From: Onthophagus taurus
Taxonomy: Eukaryota; Arthropoda; Insecta; Coleoptera; Scarabaeidae
DNA: 64,000 nt
Assembly: GCF_036711975.1 (NCBI RefSeq)
Contig: NC_091966.1
Location: 69,501-133,500, forward strand
Direction of reading: 5' to 3'
Part shown: in pieces, positions 1 through 64,000 of the stretch
Numbering within the stretch: the first letter of the stretch is position 1
Layout: every line of letters starts with the position of its first letter
Translations under genes and position numbers: made by a program
Notes under the pieces: generated by a model
Database searches by the model: none
The model's input: the letters and a program-made list of their open reading frames with translations, nothing else
Told to the model about the DNA's origin: nothing

Positions 1-452
1 AGGTTATTCAGAAGTTAGATAGCAAAGGTTATAAATTAATTTCATTATAATTATCCAAGTCTTTACACATTTTTAGATCTACAAAATTGATACTGTCTTT
101 CTCAGTTTCGATTGTAAAATCTAGGAAGCTAAGCTTATTAAAAGTATTTTTGAGAATGTGACGTTTTCATAACTACTTTTTTTTTTCTTTATTTCTCTTA
201 CAGAAAAATTCAATCATTTTCTGTTATACCTCGAGATTTTGTGAAAATTTTCATGAAAATATAAATAAAATAATTATGATTCACTTCACCTTGCATCTCA
301 ACATCTAATTAAGTAATGGTAACAATTTTAATTTTAACTTTCTTACACATACAATAATTGTATTCCATGTTTTGCTTATACTCATTCGCAAAGAACATCA
401 ATGTTTTGACCAAAAATTTTGACTCAACACCTCACTAAACTCCACCCATTCC
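1..452. other. AT-rich intergenic or intronic DNA, no gene seen
   Basis: I see no coding exon, RNA gene or clear repeat here. If the Ig-domain gene to the right continues leftward past its possible donor at 1718, this stretch would be intron. Confidence 0.5.
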
Positions 453-464
453 GATCTTAATCTT
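453..464. repeat. Target-site duplication, left copy (12 bp)
   Basis: The 12-mer GATCTTAATCTT lies here and again at 1569-1580, directly flanking the non-LTR insertion. The match is perfect, which marks both ends of the insertion exactly. Confidence 0.85.
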
Positions 465-1568
465 TATTATTATTATTATTGCTGCCAGGCTGAGGGGAGC
501 GGCTCCTCTCGTTACCGCGACCTATAAGAACTATTGTAACTTTAGCCCTCCAAAAGTTTAGGGCAAATGTAGGTCCTTGATGAACCTTAGTATTGCCCTG
601 AGGTCTTGAAACTTTATGTCGGTAGGTGTCAACAGAGTTTTACCGACAGTTTTGTGTCTTAGACGGCCTCTGGCGACGCAATTGCATAATATATGTTCAG
701 CTGTTTCTGACTCGTCGTTGCAAAGTTGACAAGTCTGATCCTCAGCTTGTCCAATGTAGAAGAGGTGGTATTTTAGGGGCGCATGGCCTGTCAGGTAACC
801 TGAGAGCGTTCTTAGATCCCCTTTGCTGAGGCATAAAACCTCTTTGGTTTTGTTTTGCGACGGAGTTATCATACTCTTGGCTTGTCTGTGACCTGGAAGT
901 TCTTTCCAGCGTAAGCCTACCTTTGAGACCTCCCAACTGTTGATTATTTGTTTTAGGTGGCTTTTTTGTAGTCCACAACCAGGTTGGGGTCCAATGAAGA
1001 GCGTGTTTGCTGCCTCTCTGGCCAGCTTGTCCGCCTTCTCATTGTTCATAATGTTGCTGTGACCTGGAACCCACCATAGGGTAACATCATTGCCCCTAGC
1101 GAGTTCTCTCAGGTTGTGGGTACACTATCTGATCAGTGCAGAGTCACACATGTAGGCCTGAATTGCCTTTAAGGCGGCCCGACTGTCTGTGAAAATGTTT
1201 ATGGATGCACCTTTCTGTCCCTTCTGTAGGTTCAAGGCGGTGCAAAAGTTTATAACAAGAACTTCTGCTTGGAAAATTGTTATGTCCAAGCTGAGGGGCA
1301 GTTTAATGTGGCTATTTGGTCCACTGATGCCCATACCTACTCCGGATCTAACTGTCTTTGAAGCATCGGTGTACCAGGCTAGGGCTCCTCTTTTTAGTTG
1401 AGGCCCACCCTTCGGCCAATCATCCATGCTTCTAAATATGACCTTATAGGGCTGGTTGAAATTGTATTCTGTTGGTATAAGGTCTGTTTTAATTTCAATC
1501 AGGTGATTTAGACATGGCACCTTGAGGATTTCGAGGTGTCCTCTGAGGTTACCCTGCATCAACTTGAG
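465..1568 (-). mobile_element. 5'-truncated non-LTR retrotransposon with (TAA)n tail
   Basis: A minus-strand LINE remnant. On the minus strand it begins abruptly inside the ORF2 C-terminal region, reads through an RNase H domain and the terminal zinc-knuckle-like region, and ends in a (TAA)n tail next to the target site (465-480). Perfect 12-bp target-site duplications border it. 5' truncation, a simple-repeat tail and variable-length duplications are the standard marks of target-primed reverse transcription. RNase H plus a TAA-type tail suggests an I/R1/jockey-group element; I cannot name the clade with certainty. Confidence 0.85.
558..1568 (-). pseudogene. LINE ORF2 fragment: RNase H domain and C-terminus, one in-frame stop
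   Basis: Reading minus from 1568, the frame encodes an RNase H fold: WYTDASKT (first Asp), FQAEVLVI (Glu) and IFTDSRAAL (second Asp). An in-frame TAG at 1125-1127 follows ALIR. The same frame resumes with WWVPGHSNI and NNEKADKLAREAA, the final catalytic His/Asp segment of RNase H. The C-terminal portion has a CQLCNDESETAEHILCNC segment, typical of the Cys/His motif that ends many insect LINE ORF2 proteins. Apart from the single stop the frame is intact to its natural end at 558, so this copy is young but dead because it lacks reverse transcriptase and endonuclease. Confidence 0.85.
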
Positions 1569-1580
1569 GATCTTAATCTT
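1569..1580. repeat. Target-site duplication, right copy (12 bp)
   Basis: Identical to 453-464 (GATCTTAATCTT). It marks the truncated 5' end of the minus-strand LINE. Confidence 0.85.
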
Positions 1581-1701
1581 AAACACAGTATCAATAAATA
1601 AGAAAAATATTAAAAAAAAATACTTTAACAAGCTTAGAACATAATAATATAAATGTTGCTATCTAATTTTAAATGACATGTACCTATATCTTTTTTCATC
1701 A

Positions 1702-2124
1702 TCATTTTCTACTCTTACTTTTAACAACAACTTGAATATTATATTTCACAGCTGAATTTTCTTCTGAACATCTATATTCACCAGAATCATTTTTAGTAAC
1801 ATTCTCCAAAAACAACGAGCCATCCTCAAGCGTTATGAAAGGGGGCTTCTCGGAAATATCTCTAGTATCCCTTTCCCACATAATCCCATTGCTTTGATTT
1901 AGAGGACATTCAATGGTAATATTCTGATAAATATCCACATATTTTGTGTCAATAGCTACATTTCATATAAAAGGAAATGATAATTAGCAGTTAGAATAAC
2001 GACCTTCGTTGTTGTTTTTTTTATAGCCATTTTTTTCACTTTATTCATTTTTAGGTTACTACTTACCGATGCAAACGACAGGTAATAGAAGAATTTGGGC
2101 GTAGAACCGTCTTTTAACGTGCAT
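1702..2124 (-). CDS. Small secreted or membrane protein with signal peptide and one Ig domain
   Basis: Two exons join in frame. Exon 1 (2124-2067) starts MHVKRRFYAQILLLPVVCI, a good signal peptide, and ends at the strong donor GTAAGT. Exon 2 (1955-1702) follows a 111-nt intron (phase 1). It encodes a single immunoglobulin-like domain: the first Cys in TIECPL, the Trp in IMWERD, and the second Cys in the canonical DSGEYRC. Read to the stop, the protein is 103 aa. However, AAAAGTAAGAGT at about 1713-1722 is a near-perfect splice donor (exon end 1719). The gene may therefore continue into further exons beyond the left edge as a larger Ig-superfamily receptor or adhesion protein, with the LINE inside its intron. 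I do not recognise the specific family member. Confidence 0.7.
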
Positions 2125-3504
2125 CGTGGCCGACACTCGTACAAAAACATTTAAAAAATATCACACAAAATCAGTTATCGACATTTAAAACGTTGAAATA
2201 AACAAATACACCCAAAACCGATGTGGTTATTGATCGCCAACAATGACGCGAAAAAAACACTACGATTTCTGTGTTTTTTAATAGGAAAGTCACCATATAA
2301 CAGTTGGACATACTGTTTTCGATTTATCTAGTGTTCTTGCGATTTATTTGTGATTAGTTGTTGTCTCGATACGTTCGTTGATAGTTGATTTTTTTAAAAT
2401 AATAATTGTTTACCAATAATGATTTACTGTGACTATGGTTTTAAATTAAAGGTAGGTTAATTTTTGATGTAGTGTTTTATTAGGTTATGTTTTGAGTAAA
2501 TAAGGCCATTTGATTTTGAAACTTTTCAATTGTTTGTTTTTTTTTGAATTAAACGTTCTCAGTTTTCAATGACACTTTATAAGATTTACATTTCTATTTT
2601 TACTAAGGGAATTAGTTTAAAATCCATTTACTTGGTGGCCTTGGTAAATTTCTGTAAAGGTATAAATATATCGGTGTAACCGTTACGTTTTGATTAAGTT
2701 TAGAACAAGGAAGTTATTTCATGTTTTATCGTTTATCATAAATAATTTATGTACAAATTTTAGGAAATGTGGCATTTTTAAATCGGTGTTTATTTAAATT
2801 TAATTCATAAAAATTCTTAAAATTACCAAGATATTTGGTTTAGTTTTTCATATGATTAATTTCTTATGATTTTTAATTATATTTTGCGTCCTTAATCTTT
2901 GAAGATACAAAAAAGAACTTGTAAAACGCATTCAACTAAACCAATTAATAAATTTGGAGTGATCTACACTCTATTTAGACACCATCTATCAGTGGATATT
3001 TCAATTAAAAGACGTGGTTATTTTGTAATTCACCTAATAGAGGATCTGAGACGCCTCTAGAGATGACAATAAGTAGAAATTGTAAGTAGGTATAAATGGT
3101 AATTGACCGTTTTTGCTTTAATTTTGAGATCTTAATTGTATAATACTAACACTAGACCTAGAATTAGAAAGTTTCTTCATCAATGAGATTTCATAATTCA
3201 AACACATCTAAATATTTCGATAACTTCGCTTTATCTTCTTATTAAGTCTTCAAAATTATAATAATAAAATTACATCGATAAGGAATGATAAAGGACAGCA
3301 GTTTTTTATCAAAAGTGATCTTGAAAAGTCCTTCGCATATCTACTGGATCACTCTGTATTTTAATCGTAACATTAAAGCTAGTTACGCGTTTAATTATGT
3401 AATTATATCCCGAATGACATTAAAAATGTTGAATGCATTTAAATGAAACAATCTTTTTATAGTATTCAAAAAATTGTTTTAAACTGTTAAGGCACATAGT
3501 AATA

Positions 3505-3835
3505 CAGGATAATTCAAAGTCCACCCCCACCATTGGGATGTCAGAAACCATAAGAGATACAGAAATGGTTAAATGGGGGCAAAGTTGCATTTTAAAATAT
3601 GACCAAAAACAAAAAAAAAAAGACTTTTTCGTTTTTTGCCTATAACTTCTTTATTGTGATTTTTTCGTGAATCTGAAAAAACATTCGTAAGGCAACTTTT
3701 TATGAAAAATGTCATGACACAACTAGAAATTTTCTCCGACGTTTCGTTTTCGTGAAACTATCATCAGGTTTATTTTTTCTTATGTACGCCAATGTTTTTT
3801 TTTTATTTCGTAGGGGTCGAATTTGAATTACCCAG
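3505..3835. mobile_element. 331-bp MITE with TA target site and CAGG/CTGGGTAATTCAAA ends
   Basis: The left end reads CAGGATAATTCAAAG. The right end, reverse-complemented, reads CTGGGTAATTCAAATTCGACC. The imperfect inverted repeats run about 25 bp and the element is flanked by TA on both sides (3503-3504, 3836-3837). It has no open frame. The TA flank suggests mobilisation by a Tc1/mariner-type transposase. Confidence 0.65.
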
Positions 3836-5886
3836 TATAGCGTTTTTAGTCATAACAATATTTGGTGTGTTTTGAATGTCGCGTCGTTTCAAGCTTCTTT
3901 TTCCGCAATCATATGTAATGTTTGACAATATTTTCTTCTGAATATATTAACAAAGACATACAGCCTTTATGGTGACTACTTTAAATAATGTTGGCGATTA
4001 ATTGCGTTTTATTAGAGTAGAATTTTTGATTAGAATCGTCAAGTTACAACCTCTATAAGGGGGGGGGGGGATATTCTCAAACCTTAATAAAAAATTTAAA
4101 CAATTTACGTATTAAATAATGCACACTGCTTATATGCATCGCCTTTCGTGGATTAAATAGTTAGGACGATACCAAGAATCTGTGGTTTCCCAAAAATCTC
4201 ACCTACATATAAGCTAACGAAACACCTCGCCAAAGTTTTGTTGCCATTTACAAGAACACACAGACTCACATGTTAAGGATTCAACACATTTTGTGTAGAC
4301 CGGTAGAAAGTACTTGTAAAGGACGCTGTGGAAGTCCCTGACGAAAACTTTGTCTGTTATCGACTTATTTAAGCTTGAAGGGAGAGTTTTATGAGCAATA
4401 CCAAGAAGTAGCCATAGGATACATAGGTATCACCATAGGTATCCAAAAATGACAATTTGACATTAACATTATCTAATGATAATAGCTATGATAATGATAA
4501 TTGTAAAGTAGTGGTAATCCACTACTTTATAATTTATTTAGATAGAACAAACAAAAAAAAGAACAACTTTTTTAGAACAGCAGATATTTATATGTCAATA
4601 TTAAATTTTGTATGCTATCAAAAAAATCTATGTTAAGTTATTAATTTTTTTTTATATTATTAAATCGATCGCTTATTCAGCAAAATAAGTTTTACCAATT
4701 TTTTAATTAAAAATTTTCAGTTTGTGCCTTTTATTTTAATATACAAACGCTGTGTTTGCGTTTCATTTTTTTCAACGCGTTACGTTTTTTGTAGTCATTA
4801 AGCTTGAAATGCGTAAACCCATTTTGTCCTCTTTTTTACGATACCATATTTTTAATTAAAAACATTCGTTTTTCCAAAAATCTATTTTTCCTATTAATTG
4901 TAAGTACCTTAAATTTGATTCCGATAACTTTTTCGATCAAGTTATTTGATTGTGGAAAAGAAAATGAGTTTGTTTTCGAGAAACCTTTTAAATGTCAAAA
5001 GAAAATTAAATGAAATAAAATTCGGGGCAATTTACATAAATTTGAATTTTTAAAAGTCCGTGAAAACTATCGACTCTAACTGTCCGTCAGGTTTCCCTGG
5101 CCAACGAAACTACAGAGTCGAATAGAGACAGGAGGATCCTGCCGGTTGGCAGGGAGTAGCATCGAGCAATCCGGGAGCACGGTCCCCGCGCAGTTCACCT
5201 TTGACATTTACCGAGCTTTTACTGGGTTATACGCAGATGCTATTTAGAGATTTCCGTTAAAATTTGTTGAAACTGGAAAGCGTATCTTTATGAAATCAAA
5301 TTGATTTAATATTAATGCCTTAACATCAACTACTATTTCAAAATTAAAAATTAATCATAAATTATGAGAAACGATATGAAAATAAAATAAACAAGAATGG
5401 AATGGTGGAATTTTGCGGCACAAAGGTACGATTAATGTGATTAGTGTAGGATATTAATCCCATTTAATACTTCGAGAGAACACGATCACAATGAAAACTG
5501 CCGCTCAACATAATTGTAAAGTATATGTGTGGAAACACGAAAATAGCACGAAGCCTTTTCGTTCGTTTCGTGACGGCTGTAATAACGTCACGTTTCTGCG
5601 TCAAAGGTACATCTTCAACGATTCCGTAACAGACCAATTTACGTCGAGAGCAGACTAACAATAGCAAAATTATACACCTGCACTAATCCATTTGAATCAT
5701 AAGCTGAGATATGGACGAATTTTTCATGGTCATTATTACTGAAGCGTTTTCACTAAAGCGCGAAATAGATATTATTTACACAATTATTACTACTTAGTAT
5801 ATTATATTGAACTAACAAACTACACTAACACAATCACTATAACCATCTTCAGAAACAAGTTCGCAGTGTTCAAAATATACAACAAC

Positions 5887-5988
5887 TTGAAAGTTTCGGG
5901 TTTAGCCGTGCGTCTGTTAAGACGGCATGCTTCTAGTTCTAGGTCTACTGTTAATTCTACTTTTAGTTCAATAAAAATATACAACAAC
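5887..5988. repeat. Dispersed hairpin repeat, copy at 5.9 kb
   Basis: Contains TTTCGGGTTTAGCCGTG, AAGACGGCATGC and a TTCTAGTTCTAGGTCTA tract, shared with copies at 8876-8990 and 14788-14882 and weakly at 3141-3176. AAAATATACAACAAC is present on both sides (5872-5886, 5974-5988). A similar string also ends the 8.9-kb copy in reverse orientation, so it may belong to the repeat rather than be a target duplication. Confidence 0.55.
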
Positions 5989-7980
5989 ATATAAAGAAAA
6001 TAACAAATTTAATTAATGAACGCTTTGTAACATATGTAATCTTTTATAAATTGCACTTTACAAAATTTATTACTTGCCCATCAAAAAAAAATCATAAAAT
6101 CGAAATCGATATTTGAACATCATCACCAGCGCAGGGAGAGTTCAATTAAACGGTGTATGAATTGCTGGCTATTGGTACATATGTGTCACATTGGGATGTT
6201 ATCGGACGGATTCTTTTTTGTATTATTTTATATTTCACATAGTCATCAAAAGATTGACATGCGCTAAAAACCGTCGAAGCGTAACGTTACTTTTGTAGTT
6301 TTTATCGACATTTATCAAGGGTTGGACAGTTGAAAAATTTCCAGAAAAGAGTTATCTACAAATAGAGTGCATTCTAATATGATGAAATCATAACACGTAT
6401 CATAACTGACAAAAATATTCGATAAGAATTTGTAATCAAACAGGAATTTTAACTATACTTTAAACGTTATAGGTACACATAAATTACGTCGAGAAATTCA
6501 CATGATAGATATTCATCAATTTTTTAACTTAATTAATTTATCTTTGTTGATATAATATTATGTTGTAATTAACGATCCAAACTGGTTTTACAAATCTCAG
6601 GAATGTATACGATAGCATTTATTTCATTCATTTCCTATCTGTATTACAAGGAATTATTAAACAACTTATCTAATTAACACGTTGATTCGTGGAAATGCTG
6701 GACGGTTCTTTGATTTAAAATAAAAAATCTTATCACGGCAAGCATTCTGGTAACGTTTTATCATTTATTCAAATTTACATCCGCTTTTAAAATATGACCT
6801 CATAACCGCAAATAAAATAGTTATTTTGCGAAATTTCATCGATTATTAATATTACTCGATGTAATAATATCAGTGTGTAAATGGCAATATTAAACCATAG
6901 TGTAAATAAATATTGACGGTTTTCTTTTAAGTTCATATTTAGCGGTAAACCGTCGAAGGTTATAAATAAATGGATGTAAAACATGTTCTTAGAAACGAGT
7001 TGATTCAGTTAAAAACTAAAGTGGAATAAAAACTTTTAAATCAGATGTTATCCGAACATTCGAATCCTAATAACAATTTAGTTTATCTAAAATAAACTGC
7101 ATATCAGTTGAAACTAGTTCAAACTTTCATTAAGCAAACTATTTTGATTAACAGGGCGTTTGTTCGTGGTACGTTAAACGATAGTATCGATTATACATTT
7201 ACAAAACTTTTATCTATTCACAAAACATCACTTGATAATCTTTCCCTTATCGAAATTAATTAATTTTCGGGTTTATTTAGAAGATTATTTTTAAACATTT
7301 TATAAATCTTTCATCATAAAGTTTATTTTTATTAATAAATATGCCAGCCAATTGTTAAAAGTAAGTTATCTTAAAGCTCGACGCCGACATCCTATGCGGT
7401 TAGTCAGTGTTAAATGTCAAACTCGCGCAATTTTCATTGCGTTTTAACACTAACCAGCTGCCGCTTTTTAAGTAAACCGAATTGAAATAGACCATGGAAT
7501 AAACTATTAGCATGAGAGCGGCCGACGTCGTCGCTACTTATAATTGTTTACAATGCCAAATGGCAAAAAAACTTATACATATACCAGTGTGTTAAAGATA
7601 AATTACCATTATATTTGCATTTCAGTCGCTTTTAGAATACCACATTAAAAACTTAAGTCTTTGTTCAGGTAAGAGAGTCCTTTGGCTGTCAGCATTGATA
7701 TAGGATAGTGATCGTTTAGCCGTTTTAAGAACTTTTAATTTTTGTAAATTAAATTTTAAATTAATGCTTTTTTTTAGGGTTTACATTACTATGGTAGTGT
7801 ATATTATATAGAATTTATGTAGTGAAGATTTCACAAAGCTATCCTTATTTTATTAGAAATAAAATAAAATTATAAAACTTGTGTTGGAAAAAAGTAAAAC
7901 AACCTTTCTAAGAAATAGAAACATATGGCAAATAAAAACTAGTTTTTGATAAGATACATTCGATAAGACCAGTCTTAAAC

Positions 7981-8870
7981 ATGCCTCGTGGTAGCTGTTT
8001 GTAAAACTGTGAAAGAAATGGTTATTAATGATTTTAAAAACCATGTTAAACAATGTGATATCGCTCGCAAATTCTCTTTACACAAATGTGTAGTATATCG
8101 AATTATTAAACAATATCGTCAGACGGAACTTGTAGACTTGCAGAAAAAGTTTGGACGTCCCAGAAAAACCAATAGATGCCTTGATAGAATACTTGTAAGA
8201 ACAGCTAAAAAATATCAATTTTATTCTTCAGCCAAAATTAAGGCTGAGGAGTTACAAGAAACACACAATTTGGAGGTATCAACACGTACAATACGTAATA
8301 GATCAATTGCAAATAAACTATTTACCCGAAGACCAGCGAAAAAACCGCTTTTACAAATAAAAAAAAAAGCAGCAAGACTACTATTTGCACGCACCCATCA
8401 AGAGTGGACATACAACGAATGGAAAAAGGTATTGTTTAGTGATGAATCATAGTTTAACTTATTTAAAAGTGATTGAGTGCAATATGTGAGGTGTCCAATA
8501 GGAAAAAGGCTGACTTCTAAGTACATGCAGCGAACATTAAAGCATGGAGGTGGTTCTGTGATGGTTTGGGGATGATTCTCTGGTTTTGGTGTAGGTGTAC
8601 CGTGATATATTAAGAAATGTTATGGAACCTTATGCCGACGAAAATCTGGCTATCTCTTATAAATTTCAACAGGACAACGATCCGAAACGCACATCTAAAG
8701 TCGTAAAAGAATGGTTTGAACAAAATAAAATAAATTTGATGACTTGGCCGTCACAGTCACCAGACTTAAATCCTATAGAAAACCTATGGAAAATAGTCGA
8801 TAAAATTCGAAATAAAATTTACAAAAATGGTGGCGAATTGCTGCTCTTCAAAATGAATGAAGAAGAGACT
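7981..8870 (+). pseudogene. Tc1-like DD34E transposase, decayed
   Basis: Homology starts at ATG 7981 with MPRG, the usual Tc1 N-terminus. A frameshift follows within ten codons, then the frame at 7988-8452 gives the paired helix-turn-helix (DIARKFSLHKCVVYRIIKQY), the GRPRK AT-hook-like linker and the second HTH. The first catalytic Asp is in LFSDES, immediately followed by a stop. After several more stops come HGGGSVMVWG, the second Asp in QQDNDPKRTS and the Glu in SPDLNPIENLW, matching a DD34E layout. The C-terminal tail is lost where the CTAGTTCTAG-type repeat begins near 8876. I could not define terminal inverted repeats. It is clearly dead. Confidence 0.85.
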
Positions 8871-8875
8871 AAAAC

Positions 8876-9018
8876 CAGAGCTACCACTAGAAGACCTAGA
8901 ACTAGATCTAAAATCATTCCGGTTTAGCCATCTTGAATGTTTCTAGTTCTAGTGATAATGCTAATGTTAGTTCTAGTTTTAGTTATTATTCAGCTTTAGG
9001 TTGTTGTATATTTTTAAT
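8876..9018. repeat. Dispersed hairpin repeat, copy at 8.9 kb
   Basis: Carries CTAGAACTAGATCTA, TTCCGGTTTAGCCATC, TTTCTAGTTCTAGTGATAA and ends in GTTGTTGTATATTTTTAA. It is the same family as the 5.9-kb and 14.8-kb copies and abuts the truncated end of the Tc1 transposase. Confidence 0.55.
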
Positions 9019-9721
9019 GTAATTAAACTTTTAAAACAACGCATTAAAAACGTAGTAGTATAACGTTACAAAGTGCTCACAGCGGTAAAAAGTCTCTTTG
9101 TTCAAGCGCGAGAGTGGTGTGGCTGTCCACATTGATATCGGATGCTGTTTATCACTTGGTGTACTCATAGTTGAACTTTGCTCTTTTACTGGAAATTTTA
9201 ATGGTGTATGTAACGAGTTTGAGTAACCTTCAAACTTTGAAAATGATATAACATCGTTTTGGAATATATTAAAGGAGATTAAGACGAACAATAAAACGAA
9301 AAATAAAATGTTAAAGAATCAAAATGTAAAGTAAATATTATATTAAACGTAACAGGTATTGTAGTTTCGATTTTCATTATTGGCTTAAATCCCAAATGAC
9401 TGACAACTTTGCATTCATTGTGACAATCCAATCTTGTTCATGCTTGAAAGATCAAAGGCGTGTCATAGCTTTACTACAAAGTAGTTGCTTTTCTAAAGCG
9501 GTGAAATAAAAGGTTTTCTGGTCTTCATATACAATAACAATAATGATGTTCATAAACTTAAATCTGTCTTAGGAAACATTTAACTTCTCTTATTGTGACT
9601 TATAATTAAGACAAGCTAAAAGAAATTTATTGTTAACACTATAATAAAATTGTTCTAAAAATATGAATGTAGAGTTATTTATTTAGTTGCAAATTTCAGT
9701 CGTTTTGTTTTAACCTTTTTT
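9019..9721. other. AT-rich DNA, no gene seen
   Basis: No supported gene. On the minus strand, AATAAAT at roughly 9676-9690 lies 30-45 nt beyond the stop of the GC-rich open frame at 9722-10003 and could serve as its polyadenylation signal. Confidence 0.4.
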
Positions 9722-10003
9722 TTAGTTAGTTTCTTTTTCATTGTCATCTTCTTCCTGAAGATGAGCATCAAATAAAAATTGCCCCACCTGATCATCGTAG
9801 GGAGGCTTTCCTCTTGGCGCCGCGATCAATAGAACTCGTCCGCGCGGCGCCCCTCGTGCTTTTCCGGCGGCACCTTGAACCTCGGACGGCCGCCCGCGCT
9901 TCGCTCCGTTCAGACGGTTACGATCAACGCGATCGCACGTTTCCTTAGAGCTTTTGAATCGAGCGCGAGCTTTTAGATAAGGAGTGGTTCCGCGCGCTCC
10001 AAA
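9722..10003 (-). CDS. Possible terminal coding exon: GC-rich open frame with an AT-hook-like KRGRPS
   Basis: A 93-codon minus-strand open frame with no start codon, bounded upstream by TAA (10004-10006). It encodes a very basic stretch with NGAKRGRPSEV (AT-hook-like core), a segment GRVLLIAAPRGKPPYDD and an acidic end QEEDDNEKETN before the stop. The 5' two thirds are very GC- and CpG-rich, unlike nearby DNA. A splice acceptor could lie at GGAG near 9997, and AATAAA occurs shortly downstream. I do not recognise the protein and found no upstream exon. GC-rich DNA gives open frames by chance, so a CpG-rich promoter or enhancer is an equal alternative. Confidence 0.25.
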   Translation of the reverse strand, partial: FGARGTTPYLKARARFKSSKETCDRVDRNRLNGAKRGRPSEVQGAAGKARGAPRGRVLLIAAPRGKPPYDDQVGQFLFDAHLQEEDDNEKETN

Positions 10004-10006
10004 TTA

Positions 10007-13000
10007 AACACGTTATCCACGTGAGATTTATCAATATCTCAATTTCAATGACAATATGTGATTTTTCTTGAACGAAAAAAGATATCCCAACAAAGTTGGT
10101 TTTCTTTGATAATTTCCTCTTCGGTTTTTAAGAAGTGAGTATTGTCGTTGTTTTGATGTTAAACACCTGTGATTCAACACATCGCCAACGTGTTGAATCC
10201 CAATTTCTCTTATTGTTGTTTTAGGTCAGTAAATTAAAACTTTTTTGATGTTAGTTGCTTGAAATTTACTTAATAGGAAAAAAAAATATCGCGGGGGGTT
10301 GATTAAAAGAGGAATAAGTTGGTTGAGGGATGAAATTAAATATTCTTCGGGTGAAGCGTGTCCTGTAAGGTTTTCGCCGACGAAAACGGAAACGCGAAGG
10401 TCGGGAATTGCTTTAAAATTCAAATTAAGTGCCCACGTAAAAAAAACAAAAAGGTTAACTTATGATAGTGTTGATATTGACGTTCGATGGCTTTTATTCG
10501 TCGTGTTTTGTCGTTTCTTACCAAAAATTGAAACATAAAATATTGGAAAATATACGTAATTAATTTTTTTGTGTATTGTCGTCATAAATAACTAGCAAAA
10601 AGCGAAACCAATAAAGGTTCGTATATATCACTTCTAAATCAATCTAGTAATTTATTCTTTAAATAAATAATTTTTATTTTATTGAATCTATGAAATATAA
10701 TATATATATAGTAGAAAATACGAAGTATTTCCTAGTGTTTTTTATACGAAGCACTGTAATTTTGCAACAATTCGGGCATTAATTAGTAGTTATTTATTTA
10801 GCTTTTAATTATATCTATGTATGTAGCTAAGAACACTCGTTTAAACGTATTATGTTACCTATTAATAATATCATCCTAGTATCATATTGTCAAAACTGAA
10901 CATACCATGTGCTCCAACATTGATCAGTGATCATTCTACCTATATCAAATAACGCTTTATAATAATTATTATTAATAATGGTTTGATGTGTTGGAATAAA
11001 TTCCGGCAATTCGACAACAGAATCTTTGTGGAACACCACCAATTTATTTTCGCAATCTTTGTACTACTTCTTTTCCTAGTTAACATTCTGGATCTCCCTC
11101 AGAGTATAACCATCAACTTGGAGTATATTCTTTAATAGTTTTCCTTCTTTTTCCAAAATCTTAAAATTGTTAGTTTCCATTTTGAAATTGTTTGTTTCTA
11201 ATTTGAAGTTGTAAAGGTATAGAATGTACATATCGAATCCATAATTTCGCGTTCCAGAAGCAGTTCGGTATAATTGGATCAGGAAGATTTTTCGTGACAA
11301 CTAATATAAATAATTTATAAATGAAACTGCTTATACAAAATACAAATATTATTTTGAAGCTTATTGTACATATGTATGTATAATTAAAGTGGTCTACAAT
11401 ATTCTTGTTTTCTTTTTTTAAATAAATTCTAACATTAACGTTAGGCAGTCAGACTTCTTTGATATTGTGAAAATGGGGTAGAGTAGTGGGATAGATTCTT
11501 AAACGAAAGGAGAAACAGGATTCGATGGTTTAGGTGTGATATAAAGTTGTGAAAAGGAAATAGAAGTACTAATCGTGAATTACCGAAGTGACGGGTATTT
11601 CGAATTGTTTTGGGATAATGGGGTAAGTACTATATACTACACCTGACATCAGCTAAATGTATATATATAGTACAATGTATTCGATTGCATTCGATTAAGC
11701 CGATGTCGCTGGCGGCCGAGGCGTTGCATACAATACCATGTCAATCTTAAACGTGCTAAAAAATAATGTAGCGCCTCGGCAGGTCACTATGTGGCTAGTA
11801 TAATTTTTCGAAGGAAGCTGCTGTTTATTTAGAGGGTGATGCGAATGTTGTCGGTTTACAGAACTGTCTTCAATGACGTGAGTCAAGTACTTGCGTGTAC
11901 TACAATCTAGCGAGAATTTACTTGATACCGTGGAGTTGTGGGTTGATAATCGCGTAACCTGTGACTTTGGGGGCTATAAATGAACTATTTTCGCGATTCA
12001 ATGATGTAAAGGGAGATTTAAAAAAATTATATTTCAAACGATTTCCTTAAGTGCAAAATGTATTATAAGTTATAACAAATATTTATTTTGAATGTCTACT
12101 TGCTTTTTAATAATTTAATCGTGGGTTTTTTAAAATTTTTATTAATATATCAGTGTCATATAAAAATGGGTAAAAGGAATGTGAAAATCACTTCACTTTT
12201 TATATTCTAGGTTGATGCATAAAAAATACAAAATCAATAAAACGTTAAAAATTTATGGCTTCTCTGTAATCCTGAAAAAAAGGAAAACAATAAAAATTGT
12301 TCATTAGGTGCTTTCGGAGAAATGTTCCGTTTATCGTAATCTATTTTCATTCTGGTTAATGGTTTCGATTAAAACCCCATTTCCATGCATCAATTACTTA
12401 AATAAACACTTTTTATTGTTTTCTTTTTATCAACTTGTCTTTTAATGTTTCAATGATCTTGAATGGTTTCAAGGTTTATAAATTCTCTTTAAGACTTAAT
12501 TTTTTTCCTTTTAATGTTGGCATCTATTTTAAAAAGTTAAATAGTATATATATGTTTACAAAATATGTCTAGAAAGTCGTCACGTCAAAAAAAAGTAATT
12601 AAACTATAAATACTGCCGAGTGCTGAACATTTTACAGCTCGTATCCGCAACTTTATGTCGGTCATATCTTTAAGTTCTCGGGTTTAACTTTATACCTTAT
12701 TGTCAATAACTTAATTTTATGGTAAATAAATTGCAGAAAACGTTTCTTGAAATAAAATATTACTATTGTTTGAATAATATTGCGCGGTAAATTTGAAAGT
12801 CTGTTTACGTCATAACGAGGTTCTTGCGATAATGGCTACTTAGCTTCAGTGTAGTAATTTAAATAATTAAGCTGTCGCGTGCAGCTTGTAGAAGAACGCG
12901 TCCGGGTCGCTATTACGGAAATAGGATTAAATATGCATGAGATTCCAGATTATTTCTAAAAGGTATGCATCGTAGAACTTGAGTATCAAGAATCACCACA

Positions 13001-13276
13001 ACGTATTATAATGTTGTTTTCAATCTATTATTACTTTCTTTGATGTCACCCACTTTGTTTCTATTGTAATAAATCAATTCAATATTCAAAATATCAAAGT
13101 TTATCTATCAGTACGAACTTAAGCTCTAACGCGGATTCACGTTAGATAACTATCCATAAAATTGATAAGATTGACTCATTTTGTTGTGATGTCTTTTCGT
13201 TTTTGTTTGCAGATAAACATAGTGAATTTGTTGGGATAATGCATTCTGATAGCTGCGGATAATATAAAATCAAACT
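10007..13276. other. Intergenic region upstream of rdgB
   Basis: No coding exon recognised. It should contain the promoter and 5' UTR of rdgB, but no core motif stands out. An inverted pair GCCGAGGCGTTGCAT / ATGTAGCGCCTCGGC lies at about 11716-11780 and resembles the GCGGC(T/C)GAGGC core of repeats at 47.45 and 60.3 kb. Confidence 0.45.
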
Positions 13277-16200
13277 ATGCTCATCAAAGAGTATCGGATT
13301 CCGCTTCCCCTTACCGTCGAAGAGTATCGAATAGCTCAATTGTATATGATAGCGGTAAACATTGTTTAACTGAGTAATAACCAAGAGATTGATTGAGTTT
13401 TTGATTATTTTAGAAAAAAAGTCGTGAGGAAAGCAAAGGGGCGGGCAGTGGAGTAGAAATTTTATTAAATGAACCGTACACTGACGGACCAGGTGGAAAA
13501 GGACAATACACCAAAAAGATTTATCATGTAGGAAGTCATCTTCCTGGTGAATTTATTTATTTGATTGTTATTCTTAAATTATTAAAAAAATTTTAAGGAT
13601 GGCTTAAAGGAATATTACCAAAGACTGCTCTTATGGTGGAAGAAGAAGCTTGGAACGCTTATCCGTACACCAAGACTCGATACACTTGTCCTTTTGTCGA
13701 AAAATTTTATCTAGAAATTGAAACGTTGTATTTTGGGGACAATGGCCATCAAGATAATGTTTTTAAACTAACTGGAAGTGATTTAAGAAATAGAGTGGTT
13801 GGTTAGTATTTAATTAAATAAATTTAATATTTATAAACTTGATCAAATTTATTTTTTTTAGATCTTATTGATGTAGTTAAAGATGTTTTATATGGAGCAG
13901 ATTATATTAAAGAGGAAGATCCAAAGATTTATCACTCTGAAAAAGCAGGTCGAGGTCCTTTACTGGATAACTGGCTTGATGAATACTGGAGTGAAGTAAA
14001 TTCTTTATAACATCCTAATTATAATTTTCAATATAATTTTTGCCTTAATCTAGATTCAAGGTAAACCTCAACCTTTACCAGATGGAAAAGCTATGATGTG
14101 CGCGTATAAATTATGCAAAGTTGAATTTCGTTATTGGGGGATGCAAACAAAAATTGAAAAATTTATTCATGATGTTGGTATGTTTGTATTTTCTCTGTAC
14201 TAATATTTAATATAAAAAATAATTTAATGTAGCTTTAAGGAAGACGATGTTAAGAGCTCACAGACAAGCTTGGGCATGGCAGGACGAATGGCATGGATTA
14301 ACCATGGAAGATATACGAGAAATCGAAAAGCAAACTCAATTGGCTCTAAAGAGGAAAATGGGACAGCCCGATGATGAAACAGGTACGGAGATTGAGGTAA
14401 AATATTAATGAACTTATACAGGAATTGTGGTAGATGAGGACAGTCAGCGGAGTAATGGATCCTATTCCAAGGACGGAAAGAAAACCCTTGCGCAAACGTT
14501 AGAAAGTATTGAAAAGAAAGAGGATAGTCCAATCTTATCCAAGTCAAAACCACAACGGAAATCAACATCTGAAAAAGAAAATGAAGAACAAAATAACAAG
14601 TAAGATATTCTCTCTTTCCCTAAACCTAACTTTAAACCCTTATTGTGTGGTCTCTATTCGATATGTTTTTTAACCCATCAAATCGGTTTTTAGGTCGATT
14701 TCAATCGGCTTATCGACCAATCCGATATCGATGTTTTCGTTGCGTATGCTTTCATTCATAATTAGGTTTGCCATAATCTTGGTTCCAGAAACTAGAACTA
14801 ACACTAGATCTAGAAGTAGAAACATTCGGGTTTAGTCATGCATCTCTCAAGACGGCTAAACCCGAACGTTTCTAGTTCTATATTCTTAGTGACCAAAGTA
14901 TCCAGGAAAGGTTACTGTTAAGCAGCTTGCGTTTCCAATGATTTGTGACAATATCTGGATTAGAGATTTTATTTAATCCATAAATTCTTAGTGGTACTGT
15001 GTATAATAAAAAAAGTGTGGTGATATTAATAAAATAAATATATTAATAATAAAAGTTATTATAAAAGCTAACCATTTAGTAGACGATAATATAAAATTTT
15101 ACTAAGTTAATCTATTTGTTAAATATTTATCTACAGAGATGAAAAATGGCAACAACCTATTAATTTACATTCTCCAACATCAACCTCAGTGAAAAGTTTC
15201 GATATTCCAGCACCTAATTGGAGAATTGAAAGTTTGGGAAGGGATTCAGATTCTAATTCGGAAGATGAATTTTTTGACTGCGTAGGCGATATGGGGGAAT
15301 CTTCATCGCTCGCTAAATGGAGTTCTTTGGAGCTGTTAAATGAAGATGATGATACTGCATCTCCAACTTACGTTGCTGATCAAAACGGTAAGCAGTTTTT
15401 TTATTTTGTTTTCATTTAAAACAACATTATTTATAGATGATAGTATTTTTTCCGCCGCTTTTTTACAACGCGTTGCAAGTGAACGGGGTTCTAGAAAAAT
15501 GTTGCAAAGAGGAAAAGTGAATTCTTTAGATATTGGTTGCCCCGAATCGCCTGGAGCTTCTCCCGCCCATGTCCCATGTTCAACTACAGTTTTATTACTT
15601 GTATTCCATTCAGGTAGCATTTTAGGTAATTAAGTTAAATTTCAATCTGGCGTTATGAACGTTAAACTTTTTTTCTTTAGATATGAACACTGATATGACC
15701 TCAAAAAAGTCTGATGTCACCACGTTTAGGGGTGCTTTTGAATCAGTAATGAGACAACATTACCCATCTTTAATAGGTCATATGGCTATTAAATTAGTCG
15801 CGTGTCCTTCGATTTGTACTGAAGGTCTTGGCATTTTATCTAGGTATTATAAAAATGAAGACACTTTAACAAGAAATACTTTTAATTATTATTTTGGTTT
15901 TAGTTTAAGCCCTTATAGCTTTGATGTATCTCCATCTTGTACTGATACACCGCAAATAACACATGATTCCATTCCAATTGGAGCCATACCTTTACTGGCT
16001 ACCTCCACACCTGATTATCAAGATAACATCACTAAAGTTATAACATCAGCAAATTATGTTTACCAAGGTAGTACTTGATAATAAAATTATTAATAGTGGA
16101 AGTTTAAAAGATTGATTTATTTTAAAAGAATTTTTAAAATCAGAAGAAGGAAAAGGGTTCACAGGTCAAATATGCATCGTTTCGGATTCTATGGGTTCTA

Positions 16201-19200
16201 TACTAGCTTACGACGCTCTTTGCAGAACGATCAAATACCAATCGCGACACGGAAGTGAAAATAGTATATTAGATAATGACACAAGGGGTTTAGATAATAT
16301 CCAAATAAACGACACTGGCCATCTAGTTGCGCCATCGCCGAGAAGAAGATCCTCATCGACAAGCGAACACCACATTAAATTCGAATTCGAAGTAAGCGAT
16401 TTCTTCATGTTTGGAAGCCCGCTCGCTTTGGTACTAGCCTATCGAAAAATTTCTTCTGCCGAAGACAAAAATAGTAACATCTCCCGTCCAGCTTGCAATC
16501 AAATCTACAATATGTTTCATCCGATCGATCCTGTCGCCTCGCGTATTGAACCGCTTCTATCTGCGAGATTTTCAATGTTATCACCGGTTAACGTGCCAAG
16601 ATACGCCAAATATCCGCTTGGAGACGGACAACCGTATCATCTAGGTACTTATTTAGGTATACTTTAATTCTAGTATTGACGTTGTTCGTTATGTGTATTC
16701 CCAAGTGGTATTGTGGTCTCTTGTATATACTAAAATTTATTAGAACACTTTGCCTAACTCCCTTTATTTAGGTTGACGCGGTCTCTATGTGCTTTTAGTT
16801 GAGGTTTTACAGTCGAACCCGCAAGTTTTTACCGACATGCAACCGAGACGATTGTCGGAAGTCTCTTTGCAAAGTACTGTATCTGGAATTAATGATGAAT
16901 TACCTCTACAAGCTGTTAACGCATGTGAGTTTTTACCTTTATTGTCTATTAACGAATGTAAATCTATCTTGGCCGGTGAAGGTCAAATGCGCCGTAGCAA
17001 ACGGCGCATTTGATTTATTTATTTTATTCTAAATAAATCCCCCAAATGAAATTTCTCCATCCCTATAATAGGAATAAATTTTTGAAAATAACTTTACAAC
17101 AAAACGTCAACGCGAAGCGTTTTTTTTTTAGCTTATCTTTATGAATTTATTTCTCAAGAAGATTTACTGTGTCGCACTCCTTCTTCTGCGCATTGACCGG
17201 TCAAGATAGATTTGTCAAGCTGTACGTACTTAAAATGAATATTCCTCTGTCTATACTGTGTGGTAGAAAATCAATGAACAAAAATCATTATTACATTGAT
17301 TTGTGCATTTTGTTTATAGTGCAACAAAAATGGTGGGGTAACAAACGCATGGATTACGCCCTTTATTGTCCGGAAGGTTTATCAAATTTCCCAACACACG
17401 CGTTACCTCATCTACTCCACGCGAGCTTTTGGGAAAGTAGCGATGTAATCGCATTTATTTTACGGCAAGTCGGTTCGTCTGAAGGTCTTCCTATATCAGG
17501 AATTGAAGATAGAGAGACTAGTTTTAGACCAGGTCAACCGAGGGAGAAATGGATAAGGAAGAGAACATCCGTAAAATTAAAGGTAATTCTTTTAACTTTA
17601 ATGGGAAGTACCTATAATAAGTGTGTATATAAAAAAATAGAACGTAGCCGCAAATCATCGAGCGAACGATGTAATTGTGAAAGAAGGTCTTCCTCAAACG
17701 ATAATTGCTCGTTTTATGTACGGTCCTCTTGATATGATAACTTTAACGGGAGAGAAAGTTGATATACATGTAATGCGGGAAGTTCCTAACGGCGAATGGT
17801 CCTATGTTGCGACTGAAGTTACCGATAAGACTGGGAGGATATCATACTCTTTTCCTGATGATGTGTCTTTAGGATATGGGCTTTATCCTATTAAGGTATT
17901 AAAAATAAATCTATATAAAATCAATTATTTAAACACATAATATTCTTATTAGATGGTTGTGAGAGGTGACCATACTTCTGTAGATTTCTTTATGGCTGTT
18001 GTTCCACCTAAAACGGAATGTGTAGTTTTTAGTATTGACGGATCTTTCACAGCTAGTATGTCTGTAACAGGGAGAGATCCCAAGGTTAGAGCGGGTGCTG
18101 TTGATGTTGTGAGGTAAAACAACAATAATTAATCCAAATTGCAACTTTTAATGGTTTGTATATTTTAGACACTGGCAAGAACTTGGTTATTTAATAATAT
18201 ACACGACAGGTCGGCCTGATATGCAACATCATCGTGTTGTTTCTTGGTTATCTCAACATAATTTTCCACATGGTTTAGTGTCATTCGCGGATGGTTTATC
18301 AACGGATCCTCTTGGTCATAAAACGGCTTATTTAAACAACTTAATACAAGTAATTAACTTAGCTTAAAAATTTTAAATTTTTCTTATCATTTTAAAACAA
18401 AATTTAGTTCCATAACGTGATCATACAAAGCGCGTATGGTAGCAGCAAAGATATCGTCGTTTATACTTCAATCGGTCTCAAACCAAAGCAGATCTTTATA
18501 GTTGGTAAAGCGTCCAAGAAGCAGCATTCGCAAGCAACAATTTTAACGGAAGGATACGCGGCTCATTTAACGACTTTGCTAGCTCATGGAGGGTCACGAC
18601 CAGCGCAAGGAAACGCTCGCATGGTGATTCCTAGGGGATATTTTGGGTTACCAGGACAGGTGAATTCACGAAGACGAAGGTAATGTAATTTTTATTAAAT
18701 ATGTTGTCAACTTGATCGGGTTTTAATTAAGTAGCAAACACATTGATTTTATTTTTTTAATAAATTATTATTTTGTAGTTCATAGTTTTTTCTTGTTGGC
18801 CTAAAGTCCTTAACCTCTTATAATAATATGCATTTGTGGGTGTTTTTTTTTAAACATTTCTTTCTAATAATAATAATTATTTATGTAATTTGTGATATTT
18901 ATAAGGTAAGATTTAAAAAAAGATATAAATTTAATTGAAATTGTAGGCTCTTGTAAATTTTTAGGTAAAGCTTTTAATAACTGTACATTTATTCTTTCAA
19001 AGAAAAAATTAATAAATAATTGAAAGCTGGATGTATTAATCAAACAAATAAATCATTTTTTTTTTGAAAGAATAATATTACTCAGCAATTTTTTAAGGTA
19101 AGAAAAAATTGTAAGAAATACCAAAAAAATTGATTATAAAGTAAAGATTAAGGAATCAAAATAAGACAGCATAAAGTCCTTATACCAGAAAAAAATAGAC

Positions 19201-22013
19201 GAAAAGATACAAAAGATGCAAAGAAGGGAAAATGCAATATATTCTTTGAGTTCCTGAACAAACCAGCGATTCTTAAAAAACAACAACAATGAAAAATTAA
19301 ACATACCACTTATTCCTGTATCGGTAAAGTCTTCAGTAAAGCTAAACAACCAAATATCAGAGAGTTTAATATATACGTGTAAATCGCGAGTGATGAATGA
19401 AGGAAGAAATGTAGAGGGATGGGTATAGAACTAGTCGAACCGGCAACGCTGTATAGCCTAGTAGTGTTTCGGGACGAAAAGGATCTTGTGTATATGGCAG
19501 AGAAATTAACTGATGCGGCTTGATCATAAACAGAGCAAAACTCAATATTTTCATCCCTATGGCACTGTGTAGATAACAAAACAATTACAAGACCGGTTAA
19601 AGCCAGTAGAAATAGAATTCAAGAGAACAGAGTGCAAGACCAAAATGGTCCAATATCGACACATGGAAGATAAAAAGAGGACAATTACAGTGGTATGGCC
19701 ACGTTCAATGAATGGGTAATGAAAGAAACCCAAAAAAACGATGCATTGAAGTTCAACGGAGAGAAAATCCAGGGGATCTCTACTTGGGCATCGAGGATTT
19801 GAAAAACGATATTCGAAGGGAACCTGGCGCCAAGGGACTGAGAACACCGCAAACGCTAGAGGTTGACAATCGGAAGGCAGAAGACGCTGTAAACCGAATA
19901 TACAGAATCTATCTATCTAAATGACGTGCCCAAACTTCAGGGGGTGATTCTTTAGGTAATTTTAAGGGTACTTTAATATATGAACCATTGCCTCCCCTAA
20001 GGAGCTATACCCCTCCAAAAATGGCGGAAAATTTTGGTTTAATTTTTTTTTCTCAAAAACCATAAACGCTAGGAAAGTGAAATTTGGTTAATATGTTTAA
20101 CTCATAATAGGGTACGTTTTGACCCTATTTGTACCTTCAACCTACCCTTCTAAACTACTAAAAGTAACCACCCCCTTTACATTTTTGCTAAAATTATTTT
20201 ATGCAGATGGTAAATACATTAGAAATATTTTACATAGATAGATGAAAGTATCTTAAAACTTTTTTGTCTCTCTAAAATTTTTCCAAAAACGACTAATTTT
20301 TGAGAAAAAAAATAATAAAGCAAACTGCTCGTTAAACAACGCGGTTGTCGATCAAAAGTAAGAATGAATTTTTAATGAAAAAATCTTAGTAGGCTTTGCA
20401 ATCTTTGTCAGAAATATTTTTGACGTTTAAGTGTCAGTGTTTTTCTTACTATTATTATTGTTTTTCAAATTAATTTTTAATAAAGTTCTATTGCATGTAC
20501 GCTCGTTCACTCAACGTTTCAAAATTTTAATTAAAACAATAATAATAGTAAGAAAACCACTGACATTTAAACGTCAAAAATATTTCTGACAAAGATTGCA
20601 AAGCTTACTAAGATTTTTTCATTAAAAATTCATTCCAACATTCAATTAACAACTCTACAACTTAACAGTAGTTAATTATTTTTTTCTCAGAAATTATTAA
20701 ATTTTAGAAGAACATCAGAGAGACAAAAAAAGTTTAGAATTGTTTTATCTATATAACTGAAATTTTTCCAATGTATCTATTATAGAAAAAATCTAGGTTA
20801 CGTTTAGTAGTTTAGAAGGGTAGGTTGAAAGTACAAATAGGGTCAAAACGTGCCTTATTATGAGTTAAACATATTCCCCAAATTTTATTTTCCTAGCGTT
20901 TATGGTTTTTGAGAAAAAAAAATTAAACTAAAATTTTCCGCTATTCTTGGAGGGGTGTAGCTTTAGGGCTACACCCCTCCAACAACTACACCCATGGTTC
21001 ATACATCAAAGCACCCTTAAAATTGCCTAAAGAATCACCCCTGAAGTTTGGGCACGTCATTCAGATACACCTGTATATTTATGAAAAATTGATTAATCAG
21101 CTACATTTCATGTCACAGCGTAAATGCATGCACCATGTTAACTGTTTGCTATTTCTTGATGCTGCAAAATCGTTCATCAAAGTTGAACCCAACTTTGATG
21201 AACTTCATGAATTCTAAGCAACTTCGATGCAGTTCTATTGTCTCACTAATAATTTTATATAGAAAAATAATGTCAATACAACTCTGCTAGCACATTGATA
21301 TCGTCTTTTTAGTTAACATTTCAAAAATTTAGGCATACTTCATGTTTCGTAACATTTTGCACAATTATATAAATTTAGTTTTGTATTATTTGAAATTGTA
21401 ATGATAATGTAGTGCCCAAAATAATTATAAAAATGATGTCGATAATTGGAAATTTTGCAGTCATGATACAAGCAACCCATCTCCGATCCGCAACGCGGGC
21501 TTTCTGAAACGCAAGGTGTACATTAGTCACGTATAACGTTCGTACTAACTCGCAACGGTAATTATGTCACATTTGCTGAGCACCCAATTTCAGTTTGTGT
21601 CTGTATTTCGACCCTTTGCGCACCATTTTTTTTTACGTTAATTACTTGTCGTCGCTTAGTTGTGTTCTTCTTTTCTTCTTGGTGTGATAAATAAAACTTC
21701 ACCAAAATAAATCATACAAATTAATATAAATTTATTAAAGAAGAAAGAGCTTACTTCTAATAAAATATAATTTAAAACTGAAATTAATGACAAAAAAATT
21801 CTAAAAATAACATTTTTTTATCCTACTTTTATTTACTTTTATTTATACTACATTTTTAATTTTGAATCGTCATTTTTTTTATTTAGATCAGCAAGAAGGA
21901 CAACATCTTATCCAGTTGAAGAAAAGGATCCTTTAGAAAGAACGTTAAGTATGAGACGTTACCCTTTACCAAAGACGAATCTTCTCAAACTTGGCAATCA
22001 ACTGCCCGGATGA
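13277..22013 (+). CDS. rdgB: rdgB: membrane-associated phosphatidylinositol transfer protein (PITPNM family), 18 exons
   Basis: Class IIA PI transfer protein; the family exchanges PI and phosphatidic acid at ER-plasma membrane contacts to sustain phospholipase C signalling (photoreceptors in flies). Exons: 13277-13354, 13414-13546, 13598-13801, 13862-13995, 14054-14177, 14233-14382, 14422-14599, 15137-15387, 15437-15625, 15681-16067, 16129-16644, 16799-16924, 17320-17582, 17641-17895, 17953-18113, 18169-18349, 18408-18679, 21887-22013. These total 3729 nt in one frame (1242 aa), normal for insects. The PITP domain (about 1-260) starts [13 protein letters not shown] and includes [18 protein letters not shown]. 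An FFAT motif EFFDCVG (378-384) would bind VAP. The DDHD domain (about 625-800) has [12 protein letters not shown] and [13 protein letters not shown]. The LNS2 domain (about 1000-1185) has [19 protein letters not shown]. Oddities: a 39-nt intron (14383-14421) and a last intron of 3.2 kb holding a fold-back element. Confidence 0.95.
14788..14882. repeat. Dispersed hairpin repeat in an rdgB intron
   Basis: A palindromic repeat: AACATTCGGGTTTAG and CTAAACCCGAACGTT form a stem around a loop of about 23 nt, with outer TAGAACTA and TTCTAGTTCTA arms. It lies in the 537-nt intron between exons 7 and 8 and is the cleanest copy of the family. Confidence 0.65.
16960..17240. repeat. Repeat pieces with GCGC hairpin in rdgB intron 12
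   Basis: An inverted copy at 16963-17011 contains AATCTATCTTGGCCGGTGAA and a hairpin AATGCGCCGTAGC-AAACGGCGCATT. A direct piece at 17194-17227 reads GCGCATTGACCGGTCAAGAT then AGATTTGTCAAGCTGT. A third copy lies at 62160-62200. The family is unknown to me. Confidence 0.45.
19440..19920 (+). pseudogene. LINE reverse transcriptase C-terminal fragment
   Basis: In the frame ending at 19924 it reads [14 protein letters not shown], a stop, then [10 protein letters not shown] and [13 protein letters not shown]. This is the conserved RGxLxWxGHVxRM..ERxPK region that closes the ORF of RTE-like and related insect LINEs. It is degenerate, lacks the catalytic palm, and runs directly into the fold-back element. 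Confidence 0.65.
19915..21073. mobile_element. Fold-back (long inverted repeat) element, family C, copy 1
   Basis: Both halves are near-complementary from the ends (ATGACGTGCCCAAACTTCAG ... CTGAAGTTTGGGCACGTCAT) to a short centre near 20490-20525, so almost the whole 1.15 kb can fold into one hairpin. The right end gives CAGGTGTATCTGAATGACGT next to TA. The left end has lost the CAGGGTGTAT segment and abuts the LINE fragment. There is no open frame. A second copy of this family lies at 56462-57674. Confidence 0.85.
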
Positions 22014-23723
22014 TTCAATAAAAAACAAACGGGTTTAGTGCAAAAAAATAAAGATCGATTCGACCGATTATGTAAGTGAACCGAACCGTAAAAGTTGTTG
22101 CTAGATTTACATAGCGATTATATTTTTGTATTCGTAAGAAAAAAAAAGATCTATATTTCCGTTGACTTGTACTTACCAAATTTTATCTCGATACAAAAGA
22201 AAAAAACGCTAGCGCCATTCCTGGTTTTCGACCGATTTAAACTCGCATCCTGTCTATGTGACTGTAGGTTAAATGAATAAATTAAAATAATTAAAAAAAA
22301 ACATTATTGAATACTCGTAAGACAAATTTGAATATAAATCGTTACCGAACCGAAAAATCGGTTGGGTTACAATCATTCGCTAATAAAGAAGCGTCTTCCG
22401 AGTGTCAAATTCAGAAAAATTTTAAATTTAGTTAAACATTACAGAGCGTATTGTTTAATATTGGTTTAATACAAATACTGAAGTACCAACCTCAATACCC
22501 TTATGTTTACTTCAAATTTAATTTTTTTATAAATTTGACACCCGGATGTTTTTCTTTGTAAGTTACGATGTCAAAAATGTGATGTAAGTAGGAGATAAAA
22601 AAGTTTTCGATTTGCTGTTTTTAAAACGTAACTTAATGTGCTATTAAGAATCCCTGTTTGTGTTAATTTTAAACATGTAACAATTTTGTGTTTAAAAGGG
22701 GAAAAAGATGTAGTATAGAATGTGTTTTAGAAAAATTATTCGCATTGTAAATATTGTTTTTACTATTATGCAGAGTGGCTTCAAATAATCGAATTTATCT
22801 TTCTACCTTTTATAAACGAGAAATCATAATATGCCAGACATTGGGTATATCCAACTTATTTCTTCATGCATCTTAATTACTTTTGGAACGTTGGAGATGC
22901 CTCTTCTCTTTCGTTTTCATCTACATTTTAATCTTTTCTTTCGTATACAATTTGTGGCTTTAGCGTTATAATATTTAGAAGTTCTTGAAAGTTAATAATC
23001 TGGTTTTATCAAAAACAGAAAAGCATTAACTCCAGATAACTGTCCCATTAATTCTCTTGTAAATAAAATTCGAAAATAATTCGACTATTTAGAAACACTC
23101 TGTAGATAATTGAAGTTTTAAAGCTGGTTAAAGATTAACTATTGTTATAATATAATGTTTAGTACTTATTTAAGTGTACCTATCAGTCTATCGGTTATTA
23201 ATTTTGAAAAGATCAATTTTTTTATGGTTTTTATTTTTTTTAACAATACCTAGAGAACAAAAAGAAATTTAAATAAGACCCTGTTAGCGACCTCCAAAAG
23301 CTACATTTGTAAGTTACCAACTTGTAATATTGAATAACTCAATATTCTCGGTGGTTGTAAGTAGTTGATACATATTTATTTTCAGCAGAATGATGTATAT
23401 GTGTAAAAAAACTTATGAAATAAGCCTACGTGTTAAAGAACAAAAAAATATTGAACAGTGGAGTATAAAAATGAATAAAGTTGCAATACAAAGTAGTTAT
23501 AACGATTTTATTAACACATAAATTATAAAATTAAATAAAATATAAACATATTTCATCTGAGTTAAATAAAATGAATAATAATATTTATAATACATTTCAT
23601 TCCCATCATCTATACAAAAAGAAATTTTTTTGAACATTAAAATGGCACAGTTTTAACAATATCTTTTTTCCAAGTTCTTTTTCTTTACCAAATCCAATAG
23701 ATATTCTTTTCATTATGTTTTTA
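22014..23723. other. rdgB 3' UTR and intergenic DNA between convergent genes
   Basis: AATAAA occurs at 22017-22022 and 22276-22281 on the plus strand. The second is the better-placed polyadenylation signal for rdgB. No further gene is seen before the 3' end of the minus-strand myosin. Confidence 0.55.
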
Positions 23724-26700
23724 TTAAATATTATTAAGACTAACAGTGCTACGACTAATAATAAGTAAATTTCCACTCTTTTTATCTTTAGAAAAGTTTT
23801 CTTGGGCTCCTACACTAAAATCAATCTTGCCAGGTTTACCTGGTTTAACATACTCAATCCTAAAAGTAAATTATGTTAATATCATTTTTTTTAATTTGCA
23901 ATTTCGTTTGTTTACGTGTCAGTTTTAGCAAAAATAATTTTTTCAGGCTTCTTAGTGATGTCAACGGTTAAAGTTAACGCTTCGATTAAATGAGGCACTT
24001 TTAAAATTAAATCGCCCTTATCAGCTTTTTTCATTTCATCTGGGATTTTTACCAATACGAAGCTATTTAATTCTGGTGAAATAATAAATTCCAATTTATC
24101 CAAAGGAAATTTATGTTTCATTTTTAGTTGTTTTGGTTTAGGGTCGATTAAACAAAATGAATTGTTAGTAACCACCATGATACGATCCCTTTCTTTAAAG
24201 CCACGCCGATCGTATTTTATAACAGGTGAACAGTACTTTAAAGAAAATAAATTTTAAATTAAAATTAATAAAAAAACAATATATTTTTTCATTACCCTTT
24301 GTTTCTCATCCAAAATGGTATCAATCGAAATATCAGGCGCTGATAATCTATTAGTTACAAACCAATGCGGAAGACTTTCGGGATAATTCGCTTTTTTACC
24401 CTTAAATAATTTTTCAGCCAAAATCTTTTGTTCAAATGCCAATTTTCTTTCGGGGGTTAATTTTTTGCGATAGACCCTTGACATATGAGAGGCGTAATAT
24501 TTTTCCAAATGCGCTGATGCCTCTCTACAACTGTGTGGACATGGTGGCCAGGTTCTTTTTAAAATATTCGTTGGAAGACTTTTTGATAGTCTTATCAACC
24601 AATTCCGTTTTGCCATTTCAACGAAATCTTTGTTACAGTCGTTAACTGGCCCATTTCTTGTTATAAATCCTTTAATGAATCTATTTAAAAAAGAAAATTA
24701 ATTCCACACGAGTTTGGGTACAAGTTTATTTATGTCCGCGACCCCACAAAAGATAATGGTGAAAGAATTAAGGATAAACTTTATAATAAGCTTACAGCAA
24801 CCCTTAAAGAACGATCCCTAAGGGACACCTTTAAGTCATAAAGACATAAACCTAATGACACGATCTAATAATAACCTAATGAGGATCTAAAGAATGGATA
24901 ACTTCATATATCTGGGAACCAACATCTCTGGTGACTTCAATGACCTCATCCAGCTTTGAAGGCTGCAGTGGGTCGACCACGTGTGGTGGATGGATGAAGG
25001 CAGAATACTCAGACTTGAGAAAGGAGGCCATGAGGATCAAATTTGCGACGTGAAGAACGCGATCGCTGGACCGGGATGGTCGGAGATAGTAGATATAAAT
25101 ATAAATAAAAAATGATATTAATTAATTAAAATTATCTTACTTTCTAATAACAAGAACCGCAGCTTTTCTTCTTTCAGCTTCTTTTTTAGCCAAATGTCTC
25201 CTCATATATTTTTGCACAATAATAGCAGCTTGTCTCATTTTTAAATATTTCCTTCTTTGAAGTATTCCTTTATATTTTGATTGAATAATTGCTGCTATAT
25301 CATGTTTTTTAGCTTGGAAGGCGTCTTCTGTGTCAAATAAAGTTTTTGGGAATCTTATAAAAATCTTTGTCCTAAAATTAAAATTAAATCAAATCTTTTT
25401 TATTAATATAATTTTTTTAATACTAACTTTCCCATCCTGTATTCATCACGATCATAACCTAAACAAGCAACCAAAGTTTGAACGCCTTCTTTAGCTGGTC
25501 CTCGATAATTAGGCCACGTTTCTCTGGATAAACATTTATAACGTTTTAAAAAGAGTTCGTAAGCTCTTCTGTACGCAAAACCAGCTCTTCGTACTCTCAA
25601 ATTTTCCATCAATCCAAGATATTTCACTTGATGTTTTACCAAATCAATGTCAAATACTCCGGCTTTTTTATAATCGTTTGGTTTTATGCAACGAACATAA
25701 CTCGGTTCTTTCGTTTTTAATATTGCCATTAAATTATTTAAAGAATTTTTAAATTGAGTAATTGCAGTGTCGGGACGTTTCTTTGAGTTTAACTCAGATT
25801 CAGGGAATAAACAACTAACAATAGAATTTTTGGATGCAGCCATTGCTTCTTTTAAATCTCTAAAAAGTAAATCGTTGTTTTTGTCAATGAAGGAATTAAT
25901 ACTATATGTTACTGGTCCAGCGTAATGTTGCAGTCTAAATTCCTAAAAGAAGTATGAATTAGATTTTGTAATTAGCTTTTTGATGTAATTTATTTACATC
26001 TCTTCCCATAATTTTTTGAGTTTGAATATCTGCTCTTTGATGACAAAGATAATGATCATGTCCGCCTAAGTTTATATTCATTTTCGCTAATAATGTTTTA
26101 TCCGTTGGTTCTCCCGGCCTTAAACATTCCTCGTCCATTAAAGCAATAATTCCTTTATGTCTTTCTTCAATTAAATCGCAAATAACTTTATTATCAAAAT
26201 ATTCAACATGTTGCCATTCGATTCCTTCTTTTAAATACTCTTCTTGTTCGGATCGTAACGTTAATTCGATGAATAATTGTTGAAGTTTTTCATTGCAGAA
26301 ATTGATGCAAAGTTGTTCGAAACTAAATGAAAGAAAAATAATTATTTATGTTATTTATTGACCGTCAAATAAATTACCTATTCTTTTGAAAGACTTCAAA
26401 ACCGTAAATGTCCAATATACCCATGACCCGAATCCTTCTTATATCGTCAGTCATTAACGAATCGTTTAGTCGCGAAACGAGCCAACTAAAAAGTCTATCA
26501 TAAACCGCTTTCGCCAAAGCATCCCTTGCGTAAATAGACATTTCTTTATCCAAAGGAGAGACTACAACGTCTCCTCTGGCTTCTCTCGTTCTGTGAGTTA
26601 AAGCATGAACGATCTTGTCAACGTTGCATTCAATTAATTTAGAAATATTCTCGATTGGAGTCATCTTTTCGACTTTAGTAATATTTTCGTCTTCCTTAAA

Positions 26701-29700
26701 GGTTACGTTTCCAAGATGTAAAATACTTGCGATTATTTTAAACATCGAGGTTTGTTCTTCGCTTGAAAATTCGGTTATGTTTAAAGCTTTACGGACTTCA
26801 TCGTAGCCTTTTTTATCATCTAACGAATCAACATGAGCGTTTTCCTTTAAAATAAATTTTGTTGTTATTAAAAAACAAATTATCGTCGGTTAAAAATAGA
26901 TCGCATGATGAGTAATATTCAAAACATATGCGACTTTATTACTTAACGTATAAACAAAAGCACTTAAACAAAAATTTAAAAGGGATACCTAACTTACGTT
27001 ATCATGAAGGTAATGATATTCCTTTGTTGATCTTTTTAACATTAAGCTTTCTAATTCTGAGTCCGATCCACCAGATAATAATTGATAAAATATATGGAAA
27101 TTTCTTTCACCAGCAACTTGATAGATCACCCTGCTTTTTTCCAATAAATAACTAAGAATTTCACCTCCAACAGGATCACCCTTAGTTCAAATGAAAAAGT
27201 TTATTGAAATTATTTTATTATCTTATTTAAAAAAATTACCAAAACATTAAATTGTACATCCATATATTTCCCAAATCTACTCGAATTATCATTTCGATTT
27301 GTTTTAGCGTTTCCGAAAGCCTCCAAGACCGGATTCGACTGTAACAATTTGTCCTTGACCCTATCGACTTCGCCCTTGTGAACCGTCACTTCGGCTATGT
27401 ACTGTAAGATTTTCTTCGAGGCTTCGGTCTTCCCCGACCCGGACTCGCCTTGAAATTAACGAGACCTCATGATATCATTACTATTTAAAACAGAATCACC
27501 AAAGAAAGATGACAAGAAAACCAACCCAACTTGACCCTTTTTTTTCTTTTAATTTCGCAAAAAGCCCATAAAACGACAAAAGTAAAATAAAAAAGAATGT
27601 CTAGTAATCTTTCTGGTACGTTTTATCGAATTTTATCTTAATTACCTGATATCAAAATGCATTGATCGATGTTTTCTTCTTTTAAAGATGTGTAAGCCGC
27701 ATCGGTTACCGCGAATCTAGAGTGAAATAAAAAAATTAAAATAAATCGACGAGAAGTTATTTTGAAGTAGGTAAATTTCTTTGGAATTTACGGATTGAAT
27801 ATTAAAATTTTTCGCACGTACTTGCACGCCATAAATCAAATGAATCTAGATTATCAATTATGTTAAGTATTTTTTGTAATAAATCATGCAACGTTTACAA
27901 TCTAAAAAAGTTATCTTCTCTATACAGGGTGTCTCAGCGAGACCGGTCATTAGACGTTTCTGTGGTTCTGGCCAAAATAAAAAATTGAGAATTCAGACTT
28001 AAGTATTATCAATTACGTTCTCTTCGTCTAAAATATTTTCAGATTTCTTGCACTTCCGGTTATACCGGAAGTCGCCACCTACTTTATTTTTTTAAATGGA
28101 ACACCCTGTATATTTTTACATATTTGGGTTTGTCTGTTTTGAAGGTTTATAAATAACTTTACTTTTTGCAATTTGATTCGGCCGTTCTCGAGTTATTCGA
28201 TTTTTTCTAGAAAAATCTGCTCCAGCGGACATTTGTTCAAAAAATCATAGAACACTCGATTTTTGAGATATCAATTTAGGATTCAGAACATGCTTAAACA
28301 ACATGATGGAGTATGTTTTGGTGCCAAGAACGGCTGTCTAGATCGTTTGGTCACTTTACTATGACACGTTAACTTTTCGAAATTTAGAACTATCATAACT
28401 TCATTTTCTTAAATGGCACCCCCCATATTTTATTACTTAGTCGTCTTCGGCGTATCATTTTACATCTTTTATACTCCATATGTCCTATGCCTAACATTAA
28501 TAGTTTGAGAAATAATTAGGGTTTTTTGAAAAATGCTCACATATCTTATCGATATTAACCTAGTGTGCCATGGAAAACAAATGTTTAATGACTTATTGAC
28601 AAACGTCAAAGTCTGATTTACGTTGTTTGATGCTTATGAGTCTGAAACCAGATAAAATGGATATTAATAACGTAAATAATGTTTATACAAATAAAGAAAT
28701 CCATAATTTATTTTTTGTGCACGAAAAGTGCGACAAAGTTCTTAGTAGAACTTGCAGAATGTTTAATGAAAATTATTCGCATTTACCTCCGATGACAAAA
28801 GATAAATATAAAAGAATAGAAGCAAATTTTTTGCATTTTGGACGAATTAATCAAGTGTTAAACTGACCAAAAAATGTAGTAGATAATGCAACGGAAGAGG
28901 TGAATGCCTTGGCTTATTTCGAGCCCAGTGCCAACACCTCAATTCGAGCTGCCAAAGAAGATCTAGGAATCATACTACGAACTTTGTCGCGCTTTTTATG
29001 CATAAAAAATAAATTAAGAATTTCTTGATTTGTGTAAATAGTACTTTCGTTATTGTTATCGATTTTAACTCTTTTCAGTTCTAATATTAAGGGACATAAC
29101 AGATAATTATTTGTTCACATGCATCAAGTAAACAAATGAGTCTTTAACAAGAACTCATTGAGAAGGCTTGTTTTTCATGGCACACTAGGCTAAATATCCA
29201 TATGATATGTGTGCATTTTTCAAAAAACCCTAATTATCTCCCAAACTATTAATGTTAGGTATGGGACATATGGGATATAAAAGATGTAGAATGAGACGCC
29301 GAAGACGACTAAGTAATAAAATATGGGGGGTGCCATTTAAAAAAATGAAGTTATGGTACTTTCAAATTTTGAAAAGTTAACGTGCCATAGTAAAGTGACC
29401 AAACGTTCTAGACAGCCGTTCTCGGCATCAAAACATACTCCATCATGTTGTTTAAGCATATTCTGAATCCTAAATTGATATCCCAAAAATTGAGTGTTCT
29501 CTGATTTTTTGAACAAATGTCTGCTGGAGCAGATTTTTCTAGAAAAATTCGAATAACTCGAGAACGGCCGAATCAAATTGCAAAAAGTAAACTTATTTAT
29601 AAACCATGAAAACAGACAAATCCAAATATGTAAAAATATACAGGGTGTTCCATTTAAAAAATTTAAGTAGGTGGCGACTTCCGGTATAACCGGAAGTGCA

Positions 29701-32700
29701 AGAAATCTGAAAATATTTTAGTCGAAGAGATCGTAATTGATAATACTTAAGTCTGAATTCTCAAATTTTTATTTTCACCAGAACCCCAGAAACGTCTAAT
29801 GACCGGTCTCGCTGAGACACCCTGTATATCCGTTGGAAGTAAATGTTTATTGGCAATTTTAAATTTCATTATTTTTTTATAAGACTTATTGAAGCAATTT
29901 CCGGAAGAAGATGAAAAAGTATTTGGATAAAGAAAAACATACACTGCGAATAGGTATCGTGAATATAAAATCACTCAACAATCGTGACCAAGAAATAATA
30001 GAAGAAATAGCTTAAGGAAAGAAAGGTAGATATTACAGCCCAGAAGACTGTAAATCTACAGAAGCGACCGAACTGTCTATTTGTTGTTCTCTAAATTAAA
30101 AAATATAAATAAATAAAATAAACATTAATTGAAAATGAAATGGTCTTCTTTCAATTATTCAGTTAATTCCTTGTCGCGAATTTAAAACAGATTCCATGAG
30201 ATTCTTCCACTTTTTATAAATCGACTCGGTTCGATTTATGTAATAGGAATAGAAAAAAAAATATTATTTTGCAATTAAGACATTCTAAATACAAGATGTG
30301 ATTACTGAATTGTACAATATTAAGTAATCATGGATTCATTCCAAAAGTTTTATAATCATAAAATTATACGTGAAAGAGCGTATTCAATCCTTTCTAACTA
30401 CTTCCTAAATGAAAGAGTAAAAATAAAAGATGTTATTGCTAAATTATTAAGCAGTTATTGGACTTTCAAACATTTGATGTAGATAATCAATTTTTTATAT
30501 ATGTTTTTAAAAACTGAAAATAAAAATTAATCTTTAACACTTGTAGTAAACATATTTGAAACAAAATTTCAATGGATTAGTAATTCTCGCAATATCAAAG
30601 ATTTTTTCATTAAAACATGTTTTTAATATATTTTTTTATCTTATAGATTAGATTATATTAGTTATAGTGTTTATAGAGTGTAAACTGCGAATTTCGAAAT
30701 TTATTTTTACTAGGTACTCAATCAAGGCTGTAACCCAAAAATTATTACTTACACGTGTGGAGAATTCTCAAAGAAATGCTTATTTTCGTATTCCTTTATT
30801 ACAGATGTCGTGTAAATATTTAATTCCTTGTAAGGATTTACTGAAATGACTACGGGTCCAATATATGTCTGAAATTAAGAAAAAAATTAATCAAATTAAG
30901 TGTGATGGCATTCTGAAAATATTTTAATCCCATTTAAACATCACGATTTAATCGATTTCCAATAATAGAAGATTACGCAGTTATTTTAATGAACGAGAGT
31001 ACTTATCTACCTCTAGATTATAATATCCAATCCACTTTCTACTTTTAGTAGTTGTAATAATATAACAGGTTTAAAATTTTAAATTACTTCAAGTACACTT
31101 TTTGTATCTATAAAAATGTTTTATCGGTAACAGTAAGTTTTTTACAACAATTTTATTGTAAATCATCTATTGACAAGCGTATTAAATCATAAACGAACTC
31201 GGAAACATAGAAATTCGAGTGTACGATATCGTATTTCGTTGAAGTTTTTTTATTTTTTTTTTCGTCGATAGGATAACTAAGGTTTCACGACATAACTTCT
31301 ATAGTATCGTTTCACTCGTCATTGTGGATTAAGGAGAAATTTAAATTGAACCAAAGTTTGAAACGTGTACGAGGGGGAAATTGTTTATTTCCATTGCTAA
31401 TACAGAAAGAGCGAAAGTTTTGCATGTCTAATTTTAAACATCATTGTCACGCTTATTCGATGACAAATACTACAAATGTATACTTGTTTTTACTTTCACA
31501 ATGCTATTTATCTTTTTAAGTACTCTTTTTAATAGAAGATAATGTTATAAACTTTAAGACACAACAGCTTGTTTATTTGAAAATTTTCGTCTTAACATTG
31601 ACGTCACTTGGTTTGGTCATGATTTTCTGAGAAATTATAAGCAATACATGCATTCTAGACGTATTAAGTTATCAAATATTAAACAACTCAACGGATATGC
31701 TAAATTTTTTTGTTTCGGGTATAAGAAACTGAATGCGTTTGAACTTGGACTTGAATCCGTGAATGGACGCCAACTATACAGACAGCTACAACCAGTAATC
31801 GTAAAAATATGGGAACAAGACGTGATCCCTGACGAATGGAAAGCAGGCATAATATATCCAACACATAACAGGGGTGATAAATTGAGGTGTTTTCACTATA
31901 GCGGGATGTCGCTGCGTGCAGAATAAAAGGTCCTGTCATTAATCCTCAATAACAAGCTGCAACCAATCATAGGGACCTTGCTTGGCGAATACCAGGCAAA
32001 CTTCAGGTAGGGCAGATCAACCACACAACGCTGAGCTTGGGAACACAACGTAGATGTTCACAACATCTTTGTTGATTTTCGTTAGGCATATGACAGCATA
32101 CACAGAGAACAGCTTTATAAGATCATGTATAAGATGGAGATTCCTGCCTAATTCTTTAGACTAACAAATATTTAGAGACTTATTTAAAATAACACAAGGC
32201 GTGAAACACGGAGATGGGCTAGTCTTGACTCTTTTCAACTTAGCTCTGAAGGAATTTGGGATCGCATTATAAAGAAATACCTTTGGAGAGCGAGGTATAA
32301 CCACGAAATATCCAACTATGAGACTACGGTGTGCGGGACCCGTTATCAGGATGGAAGATTGATAGCAGGAGTCGTCCAATTCAGGAGTCAACCAATTAGT
32401 TGTTTTTCTTTTCGCAGTTACATGTCCTAGAATTCTACCGCTTCTATTATTATTCTTCTAATGTTATTCTACTGTTCTATAATTGATCTAGTATGAGTAT
32501 TCATCAGTTACTGTTTGATTTCTTCCTCAAAACTTTCCCTCATTTTCACGTTTGTAAGGTTGTTGAAATTTATTCGTTTAGGATTTTGATACTTTGTATT
32601 GTTTCTTAAGATTATGTATCTGAATTTGCATTAGACTAACAGGCGGTCTAAGCCTCTACATGTTTTTACATCTAAGATGCCAGTAGCTACCCTTTTTATC

Positions 32701-35700
32701 TATTAAGACGTGATCTAGTTAGGTTGGATTTATTGTCACATTTTTGCTTGCGGTAAAATTTATTAAAAATTCGCCATTTCCGCTTGTTTGATCCTGTTAC
32801 GATCTATAATGTTTCCTATTCTCCTAGAAATTGTGTTTATTTTCGTATTTTAGCACTCACGTCCCCTAGAAAAGTTTGTTCCTTATCTTCGTCTTCTTGT
32901 TTGTCTGTTCAAGAATGTCAAATTAAAGAATCCCATACATATACGGGTGACCAAAAATGGGTGTTATCAACGTATTAATACCTTATCATGTTGAGTGAAA
33001 TATATTGCACGATAAAATGTTTACTACAAATTGATGTTTAATATCATCTTTGAACATTCTTTCTTTCTAACGTAATTTTCTGCTTATCTTGGGCAATCTC
33101 CACTCAACGCAGTGACTGTTTATTTATAATTGATTATTTATTTTTATCTGGTGGGCGCTGGTTAACAACAAAATCTTGGTTTTACGTTTCCATAAACTTT
33201 ATTATTAATTTCACTTAAACTATACATATAAATTGCGATTAGTTATATAGGGAGCCTTGCTCCGCGTGTGTTGAAGGGGTACTGTTTCGGTGGGTGTTAA
33301 ATCGAAGACTGAATGACTGATACGAGTTGAGCTCGCAGGCTCCTTCTTTATTTTAGGTCATAACTAAAAACCCTTACCTAAACACCGAAATACCCCAACG
33401 CATTCCCACACTTAACTCCACCCAATAAATAATGCGATAAAAGACTCTAATATTGCGACTCGAGACACTTCAAATCTAGACTAAACAAATGAGGCGATAC
33501 AAATAAATCCAATATAAATGAACTAATATAATATAAACCTATCAAATCTAATATAAATTAACCAATATAATATAAAATCTAACATGCTCCCCGCCTTGAA
33601 AGAACTACCTTTCAACAAATAAAAACACAAATTAACAATAATGACTCAACATCAAAATGTATGAAAAAAAATCGAAAAATTAAATTTACACGACTGAGTG
33701 ATTAATCGCGCGCACACACAATTCACGCAATCACATCAATGAAACCCAAGACTGCTATTCTATTGGTAGTGGACACATCAGGCCCTTTTGATGATCCTAT
33801 TTGGTGTGCGTAGCGTGCAATTGTATAATTCGGCCCTTAAGACACTTTAAGGCAGGCAAATTATCTTTCTTCATTGACACCAATCGGCCCAACCTTAAGT
33901 TAGCGTCACCCGTAGACCAGTCGTAGTACCTCTGCAGCTCAGACAAATATGCTTTGGACCACCTGGTCCAAAAATGTTGTTGAATCTGCTGGACGCGATG
34001 GAACTGCGATAAGCGGTCTTCATTGTTGCGACTCAAACCTGGATCTGGTGGGAAAGTAAGTTTCCCACCAATTAGAAAATGTGCCGGGGTTGATAGAGTC
34101 GTATGGTTGGGATCGGTGGATAATGGGGTTAATAGCCGGGAATTAAGGATGGCCTCAATCTGAACAAGTAATGTATACAAATTTTCGTACGTAAACGAGG
34201 CATTGCCGGTAACCCGACGTAAATGAATTTTTACTGACTTAACACCGCCTTCCCATAATCCACCAAGGTGTGGCAAGTTAGGGGGAGTATTCAACCAACT
34301 ATTAGAAGCGTTTTCAATCGGTGTTTTGAGTTCGCTAGAGTTATCAATCAAGAACAGACTTAGCTCCTGTAATTCGCGATTACCACCCACGAACTTAGTT
34401 CCGCTATCAGAGAACATTCGATTCGGTTTCCCGCGCCTAGCTGAAAGTCGCCAAAGAGCGGCAATAAAACACTCTTTACTAAGTTCGGTTGGATTGATTA
34501 AACAGGCACGGTACATTTTAGGTATCTCCACGGTAGCTACGTGCGCGTATTCCCGAAACCGTTTCAAGGCACTGAACAAGTCAGGCTGTAATATGGGTCC
34601 CACCATCTGACAATTATTAAGCGAATATCCCATTGACGTAGGACATGATGCATCGAAAACGATCCTTGTGATGGCACTATTTTCATTTAACACTCCGTGG
34701 TGTGTTATGTAACAACCCTCGCGCGTATCAACAATCTTTCTCATTTGACCAAACTCCAAATACCCTCGCATAAATGCATGATATTGCTCACCGAATTCAC
34801 GATTTTGTTTGCATTTCCGCTCGATACCCATTAAACGATTTTCCGCGGCTTTATACGATTCGCCCAACCAATCTAAACCTTTCTTTAGCGGTGTCGAAAC
34901 AATGAATCGTCCGTCTTCTGCACGTTTAGTGGTTTTATAAAAATGATTTTTGCAAAATGTTTCATTTTTCGATGAGTGAACTAACCCTTCAAACTCCTCG
35001 ACTTCCCGAAACCGCGCCAACTGCTTATTTATTACGGAATTGTCATCCTTATAAATTAAATTGCACCGCACCGAATGTGCCGCGCTCGCTTGTATCGGCC
35101 CCGAAACGATCCACCCCAAACGGGTGTTTTGCATGATAGGCCCTTTTGCAAGTTTGATTTGCCCAACGCATAACAAATTCCAAAAATAATCAGCCCCGAC
35201 CAGCATATCTATCTTATCGGGTTTATTGAACAATGGATCCGCCAAGCGAATGTGTGTAGGTATTTTTAAAGTGTTAGCGTTTATTTCAAAATTGGGTAAA
35301 TCATTCGCGATTGTTGCTATAACCAAGCAATTAACCTTAAGTGAAAAATCCGTGCAGTGTGAATGTATTCGCAATGAACAAGTACTCGTTATTGTTGACT
35401 GTGTTTGATTTATTGTTGCTACATTAACGTTTGTTGCTGTTCTAGCCAACCTTAACCGTTTGCAAGCTTCTACCGAAAGAAAACTACTTTGACTGCCCGG
35501 ATCCAAGAGTGCGCGTAATGAATGTTTTTTGTTATGTCTATCGAATGCGTGAACGGTTACGGTGGAGAGTAAGATGTTTGAATGATTTGCATGCTGTGCG
35601 AAATTTAGACTGTGTGCTTGGGTGGATGTCGTTGGTTGTGGTGGTGAATCTGAGCGATCGTGCGTCAAATGAAGTAAGGTATGATGACGAGAATTGCACC

Positions 35701-38700
35701 GTTTACAAGAGCTCGAACGGCATTGTTTAACAAAATGTCCCGACCGAAGACAATTCATACACACCTTTAATTGTTTGACCCGGTCTATACGGCCCTGAAC
35801 CGTAAGTTTAGTGAAATTTGAACATTCCTGTATGTAATGTTCCCCATTGCAGTTTACACAACGCTTAACACCCGAATTAGCAACCAAAAACGTTTTTGAT
35901 TTCGGTTTTGATTTATCGATTATCCGCTTACCCGAACCGTTTTCCAAAGTTTCCAATAAATCAGCGCGTTCTTTCAAAAACCCTAACAAATTTTCTAAAT
36001 TCGCTTTGTTTAAACCGGACTTTTTCCTTTCCCACTCCCGATTGGAATCAGCGTCCAATTTCGACACGGCTAAATAAATAAGTAGCGTGTCCCAATTATC
36101 CGTAGGTTCATTTAGTGCAGCTAACGCGCGCAGATGTTTACGAAAGTCGTCAATAAAACTTCGAATCTGCTGTGGATTATCACCCGAAACCCCTTCAATT
36201 TCGAACAATGCCTTAACGTGATTATGAATTAATATCCGCGGGTTATCATAACGCTCGCGAATCAACCCCCAAGCGACTTCATAGTTAGAATTTGTCAATT
36301 CTAAACTTTCGATAACCTGACGAGCATTACCGGTCAGTGCCGACAGTAAGTAATGAAATTTTTGAATGTCGTTGATCATTGGGTTGTTATGAATTAATGA
36401 TTCGAAAATGTCTCTAAACCCTAGCCATGCGTCGTAACCACCGTCAAACTTTGGTAAATCTATAACCGGTAGCTTTACATGTTGATCCGGGGAAGGTCCT
36501 ACAATGAACGACGAATCGGCGCATATATTTCTATTTGTCAAAATTCGCTTAGCTTTAGCCGTATTTGCGTAAAAACTCGCCTCGAATGTCTCCCTCTCCG
36601 CGTTTTGTGACTCGCCATCAACGCTTAACAAATCTATTTCACCCTGAATTTCCTCGAACTCATCGATAAGATTAATTGCCCGATTGTATCTTTGTTCTAA
36701 CTCTAACGAAAGTTCCTGATTAATACCGCTTTCTCTGATATTTGATTCAAATTTTATTACAAATTTCGCAAAATTCGTGAGTTTGCCCTTGACAATACCT
36801 CGTTTTTTAGTTAAATTTTCTGACTGACTCATGATCGCGATTGACAAGTTTCAGATTGAGAACGATAAAGGAGAAAGTAAAGGGACTTACGGTACTTGTT
36901 TCAATGGCGTTGGTCGCTTCCAGTACGTGATGGACGAATTTCTTCTATCTCGAATTTGTTGGGAGTTGCATGAAGTAGAAATTCGGTCTTCGAACACTCC
37001 TGGCGAATGTTCTCCAAAAAGCTGCGTAACTGGCGGGCCAACGTTGTCGAATTTAATTTAATTTTACACGCCGCATCAAGGAACCGAAAACACTTAAATC
37101 TTCTTATATTTTCCCCATCCGGCTCGAAGGACCATTTATGATTATTTATTTTTATCTGGTGGGCGCTGGTTAACAACAAAATCTTGGTTTTACGTTTCCA
37201 TAAACTTTATTATTAATTTCACTTAAACTATACATATAAATTGCGATTAGTTATATAGGGAGCCTTGCTCCGCGTGTGTTGAAGGGGTACTGTTTCGGTG
37301 GGTGTTAAATCGAAGACTGAATGACTGATACGAGTTGAGCTCGCAGGCTCCTTCTTTATTTTAGGTCATAACTAAAAACCCTTACCTAAACACCGAAATA
37401 CCCCAACGCATTCCCACACTTAACTCCACCCAATAAATAATGCGATAAAAGACTCTAATATTGCGACTCGAGACACTTCAAATCTAGACTAAACAAATGA
37501 GGCGATACAAATAAATCCAATATAAATGAACTAATATAATATAAACCTATCAAATCTAATATAAATTAACCAATATAATATAAAATCTAACAATAATAAT
37601 TGAAACAAATATCTTCTACCGAGAAAAAATTCCAAATTCTCGATCAGATCTTAAAATTTCCTGTTTACGTGAGACTAACCCAAAAAGTTACTTTTGGAAA
37701 TTATATAAAAAACAGATGCTGTGTAATTGTAAAAAAATCTTGTACTAATTAAAGTTTTATCATTATTTTTGTTATAATAATAACTTTTTCGTTCCGTAAT
37801 AAACGTTCATTCCCTCTTTCGTTTACTCTTTTAAGTACGTTGGTGTTAAAGATCTAAAACCATAATAATGAACCGTTCACCTCTCTATATATAACCTCAA
37901 GCAACTTAACCAATGTATTCGTAGTGAAATAAGATGACGATACGATCTGGAGAAAGTAATAGAAAGAATAGAAGACGTAGCGTCTCATTTCTTTCGGTTA
38001 ATTCTTATTGAATTGGGTATTAACGGACCACCTGATAAATTGTTGTCTTGGTCTTACGTATGTGTGTGCGAACGGATGGCATATGGCTTGGCGCGAAGAC
38101 CATATCGGCGATGATTTCCTTGTCCACCCAGTTTAACGGCATAGAACGGCCGGAAGTCGGCCGTTCGGTTGTGTGACGAGATTGCCAACTTAACGATACC
38201 GGAAAATAGGTTTACTCGATATGATGATCACCAGAAACTGATGCATATTAATGAATACAACGGTTTTTTCTAATGTTTACAAGAAATAAAAATGTTTTAT
38301 TATTAAGAATATCTTTTGTGAACTTTTTAATCTTGAATAAACGATGCGATTGTGTCATACATTGACTCATCAACAGAATACTCTTTTTTAGTCCGCAATG
38401 ATGAATAATTTCATTTAACTTTTATTTTTCTACCTGCATAAAGTTTCAATGAAAATTATATTTTATTTTTATACTTACAACAGTGAGTCAGTCTGCAACA
38501 ATTTTTTAATCTGAATAAAATAATCTCTTTTTTGAGACTCAAGATTTTAACGATAAATAATTCCTTGAAAATAACTTAGATAAACATTCAAATGCATTTT
38601 ATTATAGTTTAGATCATCTTATCATGTATTACATATTTACATTGAATAAATATTTGCAATACACATCATCTCTATTATTATTCTATTGCGTAAATAGCGT

Positions 38701-41700
38701 TTAGCCCTTTTCAGACTTTTCTTTAAGTAGCTTCCAACCATATTATACAACTAATCAACAACTACTTTAGAACGAAAAAATTAAGATCCATCAACATAAA
38801 CATTTGAAAATCGTTGTCGTAAAGCTATTTAACGGTTTTTCATTATCTTTAATAGTTTCGAAGTTTGTTTTAATGATTTTTAACCGTTTCTAAAATTTCA
38901 GCCGTTTCTAACGATTGTCACCTGCTCCGACCTGTATATTTTCATCGGCATTGTGCTATTTACATGTAAATTAATTAATGGACTGCACCCTAATCGCTGC
39001 GAGCATCACGGCAGATGGGCAAAGTCGACCTTTTGGCACGAAGTTGTGCCACGATGAATCGAAATTGTCTATCTTAAGCCGGATAGACAATGCCATGGAA
39101 ATTGATTTATGACTTTTGAAGAGGATTATTAATTACTTTTATCGAAATGAGGATAAAATAAAATTATTTAGTTTTTAATAAAAAATAACTTAATATTTAT
39201 TTATTTATTTTTTGTATGTACTTTTGTATTTTCCGGGAAATATAAATTGAATATACAGGGTGTCCCGTTAAGCGTACGGAGCGGCTGTATCTCTAGAACG
39301 GTAAGGCCAAGAGGTTTGGGAAAAAAATCCTTATAAGCAAAGTGACCAAGAGAAATAGCTGGAAATTATTTTGAAGTTCGTAATTCGACCGCTAGGGGGC
39401 GTAACTGCCATTGAGAAACATAAAGTTGCCGCTATCTCAGAAACTTAGACGATGAGCTATAACTTTGACACCATCATTTAATAGCTTGGATAATACCGCA
39501 TCGCTTTTGTTTTGCGATATTTCTCATATCTGTCATAATAAGAGAGGGGGAGGCCAATGCGTTTTCATATGTTTACATTTTAATATCTCCTAGACCATTC
39601 AACCGAATTGAATGTTTTCGGTGTTGTTTGAAAAAGCATTTTATGCTCTTTTTAAAGATATTTTCAGTAAGACCGTCTGCTTTAAAACAAATGAGCTAGA
39701 GGACGTTATCTGCAGCGATTACTTATTTTTGTGATTTTTAAAGAAAAGTTAAATGGAACGATACTATTTACTTCACAGACCCTTAGTCACCTTAAAATTT
39801 GCTAAATTTTAGTGAAAACCGCATCTCGATATCGCCACCCGTTCTCGAGTTATAGAAGAAAATGTTAAAAACTCGAGTGCCATCAATCGGATCCAGTTAC
39901 CTCATCGAGAAAAACAAATCACATTATCATGGTAACTGTAAACATGTCATTTACTAACGCAGAAGCGTATGATAGAGCGTATGATGATTTATTTTCAATG
40001 TTTCGAACACGATGCAACTGCATGGCAAAAATGTGCAATGCAATTACGACAACGAAAGACATTTTTCTCTAGAAGTGTTTTTAAGATTACGGAAAACTGG
40101 CAACGTATAGCCCATTCAGACGTCTCTATGAATTCGTAAATCAGAGTTCTCAAGAGAATAATATCTCCACCACGTTGTTTTACATCAGGCCTTAACAGAT
40201 ACCGATTATGATAACAGACTGAACTATTACCATTGACTTTTAAATATGATTTGGGCAAATCCAAACCTTTTATCACAAATGCTATGGATGCATGAAGCAT
40301 CTGTCCACAAGCTGATGTAAACTTGCATAATATGCATTCTTGGTTCGAGCAAAACCCACATTGCTTTCACCCCTTTATCTATTGGGTAGACTAAACGACC
40401 TGACTTTTCAAGAAAAACCAATAACCAGGGAAAATATGACAAAACACTAAATACCAGTAAAAACGTGTCCAGGGAAGAGACTTAGCAGCGCTTTTTTTTC
40501 GTCGAAACTAGATTAAATAAATGCATCGAGGTTTATGTAAGACATTTCGAACATTAGTGAGCTATTTTTGCCAAAAATTTAAGTTATTCTAAGTGTTTCG
40601 GTTTATTTTGTTTTATTATCACTGTTGATGTTTCATTGATCCGTTGGCTTTTCAACACGCCTCAAAAGTAGTTTCGAAGCAGTTCTAAGCTTGGATAAAG
40701 TGTGGAGGAAGGTTCTAGATACTAAAATTTTTGTTGTCACTTATTTGTTTCCTAAGGTAACTTGATCCGATTAAGATATACGAATTTTTAACATTTTCTT
40801 TTATAATTCGAGAATGGATGGAGATATCGAGATGCGGTTTTCACTAATATTTAGCAAATTTTATGGTGATTAACGGTCTGTGAAGTAAATAGTACCGTTC
40901 CATTTAACTTTTTTTCAAAAATCACAAAAATATGTAACCGCTGCAGATAACGCCCTCTAGCTTATTTGTTTTAAACCAAGCGGTCTTACTGAAAATATCT
41001 TTTAAAAGAGCATGAAATGCTCTTTCAAACAAGACCAAAAATATTCAAATCGGTTGAATGGTCCAGGAGATATTAAAATGTAAACATTTGAAAACGCATT
41101 GGCCTCCCCCTCCCTTATTATGACAGATATGAAAAATATTGCAAAACAAAAGCGATGCGGTATTATCCAGGCTACTAAATGATGTTGTCAAAGTTATAGC
41201 TCATCGTCTAACTTTCTGAGATAGTGGGAATTTTATGTTTCCCAATGCAGTTACGCCCCCTAGCGGTCGAATTACGAACTTCAAAATAATTTCCAGCTAT
41301 TTCTCTTGCCCACTTTGCTTATAAAGATTTTTTTCCCAAACCTCTAGGCCTTACCGTTGTTGAGATACAGCCGCTCCGTACGCTTAACGGGACACCTGTA
41401 CACGTATACTTTTTCAAATTATGAAAAATTCATTGAAATAATGAACACCATCTATAAATTAAATAGAAGAAGATTGCAATAGCTTCCATGATTTAGGTGC
41501 AAGCAATAGATAATCAGAAGTACAGGTTATATGGTGACAGTATGTACTTAAAAATAGTCTTCCATTACCGGGTTCCTCCTTCGTCTACCAATACGTCTAT
41601 CTAGTTATCATCTCCGACATCTTTCAACATCATCTTGTGATATCCTGTTAATATTCCTGCTATATCTCGCAAACGAGTAGTAATCAGACGAAACAAACTT

Positions 41701-42906
41701 TGATTACCGTAGTGAGTAAACCGCATGGGAAAGTTTCCCAACTAAACGCCTCTAGTCAAAGAATCTACGTGTGATTATCAAGGAAAATCACTTTGTATTG
41801 CTTTCTTTTATATTTTGATCAATTTATACGCAAAGTTCGACACAAATCGATCAAAACCTACCGACATTTCCTGTATTATCAGCACATCATAATAGATCAC
41901 ACTTTGATTGATTGCATTCTGTGATTTACCAAAGAGCATGCTCACCGTAAGTTTCAACAAACATTCGATGCGATTCTTGTCCGCAAATCGTAGCTCTAAA
42001 ATTGATACATGTGATAAGTACGTAAGTACGTGATGTAACTATTACATGCTGTAGTGGTTCAATAATATCATTATTTTAATCGGTATCAATGATGTTATAG
42101 TATTTTTAATTACCACCATGAACAAGAAAAGTTCACTGTTCTCATCTATTGTCCGCAAACTCTAATTCAGGTCGACGACTGACTTGGAACTTTTTTTCTT
42201 ATTAATAAATTCTTAATTTAAAAAGTATGATCCAAACAACAAAATCAAATTAATGTAAGAAGTTTCAAAAAAATTGCTGTTACCCAATATAATAATTAAC
42301 TCGCTAAACCATGATGAAATATGGTGCGCTTAAAAGTTTTTAATAACCCTAATAACGGATATTGTGTAAATAAAGATAAGTTGATAATATAATGAAATTA
42401 TTATCTCTTTATCATCAATAGCCTTATTAGTAACTGAAAAAATAATTCTTAAGAAACAATAATTCATTATAATAGAATAGCTTTCACATCAACCTTCTCC
42501 GTAACATAAAACAACCTTTTACGAGGAAAAACTTTTCTCTTCTCAGCAGGAAGAAATCGATTTGAATGAATTAACAAACGGTAAAACGGCCGAAGAAACA
42601 CCGCACCATGTCGTGTCGTCCCACACACAAACCCATTGTCATCAACCTGCCAAGGTTGTCCCCGGTGCTGAACGCGCAAGAAAACCGACACCGACCTCTT
42701 TATAAAAAATAAAAACCTTTCTTTTAAACGCACTGTTTAAGCACCAAAACGTAACTAAACTACTTATTATTATCACTTACGTATATCAAGTTCTCTGAGA
42801 AGCGTTTCTTCAAATTGTTCACGAAGACGTCCTCGTTGGTGTAGTCCTCTAGCAAAACCGAATCTTGCACTCCGACTTTATCACGATCTTTTAATGATGT
42901 TTCCAT
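23724..42906 (-). CDS. Unconventional myosin class I, MYO1C-like (Drosophila Myo61F-like), 12 exons
   Basis: Single-headed actin motor linking membranes to the actin cortex. Minus-strand exons, 5' to 3': 42906-42781, 30868-30753, 27716-27646, 27448-27240, 27180-26998, 26844-26378, 26322-25998, 25942-25428, 25371-25141, 24680-24296, 24235-23916, 23859-23724. They total 3084 nt in one frame, 1027 aa, the usual class I length. The motor has P-loop GESGSGKT (105-112), switch I NDNSSRFG (157-164) and switch II DIYGFE (380-385). Three IQ motifs follow (about 690-755: [37 protein letters not shown]), then a basic TH1 membrane-binding tail ([14 protein letters not shown] onward). The start [15 protein letters not shown] aligns with MYO1 N-termini, and the TREARGDVV loop points to MYO1C rather than MYO1D. 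Intron 1 is about 11.9 kb; introns 1, 2 and 9 carry transposons. Confidence 0.95.
24681..25140 (+). pseudogene. Internally deleted LINE reverse transcriptase fragment in myosin intron 9
   Basis: On the plus strand from 24894: [14 protein letters not shown] (post-palm segment of RTE-like reverse transcriptases), a stop, then [16 protein letters not shown] and GGHEDQICD from the ORF end. In intact elements these motifs lie well apart, so the copy has an internal deletion. It is antisense to the myosin gene. Confidence 0.65.
27925..29824. mobile_element. Fold-back element, family A, with transposase remnant, in myosin intron 2
   Basis: A 1.9-kb element. Its ends are CAGGGTGTCTCAGCGAGACC and the reverse complement, flanked by TA (27923-27924, 29825-29826). 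The arms are about 650 bp each (27925-28578 and 29170-29824) and highly similar. The 590-bp centre holds a plus-strand transposase N-terminus. Long inverted repeats, a TA target and the transposase type suggest a Tc1/mariner (IS630)-related element with very long terminal repeats. Confidence 0.9.
28627..28990 (+). pseudogene. Transposase N-terminus with DUF4817-like helix-turn-helix, inside fold-back family A
   Basis: An open frame of 79 codons contains [17 protein letters not shown] and [20 protein letters not shown], matching the pattern of DUF4817-type helix-turn-helix domains (FxxxE.., ..P....F.R......G.V). After one stop (TGA, 28864-28866) the same frame continues with [20 protein letters not shown] and KEDLGI, the second helix-turn-helix of this insect transposase family. 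The frame then loses similarity and the DDE domain is missing. It is a non-autonomous relic. The assignment rests on remembered family patterns, not on a search. Confidence 0.7.
31640..32400 (+). pseudogene. RTE-type reverse transcriptase relic
   Basis: Fragments in order on the plus strand: [52 protein letters not shown], the motif A region [18 protein letters not shown] with a stop in it, and [20 protein letters not shown]. This is the order of reverse transcriptase motifs 0 to 4 in insect RTE-like LINEs. Several stops and at least two frameshifts are present, and the YxDD motif is not found. It is opposite in orientation to the host gene. Confidence 0.75.
33126..33130. repeat. BEL/Pao target-site duplication, left (ATAAT)
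   Basis: The 5-mer ATAAT directly precedes the left LTR and recurs at 37593-37597 after the right LTR. Five base pairs is usual for BEL/Pao integrases. Confidence 0.85.
33131..33584 (-). repeat. 3' LTR of the BEL/Pao element
   Basis: 454 bp, identical by eye to 37139-37592. In element orientation it starts TGTTAGATTTTATATT and ends AATAATCA. Confidence 0.95.
33585..33597 (-). promoter_or_regulatory. Polypurine tract of the BEL/Pao element
   Basis: Element-strand AAGGCGGGGAGCA lies directly before the 3' LTR, where plus-strand DNA synthesis is primed. Confidence 0.65.
33797..36847 (-). CDS. BEL/Pao gag-pol polyprotein, 1016 aa, in-frame deletion of RT core, RNase H and integrase N-terminus
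   Basis: Domains in order: coiled N-terminal gag, a DUF1759-type gag region ([18 protein letters not shown]), zinc knuckles ([27 protein letters not shown] and a third CKRCNSRHH), an aspartic protease of DUF1758 type ([12 protein letters not shown]), then the start of reverse transcriptase ([20 protein letters not shown]). Right after [14 protein letters not shown] the frame jumps to the distal integrase core ([20 protein letters not shown], then [10 protein letters not shown]) and the C-terminal pol region. The motif that normally carries the first RT Asp reads VEIPKMYR, with Glu at the Asp position. The YxDD box, RNase H, integrase HHCC and first integrase Asp are absent. No stop or frameshift occurs. 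It may supply gag but cannot transpose by itself. Confidence 0.93.
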   Translation of the reverse strand: MSIAIMSQSENLTKKRGIVKGKLTNFAKFVIKFESNIRESGINQELSLELEQRYNRAINLIDEFEEIQGEIDLLSVDGESQNAERETFEASFYANTAKAKRILTNRNICADSSFIVGPSPDQHVKLPVIDLPKFDGGYDAWLGFRDIFESLIHNNPMINDIQKFHYLLSALTGNARQVIESLELTNSNYEVAWGLIRERYDNPRILIHNHVKALFEIEGVSGDNPQQIRSFIDDFRKHLRALAALNEPTDNWDTLLIYLAVSKLDADSNREWERKKSGLNKANLENLLGFLKERADLLETLENGSGKRIIDKSKPKSKTFLVANSGVKRCVNCNGEHYIQECSNFTKLTVQGRIDRVKQLKVCMNCLRSGHFVKQCRSSSCKRCNSRHHTLLHLTHDRSDSPPQPTTSTQAHSLNFAQHANHSNILLSTVTVHAFDRHNKKHSLRALLDPGSQSSFLSVEACKRLRLARTATNVNVATINQTQSTITSTCSLRIHSHCTDFSLKVNCLVIATIANDLPNFEINANTLKIPTHIRLADPLFNKPDKIDMLVGADYFWNLLCVGQIKLAKGPIMQNTRLGWIVSGPIQASAAHSVRCNLIYKDDNSVINKQLARFREVEEFEGLVHSSKNETFCKNHFYKTTKRAEDGRFIVSTPLKKGLDWLGESYKAAENRLMGIERKCKQNREFGEQYHAFMRGYLEFGQMRKIVDTREGCYITHHGVLNENSAITRIVFDASCPTSMGYSLNNCQMVGPILQPDLFSALKRFREYAHVATVEIPKMYRACLINPTELSKECFIAALWRLSARRGKPNRMFSDSGTKFVGGNRELQELSLFLIDNSSELKTPIENASNSWLNTPPNLPHLGGLWEGGVKSVKIHLRRVTGNASFTYENLYTLLVQIEAILNSRLLTPLSTDPNHTTLSTPAHFLIGGKLTFPPDPGLSRNNEDRLSQFHRVQQIQQHFWTRWSKAYLSELQRYYDWSTGDANLRLGRLVSMKKDNLPALKCLKGRIIQLHATHTK
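37117..37134 (-). promoter_or_regulatory. Primer-binding site, matches tRNA-Tyr 3' end
   Basis: The plus strand reads ATCCGGCTCGAAGGACCA, the 3' end of eukaryotic tRNA-Tyr including CCA. The element strand is therefore complementary to it. It begins 4 nt inside the 5' LTR. The match to tRNA-Tyr is from memory of the conserved tRNA sequence. Confidence 0.8.
37139..37592 (-). repeat. 5' LTR of the BEL/Pao element
   Basis: 454 bp, identical by eye to 33131-33584. It should contain the element promoter, reading on the minus strand. Confidence 0.95.
37593..37597. repeat. BEL/Pao target-site duplication, right (ATAAT)
   Basis: Matches 33126-33130. Confidence 0.85.
39256..41398. mobile_element. 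Fold-back element, family B, with decayed DDE transposase, in myosin intron 1
   Basis: A 2.14-kb element. The left end reads CAGGGTGTCCCGTTAAGCGT and the right end, reverse-complemented, CAGGTGTCCCGTTAAGCGT; TA lies on both sides (39254-39255, 41399-41400). The arms are about 650 bp (to about 39900, and from about 40750) and largely complementary. The centre encodes a broken transposase on the plus strand. Same design as family A but with unrelated arm sequence. Confidence 0.9.
39946..40450 (+). pseudogene. DDE transposase relic (DUF4817-like HTH, IS630/Tc1/mariner-like core) in fold-back family B
   Basis: Plus-strand fragments in different frames keep the order of one transposase. First come [10 protein letters not shown] and [12 protein letters not shown] then RLRKTGNV (DUF4817-like helix-turn-helix). 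Next are [16 protein letters not shown] and [18 protein letters not shown], and then [14 protein letters not shown]. In related insect proteins the segment before EA(S/T) is (L/I)xxDEAxF, carrying the first catalytic Asp. Here it reads WMHEAS, so that Asp is His. [10 protein letters not shown] may mark a later segment after a deletion. Frameshifts and stops are numerous. Confidence 0.75.
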
Positions 42907-43420
42907 AATTCTTCAATTTCTTTAAATTAAATATAAAATTAATTAAATACGAAAATTTCACCCACAAATCGATTTATTTTTAAGTAATTATTATTACCGG
43001 CGGATAAATTAGCAAACAAATTAGAACAATAAAATTTAAATGGTTGTTTTAATGCATCGTTGATTGAAAAAGCGAAACTTGGAAACGCGCGAAGAAAGTG
43101 TAATTTCGTTTTATAGAGACGATGATGAAAATGACGAAAGGATAAAATTACGAAAACGGCGACGTTCTCGACAAGCGACGCTCCCGCGAGCGAATGAAAC
43201 GATTTGCTGCTCGAAGAGTAGGCGAAGTGTGGAGTTCGACGACGAAAGCGACGACGATACACAACGCTATACGCGTAGATTTTAATTTGAGGTCGTTCTT
43301 TGCGATCCAAACGAGAGGAGACTTCTCTAACTTTATAGTTAAGATAGTTTTTATTTGCTTGGTTTCTCCAGTTCTTCAGAAAAAATTTCTAAAAGAACGG
43401 GTGTGGTTTGAATTAAATTA
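42907..43420 (-). promoter_or_regulatory. Probable promoter / 5' UTR region of the myosin I gene
   Basis: Immediately upstream of the myosin start codon. A CpG-richer block (about 43080-43280) is rich in CGACGA-type motifs and stands out from AT-rich surroundings. Open frames on both strands here are arginine- or serine-rich and look compositional. No TATA box or initiator is convincing. Confidence 0.35.
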
Positions 43421-45754
43421 AAAGTTAACTCATACTACTATATTTTAAAATGAAACAAAAATATATTATGAATTATAAAATTAGCTAAAACAATTTTGTA
43501 AATTATAATAATTAATATTTATTGAAATTTTAAAGAAAAAATTAGACCTTCGATAATATTGGGTAAGAACAAATTAATATATCTTCGAGGAATATTGGAT
43601 CCATAGATTAGTAGATTCGGGTACGATCATTTTGATGTCCAGGAATGGCACAAAATAATCATTCAAGGAAGATCATAGCATCAACTACTTAGATCAATGA
43701 ATCATCTGAACATGAATAGAGAGGATGATGTAGAGCTAAGCCGAACCTAGAAGAATTTACTGTTAGGTCCTAGAAATTTTGTCATTTTTGAATTTGTTTC
43801 TGAAAAAGGTTTGCAACATTGGATCCAAAAGTTCTAGTTTTAGTTTTATTCCTAATAAAACCGTGGACGCATACAAACCTTTATAATAAATAATAATAAT
43901 TAAAATAATTGTAAAGAGATAAGGCCAAGGCGTCATGATCTAATTCGATTAAAAAGTGGTTTCAATGTAGAATACAAAATTAATATTTATTTCAAGTTTT
44001 GGAACTTTCCAAGCAAACATTAAGGTTTTGAAGAAGTTAATAATCCCTTTTTAGTGAGGAAGCGACATACTAATATTAATAGCCTTGCCATTGTAGTCAT
44101 AGAAAACCTGATCAATAATTACGATAATGAACTTTGTAATTTTAAATGAGACGTAAAACTTTTTCTTGCTAATTTAAACAGAATATAATCTATATAAATT
44201 GAGAAAATTCCTTTAGACTGTTATGACAATTTCCTTAATGAATATGATACTACAAACGAAGACGTCATTGATAATGTTACTTTATTGATAATTTTTATCA
44301 GTGTTACTTCAAATAGCAGCAGTAAACATTAGCAAAGATCAACAGATTAATCTATTCTTTATTATTGCTAATACTATCTTCAAAACGAAAGTGAAATTAA
44401 AAAAAAATTGCCGTTATAAATTTTATTCAATTTTTTTCCTATTATTATATTTACTTTGAGTAAAGAATTTATTTCAAAACCTCTTAAATTATTATCAATT
44501 GGGAATTTATAAGGATTATATTGTTTGTTTTTAAATCCTAAAGATGAGACTTTTGTGAAGAATGTTGTAATTAAAGTGAATAAATCTATGAGTGTAATGC
44601 TGAGAATTAGCATATTTAAGCGGTAAAAACCTTAATTTTATGGGATGTTTAATAATAAATTTACAAATAATTAATAAAATACGAAACATTTATATCTTCG
44701 TTTACGTAATTTCTATAAAGTTCCTGAATCAGCAAAAAAATGCAATGTGGCTTTAGATAATAATGAATTACTTCGCGATAAATTGCACTCTATCTGTTCG
44801 TTAATGTCACAAAGGTAATTTGGATTAAGAATTATTACTCTAGCAGTCCTTTACATAAGAAATTTAATATAAACGTTAAACTTTACTGGCATCAATAAAA
44901 TATTTAAGTGTATCACACTGCACAAAAAGGTGTTTCTTATTGTTATTTCATTGTTACGGTTAACAATTGTATTCATGATTATAATTACGAAAGATGATAA
45001 CTGATTCAAACCCCATTAGTTCTTTGATTGTATAATTAATAAGTACATTATCAATTAATGCAAAAATTTGTAGTTTCTGCTGGTTTCGATCTAATAAACT
45101 TCATTATAATCATCATTGGCTTTTAATGTCAATGATATCCTCCTTTCTTATGCAAATATATTTTCCATACTCTTTGTCTTTATTGGTATGTTAATAATCC
45201 TTGTCGTTATTAATGCGCAGATGAAATCATAGATAATTTATTATTGACCAACATCTTTGGTTTACGCCCTAAAATCTTGAAGATATGGGTTACCTTCATC
45301 TCCAAAATTACGTTTGATACAAAGTATGTTATATAGGTCTGAAAAAGGAAATACAGTCCGCGTGAAGTTTTCTATCTAATTCGAAAACGGTTCGAACGTT
45401 AATTTTTTAAAATTAGTAGCCTATATAACTATATATTTTAGTTTTCTGCAATTGAAACTAATTGGCCGACCATCAATAGTAGTTACGATAGGCTTGAGAC
45501 GAAAATCCATATCGTTATTGTTGAAAATATACCAGGAATTGCGCAACGGTCATCAAATTTTTCGTTTTTTTTTCCTCAAGTAGGTACTTTTTCCTTTAAA
45601 TTCCGCGTTTCGTATAGAAATCTTCAGCACTGTTGCGAAGATATCGATCTTTAAATTGGGGTCTTGACTTTTGGCACCAATAGTAGTTTCAGAATAAATA
45701 TCTACCGGGGTTGTATGTATAAAATGACAAGGTATTGTAATAGTATATTAAAAA

Positions 45755-46320
45755 ACAAGTTTCGTAAGACACGCTTGAAATGCACGAATTCAAGTTGAAA
45801 AACGAGTGGCGAAGCCACGAGTTTTTTAATGAATGAGTGCTTTAAGTCTTATGAAACGTGTTTTTTATGCTACTTTTTTTTAACAAAAATAAAGTCAATT
45901 TTGGCAATGTAGGGAAATAGGTATGTAGCAGTTGGTAACACCGGAACACTTGAAAATAGAAACTTTGAATTGACAATTAGAAGCTGTCAAAACACAAAAT
46001 ATATTCACCTGAAAAAAATGTTTGATGTATACCTCCCAAAATAAGAGAAATTGCTCAGAGTCAATGTCCTCATCATTGTGGACTTTGTATTCGATGCTAA
46101 GAACATGTTTAAACATCCATAGACAAAAATTGTCACATTGACAACTAGAAAAATTAATGACCCAATGTCACCAACTTGAACTGGTTCCATAAAATGTTAC
46201 TAAAATCTCATTACAGCATCGGATGCTGTAAGGAGTCTCATTACAGCACCCGTTTGAGTACTGTTATAGCTTTCATTACAGTAGCGAATTACAAAAAGTA
46301 AATTAAATTCTTGTAAAAAT
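45755..46320. repeat. Probable MITE-like repeat with internal palindrome
   Basis: GTTTCGTAAGACACG (45759-45773) is mirrored by the reverse complement of CTTATGAAACGTG near 45848-45860, around a GTGGCGAAGCCAC core hairpin (about 45806-45818). Farther right, TCATTACAGCA occurs twice and TCATTACAGTA once within 70 bp (46208-46277). Short minus-strand frames (45895-46190) overlap it but show no known domain. The boundaries are uncertain. Confidence 0.4.
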
Positions 46321-47445
46321 TAATTAATACTATGTATTGATAAATGTGTGAGTAAAATGTAAATGCCTGAGTTCAGGCAGCTTTGTAATAAATGAAAAAA
46401 TTCTGTTATTTTTGTAAAATAGATTGATACATTTCCCTCTTAATGTCAACGTATAATGCCAGTGGTTGGCATATTCGCGATGTTACGGGTCAAATCTTTA
46501 TCATTTTGGTGAAGAAAAAATATACTCGAGTGTGAAATAAGTTATTGAATTAAGATTTATTGAATTATAAACACAAAATATATTGATTGAATTTTACTTT
46601 TTTTGCGAAAAATTACATAAACCATTACCTAAATAAAGATTAGTTTGTCTTTTTTATTTGCTGTGATAACATCGATTATATAATTTTGCAGGAAGTTGAA
46701 TATTTATTCATAAGAGGAAATTTCGAAAATTATTGTGTATTGAACGCAATTTTTGATTTCTCATTAAACATTGCATTAATTCATCAATCAGTAATAAAGA
46801 TAAGATTGCCTGTTTTTATTACAAGTTTCCAAAGAACTTAAAAATTCATACGAAATGAGTACGTAATGTTTGTGTCGGTTTTAAAAAAGGGAAAAAATAC
46901 CGAGTTAAACAATCAATCACCGCCAGACCATTAACTAATAAACTCCGATACTATCTCGTCAAATAATAAAATTAAAGGCTGTCTCCGATATAAATTATTA
47001 TCGCGTACAATCTACGAAGATTCTGTCGTTATATAACAATTTTTAAAATAAAAAAATTCCAATCAATCCGAAAATAAAAGAAATAATTTTGAATTATTTA
47101 AAAATATATACATAAAAATACTCTATTAATTTAATTGAGATAGTATTTTTTAACTCACCGTTCGTATCGTTTCGTCTACAAGATCTTGGCCACGACTAAT
47201 GTTGCGCCCATTGATACAATCGACATCAAAACGATGATAACGTACTTATCAAATATTATCTAAACCTTGCGTTATTTACGTATTACCTATACGTGTTATA
47301 AAATAACTAAAACAAAGTAACATTTATAATCTGAATTAAACGACAGTATGTTGAGAATATTGAGAAACCTCTTGTTTTTTATGTAATAGTTACAAAATGT
47401 TGAGTGAAGAATAATGCGAACTGTATGATGATTAAAGATCTATGA

Positions 47446-47800
47446 GATAAAGTCGAAGCCGCTTGCGGCTGAGGCGCCACAATATGATGACCACTTTCAG
47501 GTTCATATATTAATCCATGTGACAAAACCGAGGTTGCTAGCGTTAATATAATATTAATCACGAAGCCTCGACTTAATTAATCATAAACTACAACTTCACG
47601 CGATATAGCCGAGGTCGGTTGCGGCCCCCGGCGCCATAATATGATGACCACTTTCAGGTTAATATAATATTAATTTAGGCCGATGCTCAGTGACTGCAAT
47701 CGACCTTGGCTTGATTAGTCAAAAGATCCATAACATAATGAACTAAAGCCAAAACCGCCTTAACATGATGAAAGGTTTTAGGTTAATATATGCAATAATG
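47446..47800. repeat. Degenerate tandem repeat, about 2.5 copies of roughly 150 bp
   Basis: Copy 1 has GGCGCCACAATATGATGACC then ACTTTCAGGTT at about 47472-47502. Copy 2 has GGCGCCATAATATGATGACC followed by the same ACTTTCAGGTT, 157 bp later. A weaker copy (CCGCCTTAACATGATGAAAG) starts near 47755. Another copy in reverse orientation lies at about 60285-60370. Confidence 0.6.
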
Positions 47801-47921
47801 ACTGATAAGTGATCAGAGTTTTTTAGTAACTTAATGTCCAATAACTGAAATATATAAAATTGAAGTAATAAATAAAATAAGGATTAAAATTAATTTTTTA
47901 AACCTACATTTAAATCATACA

Positions 47922-47927
47922 TTTATT
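47922..47927 (-). terminator. Polyadenylation signal of NDUFV2
   Basis: AATAAA on the minus strand, 32 nt beyond the stop codon. Confidence 0.6.
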
Positions 47928-47958
47928 TACTATATATAAATAATTATATGTACAACAT

Positions 47959-48901
47959 TTATAAATCTGGGCGAACCATGAAACCAGGACCAGGTGGTTC
48001 TGATTTTAAGGAAGTAAATTCTCCATGTGGTTCAGCTGCAAAGCGACCACTTCTTGGACCAGCTCTTGGTTTCTTACCACTTTTTAAATCATTTAAAATT
48101 TCTTTCGTATCTTCCACAGTTAAATCTTCCTATAATAACACGAAACAAATAAATTCCGACTAAATTAAAACCAACTAAAATTTAAAAATTGCTTACATAA
48201 TAATCATCATTGATTGAAAGCATCGGGGCATTAACGCAAGCTCCCAAACATTCCAATTCACTCAATGTGAACATCCCATCTTTGGTCATTTCTCCAACTT
48301 CAATTTTTAATTCACTTTTAATGGTGTTTAAAATTGAATCTGAACCACGTAACCAACACGGAGTTGTAGTGCATACACCAATGTGGTATTTACCAGTTGG
48401 TTTTCTTAAAAACATAGTGTAAAATGTGGCTACTTCATAAACCCTCATACGAGGTAAATTTAAAATTTCAGCTACTTTATGCATAGCAGAAATTGGTAAC
48501 CAACCATGTTGACGTTGAGCTAAATCCAATAAAGGAATCATGGCGGCTCTCTTATGACCTTCCGGGTAAATTGCCATAATCGCATCAGCCCTCTAAAAGC
48601 TACTTTTTAAAATTTACTTTTTCAAGAAAGAATAACCCAACTGACCTTTTTATTTTCAGGTGTAAAATCAAATGGGATATCGGGGTTATCTTCTTTTGTA
48701 TCGCGATGTACAAATAAAGCATCAGATTGTAGAGTAGAAGAAGTTTGAATTAATCTCGCGTTTGGAGACCGCAACTGAAGTGATTTAATTATTTTTTAGG
48801 TTAGGTTATGTAACTTTGTTTTTATGTGTAAAAATTTTAAATATTATAATTTTAACAATACTTACCAGGCATTGGGTCATTTTTTGTAAACTCGAAAGCA
48901 T
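47959..48901 (-). CDS. NDUFV2: NDUFV2: NADH dehydrogenase (complex I) 24 kDa flavoprotein subunit, mitochondrial
   Basis: Complex I N-module subunit carrying the [2Fe-2S] cluster N1a next to the FMN subunit NDUFV1. Four minus-strand exons: 48901-48866, 48774-48646, 48592-48197, 48129-47959; 732 nt, 243 aa, the normal length. The N-terminus [19 protein letters not shown] is short and basic as expected for a mitochondrial presequence. The thioredoxin-like core begins near [14 protein letters not shown]. Cluster ligands are all present: Cys129 and Cys134 (CTTTPC), Cys170 and Cys174 (ECLGAC). The C-terminus ends [11 protein letters not shown]. Introns are 49-91 nt. Confidence 0.97.
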
Positions 48902-49096
48902 TTTGGAAAGGATATTTTAGTGTTAAACGTTAAGTTTTTTGTTATTTTGGTTTTAATCCGTTAAAAATGACAGGTTATGGAAATTGACGTATAATTATGA
49001 CGCCATCTAACGTTCAAATCCTCCACTGCATTTTCTTATTATTTTAAATTGTTATTAATTATTATGATACCTATATAGAAATTAAAACAAAACTAT

Positions 49097-49102
49097 TTTA
49101 TT
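49097..49102 (-). terminator. Polyadenylation signal of PUS10
   Basis: AATAAA on the minus strand 8 nt after the stop codon. Confidence 0.5.
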
Positions 49103-49109
49103 TAACCAT

Positions 49110-50764
49110 TTAATATGTAATTTCTGGTGGCCAATCTAAATTAATAGATACAACATCTAAAGCAATAAGTTCAGCTTCATCTCCAATAATAGTTCCAATA
49201 TTTGGAAGAGTTCGTTCAAAATCGCCATGAACGAATTCTTTAACGTAAGTTCCAGCTTGTGTGTTAATATTTAATATAAATAAATAAGGAGACCCCTCAA
49301 CTTTTTTTGTGTCCATCTTATGAATTGTTCGTTCTCTAACTGCTAAAGGTCTCCTATGTAAAACACGAATTGGCGTTTGCTGCTTAATAACAAATGGATT
49401 TAAACCAGTTTCATTAATTTTATCAATTTGTTCTTGAGTAATATCATTCTTTGTTCGACACAAAGCTTGATAATCTTTAGTTTTTAATTCTTCGCCTTCC
49501 TTTATTTTCGATAAATCTGATTTACAGGTTATTTGCAAATCGCGTACTTTAATCATTGTTGATTCATTTACGTTTTTTTCTAATTGTTTAAATTCTTCTT
49601 TAGTTAAATGCCGTTTAGGGTCCGCAATTTCGATGTAAAATGGTCGCCCCTTTCCAATACAACGAACGTCGCAATCTTCTCGCCCGCTAGCGGAGAATTT
49701 CATATCTTTTTCGCAAATGTTAAAAAGTTTCGTAATACTTTCGAAAATGATTTCTTGCACTGATGACTCTTGAAGTCGAATTCCATCGATTATCCAAGGG
49801 CTTTGAGAAAGTTCTCGTGATAATTTAATGTATCTACCTGCTATGTACATTGGGTTCTGTTTGCATTCGATATTTTTTATTGTAATAAAATTCGTTGGTA
49901 TAGAAGGCGGAACTGGGTAGTATTTTTTAAAAGTGTCATTATTGGTTTGTTCTAAAACATTTACCACGCATTTCCGAGCAAAAAGATCCCCGGTAAATTT
50001 TCTTTTTTGTATTTTTCTTTGTTGGAAGGTGTTTGGTTGCATTTCTTTTAAACTACTTAATTCCTGTTAAAATTTAAATGTTAATTAATTATGAATAGGT
50101 TCAAATCTGATAACATTAAAATATTTTCAGATTGTTTACTTACAGTTTCATCATCTTTATGATCATAAGAAATGTTAATTGCAAAATCACAACTATCTGA
50201 AGTTTCAAAGTCTTTAAGCAAGTATTTTGAAATTGAAGCTTTCACAAACATTTTCCATGCTCTATTTAGCGGAATCTCCTTATTGCCTATATTAAAAAAT
50301 AATAAGTTAAGAAAGTAATCATCTTAGTCATCTCACCTTCTGTAAAGAATTCAGGAAATTTATTTTCCAAGTATAACCTCATACTATGTTCCCTAAGTAA
50401 AATACAAGCAGGCATACTAATAGAACAAGTAAATACAGGACTATCGTATGACAAACCAACTTTCAAGTTTTCATCCATTAAAATGCTATCAATAGATTCG
50501 GTTTGTAGTAGCCCTAAACAAACTAAACAAGGATTAACTTTCATCTTTTTATTATTCTCTTCATCGTCCAGTTTATCTTGAACAATATTATTCTGTAAAT
50601 TGAATCATTACCATTTATTCATTCATTATATGATAACTTGCCATTTTTATATAAGTATTAACATCTCCTAAATCAATATATTTATTACAAAAATATCTTA
50701 CACTACATATTTCACAACAACCTAATTCGCGAAGGTGATTATAAATATTTTTTTCTGTAAACAT
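49110..50764 (-). CDS. PUS10: PUS10: tRNA pseudouridine synthase
   Basis: The family makes pseudouridine at positions 54/55 of some tRNAs and also acts in microRNA processing. Four minus-strand exons: 50764-50642, 50592-50337, 50286-50144, 50063-49110; 1476 nt in one frame, 491 aa. The N-terminus has a zinc-binding Cys set (CCEICSVRYFC and, in exon 2, CLVCLG). The catalytic domain has GREDCDVRCIGKGRPF; the Asp of GRED (about residue 304) is the expected nucleophile. It continues with the C-terminal TQAGTYVKEFVHGDFERT typical of PUS10. Intron 1 begins with GC rather than GT (ATG|GCAAGT) and ends TTTACAG, a GC-AG intron. The start lies about 140 nt from the stop of PPIH. Confidence 0.95.
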
Positions 50765-50891
50765 CTTTTCTTATAGCGTCCGATATCAACGAGGTTAAAT
50801 TTTAGTGAGGTTATGTTGTTGTTTTGAAAATGACAGCGTCACCTATCGGATAAATTAAAATAATATGCAATAAATCTCAAGTTAATTTCTT

Positions 50892-50897
50892 TTTATT
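50892..50897 (-). terminator. Polyadenylation signal of PPIH
   Basis: AATAAA on the minus strand about 10 nt past the stop. Confidence 0.55.
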
Positions 50898-50906
50898 AAT
50901 TAAATG

Positions 50907-51575
50907 CTACATTTGTCCACATTGCATAATAGTAACGGGTATTTTAGGTTTATTATTAGGCCCTGTAGGCACATTTTCAATTTTTCTCATAACCAATAAC
51001 CCGTCCATAACTCGTCCAAAAACAACATGTTTTCCGTCTAAAAAGTTACATTTTGAGCATGTTATAAAAAATTGACATCCATTTGTATCTTTTCCACTAT
51101 TAGCCATTGATAATAAACCAGGTCCATCATGTTTTAAACTAAAGTTTTCATCTGGGAATGTTCCACCACCATAAATGCTCATCACACCCGTTCCATCACC
51201 CTAAAATAATTACCATTAATGTTTTTAGAAATACTATTATATAATTCATTATTACATTCACGAAATCTCCACCTTGAATCATAAAATCTTTAATAACCCT
51301 ATGAAAACCAGCTCCTTTAAACCCTAACGGAACACCATCTTTTCTAAACTCCCCAGTACAAAATTGACGAAAATTTTCACTGGTTTTTGGTACTACATCA
51401 GCATATAACTCGAATATCATTCGTCCGATTTCCTACAATTAATGTTTTTAGTTAGGTTTTGAATCATGTTTGGAAGATAACCTCAAAATACCGTTGTTCC
51501 TACAGATACATCAAAAAATACTACAGGGTTCGCCGGGTGTCGTAATTGAGATTGTATTTGACTCCAACTTGGCAT
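50907..51575 (-). CDS. PPIH: PPIH: spliceosomal cyclophilin, peptidyl-prolyl cis-trans isomerase H
   Basis: Cyclophilin of the U4/U6.U5 tri-snRNP, which binds the PRPF4 N-terminus. Three minus-strand exons: 51575-51492, 51432-51256, 51200-50907; 555 nt, 184 aa. A short N-terminal extension ([17 protein letters not shown]) leads into VVFFDVSVG. The catalytic region has [15 protein letters not shown] (active-site Arg, Phe, Met, Gln), GLLSMANSG and [12 protein letters not shown]. The PPIH-specific ending is [15 protein letters not shown]. Where the vertebrate protein has Trp in the cyclosporin pocket (CDWLDGKH), this one reads CNFLDGKH, so binding to that drug may be weaker (inference). Confidence 0.95.
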
Positions 51576-51854
51576 TTTTTTTAAATTTAACACTTAATAA
51601 TAATCTTATTGATTAATATGAGACGATTAAAGCGGTTAGATTAAATTGTTGAGGTTATGTTTGAAATTGTATTGAATTTGACAGTTCATGTAAATAGATT
51701 TAAAAATGTAAATTAATTCGTTACATTTATATTTTGGAGATATTGATTATAATGATTTGTAATAATAAATTATTTGTTATTATAATTGATTCATTTATAA
51801 ATAGAAATAATAAAAAACGGTGATGTAAATTAAGTTGTATAACTTTTAATAATT

Positions 51855-51860
51855 TTTATT
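51855..51860 (-). terminator. Polyadenylation signal of the proximal ACOX gene
   Basis: AATAAA on the minus strand about 45 nt past the stop at 51904. Confidence 0.45.
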
Positions 51861-51903
51861 TCCGATGTAATTATGATATAAAAATATAAATAAATAATTT
51901 AAT

Positions 51904-54382
51904 TTAGAGTTTATTCTTCTTTAAATAATCCCTATCAACAATTTCTTTCCACCAAGTTGGTTTAGACATACTTCCGGCAGTTCTCAAAATATTATTCTCT
52001 AAATTTTGATAAATTTGTCCATTTGAGGCACCGATAACACTTCGAAGAAGAAAATCTGGTGGGGCGATTGCGTCTACTAGAGCTACAGCTTCAGATTTTA
52101 AATCTTTACACAACAATAAAACAGTTTCTTGTATTAATGTAACAGGTTCGGGGCCGGATGCAAATCCACCTTGATACAAATGTGATAAAAAGTGTTTTTC
52201 TAAATTGTAAACTCCAAATAGTTTTGCTAATTTCGTTAGAACTAACGATATCGGCTTGTCTTGTACTTTAATTATGTTTTGTTTCATTAAATTTAAAGTG
52301 AAAAGTTGAATGTATGCGATTCCTAAGCTTCTTGAGTAATAAACTTGGCTGCTATTTTTAGCTGTGAATTTATCGCTTCCGGAGTTTTTAAAGTTTTGGA
52401 ATCTATCATAAGTGGATTTGATGAGGTAAATGTTAATCCACTCGTATATTTTTATGATATCTAAAAGAAAAAGATTAAATTTTGGGACGATTTACATTAT
52501 TAAGGGTTAAATACGGTCAAGGTTGTTAAAATCATCCACAGTTTTTGCAATCCATTTCTTTGCGATAATATCCATGCCAGTTCCAAGAAAATCTAATGAA
52601 CCTAACGGCGATGAAAGTTCTGTTCTATTTAAAATGCTTGGCCAAAACTTCATCAGAACATTTGAAGCCTGTTGAATCAAAACATGATTTTCTCCATCAT
52701 ATGTAACACTTGGATCATGATCGTTTCTTATATCTGATATGCCTGAAGCTAAAATCATATGTAAATTTAGCTTTTGAATTTATTTATATTAACCTTTAAG
52801 GTATCCATGTCCGGCGCAAGCTTCTCGACATTCTTGAATTCCATCTCTTGCAGACCAGGAGCAAACAACCTTAGCAGCAGCAGAAAGTGCATGCGATTCC
52901 ATAATAAGGATAATAGGTACACTTCCACCTGAAAGAGCTTCTTTAGTCCAAGCTGAATGCTCCAAATATAATTTATCAGCCAACATTTTTGTTGCATAAG
53001 CAACGGCAATATGAGGAATGAGTCTATGTTGATGTAATTGGTACTCAATTATTGGCAACTCCTCTTTGCTACCATCAGGTCCAAATTGTCTACGAACAGC
53101 ACCATATCTTATAGCAATCGTAATCGCTTTCGTTAATAGAAGATGAGAAGAAAAAACCACACCCATTCTCATATTTGTTAAACTACCAAGTACTGTTTCT
53201 TTGCCTTTATTTGAAGCAACATATTCACCATCATCTGTTACATCACCGTATTTATTTAAAAGATTATCTTTAGGGATTCTATAGTTGTTAAACATGACGA
53301 AACCGTTATCGGTTGCGTTTACCCCGGCTTTTTCGCCGAGATCGCCTATGATGATTCCAGTGTAAGGTTCCAAAGTTTTTGGACATCTCAATGGTACCAA
53401 AAAGCAATGTAAACCGTGGTTTTTTCCATCGGGCGTTATTAAATGAGCGAATAACGTTGCAATCGAAGCGCTCTGACCTAAATTTCCAGACCAACATTTA
53501 GCCGCTTCGAAATCTGGGGTATTTATTACAAATTCTTTGGTATTAACATCGTATGTAGCTGTTGTTCTCATTCCACTTGTATTAGTTCCATGTCCAATTT
53601 CTGTTAAACAAAATGTACCTATCATCTAGAATGTTGTAAAAAATTAGTTGAAAAATCTATAAATATATCTTAATTTTACTTTATAATTTAAAATATCCTG
53701 TGCATATTCTAAATGTTTCTCAGTTCCCATTGATTTAATAACCAAAGGAACCATAAAGTACGCCATTAAATATTTTAATGTGACTCCATTATCAAAGTTT
53801 AATAATATCGAATTTACGGCTATGTTAAGATGGTCATTGTCGTGAACGGGCGCGAAACCTTTTATTCTTTTGAAAGCGTTTAAATATTTGTAACCGTCTC
53901 TTCTGATCTCATCGAATGTTCTTGATTTCAAACTTAAGTGGCAATCGGGGTTTGAATAAATTTCTGTGTAGATATCTTCCTATAAACAAGCAAAAAATTG
54001 TTAAACAAAAAGTTGTATCAATTTCAAGAGAATTAAAAACATTTTCAAGAATTTTCTAAGATTTCTTATTATGTTTAAGAATTAATATCTTAAGAACTAA
54101 ATCTATACTTTCAATTAGATATGCTGATAATTTTATAATTATTGAAATCCCGATTTGTTATGATTTTTTGAAAATGCTTGAAATTAATTGTTTGTTCCGA
54201 AATATGAGAGTGCTAAGTAGTTTTTAACAGATTTTCATTAAATTTTTACTCACCATAAATTTGATCACTTCTTCCGGATAGAAGAAAGTCATCATTTTCT
54301 TCCAATCAAACGAAGCTGATTTTCTGTAGCCACTTAAAGGGCCGTTGGGAAAATCCTTTAACAGTGCAATTCTATTACGCAT
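51904..54382 (-). CDS. Peroxisomal acyl-CoA oxidase, ACOX3-like, tandem copy A
   Basis: FAD enzyme of the first step of peroxisomal beta-oxidation (acyl-CoA to trans-2-enoyl-CoA plus hydrogen peroxide). Five minus-strand exons: 54382-54254, 53979-53680, 53625-52794, 52748-52515, 52460-51904; 2052 nt, 683 aa. Motifs: [11 protein letters not shown] (acyl-CoA dehydrogenase/oxidase signature), the flavin-side segment [11 protein letters not shown] and [14 protein letters not shown], which carries the expected catalytic Glu region. Then [16 protein letters not shown]-type sequence (here [13 protein letters not shown]) resembles ACOX3 more than ACOX1. The C-terminus NKL resembles a weak PTS1 signal. 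The ATG at 54382 ([12 protein letters not shown]) aligns with copy B, but the frame is open upstream to a Met at 54535. Copy A lies 255 bp downstream of copy B. Confidence 0.92.
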
Positions 54383-54602
54383 CGTTTCGACTATGCCTCC
54401 ACTTAAAAAGTAAATGAACGCTACGTTTGATTTAATTTTTTTAAAAATTTCTGAGTGGGAATGATAAGTCAACTTATTATGAGCAAAGGTCATTGAGATA
54501 AATAGAATCGGTAACCTTGCTTGTAACCTAAACATGTTTTTGTATACATAGGTGGTTTTCTAGTTATTATTCATAATGCCGAAATTTTTGGTTAAAAAAA
54601 AG

Positions 54603-54608
54603 TTTATT
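54603..54608 (-). terminator. Polyadenylation signal of the distal ACOX gene
   Basis: AATAAA on the minus strand about 30 nt past the stop at 54638. Confidence 0.5.
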
Positions 54609-54637
54609 AAATTTCTATTACATCGTTTTTGTTTAAT

Positions 54638-57600
54638 TTAAAGATTTGATTTGATATAATTTCTATTAATAACCTCTTCCCACCAAACAGGTCTGGACAT
54701 ATTTCCTGGAGATCTCATGAAACTATTGTATAGATGTCGATAAACTTGTCCATCAGAATGTCCAATAACAGACTTCAAAGCGAAATCGGGCGGTGCAATA
54801 ACATCCACTAAGGATACTGCATCACGTTTGAGTTGTTTGCACAAATCTAAGATTCCCTCTTGTATTAAAGTAACAGGTTCAGAACCGGAAACAAATCCAC
54901 CTTGATAAAGTGTCGATAAAAAGTGTTTTTCCAAATTATAGAGACCATATAAAGAAGTTAATTTAATCAAAACGTCCGTTATCGAAGCATCCGGCGCTTC
55001 TAACGCTTTCTTTTTCATTTGTATTAAAGTGTAATGTTGAATGTAAGCAATACCCAAACTTCTTGAGTAGAAAATTTGACTTTCATTTCTTGCAGTAAAG
55101 GAATCTAACCCTTGATTTTTTAAATTTTGTAATCTTTCAGCTGTAGCTTTAATCAAATATACAATAACCCATTTGAAAACATCGTTTATATCTGAAAAAA
55201 AGTACTTTAAAGTGATTGTTACAAATAAATAATTTAAATAATTATTACAGTCCACGTTGGTGGTGTTTTTAATTGAAGTTGCGGTCCATTTTCGATTTAA
55301 AATTTCCAAACCATTATTGAGGAAATCCATGGAATACAACGGGGATATTATTGGAATTCTTTTTTGAATGTTAGGCCAGAGTTTGATTAAAATATTTGAA
55401 GCTTGTTGGATCAAAACGTGATTTTCACCATCGTAGGTCATATTGGGGTCATTTTCATTTCTTAAATCGGATATTCCCGACGCTAAAAAAAATTTTTAAA
55501 CTGTTTTTTCATTAAGAATAACAAAGAAATAAACCTTTAAGGTAACCATGTCCAGCACAAGCTTCGCGGCTTTCTTGGATAGCATCTCTTGCGCACCACC
55601 CAGAAATCGATTTAGCAGCTGTTGATAAAGCATGAATTTCCATCATTAATTCATATTCAATTTCTTTTTGATTATTTCCATTGTATACTTCCATGACTTC
55701 GATGTTCAAGACTTTCGATAAGATTTTCATAGCAAAAGCGGTTGCTAGATGAGGAATCAATCGGTGTTGATGCAATTGGTATTCTATTACGGACATTTCT
55801 GGACCATCTTCAGGTCCGAACTGTTTTCTGACAGCACCGTAACGAATCGCAATGGAAATCGCCTTTATAAGATAACTACTGGCGACATTAACAACGCCAA
55901 ATCTCATCCCGACCAAATTACTTAGTGTCGCAGCCATCATTTGGGTTGGATCTTTGGCCGAAAAGACGTATTCCCCAGAATCGGTTACATCAGCATATTT
56001 ATTGAGAAGACTATCTTTGGGAAGACGGTAATTATCGAAAATAACGAAACCGTTATCTATTCCGTTTAATCCAGCCTTTTCACCCAAATCGCCGATGGTT
56101 ACTCCAGAGTAAGGTTGTAAAGTGTTTGGATTTCTTAGAGGAACCAAGAAGCAGTGAATTCCTTGTTGGGTCCCATCGGGTGTTATTAATTGAGCGAAGA
56201 TTATTGATAAAGTTGCACATTGTGCCAGTCCACCACACCAACATTTTGCAGCTTCAAAATCTGGTGTTTGTAAAATAAATTCTTTCGTTTCAGGATCATA
56301 AGTTGCCGTGGTTCTTATACCGCGAGTGTTTGTTCCATGACTAATTTCAGTTAAACAAAATGTTCCAATATGCTGTAAACAAACAAATGTTAAAGAAAAA
56401 AATTATGAGAAAAAAGTTATGTGTTTTTGAGTAATTCGTAAAATTAGAACAAGCAAATATACAGGGTGTATCTGAATGACATGCCCAAACTTCAGGGGGT
56501 GATTCTTTAGGCAATTTTAAGGGTACTTTGATATATAAACCATGGGCGACTTGGGCTCCCCTAAGGAGCTACACCCTTCCAAAAATGGCGGAAAATTTTG
56601 GTTTAATTTTTTTTTCTCAAAAACCATAAACGCTAGGACAACGAAATTTGGGGAATATGTTTAACTGGTAGTAGAGCACGTTTTCACCCTATTTGTACTT
56701 TCAACCTATCCTTCTAAACTACTAAACGTAACCACTCCCTTTACATTTTTGCTAAAATTTTTTTATGTACAGGGTAAATACATTAAAAAAAATTACATAG
56801 GTAGATGAAAGTATCCTAAAACTTTTTTGTCTCTCTAAAATTTTTCCAAAAACGACTAATTTTTGAGAAAAAAAATAATAAAGCAAACATTGCCCGTTCA
56901 ACAACCGGGTTGTCGATCAAAAGTTGGAATGAATTTTTAATGAAAAAATCTTAGTAGGCTTTGCAATCTTTGTCAGAAATATTTTTGACGTTTAAATGTC
57001 AATGGTTTTCTTACTATTATTATTGTTTTTCAAATTAATTTATAAATAAAGTTCTACCGCATTTACGCTCGTTCACTCGACGCCGACGTTTCAAAATTTT
57101 AAATAAAACAATAATAACAGTAAGAAAACCACTGATATTTAAACATCAAAAATATTTCTGACAAAGATTGCTAAGCCTGCTAAGATCTTTTCTTTAAAAA
57201 TTCATTTCAACTTTCGATTAACAACGCTACAGCTTAACAGTTAGTGTCTGCTTAATTAATTTTTTTCTCAGAAACTATTAACTTTTCGAAGAACATCAGA
57301 GAGGAAAAAAAGTTTTTGAATATTTTCGTCTATCTAAATAAAATATTTCCAATGTATTTATCATCGTCATAAAAAAGATCTAGACAAAAAGTGAACGGGG
57401 ATGGTTATGTTTAGTAACTTAGAAGGGAAGATTGAAAGTACAAATAGGCTCGAAACATGTCCTATTATAAGCTAAACATATTTCCCAAATTTCATTTTCT
57501 TGGTGCTAATGGTTTTCGGGAAAAATAAAGTAAACCAAAATTTTTCGCCATTTTTGAAGGGGCGTAGCTCCGCAGGGGAGTCGAAATCGCTGATAGTTTA

Positions 57601-59013
57601 TATGAGAAAGTATCCTTAAAATTGCCTAAAGAATTACCCCCTGAAGTGTGGGCACGTCATTCAGATACACCATGTATATTTCGTTTAATAGATTATCGGT
57701 GTTATTTTTAGATTGTTTATATTGAGCGGATATTTTAAGCAACAACTCTAAAAGCCAAAAACCCATAATTTGTTATACATATAATACAGAACAAAATATC
57801 GAATAAATAAATGCTCATGGAAGTTCCACATTGGTGTCTTAACCAATGAAAATAGCTGAGGAAAAGAACTTCGACATTCTCAACATATAGGTGTAACATT
57901 CACATACAGGCTTTTGGGGATAAATACAACTTCAAAATAGTTATACGAAAAGGAGGAAATACGAAACACCTAAAGAACTCTCCGGTCAGTGTCGAAATCC
58001 CATCAAAAGCTGAACGTTGAAATCAGTAATATTAATTTGAAGATGACTTAAGATAGACAAAATTAGATGAAAAATGCGAATAAGTAGTGGAGACATTCAT
58101 TTAGTAACCCGGACTTGAGATTGACATCAGAAATCAATCCACAGTGAAGTGCGCTGAAAAGCAGATGCGGAATAGTCAGCAAGGAAACAGGACACGGTAA
58201 ATTAAACTAACAATAAGACAACACGCAGCAACTTCACCTTCGGTAGGAGCCGGATGGATTGATTAGCACAGTGAACATCGATGTCGAACAAATCACATTT
58301 TAAACAATTTAAATACTTCCTGTAACGTATTGAATGGAAAAGATTTAACTGAAACTGTTGCGCTTAACTAACTGAAAACTAAATTACAACTGAAATTCAC
58401 TTAGATAGCGTTAAAAGCATTCGTTAATTGTTCGCTAAGATGTGCTTTTACTCCCCGGTTTCATTAACAAGATTATATGATATACAGCACTTTACGTTGT
58501 AATTAAGTGGTTACACTTACCCTTCCGGTTTGATAATCTTCTACATATTTTTGGTGTTTTTCTGTTCCTTGATTTACAATAGCAATTGAACATAAAGCTG
58601 TGTGAATGCCGATTTTTTGAGTAACCGCCGTGTCGATGTTTAATAACACATCTCCTGCATACATATATTTTGTGTCGTTGGTTATTGTTAGACTATCCAT
58701 TTTAAGCCTATCGTATCTTTTAATAGCGTTAATTCTTTGCATGGTACGTTTTCTTACTTCGTCTAATGTTGGGGTTATAACTTCTGGTTGAAATATCGGT
58801 TCTACTGCTAGATCGTTGTAGAGATCTTCCTATATTTTGTAAAATCATAAAAAAATTGTTGTTTTAGGTTAATAATCTTACCATCAACTTTATTCCTTCT
58901 TCAGTGTCGAAATAAATCCTCATTTTTTTCCAATCAAACGATGCTTGATTTCGGTAGGCATCTAATGGTCCCTTTGGAAAATCCTTTAAAATTTTTATTC
59001 TATCGTTGTCCAT
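54638..59013 (-). CDS. Peroxisomal acyl-CoA oxidase, ACOX3-like, tandem copy B
   Basis: Paralogue of copy A with the same five-exon structure and phases: 59013-58882, 58829-58521, 56372-55535, 55482-55249, 55191-54638; 2067 nt, 688 aa. It starts [16 protein letters not shown]. Motifs: [36 protein letters not shown] and [13 protein letters not shown]. It ends IKSNL, a possible non-canonical PTS1. Exon 4 is 234 nt in both copies. Intron 2 (58520-56373, 2.1 kb) has been expanded by a family C fold-back element. Intron 4 (55248-55192) is 57 nt with no stop in frame. A donor AAG|GTGAGT at 59470-59464 and an acceptor CTCAG near 59036 suggest a separate 5' UTR exon. The exact substrate cannot be told from sequence. 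Confidence 0.92.
56462..57674. mobile_element. Fold-back element, family C, copy 2, in ACOX copy B intron 2
   Basis: A 1.2-kb element. The ends are CAGGGTGTATCTGAATGACA and, reverse-complemented, CATGGTGTATCTGAATGACG. TA flanks both sides (56460-56461, 57675-57676). The arms are complementary nearly to the centre (about 57040-57090), so there is almost no loop and no open frame. It is closely related to 19915-21073 in the rdgB intron and keeps the left tip that the other copy lost. Confidence 0.88.
57677..58520. other. Rest of ACOX copy B intron 2
   Basis: No exon seen. A slightly GC-richer patch (57840-58260) has broken open frames and may be an old transposon relic, but no domain is recognisable. 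Confidence 0.4.
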
Positions 59014-59469
59014 TTTCGGAGTGTTAACTACAACTGAGCAGAATATTTTTGAGTTTGTCGATTAAGTTATAATGAATTATCTTATCTTATCGTGGTTGCT
59101 TAACTCATGGTCAGTTATTTTTAAGTAAATATGTGAAATAAATATGTTTTCTTAATTAATTCCTTTTTTTGGCAGATTGAGTGTAACTTGTAATGTTGCA
59201 AGAAATAATGAGTTACAATTGATTTTATTTTATAATTTTTTTATATTTAAGAAAATACATAACTGCTTTATCTTCACATTTTATAACCTTCTTGTATTTA
59301 TGAATTATTGCTGAATCATTAATCTAATGTAGATAATTTAAAAATACGTATGAACTTTGTGTTTATAACTGTTTTAAAACGTAATCAATATTGCTCAATA
59401 TTTTGACCTTATTTATTTTTAATAAATACATCACAAATTGTTTAATAGTTTTCAATTATTTAGACTCAC

Positions 59470-59600
59470 CTTCTGTGTGGAGGTACTTTGGTCCCTGAAA
59501 GTACGCAATGCTGTGGTGATAAATTTCCAAGTTCACTATCGTGCAGTGCAGCCGGTGTATAATTTTACACCTTAACTTTAACCGTTTAAACTTAAATAAA
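59470..59600 (-). promoter_or_regulatory. Possible 5' UTR exon and promoter of ACOX copy B
   Basis: On the minus strand the segment ends ACACAGAAG|GTGAGT, a consensus donor at 59469-59464. A matching acceptor (TCTGCTCAG) lies 14-25 nt upstream of the ATG at 59013. A palindrome GGTGTAAAATTATACACC sits at about 59551-59568. The transcription start is unknown. Confidence 0.4.
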
Positions 59601-60284
59601 ATATCTAAACGATATGAGAATAACCACTAAATTAATTGATATTAATTTCTGTGGATAGCTGGTAACTATAAAATATAAAGGTCGCCGTTGATTTTGATAT
59701 ATTTATCAATACCAAATTATTCGAGCGGTAACAGAATCCAAAGCCATGGAAATGTACTTTAATATTATTTTATTATCACAGTAATTTATTTTATTTGGTT
59801 ACCCAACTCGTCTTAATTAATGTATAACTTGCGCTTTACTGAATGTAATGCTAACGGTATTACAAATAAAAAGACAAGTTTGCCACGTTACGAATATAAC
59901 GAAACTTCGTTTTCGGGTTGTACCGGGATAAAATACAGGAAAGACTAGCCCAAAAATCTCTGAAAATCTTATAATACCCTAAATAAAGTTTAACGGCAAG
60001 TTAAAAATGAAATAGATCCTTTGGAAAAAAGAAAAAAAGAAACCTAGAGCCAAAAGAAAAAAAAATGTTTTCAATGAACAATGAAAAATAAGAAAAATAG
60101 TGGTTCAACGATAAGTAACTGTTATAGTAGCTTCATTACTTGAAATTACTTAATATTAAGGAAAGTAAACATAAAAAATTGAACTGCAGTTCTTTTGGAG
60201 AGCATTCATATTTCAATGTTTCGATTCTTGGTGTTCATCAAGCATCACAATGTGTGTTTTTCATTATTCGCTCGGCCCAAGATG

Positions 60285-60370
60285 GTTTGCGGCCGAGGCT
60301 CAATTAATCATTATTTATCACCTGAAACTAGTTATTATATTGTGGGGCGTCAGCTTTATCCGATGAAGTT
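60285..60370 (-). repeat. Reverse-oriented copy of the 47.45-kb repeat
   Basis: Contains TTGCGGCCGAGGCTCAATTA, CACCTGAAACTAG and ATTGTGGGGCGTCAG. Reverse-complemented, these follow the order GACGCC-CACAAT-TTTCAGGT-TTAAT of the unit at 47446-47600. Confidence 0.5.
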
Positions 60371-62159
60371 GTAGGTCTTTTGATTAATTAAGTCATGATC
60401 CCAATAACCTATATGAAATACGTACAAGAATACTTAAGTTGGACACTGTATATGTTTAATGTTTATTTATATGTCAAAAAAGAAGTTTTTGGACAGACGT
60501 CATACAAAATATATATTGTAATGTTTTTCCAAATGGACCGCAAATAGTCCCTCTTCTTTTGAAAAGAATTATTTTAATGAAAACAACATTACTAAATTTT
60601 ATAATAATTTGTTTTTTTATTAAATTGAAAAAAATTTAAATATTTAAACAGAATTGTCGAATTATCTCAGGGTTAAGGCAGGTTCTGGTAATACTGTCAA
60701 GACAAACATGTACACAACTTAAGGTGCAATCAAATTGAGATGTTGTCGACAAAATTAACAAAATATACTGATTATATAAACAAATATTCTAAATTAGTTG
60801 ATTCGAAGTAATATTTATCAACTCAGATATGTATAACAACTCGTCAAATATTAAATTAATTAGGAAATTGTAATAGTAATCTTAAAAATTATATTGAATT
60901 TATCAAGAACTTCTCTTATTGAAGGTAAGAAGAGTTTTTTTCTTTAAAAAATGTATCAACAAAAACAATAAATTACAAAAAAAAAAAATAACTTAGCCAA
61001 TTTGTTTCTATGGGAACCTTGGAGGTCAAACTCAGAATAATATTTTCTTCGTGACAGGTGATGGTTGGCTTCAGGATTGAGAACCAATTTTTCTCTTCAC
61101 TAGTGATGATGGTTTCTACCAGAAACGGAACCAATTGCTTTACTTGATCAGGAGCGAATTTAATCGTTTCTTCGAAATTATTGAACAGGAACGGATATTC
61201 TTCTTTAATAGGAACAAGATGAATTGTTTTTTTTCAGAGTTAAACAGGAACGGATATATTTTTTTAAACTCGTTAACACGTTGATTTAAATAATTTTCAG
61301 CAGAGCAAAAAAAAATGTGTGTGTTTCTTTAGACAACAGGAAGCACACTCTTTTTGTTGATAAATTCCGTTTTTCGGATGTTAAATTTCCAAATAACCTC
61401 TCCTGATTGGTTAAATTTATGGATTTGGAATTTGTGTCTTAGTTTTTTCAATGTAGCCAACTTTGACATTTGAAATGTCTCTAATTCAATTTGTCAAATT
61501 ATTATTTAAATTTTTAAAATTATTTATAATTATGCGTGATATTTCGTAATTTTAATGCTCTTTTAAAACAATTTTCAAATATCCATTCATTTTCTTCTGA
61601 TCTCAACTATAAATTTTCCAATATGTTCAAATTAATTTTGTAAATTTTCATCCAAATTTCATTATTCCATACAAATATTAATTATTTTCTTTGTTAACCA
61701 TGTTAAGTTTATCGTTCTAAATAGGTATGATCCGGGTAGATAAAGATTTAAATAAATAATTTTGAAAAATTTAAATTGAGGTTATCTTATATCGAATCTT
61801 TAAAATTACTTCGCATCGACTTTACAAGTGATAGTTTAGGATTAGAACATTAAAGAACAATAAAATGTACCGAAATTCACTAGTGTATAGTATATAACAT
61901 TATTTTATAATTGTTTAAAAAAAACTCTTCTACGATCAATACGATAATCAAACAAGACTAAACTGCTGGTAATGGTTATTATTACAATATGTATACTTCA
62001 ACAATGAGTATCTAAAACAGTAACTTAACTAATACAGTTCGGTCATACGGTGGACATTACTTAGGAATTCTTCTACCGAGTAAAAGGCCTCAGACACCAA
62101 AACAAAAAAAAAATGTAAGTACATGACAAATGAGCTCAGTAGGTATCGCTACCATCTGC

Positions 62160-62200
62160 TACGGCCTTCACCGGTCAAGATAGATTTGCCAAGCTGTAAC
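62160..62200 (+). repeat. Third copy of the ACCGG-TCAAGATAGATTT repeat
   Basis: CTACGGCCTTCACCGGTCAA followed by GATAGATTTGCCAAGCTGT matches the reverse complement of 16963-16990 and the direct piece at 17199-17227. Confidence 0.5.
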
Positions 62201-62332
62201 TGTCGATACACGTGGAACGAGATTTTGAGGGTCGAGTTGGAATATTAAGTGCAAAGAAATAAGTGCAGACGATGGAAAACATATTCTCATGCAACGTCTT
62301 CGTAACACCATGTTTCAATCTTATATTAGGAA

Positions 62333-62808
62333 CAGTGTTGTTAAATAACCGGGGTATTTATTGTCAAGGGAAAATTCCCTGGAAATATACCCAGGGGTAT
62401 TTACCCAAGATGGGTATTTAAAGGTATCTATAAAATTTAAAAACAGTACAAAGACTACTAAAAAATAAACAAGTTTAATTCAAAAATAAAAGTTGTACAT
62501 TAATAAAAAGTAATAACAATGGTTATTTATACAAAAACTCATACAAATAAAACAATAAACGAATAATAATATGTTAAGTTTTAATCATAAACTTGATCTA
62601 ATCTAAATTACGACAGAATCGTCTGATGATTGATAGTACGTCTTCGATCGTTGACAATTTCTCGTCTTCAACGTCCATTTCATCATTTTACTTGTATCAC
62701 TTTTATACGTACTGTTTGGGTATTTACTCCGGTCCAGGGTAAATACTCAGATAAATAACCATTTTATAAATACCTACCCGACGGGTATTTACCCAGCGCC
62801 CATCACTG
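62333..62808. mobile_element. hAT-like non-autonomous element with 8-bp target-site duplication
   Basis: Ends CAGTGTTGTTAAATAACC and, reverse-complemented, CAGTGATGGGCGCTGGG; both begin CAGTG as in many hAT elements. The flanking 8-mers are ATTAGGAA (62325-62332) and ATTAGAAA (62809-62816), seven of eight identical. Subterminal GGGTATTTAC(C) repeats occur several times near both ends, typical of hAT transposase-binding sites. The 476-bp body is AT-rich and has no supported open frame. Confidence 0.75.
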
Positions 62809-64000
62809 ATTAGAAATAAGTATAAGAGAACCTTTAACATCGATCTTTTAGAATAGTTGACTTTTGAAAAGAACTGATTACATATTGAAGTTTATATCAT
62901 AACATATTACGTTTTCTAAAATCTCATTATTAGTAAATGATGAAATATTATTACCGTGGGAGAACAATAGGATGTTTGCAAATATACACAATGTGCTGGA
63001 AAGCTTCTAGACTAACATATTACCAGACGCATCAAACGAGGATACAAGCCCTCTCACAACATAATTTTCAACCATTGTCCGTTGTAAATTAATTAATTTT
63101 CAGGTTGTAAATTCATTACTCATCCCTCAACTAAGCTGGTGCATTTGTGAGACTATGAAAATTCCCTCTTTTTTCTTCCTCCTTTTTGTTTCATTTTGAA
63201 GAACAATTTCGAAGGGTCAAGTCGGACTATTTACTTTATTTTTTTTAACTTGGTAGTTCGAAAACAAAATGTTATTATCCCGGAAACTTTTTCGAAAGGC
63301 CTCTAAGATTAACCTTTATTTATTTAATTATTTGGTTAGTATTTACTAACCTTTTCTTTCTTAGTTCGCTTTAATGGGATGACGCAGAATGTTCGTACGA
63401 TTTCTGTAACTTTGTGTTCTATAAGGAAAGGCTTCCTTAATATCATTAGAGTTACCCTCTTGACGTTGTCGTCACGTCTTACTTACGGGATCACTCGTAT
63501 TTTCCTCAGTGGTACAAAATCGAATCAAACTCCTTTCAATTACGTTACACAGAGACATTTATTTCGAGTTTCTTTTTTCGATCGGCGTACACCGAAAATA
63601 TCACACATATAAATCCGTTATTATTAATTAAATTTTAATTTTTTACAATTTTTTTTTAATGGAAATTTTTGGGAAGGTACAAATACAAAAATATCGATAT
63701 TGCCTACTTATAATATTAAGCTATATTTACAAGATATTTTATAAATTTTGGAATTAACTAATGCGAAGTTAACCCCTATAACAAGAGAACCTCTGAACAG
63801 TTTCAACCTATTTTGGTAAACAATATCTCATTTCAAAGCTTAATCATTGGCCAATACGAAATTGTATAGTAGAGTAAGTGAAATTGTATAGTGAGAAAGT
63901 ACACGGAATTAACTCAAAAATGACTTTTCTCGATAATTATGCATCTAAGATAATATTGCTCGATAATGAGCAATAGTGTAAAAGAGCAATAATGCTAAGA

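Follow-up and report, generated by a model that had tools for sequence, protein, structure and literature searches.

Three defective hairpin families in Onthophagus taurus, each most likely derived once from a mariner-type end copied back on itself

Within a 64,000-nucleotide stretch of Onthophagus taurus DNA (contig NC_091966.1, positions 69,501–133,500; hereafter the window), we identified members of three dead hairpin families, A, B and C. Most likely, each family arose once from a mariner-type end that was copied back on itself and was then multiplied by the enzyme of another element. We consider it probable that all three belong to the rosa/DD41D-type Tc1/mariner transposons with a DUF4817 transposase, as non-autonomous fold-back (long-TIR, MITE-like) families formed like Rpmar49 and moved in trans; C is presumably a member, as judged by its tip, TA flanks and shape. 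The features are listed here in window coordinates.

27925..29824, no strand assigned: element A, 1900-bp fold-back, with TA at 27923-27924 and 29825-29826
27925..28747, plus strand: A left arm, comprising the outer end and the start of the DUF4817-like segment; 87% identical to the right arm
28098..28110, minus strand: inner outward-facing tip TACAGGGTGTTCC in the A left arm, mirrored at 29639-29651 on the plus strand
28684..28863, plus strand: HTH1, DUF4817-like helix-turn-helix remnant, in an 88-aa open stretch (28600-28866)
28867..28995, plus strand: HTH2, probable second helix-turn-helix remnant, marginal, after an in-frame stop and broken near the arm junction
28973..29824, minus strand: right arm of A, repeating the left end in inverted form together with the HTH1 start (minus strand, 29036 downwards)
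39256..41398, no strand assigned: element B, 2143-bp fold-back, arms 39259-39902 and 40755-41396
39988..40107, plus strand: putative DUF4817 end with a frameshift in B; score not significant
40296..40391, plus strand: B DDE-core remnant, with a 14-residue motif at 40320-40361
56462..57674, no strand assigned: element C, through-palindrome
19903..21073 (left edge about 19903), no strand assigned: element C', relative of C with a degenerate left tip

The earlier note on this DNA had described four elements consisting mostly of long inverted repeats, and these were found at all four places; only the start of C', given there as 19915, had to be moved to about 19903. The arms of A align over 852 columns, with the outer 636 nt at 94% identity, and enclose a loop of 225, whereas those of B are 91.6% identical around a loop of 852. 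C is one through-palindrome of 1213 bp (77.5%), as is C' (77%), and the two are 84% identical to each other (blastn). No similarity among A, B and C was detected in the window self-alignment, in agreement with the arms having been called unrelated. The same note had placed all four elements in introns. This holds for A, which lies between a myosin-head exon (27210-27455, Pfam) and a downstream exon at 30752-30874 judged to be myosin by eye. It holds in part for C, flanked on one side by an acyl-CoA oxidase exon (55512-56402, Pfam) and on the other by a stretch without a Pfam match (58503-58829), a putative N-terminal exon by its likeness to the neighbouring paralogue only, and for C', which is preceded by PITPNM exons (Pfam) on its upstream side only. 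For B, it finds no support.

TA flanks are common to A, B and C, and their tips are of the CAGGGTGT type. With up to one mismatch, TACAGGGTGTNNC matches the window eight times against 0.23 expected, and seven of these matches are element ends or inner tips of A. The AGGGTGTC-type tip of the rosa/DD41D clade is present, with C carrying AGGGTGTA. The proposal of one shared tip and target site therefore stands for A, B and C, but with exceptions: the left end of C' reads TATACAGAATCTATCTATCT and has no intact tip, the right tips of B and C' are each one base short, and the right tip of C is the variant CATGGTGT. By the rule of our script, 25 of 31 copies of the three families are flanked by TA at each end. 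Two clear empty sites were recovered, both for B (L024 for the B copy in L061, and L071 for that in L065), and these prove the TA duplication for B. The TA target-site duplication of Tc1/mariner elements is thus seen in the empty sites of B, together with the TA flanks of all three families. Exact 24-26-base ends occur 459 times in the genome for A, 286 for B and 76 for C. Copies of family A are concentrated at the ends of contig C1.

The structure of A is the most informative about how the hairpins originated. The start of HTH1 is encoded in both of its arms in opposite orientation; the right arm repeats A's own left end in inverted orientation and is not new sequence. When arms were compared among copies, left arms clustered with left and right with right in all 11 A copies and all 17 B copies tested; six of 17 distinct A copies and two of 20 B copies (L059 and L066) were left out because both ends were not recovered, as was the short B copy in L068. 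Median identity between the arms of one copy was 92.5% for A and 91.4% for B, against 96.8% and 98.3%, respectively, for the same arm in different copies, and for the left/right split of B the two sides had support values of 0.55 and 1.0. From this separation it follows that each palindrome formed once and then multiplied: A and B have a single origin each, and nothing suggests that their arms were homogenised afterwards. In C, the arms are 80% identical to each other, two copies are 96% identical, and 39 other best-scored copies give 93–97%. Of the three marks of a fold-back origin, A thus carries all three and B two, its inverted arms and a single progenitor, whereas for C it is the arm and copy identities that point in this direction. 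Because the arms of B and C show no coding, their origin is proposed by analogy.

Pfam returned no DUF4817 or DDE match in the A stretch (window copy and two siblings) and none for the DDE segment of B (sibling copy). We therefore used profiles built from this genome, compared profile to profile with hhalign and controlled with 100 shuffles. HTH1 scored 27.8 in the sibling copy L003 (best shuffle 16.9) and 21.0 in the window copy (best shuffle 15.2); profile-profile comparison performed better here than single-copy hmmsearch, which was weak for A (best E 0.022; window copy 9.5). HTH2 was marginal with the cleaned profile, at 17.7 against a best shuffle of 17.3 in the L046 copy and 14.3, reached by two of 100 shuffles, in the window copy. 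Among 308 ORF-by-profile comparisons of the window copies, the DDE segment of B ranked first (23.4; best of 100 shuffles 17.7) and HTH1 of A second. The third, between the DDE profile and a frame in the A arm, scored 19.7 and exceeded all 100 shuffles, and may be due to chance among the 308 comparisons. A candidate DUF4817 piece in B was rejected (13.7 against a best shuffle of 13.6). No coding remnant was found in C. These moderate signals support a DUF4817-like helix-turn-helix in A and a DDE segment in B, at the places given in the earlier note; neither element shows both parts, as A retains the DNA-binding part only and B the DDE segment only. The HTH1 frame showed no purifying selection in 11 copies, with three synonymous, 22 nonsynonymous and one stop change (neutral expectation about 3.4 nonsynonymous per synonymous).

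Six kinds of DUF4817 transposons in this genome have TA flanks and related tips combined with different inner repeats. Five of these are DD41D, the last two catalytic aspartates being spaced by 41 residues in 19 of 19 pattern-matched sequences; in one further DUF4817 kind (L013/L014/L018) the tip is absent. The L024 kind is 1.9-2.3 kb long, with 114-bp TIRs and frames that, counted from stop to stop, reach 372 codons. It shares with our families the tip (CAGGGTGA...CATACGGAGC), DUF4817 and DD41D, and encodes the nearest protein match to the B remnant (phmmer, E 0.006); however, it has no fold-back, and the likeness of its ends to B is suggestive only. The L016 kind aligns closely with the TIR of Apismar4.1. 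According to the parts of the literature consulted, rosa/DD41D elements (Crmar2, Apismar4; DD41D/VS) also have a TA target, a related tip (AAGGGTGTCTC... in Apismar4.1; the rosa TIR is AAGGGTGTCTCAAAAAGAACGCC, PMC5490172) and a DD41D transposase, but differ in that they carry a transposase gene and their TIRs measure about 27-32 bp. In place of TIRs of some 30 bp, we observed arms of 640-850 bp or, in C, a whole element; of the DUF4817 helix-turn-helix and DD41D core, A retains HTH1 (HTH2 being marginal), B the DDE segment and C neither, and these remnants are too partial for triad spacing.

Precedents for the fold-back formation proposed here are the mariner lineages Rpmar49 and Rpmar17 of Rhodnius prolixus, described in the consulted part of PMC4678618 as 970 and 922 bp long, their TIRs measuring 221 and 57 bp, and Rpmar49 as amplified from one progenitor. 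Compared with these, our families have arms of 640-850 bp, DUF4817/DD41D-like remnants and 76 to 459 exact ends. In each family, one element end would have been replaced by an inverted copy of the other, most simply through aborted gap repair or template switching. The defective molecule would then have been mobilised in trans by transposases that we presume came from other elements, inserting at TA and growing to tens to hundreds of copies; the palindrome of B presumably formed in this way too.

A rather unlikely alternative is that autonomous long-TIR (LTIR/Lsra) DD40-41D transposons, already long-armed, gave rise to the families by internal deletion only. In aphids, such elements have arms of about 460 bp and form a clade adjoining rosa (PMC5490172, in the part consulted), and the present genome contains one 2.4-kb element (L071) whose arms are 590 bp long and whose transposase is broken. 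A and B have TIRs above 460 bp, C being palindromic throughout, and the lay-out of B, a remnant in the loop between non-coding arms, fits well. However, the aphid elements have an autonomous lay-out and other tips, and neither the two of their tips consulted in that source (TCACCAATTT..., AATGTGTCAA...) nor the L071 arms carry CAGGGTGT; in the window copies and the copies read, we found only remnants in place of a DD40-41D transposase between the arms. Since the start of the DUF4817-like segment lies within the arms of A, internal deletion alone is inadequate for A.

The earlier note had favoured one transposase lineage that reads only the CAGGGTGT tip and repeatedly makes hairpins from unrelated sequence, which we now regard as improbable. 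The shared tip and TA agree with it, as does the low inner-repeat likeness among the three families: 22% of shuffles reach the value of the best pair, B-C, and neither A-B nor A-C is in the top 12 of the 45 pairs. The presence inside the A arm of another, differing CAGGGTGTTCC tip could also be read this way. However, a hybrid mini-element made from the outer 184 bp of A and bounded on each side by TA and CAGGGTGT was rejected, there being no sign of its independent existence: the inner tip occurs with A's inner flank in 431 matches and with the outer side in 415. The inner repeat of B resembles that of the L024 kind (second of 45 pairs, reached by 0.65% of shuffles; not significant after correction). 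The related tips on six distinct DUF4817 kinds make the tip the mark of a clan, not of one lineage, and a related tip, CAGGGTGTG, is described even for Rpmar26, a DD34D mariner of Rhodnius (PMC4678618, in part). Together with the self-inverted arm of A and the single origins of A and B, this speaks against the proposal. Slimmer still is the prospect that A, B and C are all moved by one DUF4817/DD41D transposase whose specificity for the inner repeats is relaxed; if so, any hairpin with the 8-bp tip would be a substrate, and the outward CAGGGTGTTCC tips inside A would be usable alternative ends.

Classical Foldback/Galileo-type elements without mariner kinship, which belong to the P superfamily and have a target duplication other than TA and another transposase, share the overall hairpin shape, but the TA duplication, which contradicts this origin for B, and the DUF4817/DDE-like remnants leave it next to no probability.

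No autonomous partner with A, B or C arms was found; the four longer spans opened among the matches listed (three of A, one of C) were all rearranged or held other inserts, and none carried a DUF4817-type transposase. Under the preferred reading, in which mariner-type ends were copied back on themselves and the products moved in trans, these three families illustrate a known process on a large scale, and A, with a DUF4817-like start in both arms, is a clear case of the origin of a fold-back element. The many long hairpins, those of family A being crowded at the ends of C1, are candidates for effects on recombination, genome assembly and small-RNA production.

All four palindromes that the earlier note had proposed in this stretch were borne out. 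They represent three families, with C' being a relative of C.

Fold-back elements of the window (window positions)
27925-29824: A, 1900 bp, arms of 823 and 852 bp, loop of 225 bp
39256-41398: B, 2143 bp, arms of 644 and 642 bp, loop of 852 bp
56462-57674: C, 1213 bp, palindrome over its whole length (77.5%)
~19903-21073: C', 84% like C, left tip ruined

As also claimed there, the arms differ between families, and no similarity among the A, B and C arms was found by blastn. Across the genome (290.8 Mb, 33 contigs), exact end strings occurred 459 times for A (24 bases), 286 times for B (26 bases) and 76 times for C (26 bases); the reversed strings, used as a control, gave zero matches in the genome. 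Searches that listed copies of the families scored the best 40 candidates each, and their numbers are therefore lower bounds.

By a script rule, TA was present at both sides of 25 of 31 copies, which comprise A, B and C of the window and the loci elsewhere in the genome (L numbers) with both ends recovered. These 25 include L070, where the right tip was not recognisable. At L044, L047, L054 and L061 the left tip is one base short, which made the rule miss the TA present there; L057 has CA at its right side and the right end of L069 is damaged. A search with joined flanks returned 13 spanning matches from seven copies, including one self-match. Flanks were aligned in detail for three copies, all of B: the copy in L065 against L071 identified a clean empty site with a single TA, the copy in L061 against L024 did so after allowing a one-base boundary slip, and the comparison of L057 with L037 was blurred by AT-rich gaps. 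Copies of B and C adjoin back to back at L056:2770-2800, separated by one TA.

DUF4817 transposons are numerous in this genome, and among the 150 that were scored, out of 2937 candidates, several have open frames of 340-394 codons. Some of these transposons supplied profiles for comparison with the elements, with 100 shuffles as controls. An 88-aa stretch of A aligned over 55 columns with HTH1, the DUF4817-like helix-turn-helix segment, scoring 27.8 in the L003 copy (best shuffle 16.9) and 21.0 in the window copy (best shuffle 15.2). The DDE segment of B, marked by a 14-residue motif, scored 23.4 in the window copy (best shuffle 17.7) and 22.3 in L068 (best shuffle 18.8). These scores are moderate overall; among 308 ORF-by-profile comparisons for the window copies, the B segment ranked first and HTH1 of A second. 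Third was a right-arm frame of A, 29505-29606 (+), scoring 19.7 against the DDE profile and beating 100 of 100 shuffles (best 16.3), which is probably a chance likeness among 308 comparisons but may be a further remnant. An in-frame stop follows the HTH1 stretch in 11 of 11 A copies, and the sequence beyond it matches the second helix-turn-helix (HTH2) of DUF4817 transposases in place, order and frame. With a clean profile its score was 17.7 in L046, where the top shuffle among 100 gave 17.3, and 14.3 in the window copy (reached by 2 of 100 shuffles), a marginal result consistent with a probable HTH2 remnant. Pfam alone detected none of the A and B remnants, and no transposase remnant was found in C. 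Elsewhere in the window, 7979-8927 holds an ordinary, broken Tc1-like transposase (HTH_Tnp_Tc3_2).

The ends of DUF4817 elements were readable for six kinds, named after loci L009, L016, L022, L024, L030 and L075. In the copies shown, TA is followed by a tip such as CAGGGTGA, CAGGGTTCC, CAGGTGTCC, AAGGGTGTC, AAAGGTGTC or AAGGGTCTT, and the inner repeats differ among the kinds. The last two catalytic D residues are 41 apart in 19 of 19 pattern-matched sequences from five kinds (the L030 kind excepted). A seventh kind (L013/L014/L018), of which L071 is an example, also carries DUF4817 but has long arms without the GGGTGT tip. Rpmar26, which starts CAGGGTGTG, is listed with DD34D-type mariners of Rhodnius (PMC4678618). 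Because it is found on six DUF4817 kinds, the tip characterises a large part of the clan, yet because Rpmar26 carries it, it is not unique to the clan. Thus it does not serve as the sign of one transposase lineage that the earlier note had read in it. The inner repeat of B resembles that of the L024 kind (TACGGAGC) to a degree reached by 0.65% of shuffles, with 45 pairs tried, which is only suggestive. Each A arm also contains a second outward tip, TA-CAGGGTGTTCC, at 28098-28110 (-) and 29639-29651 (+), ~164 bp inside the real tip; this tip was counted 415 times genome-wide.

The earlier note had suggested that hairpins are built repeatedly from new sequence; the A arms do not support new sequence, and the A and B copies do not support repeated building. 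On the minus strand of the A right arm, 19 residues repeat the beginning of HTH1, and the probable HTH2 stops where this arm starts. The right arm is therefore the left end of the same element, copied in inverted orientation, rather than captured sequence. The arm trees are based on 11 A copies, from 17 distinct ones, and on 17 of 20 B copies. In these trees all left arms fall apart from all right arms (11 and 11 for A, 17 and 17 for B). Median arm-to-arm identity inside one copy was 92.5% for A and 91.4% for B, compared with 96.8% and 98.3% for the same arm across copies. Because arms group by side and identity is lower within than between copies, the A and B palindromes each formed once; their arms then diverged, and amplification followed. 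Two C copies gave the same order (80% arm to arm, 96% between copies). In the L081 copy of C we observed a palindromic insert (L081:897-2612) with 733-bp arms (98.8%); ~21 bp of C are duplicated at its edges, and it has a reading frame judged Penelope-like by eye.

On contig C1, the contig analysed for position, A is strongly crowded at the ends and B less so; the 10 places of C show no crowding. Within 1 Mb of a C1 end lay 37 of 70 exact A ends (3.2 expected), 14 of 44 B ends (2.0 expected) and 1 of 10 C ends (0.5 expected); with close A ends collapsed, 28 of 52 lay within 2 Mb (4.7 expected). The window (C1:69501-133500) is itself 69-133 kb from the start of C1, and its genes include myosin, PITPNM, acyl-CoA oxidase, PUS10 and cyclophilin. 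Acyl-CoA oxidase-like stretches occur twice in tandem at 51898-56402 (DNA identity 66%), with a Pfam match for the second only. An LTR element at 33131-37592 has two identical 454-bp repeats and a 1017-aa frame, BEL/Pao-like by eye, with its middle part absent. The closest structure chains for NDUFV2 are 8b9z and 8esw of Drosophila, which, like the genes above, fits an insect genome.

Earlier studies place DD41D/VS within Tc1/mariner (PMC8472432), give AAGGGTGTCTCAAAAAGAACGCC as the TIR of Apismar4.1, a rosa DD41D element, and describe a related LTIR clade with TIRs >460 bp, stated to include Lsra transposons (PMC5490172). The element at L071:1876-4235, with 590-bp arms (89%) and a broken DUF4817 transposase, resembles this aphid LTIR kind. 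The long TIRs of Rpmar49 reportedly arose when one end was replaced by an inverted copy of the other (PMC4678618). The A, B and C families combine the rosa DD41D/LTIR kinds with the Rpmar49 kind, B and C being assigned partly by analogy. Among the papers listed in searches of an open-access library, no title or abstract opening described fold-back families of the DD41D clade, a faint hint that such families are new. Among three longer A spans and one longer C span, we found no autonomous partner with A, B or C arms; this and the moderate remnant scores weigh against the assignment. A single transposase acting on all three families is a less likely alternative.
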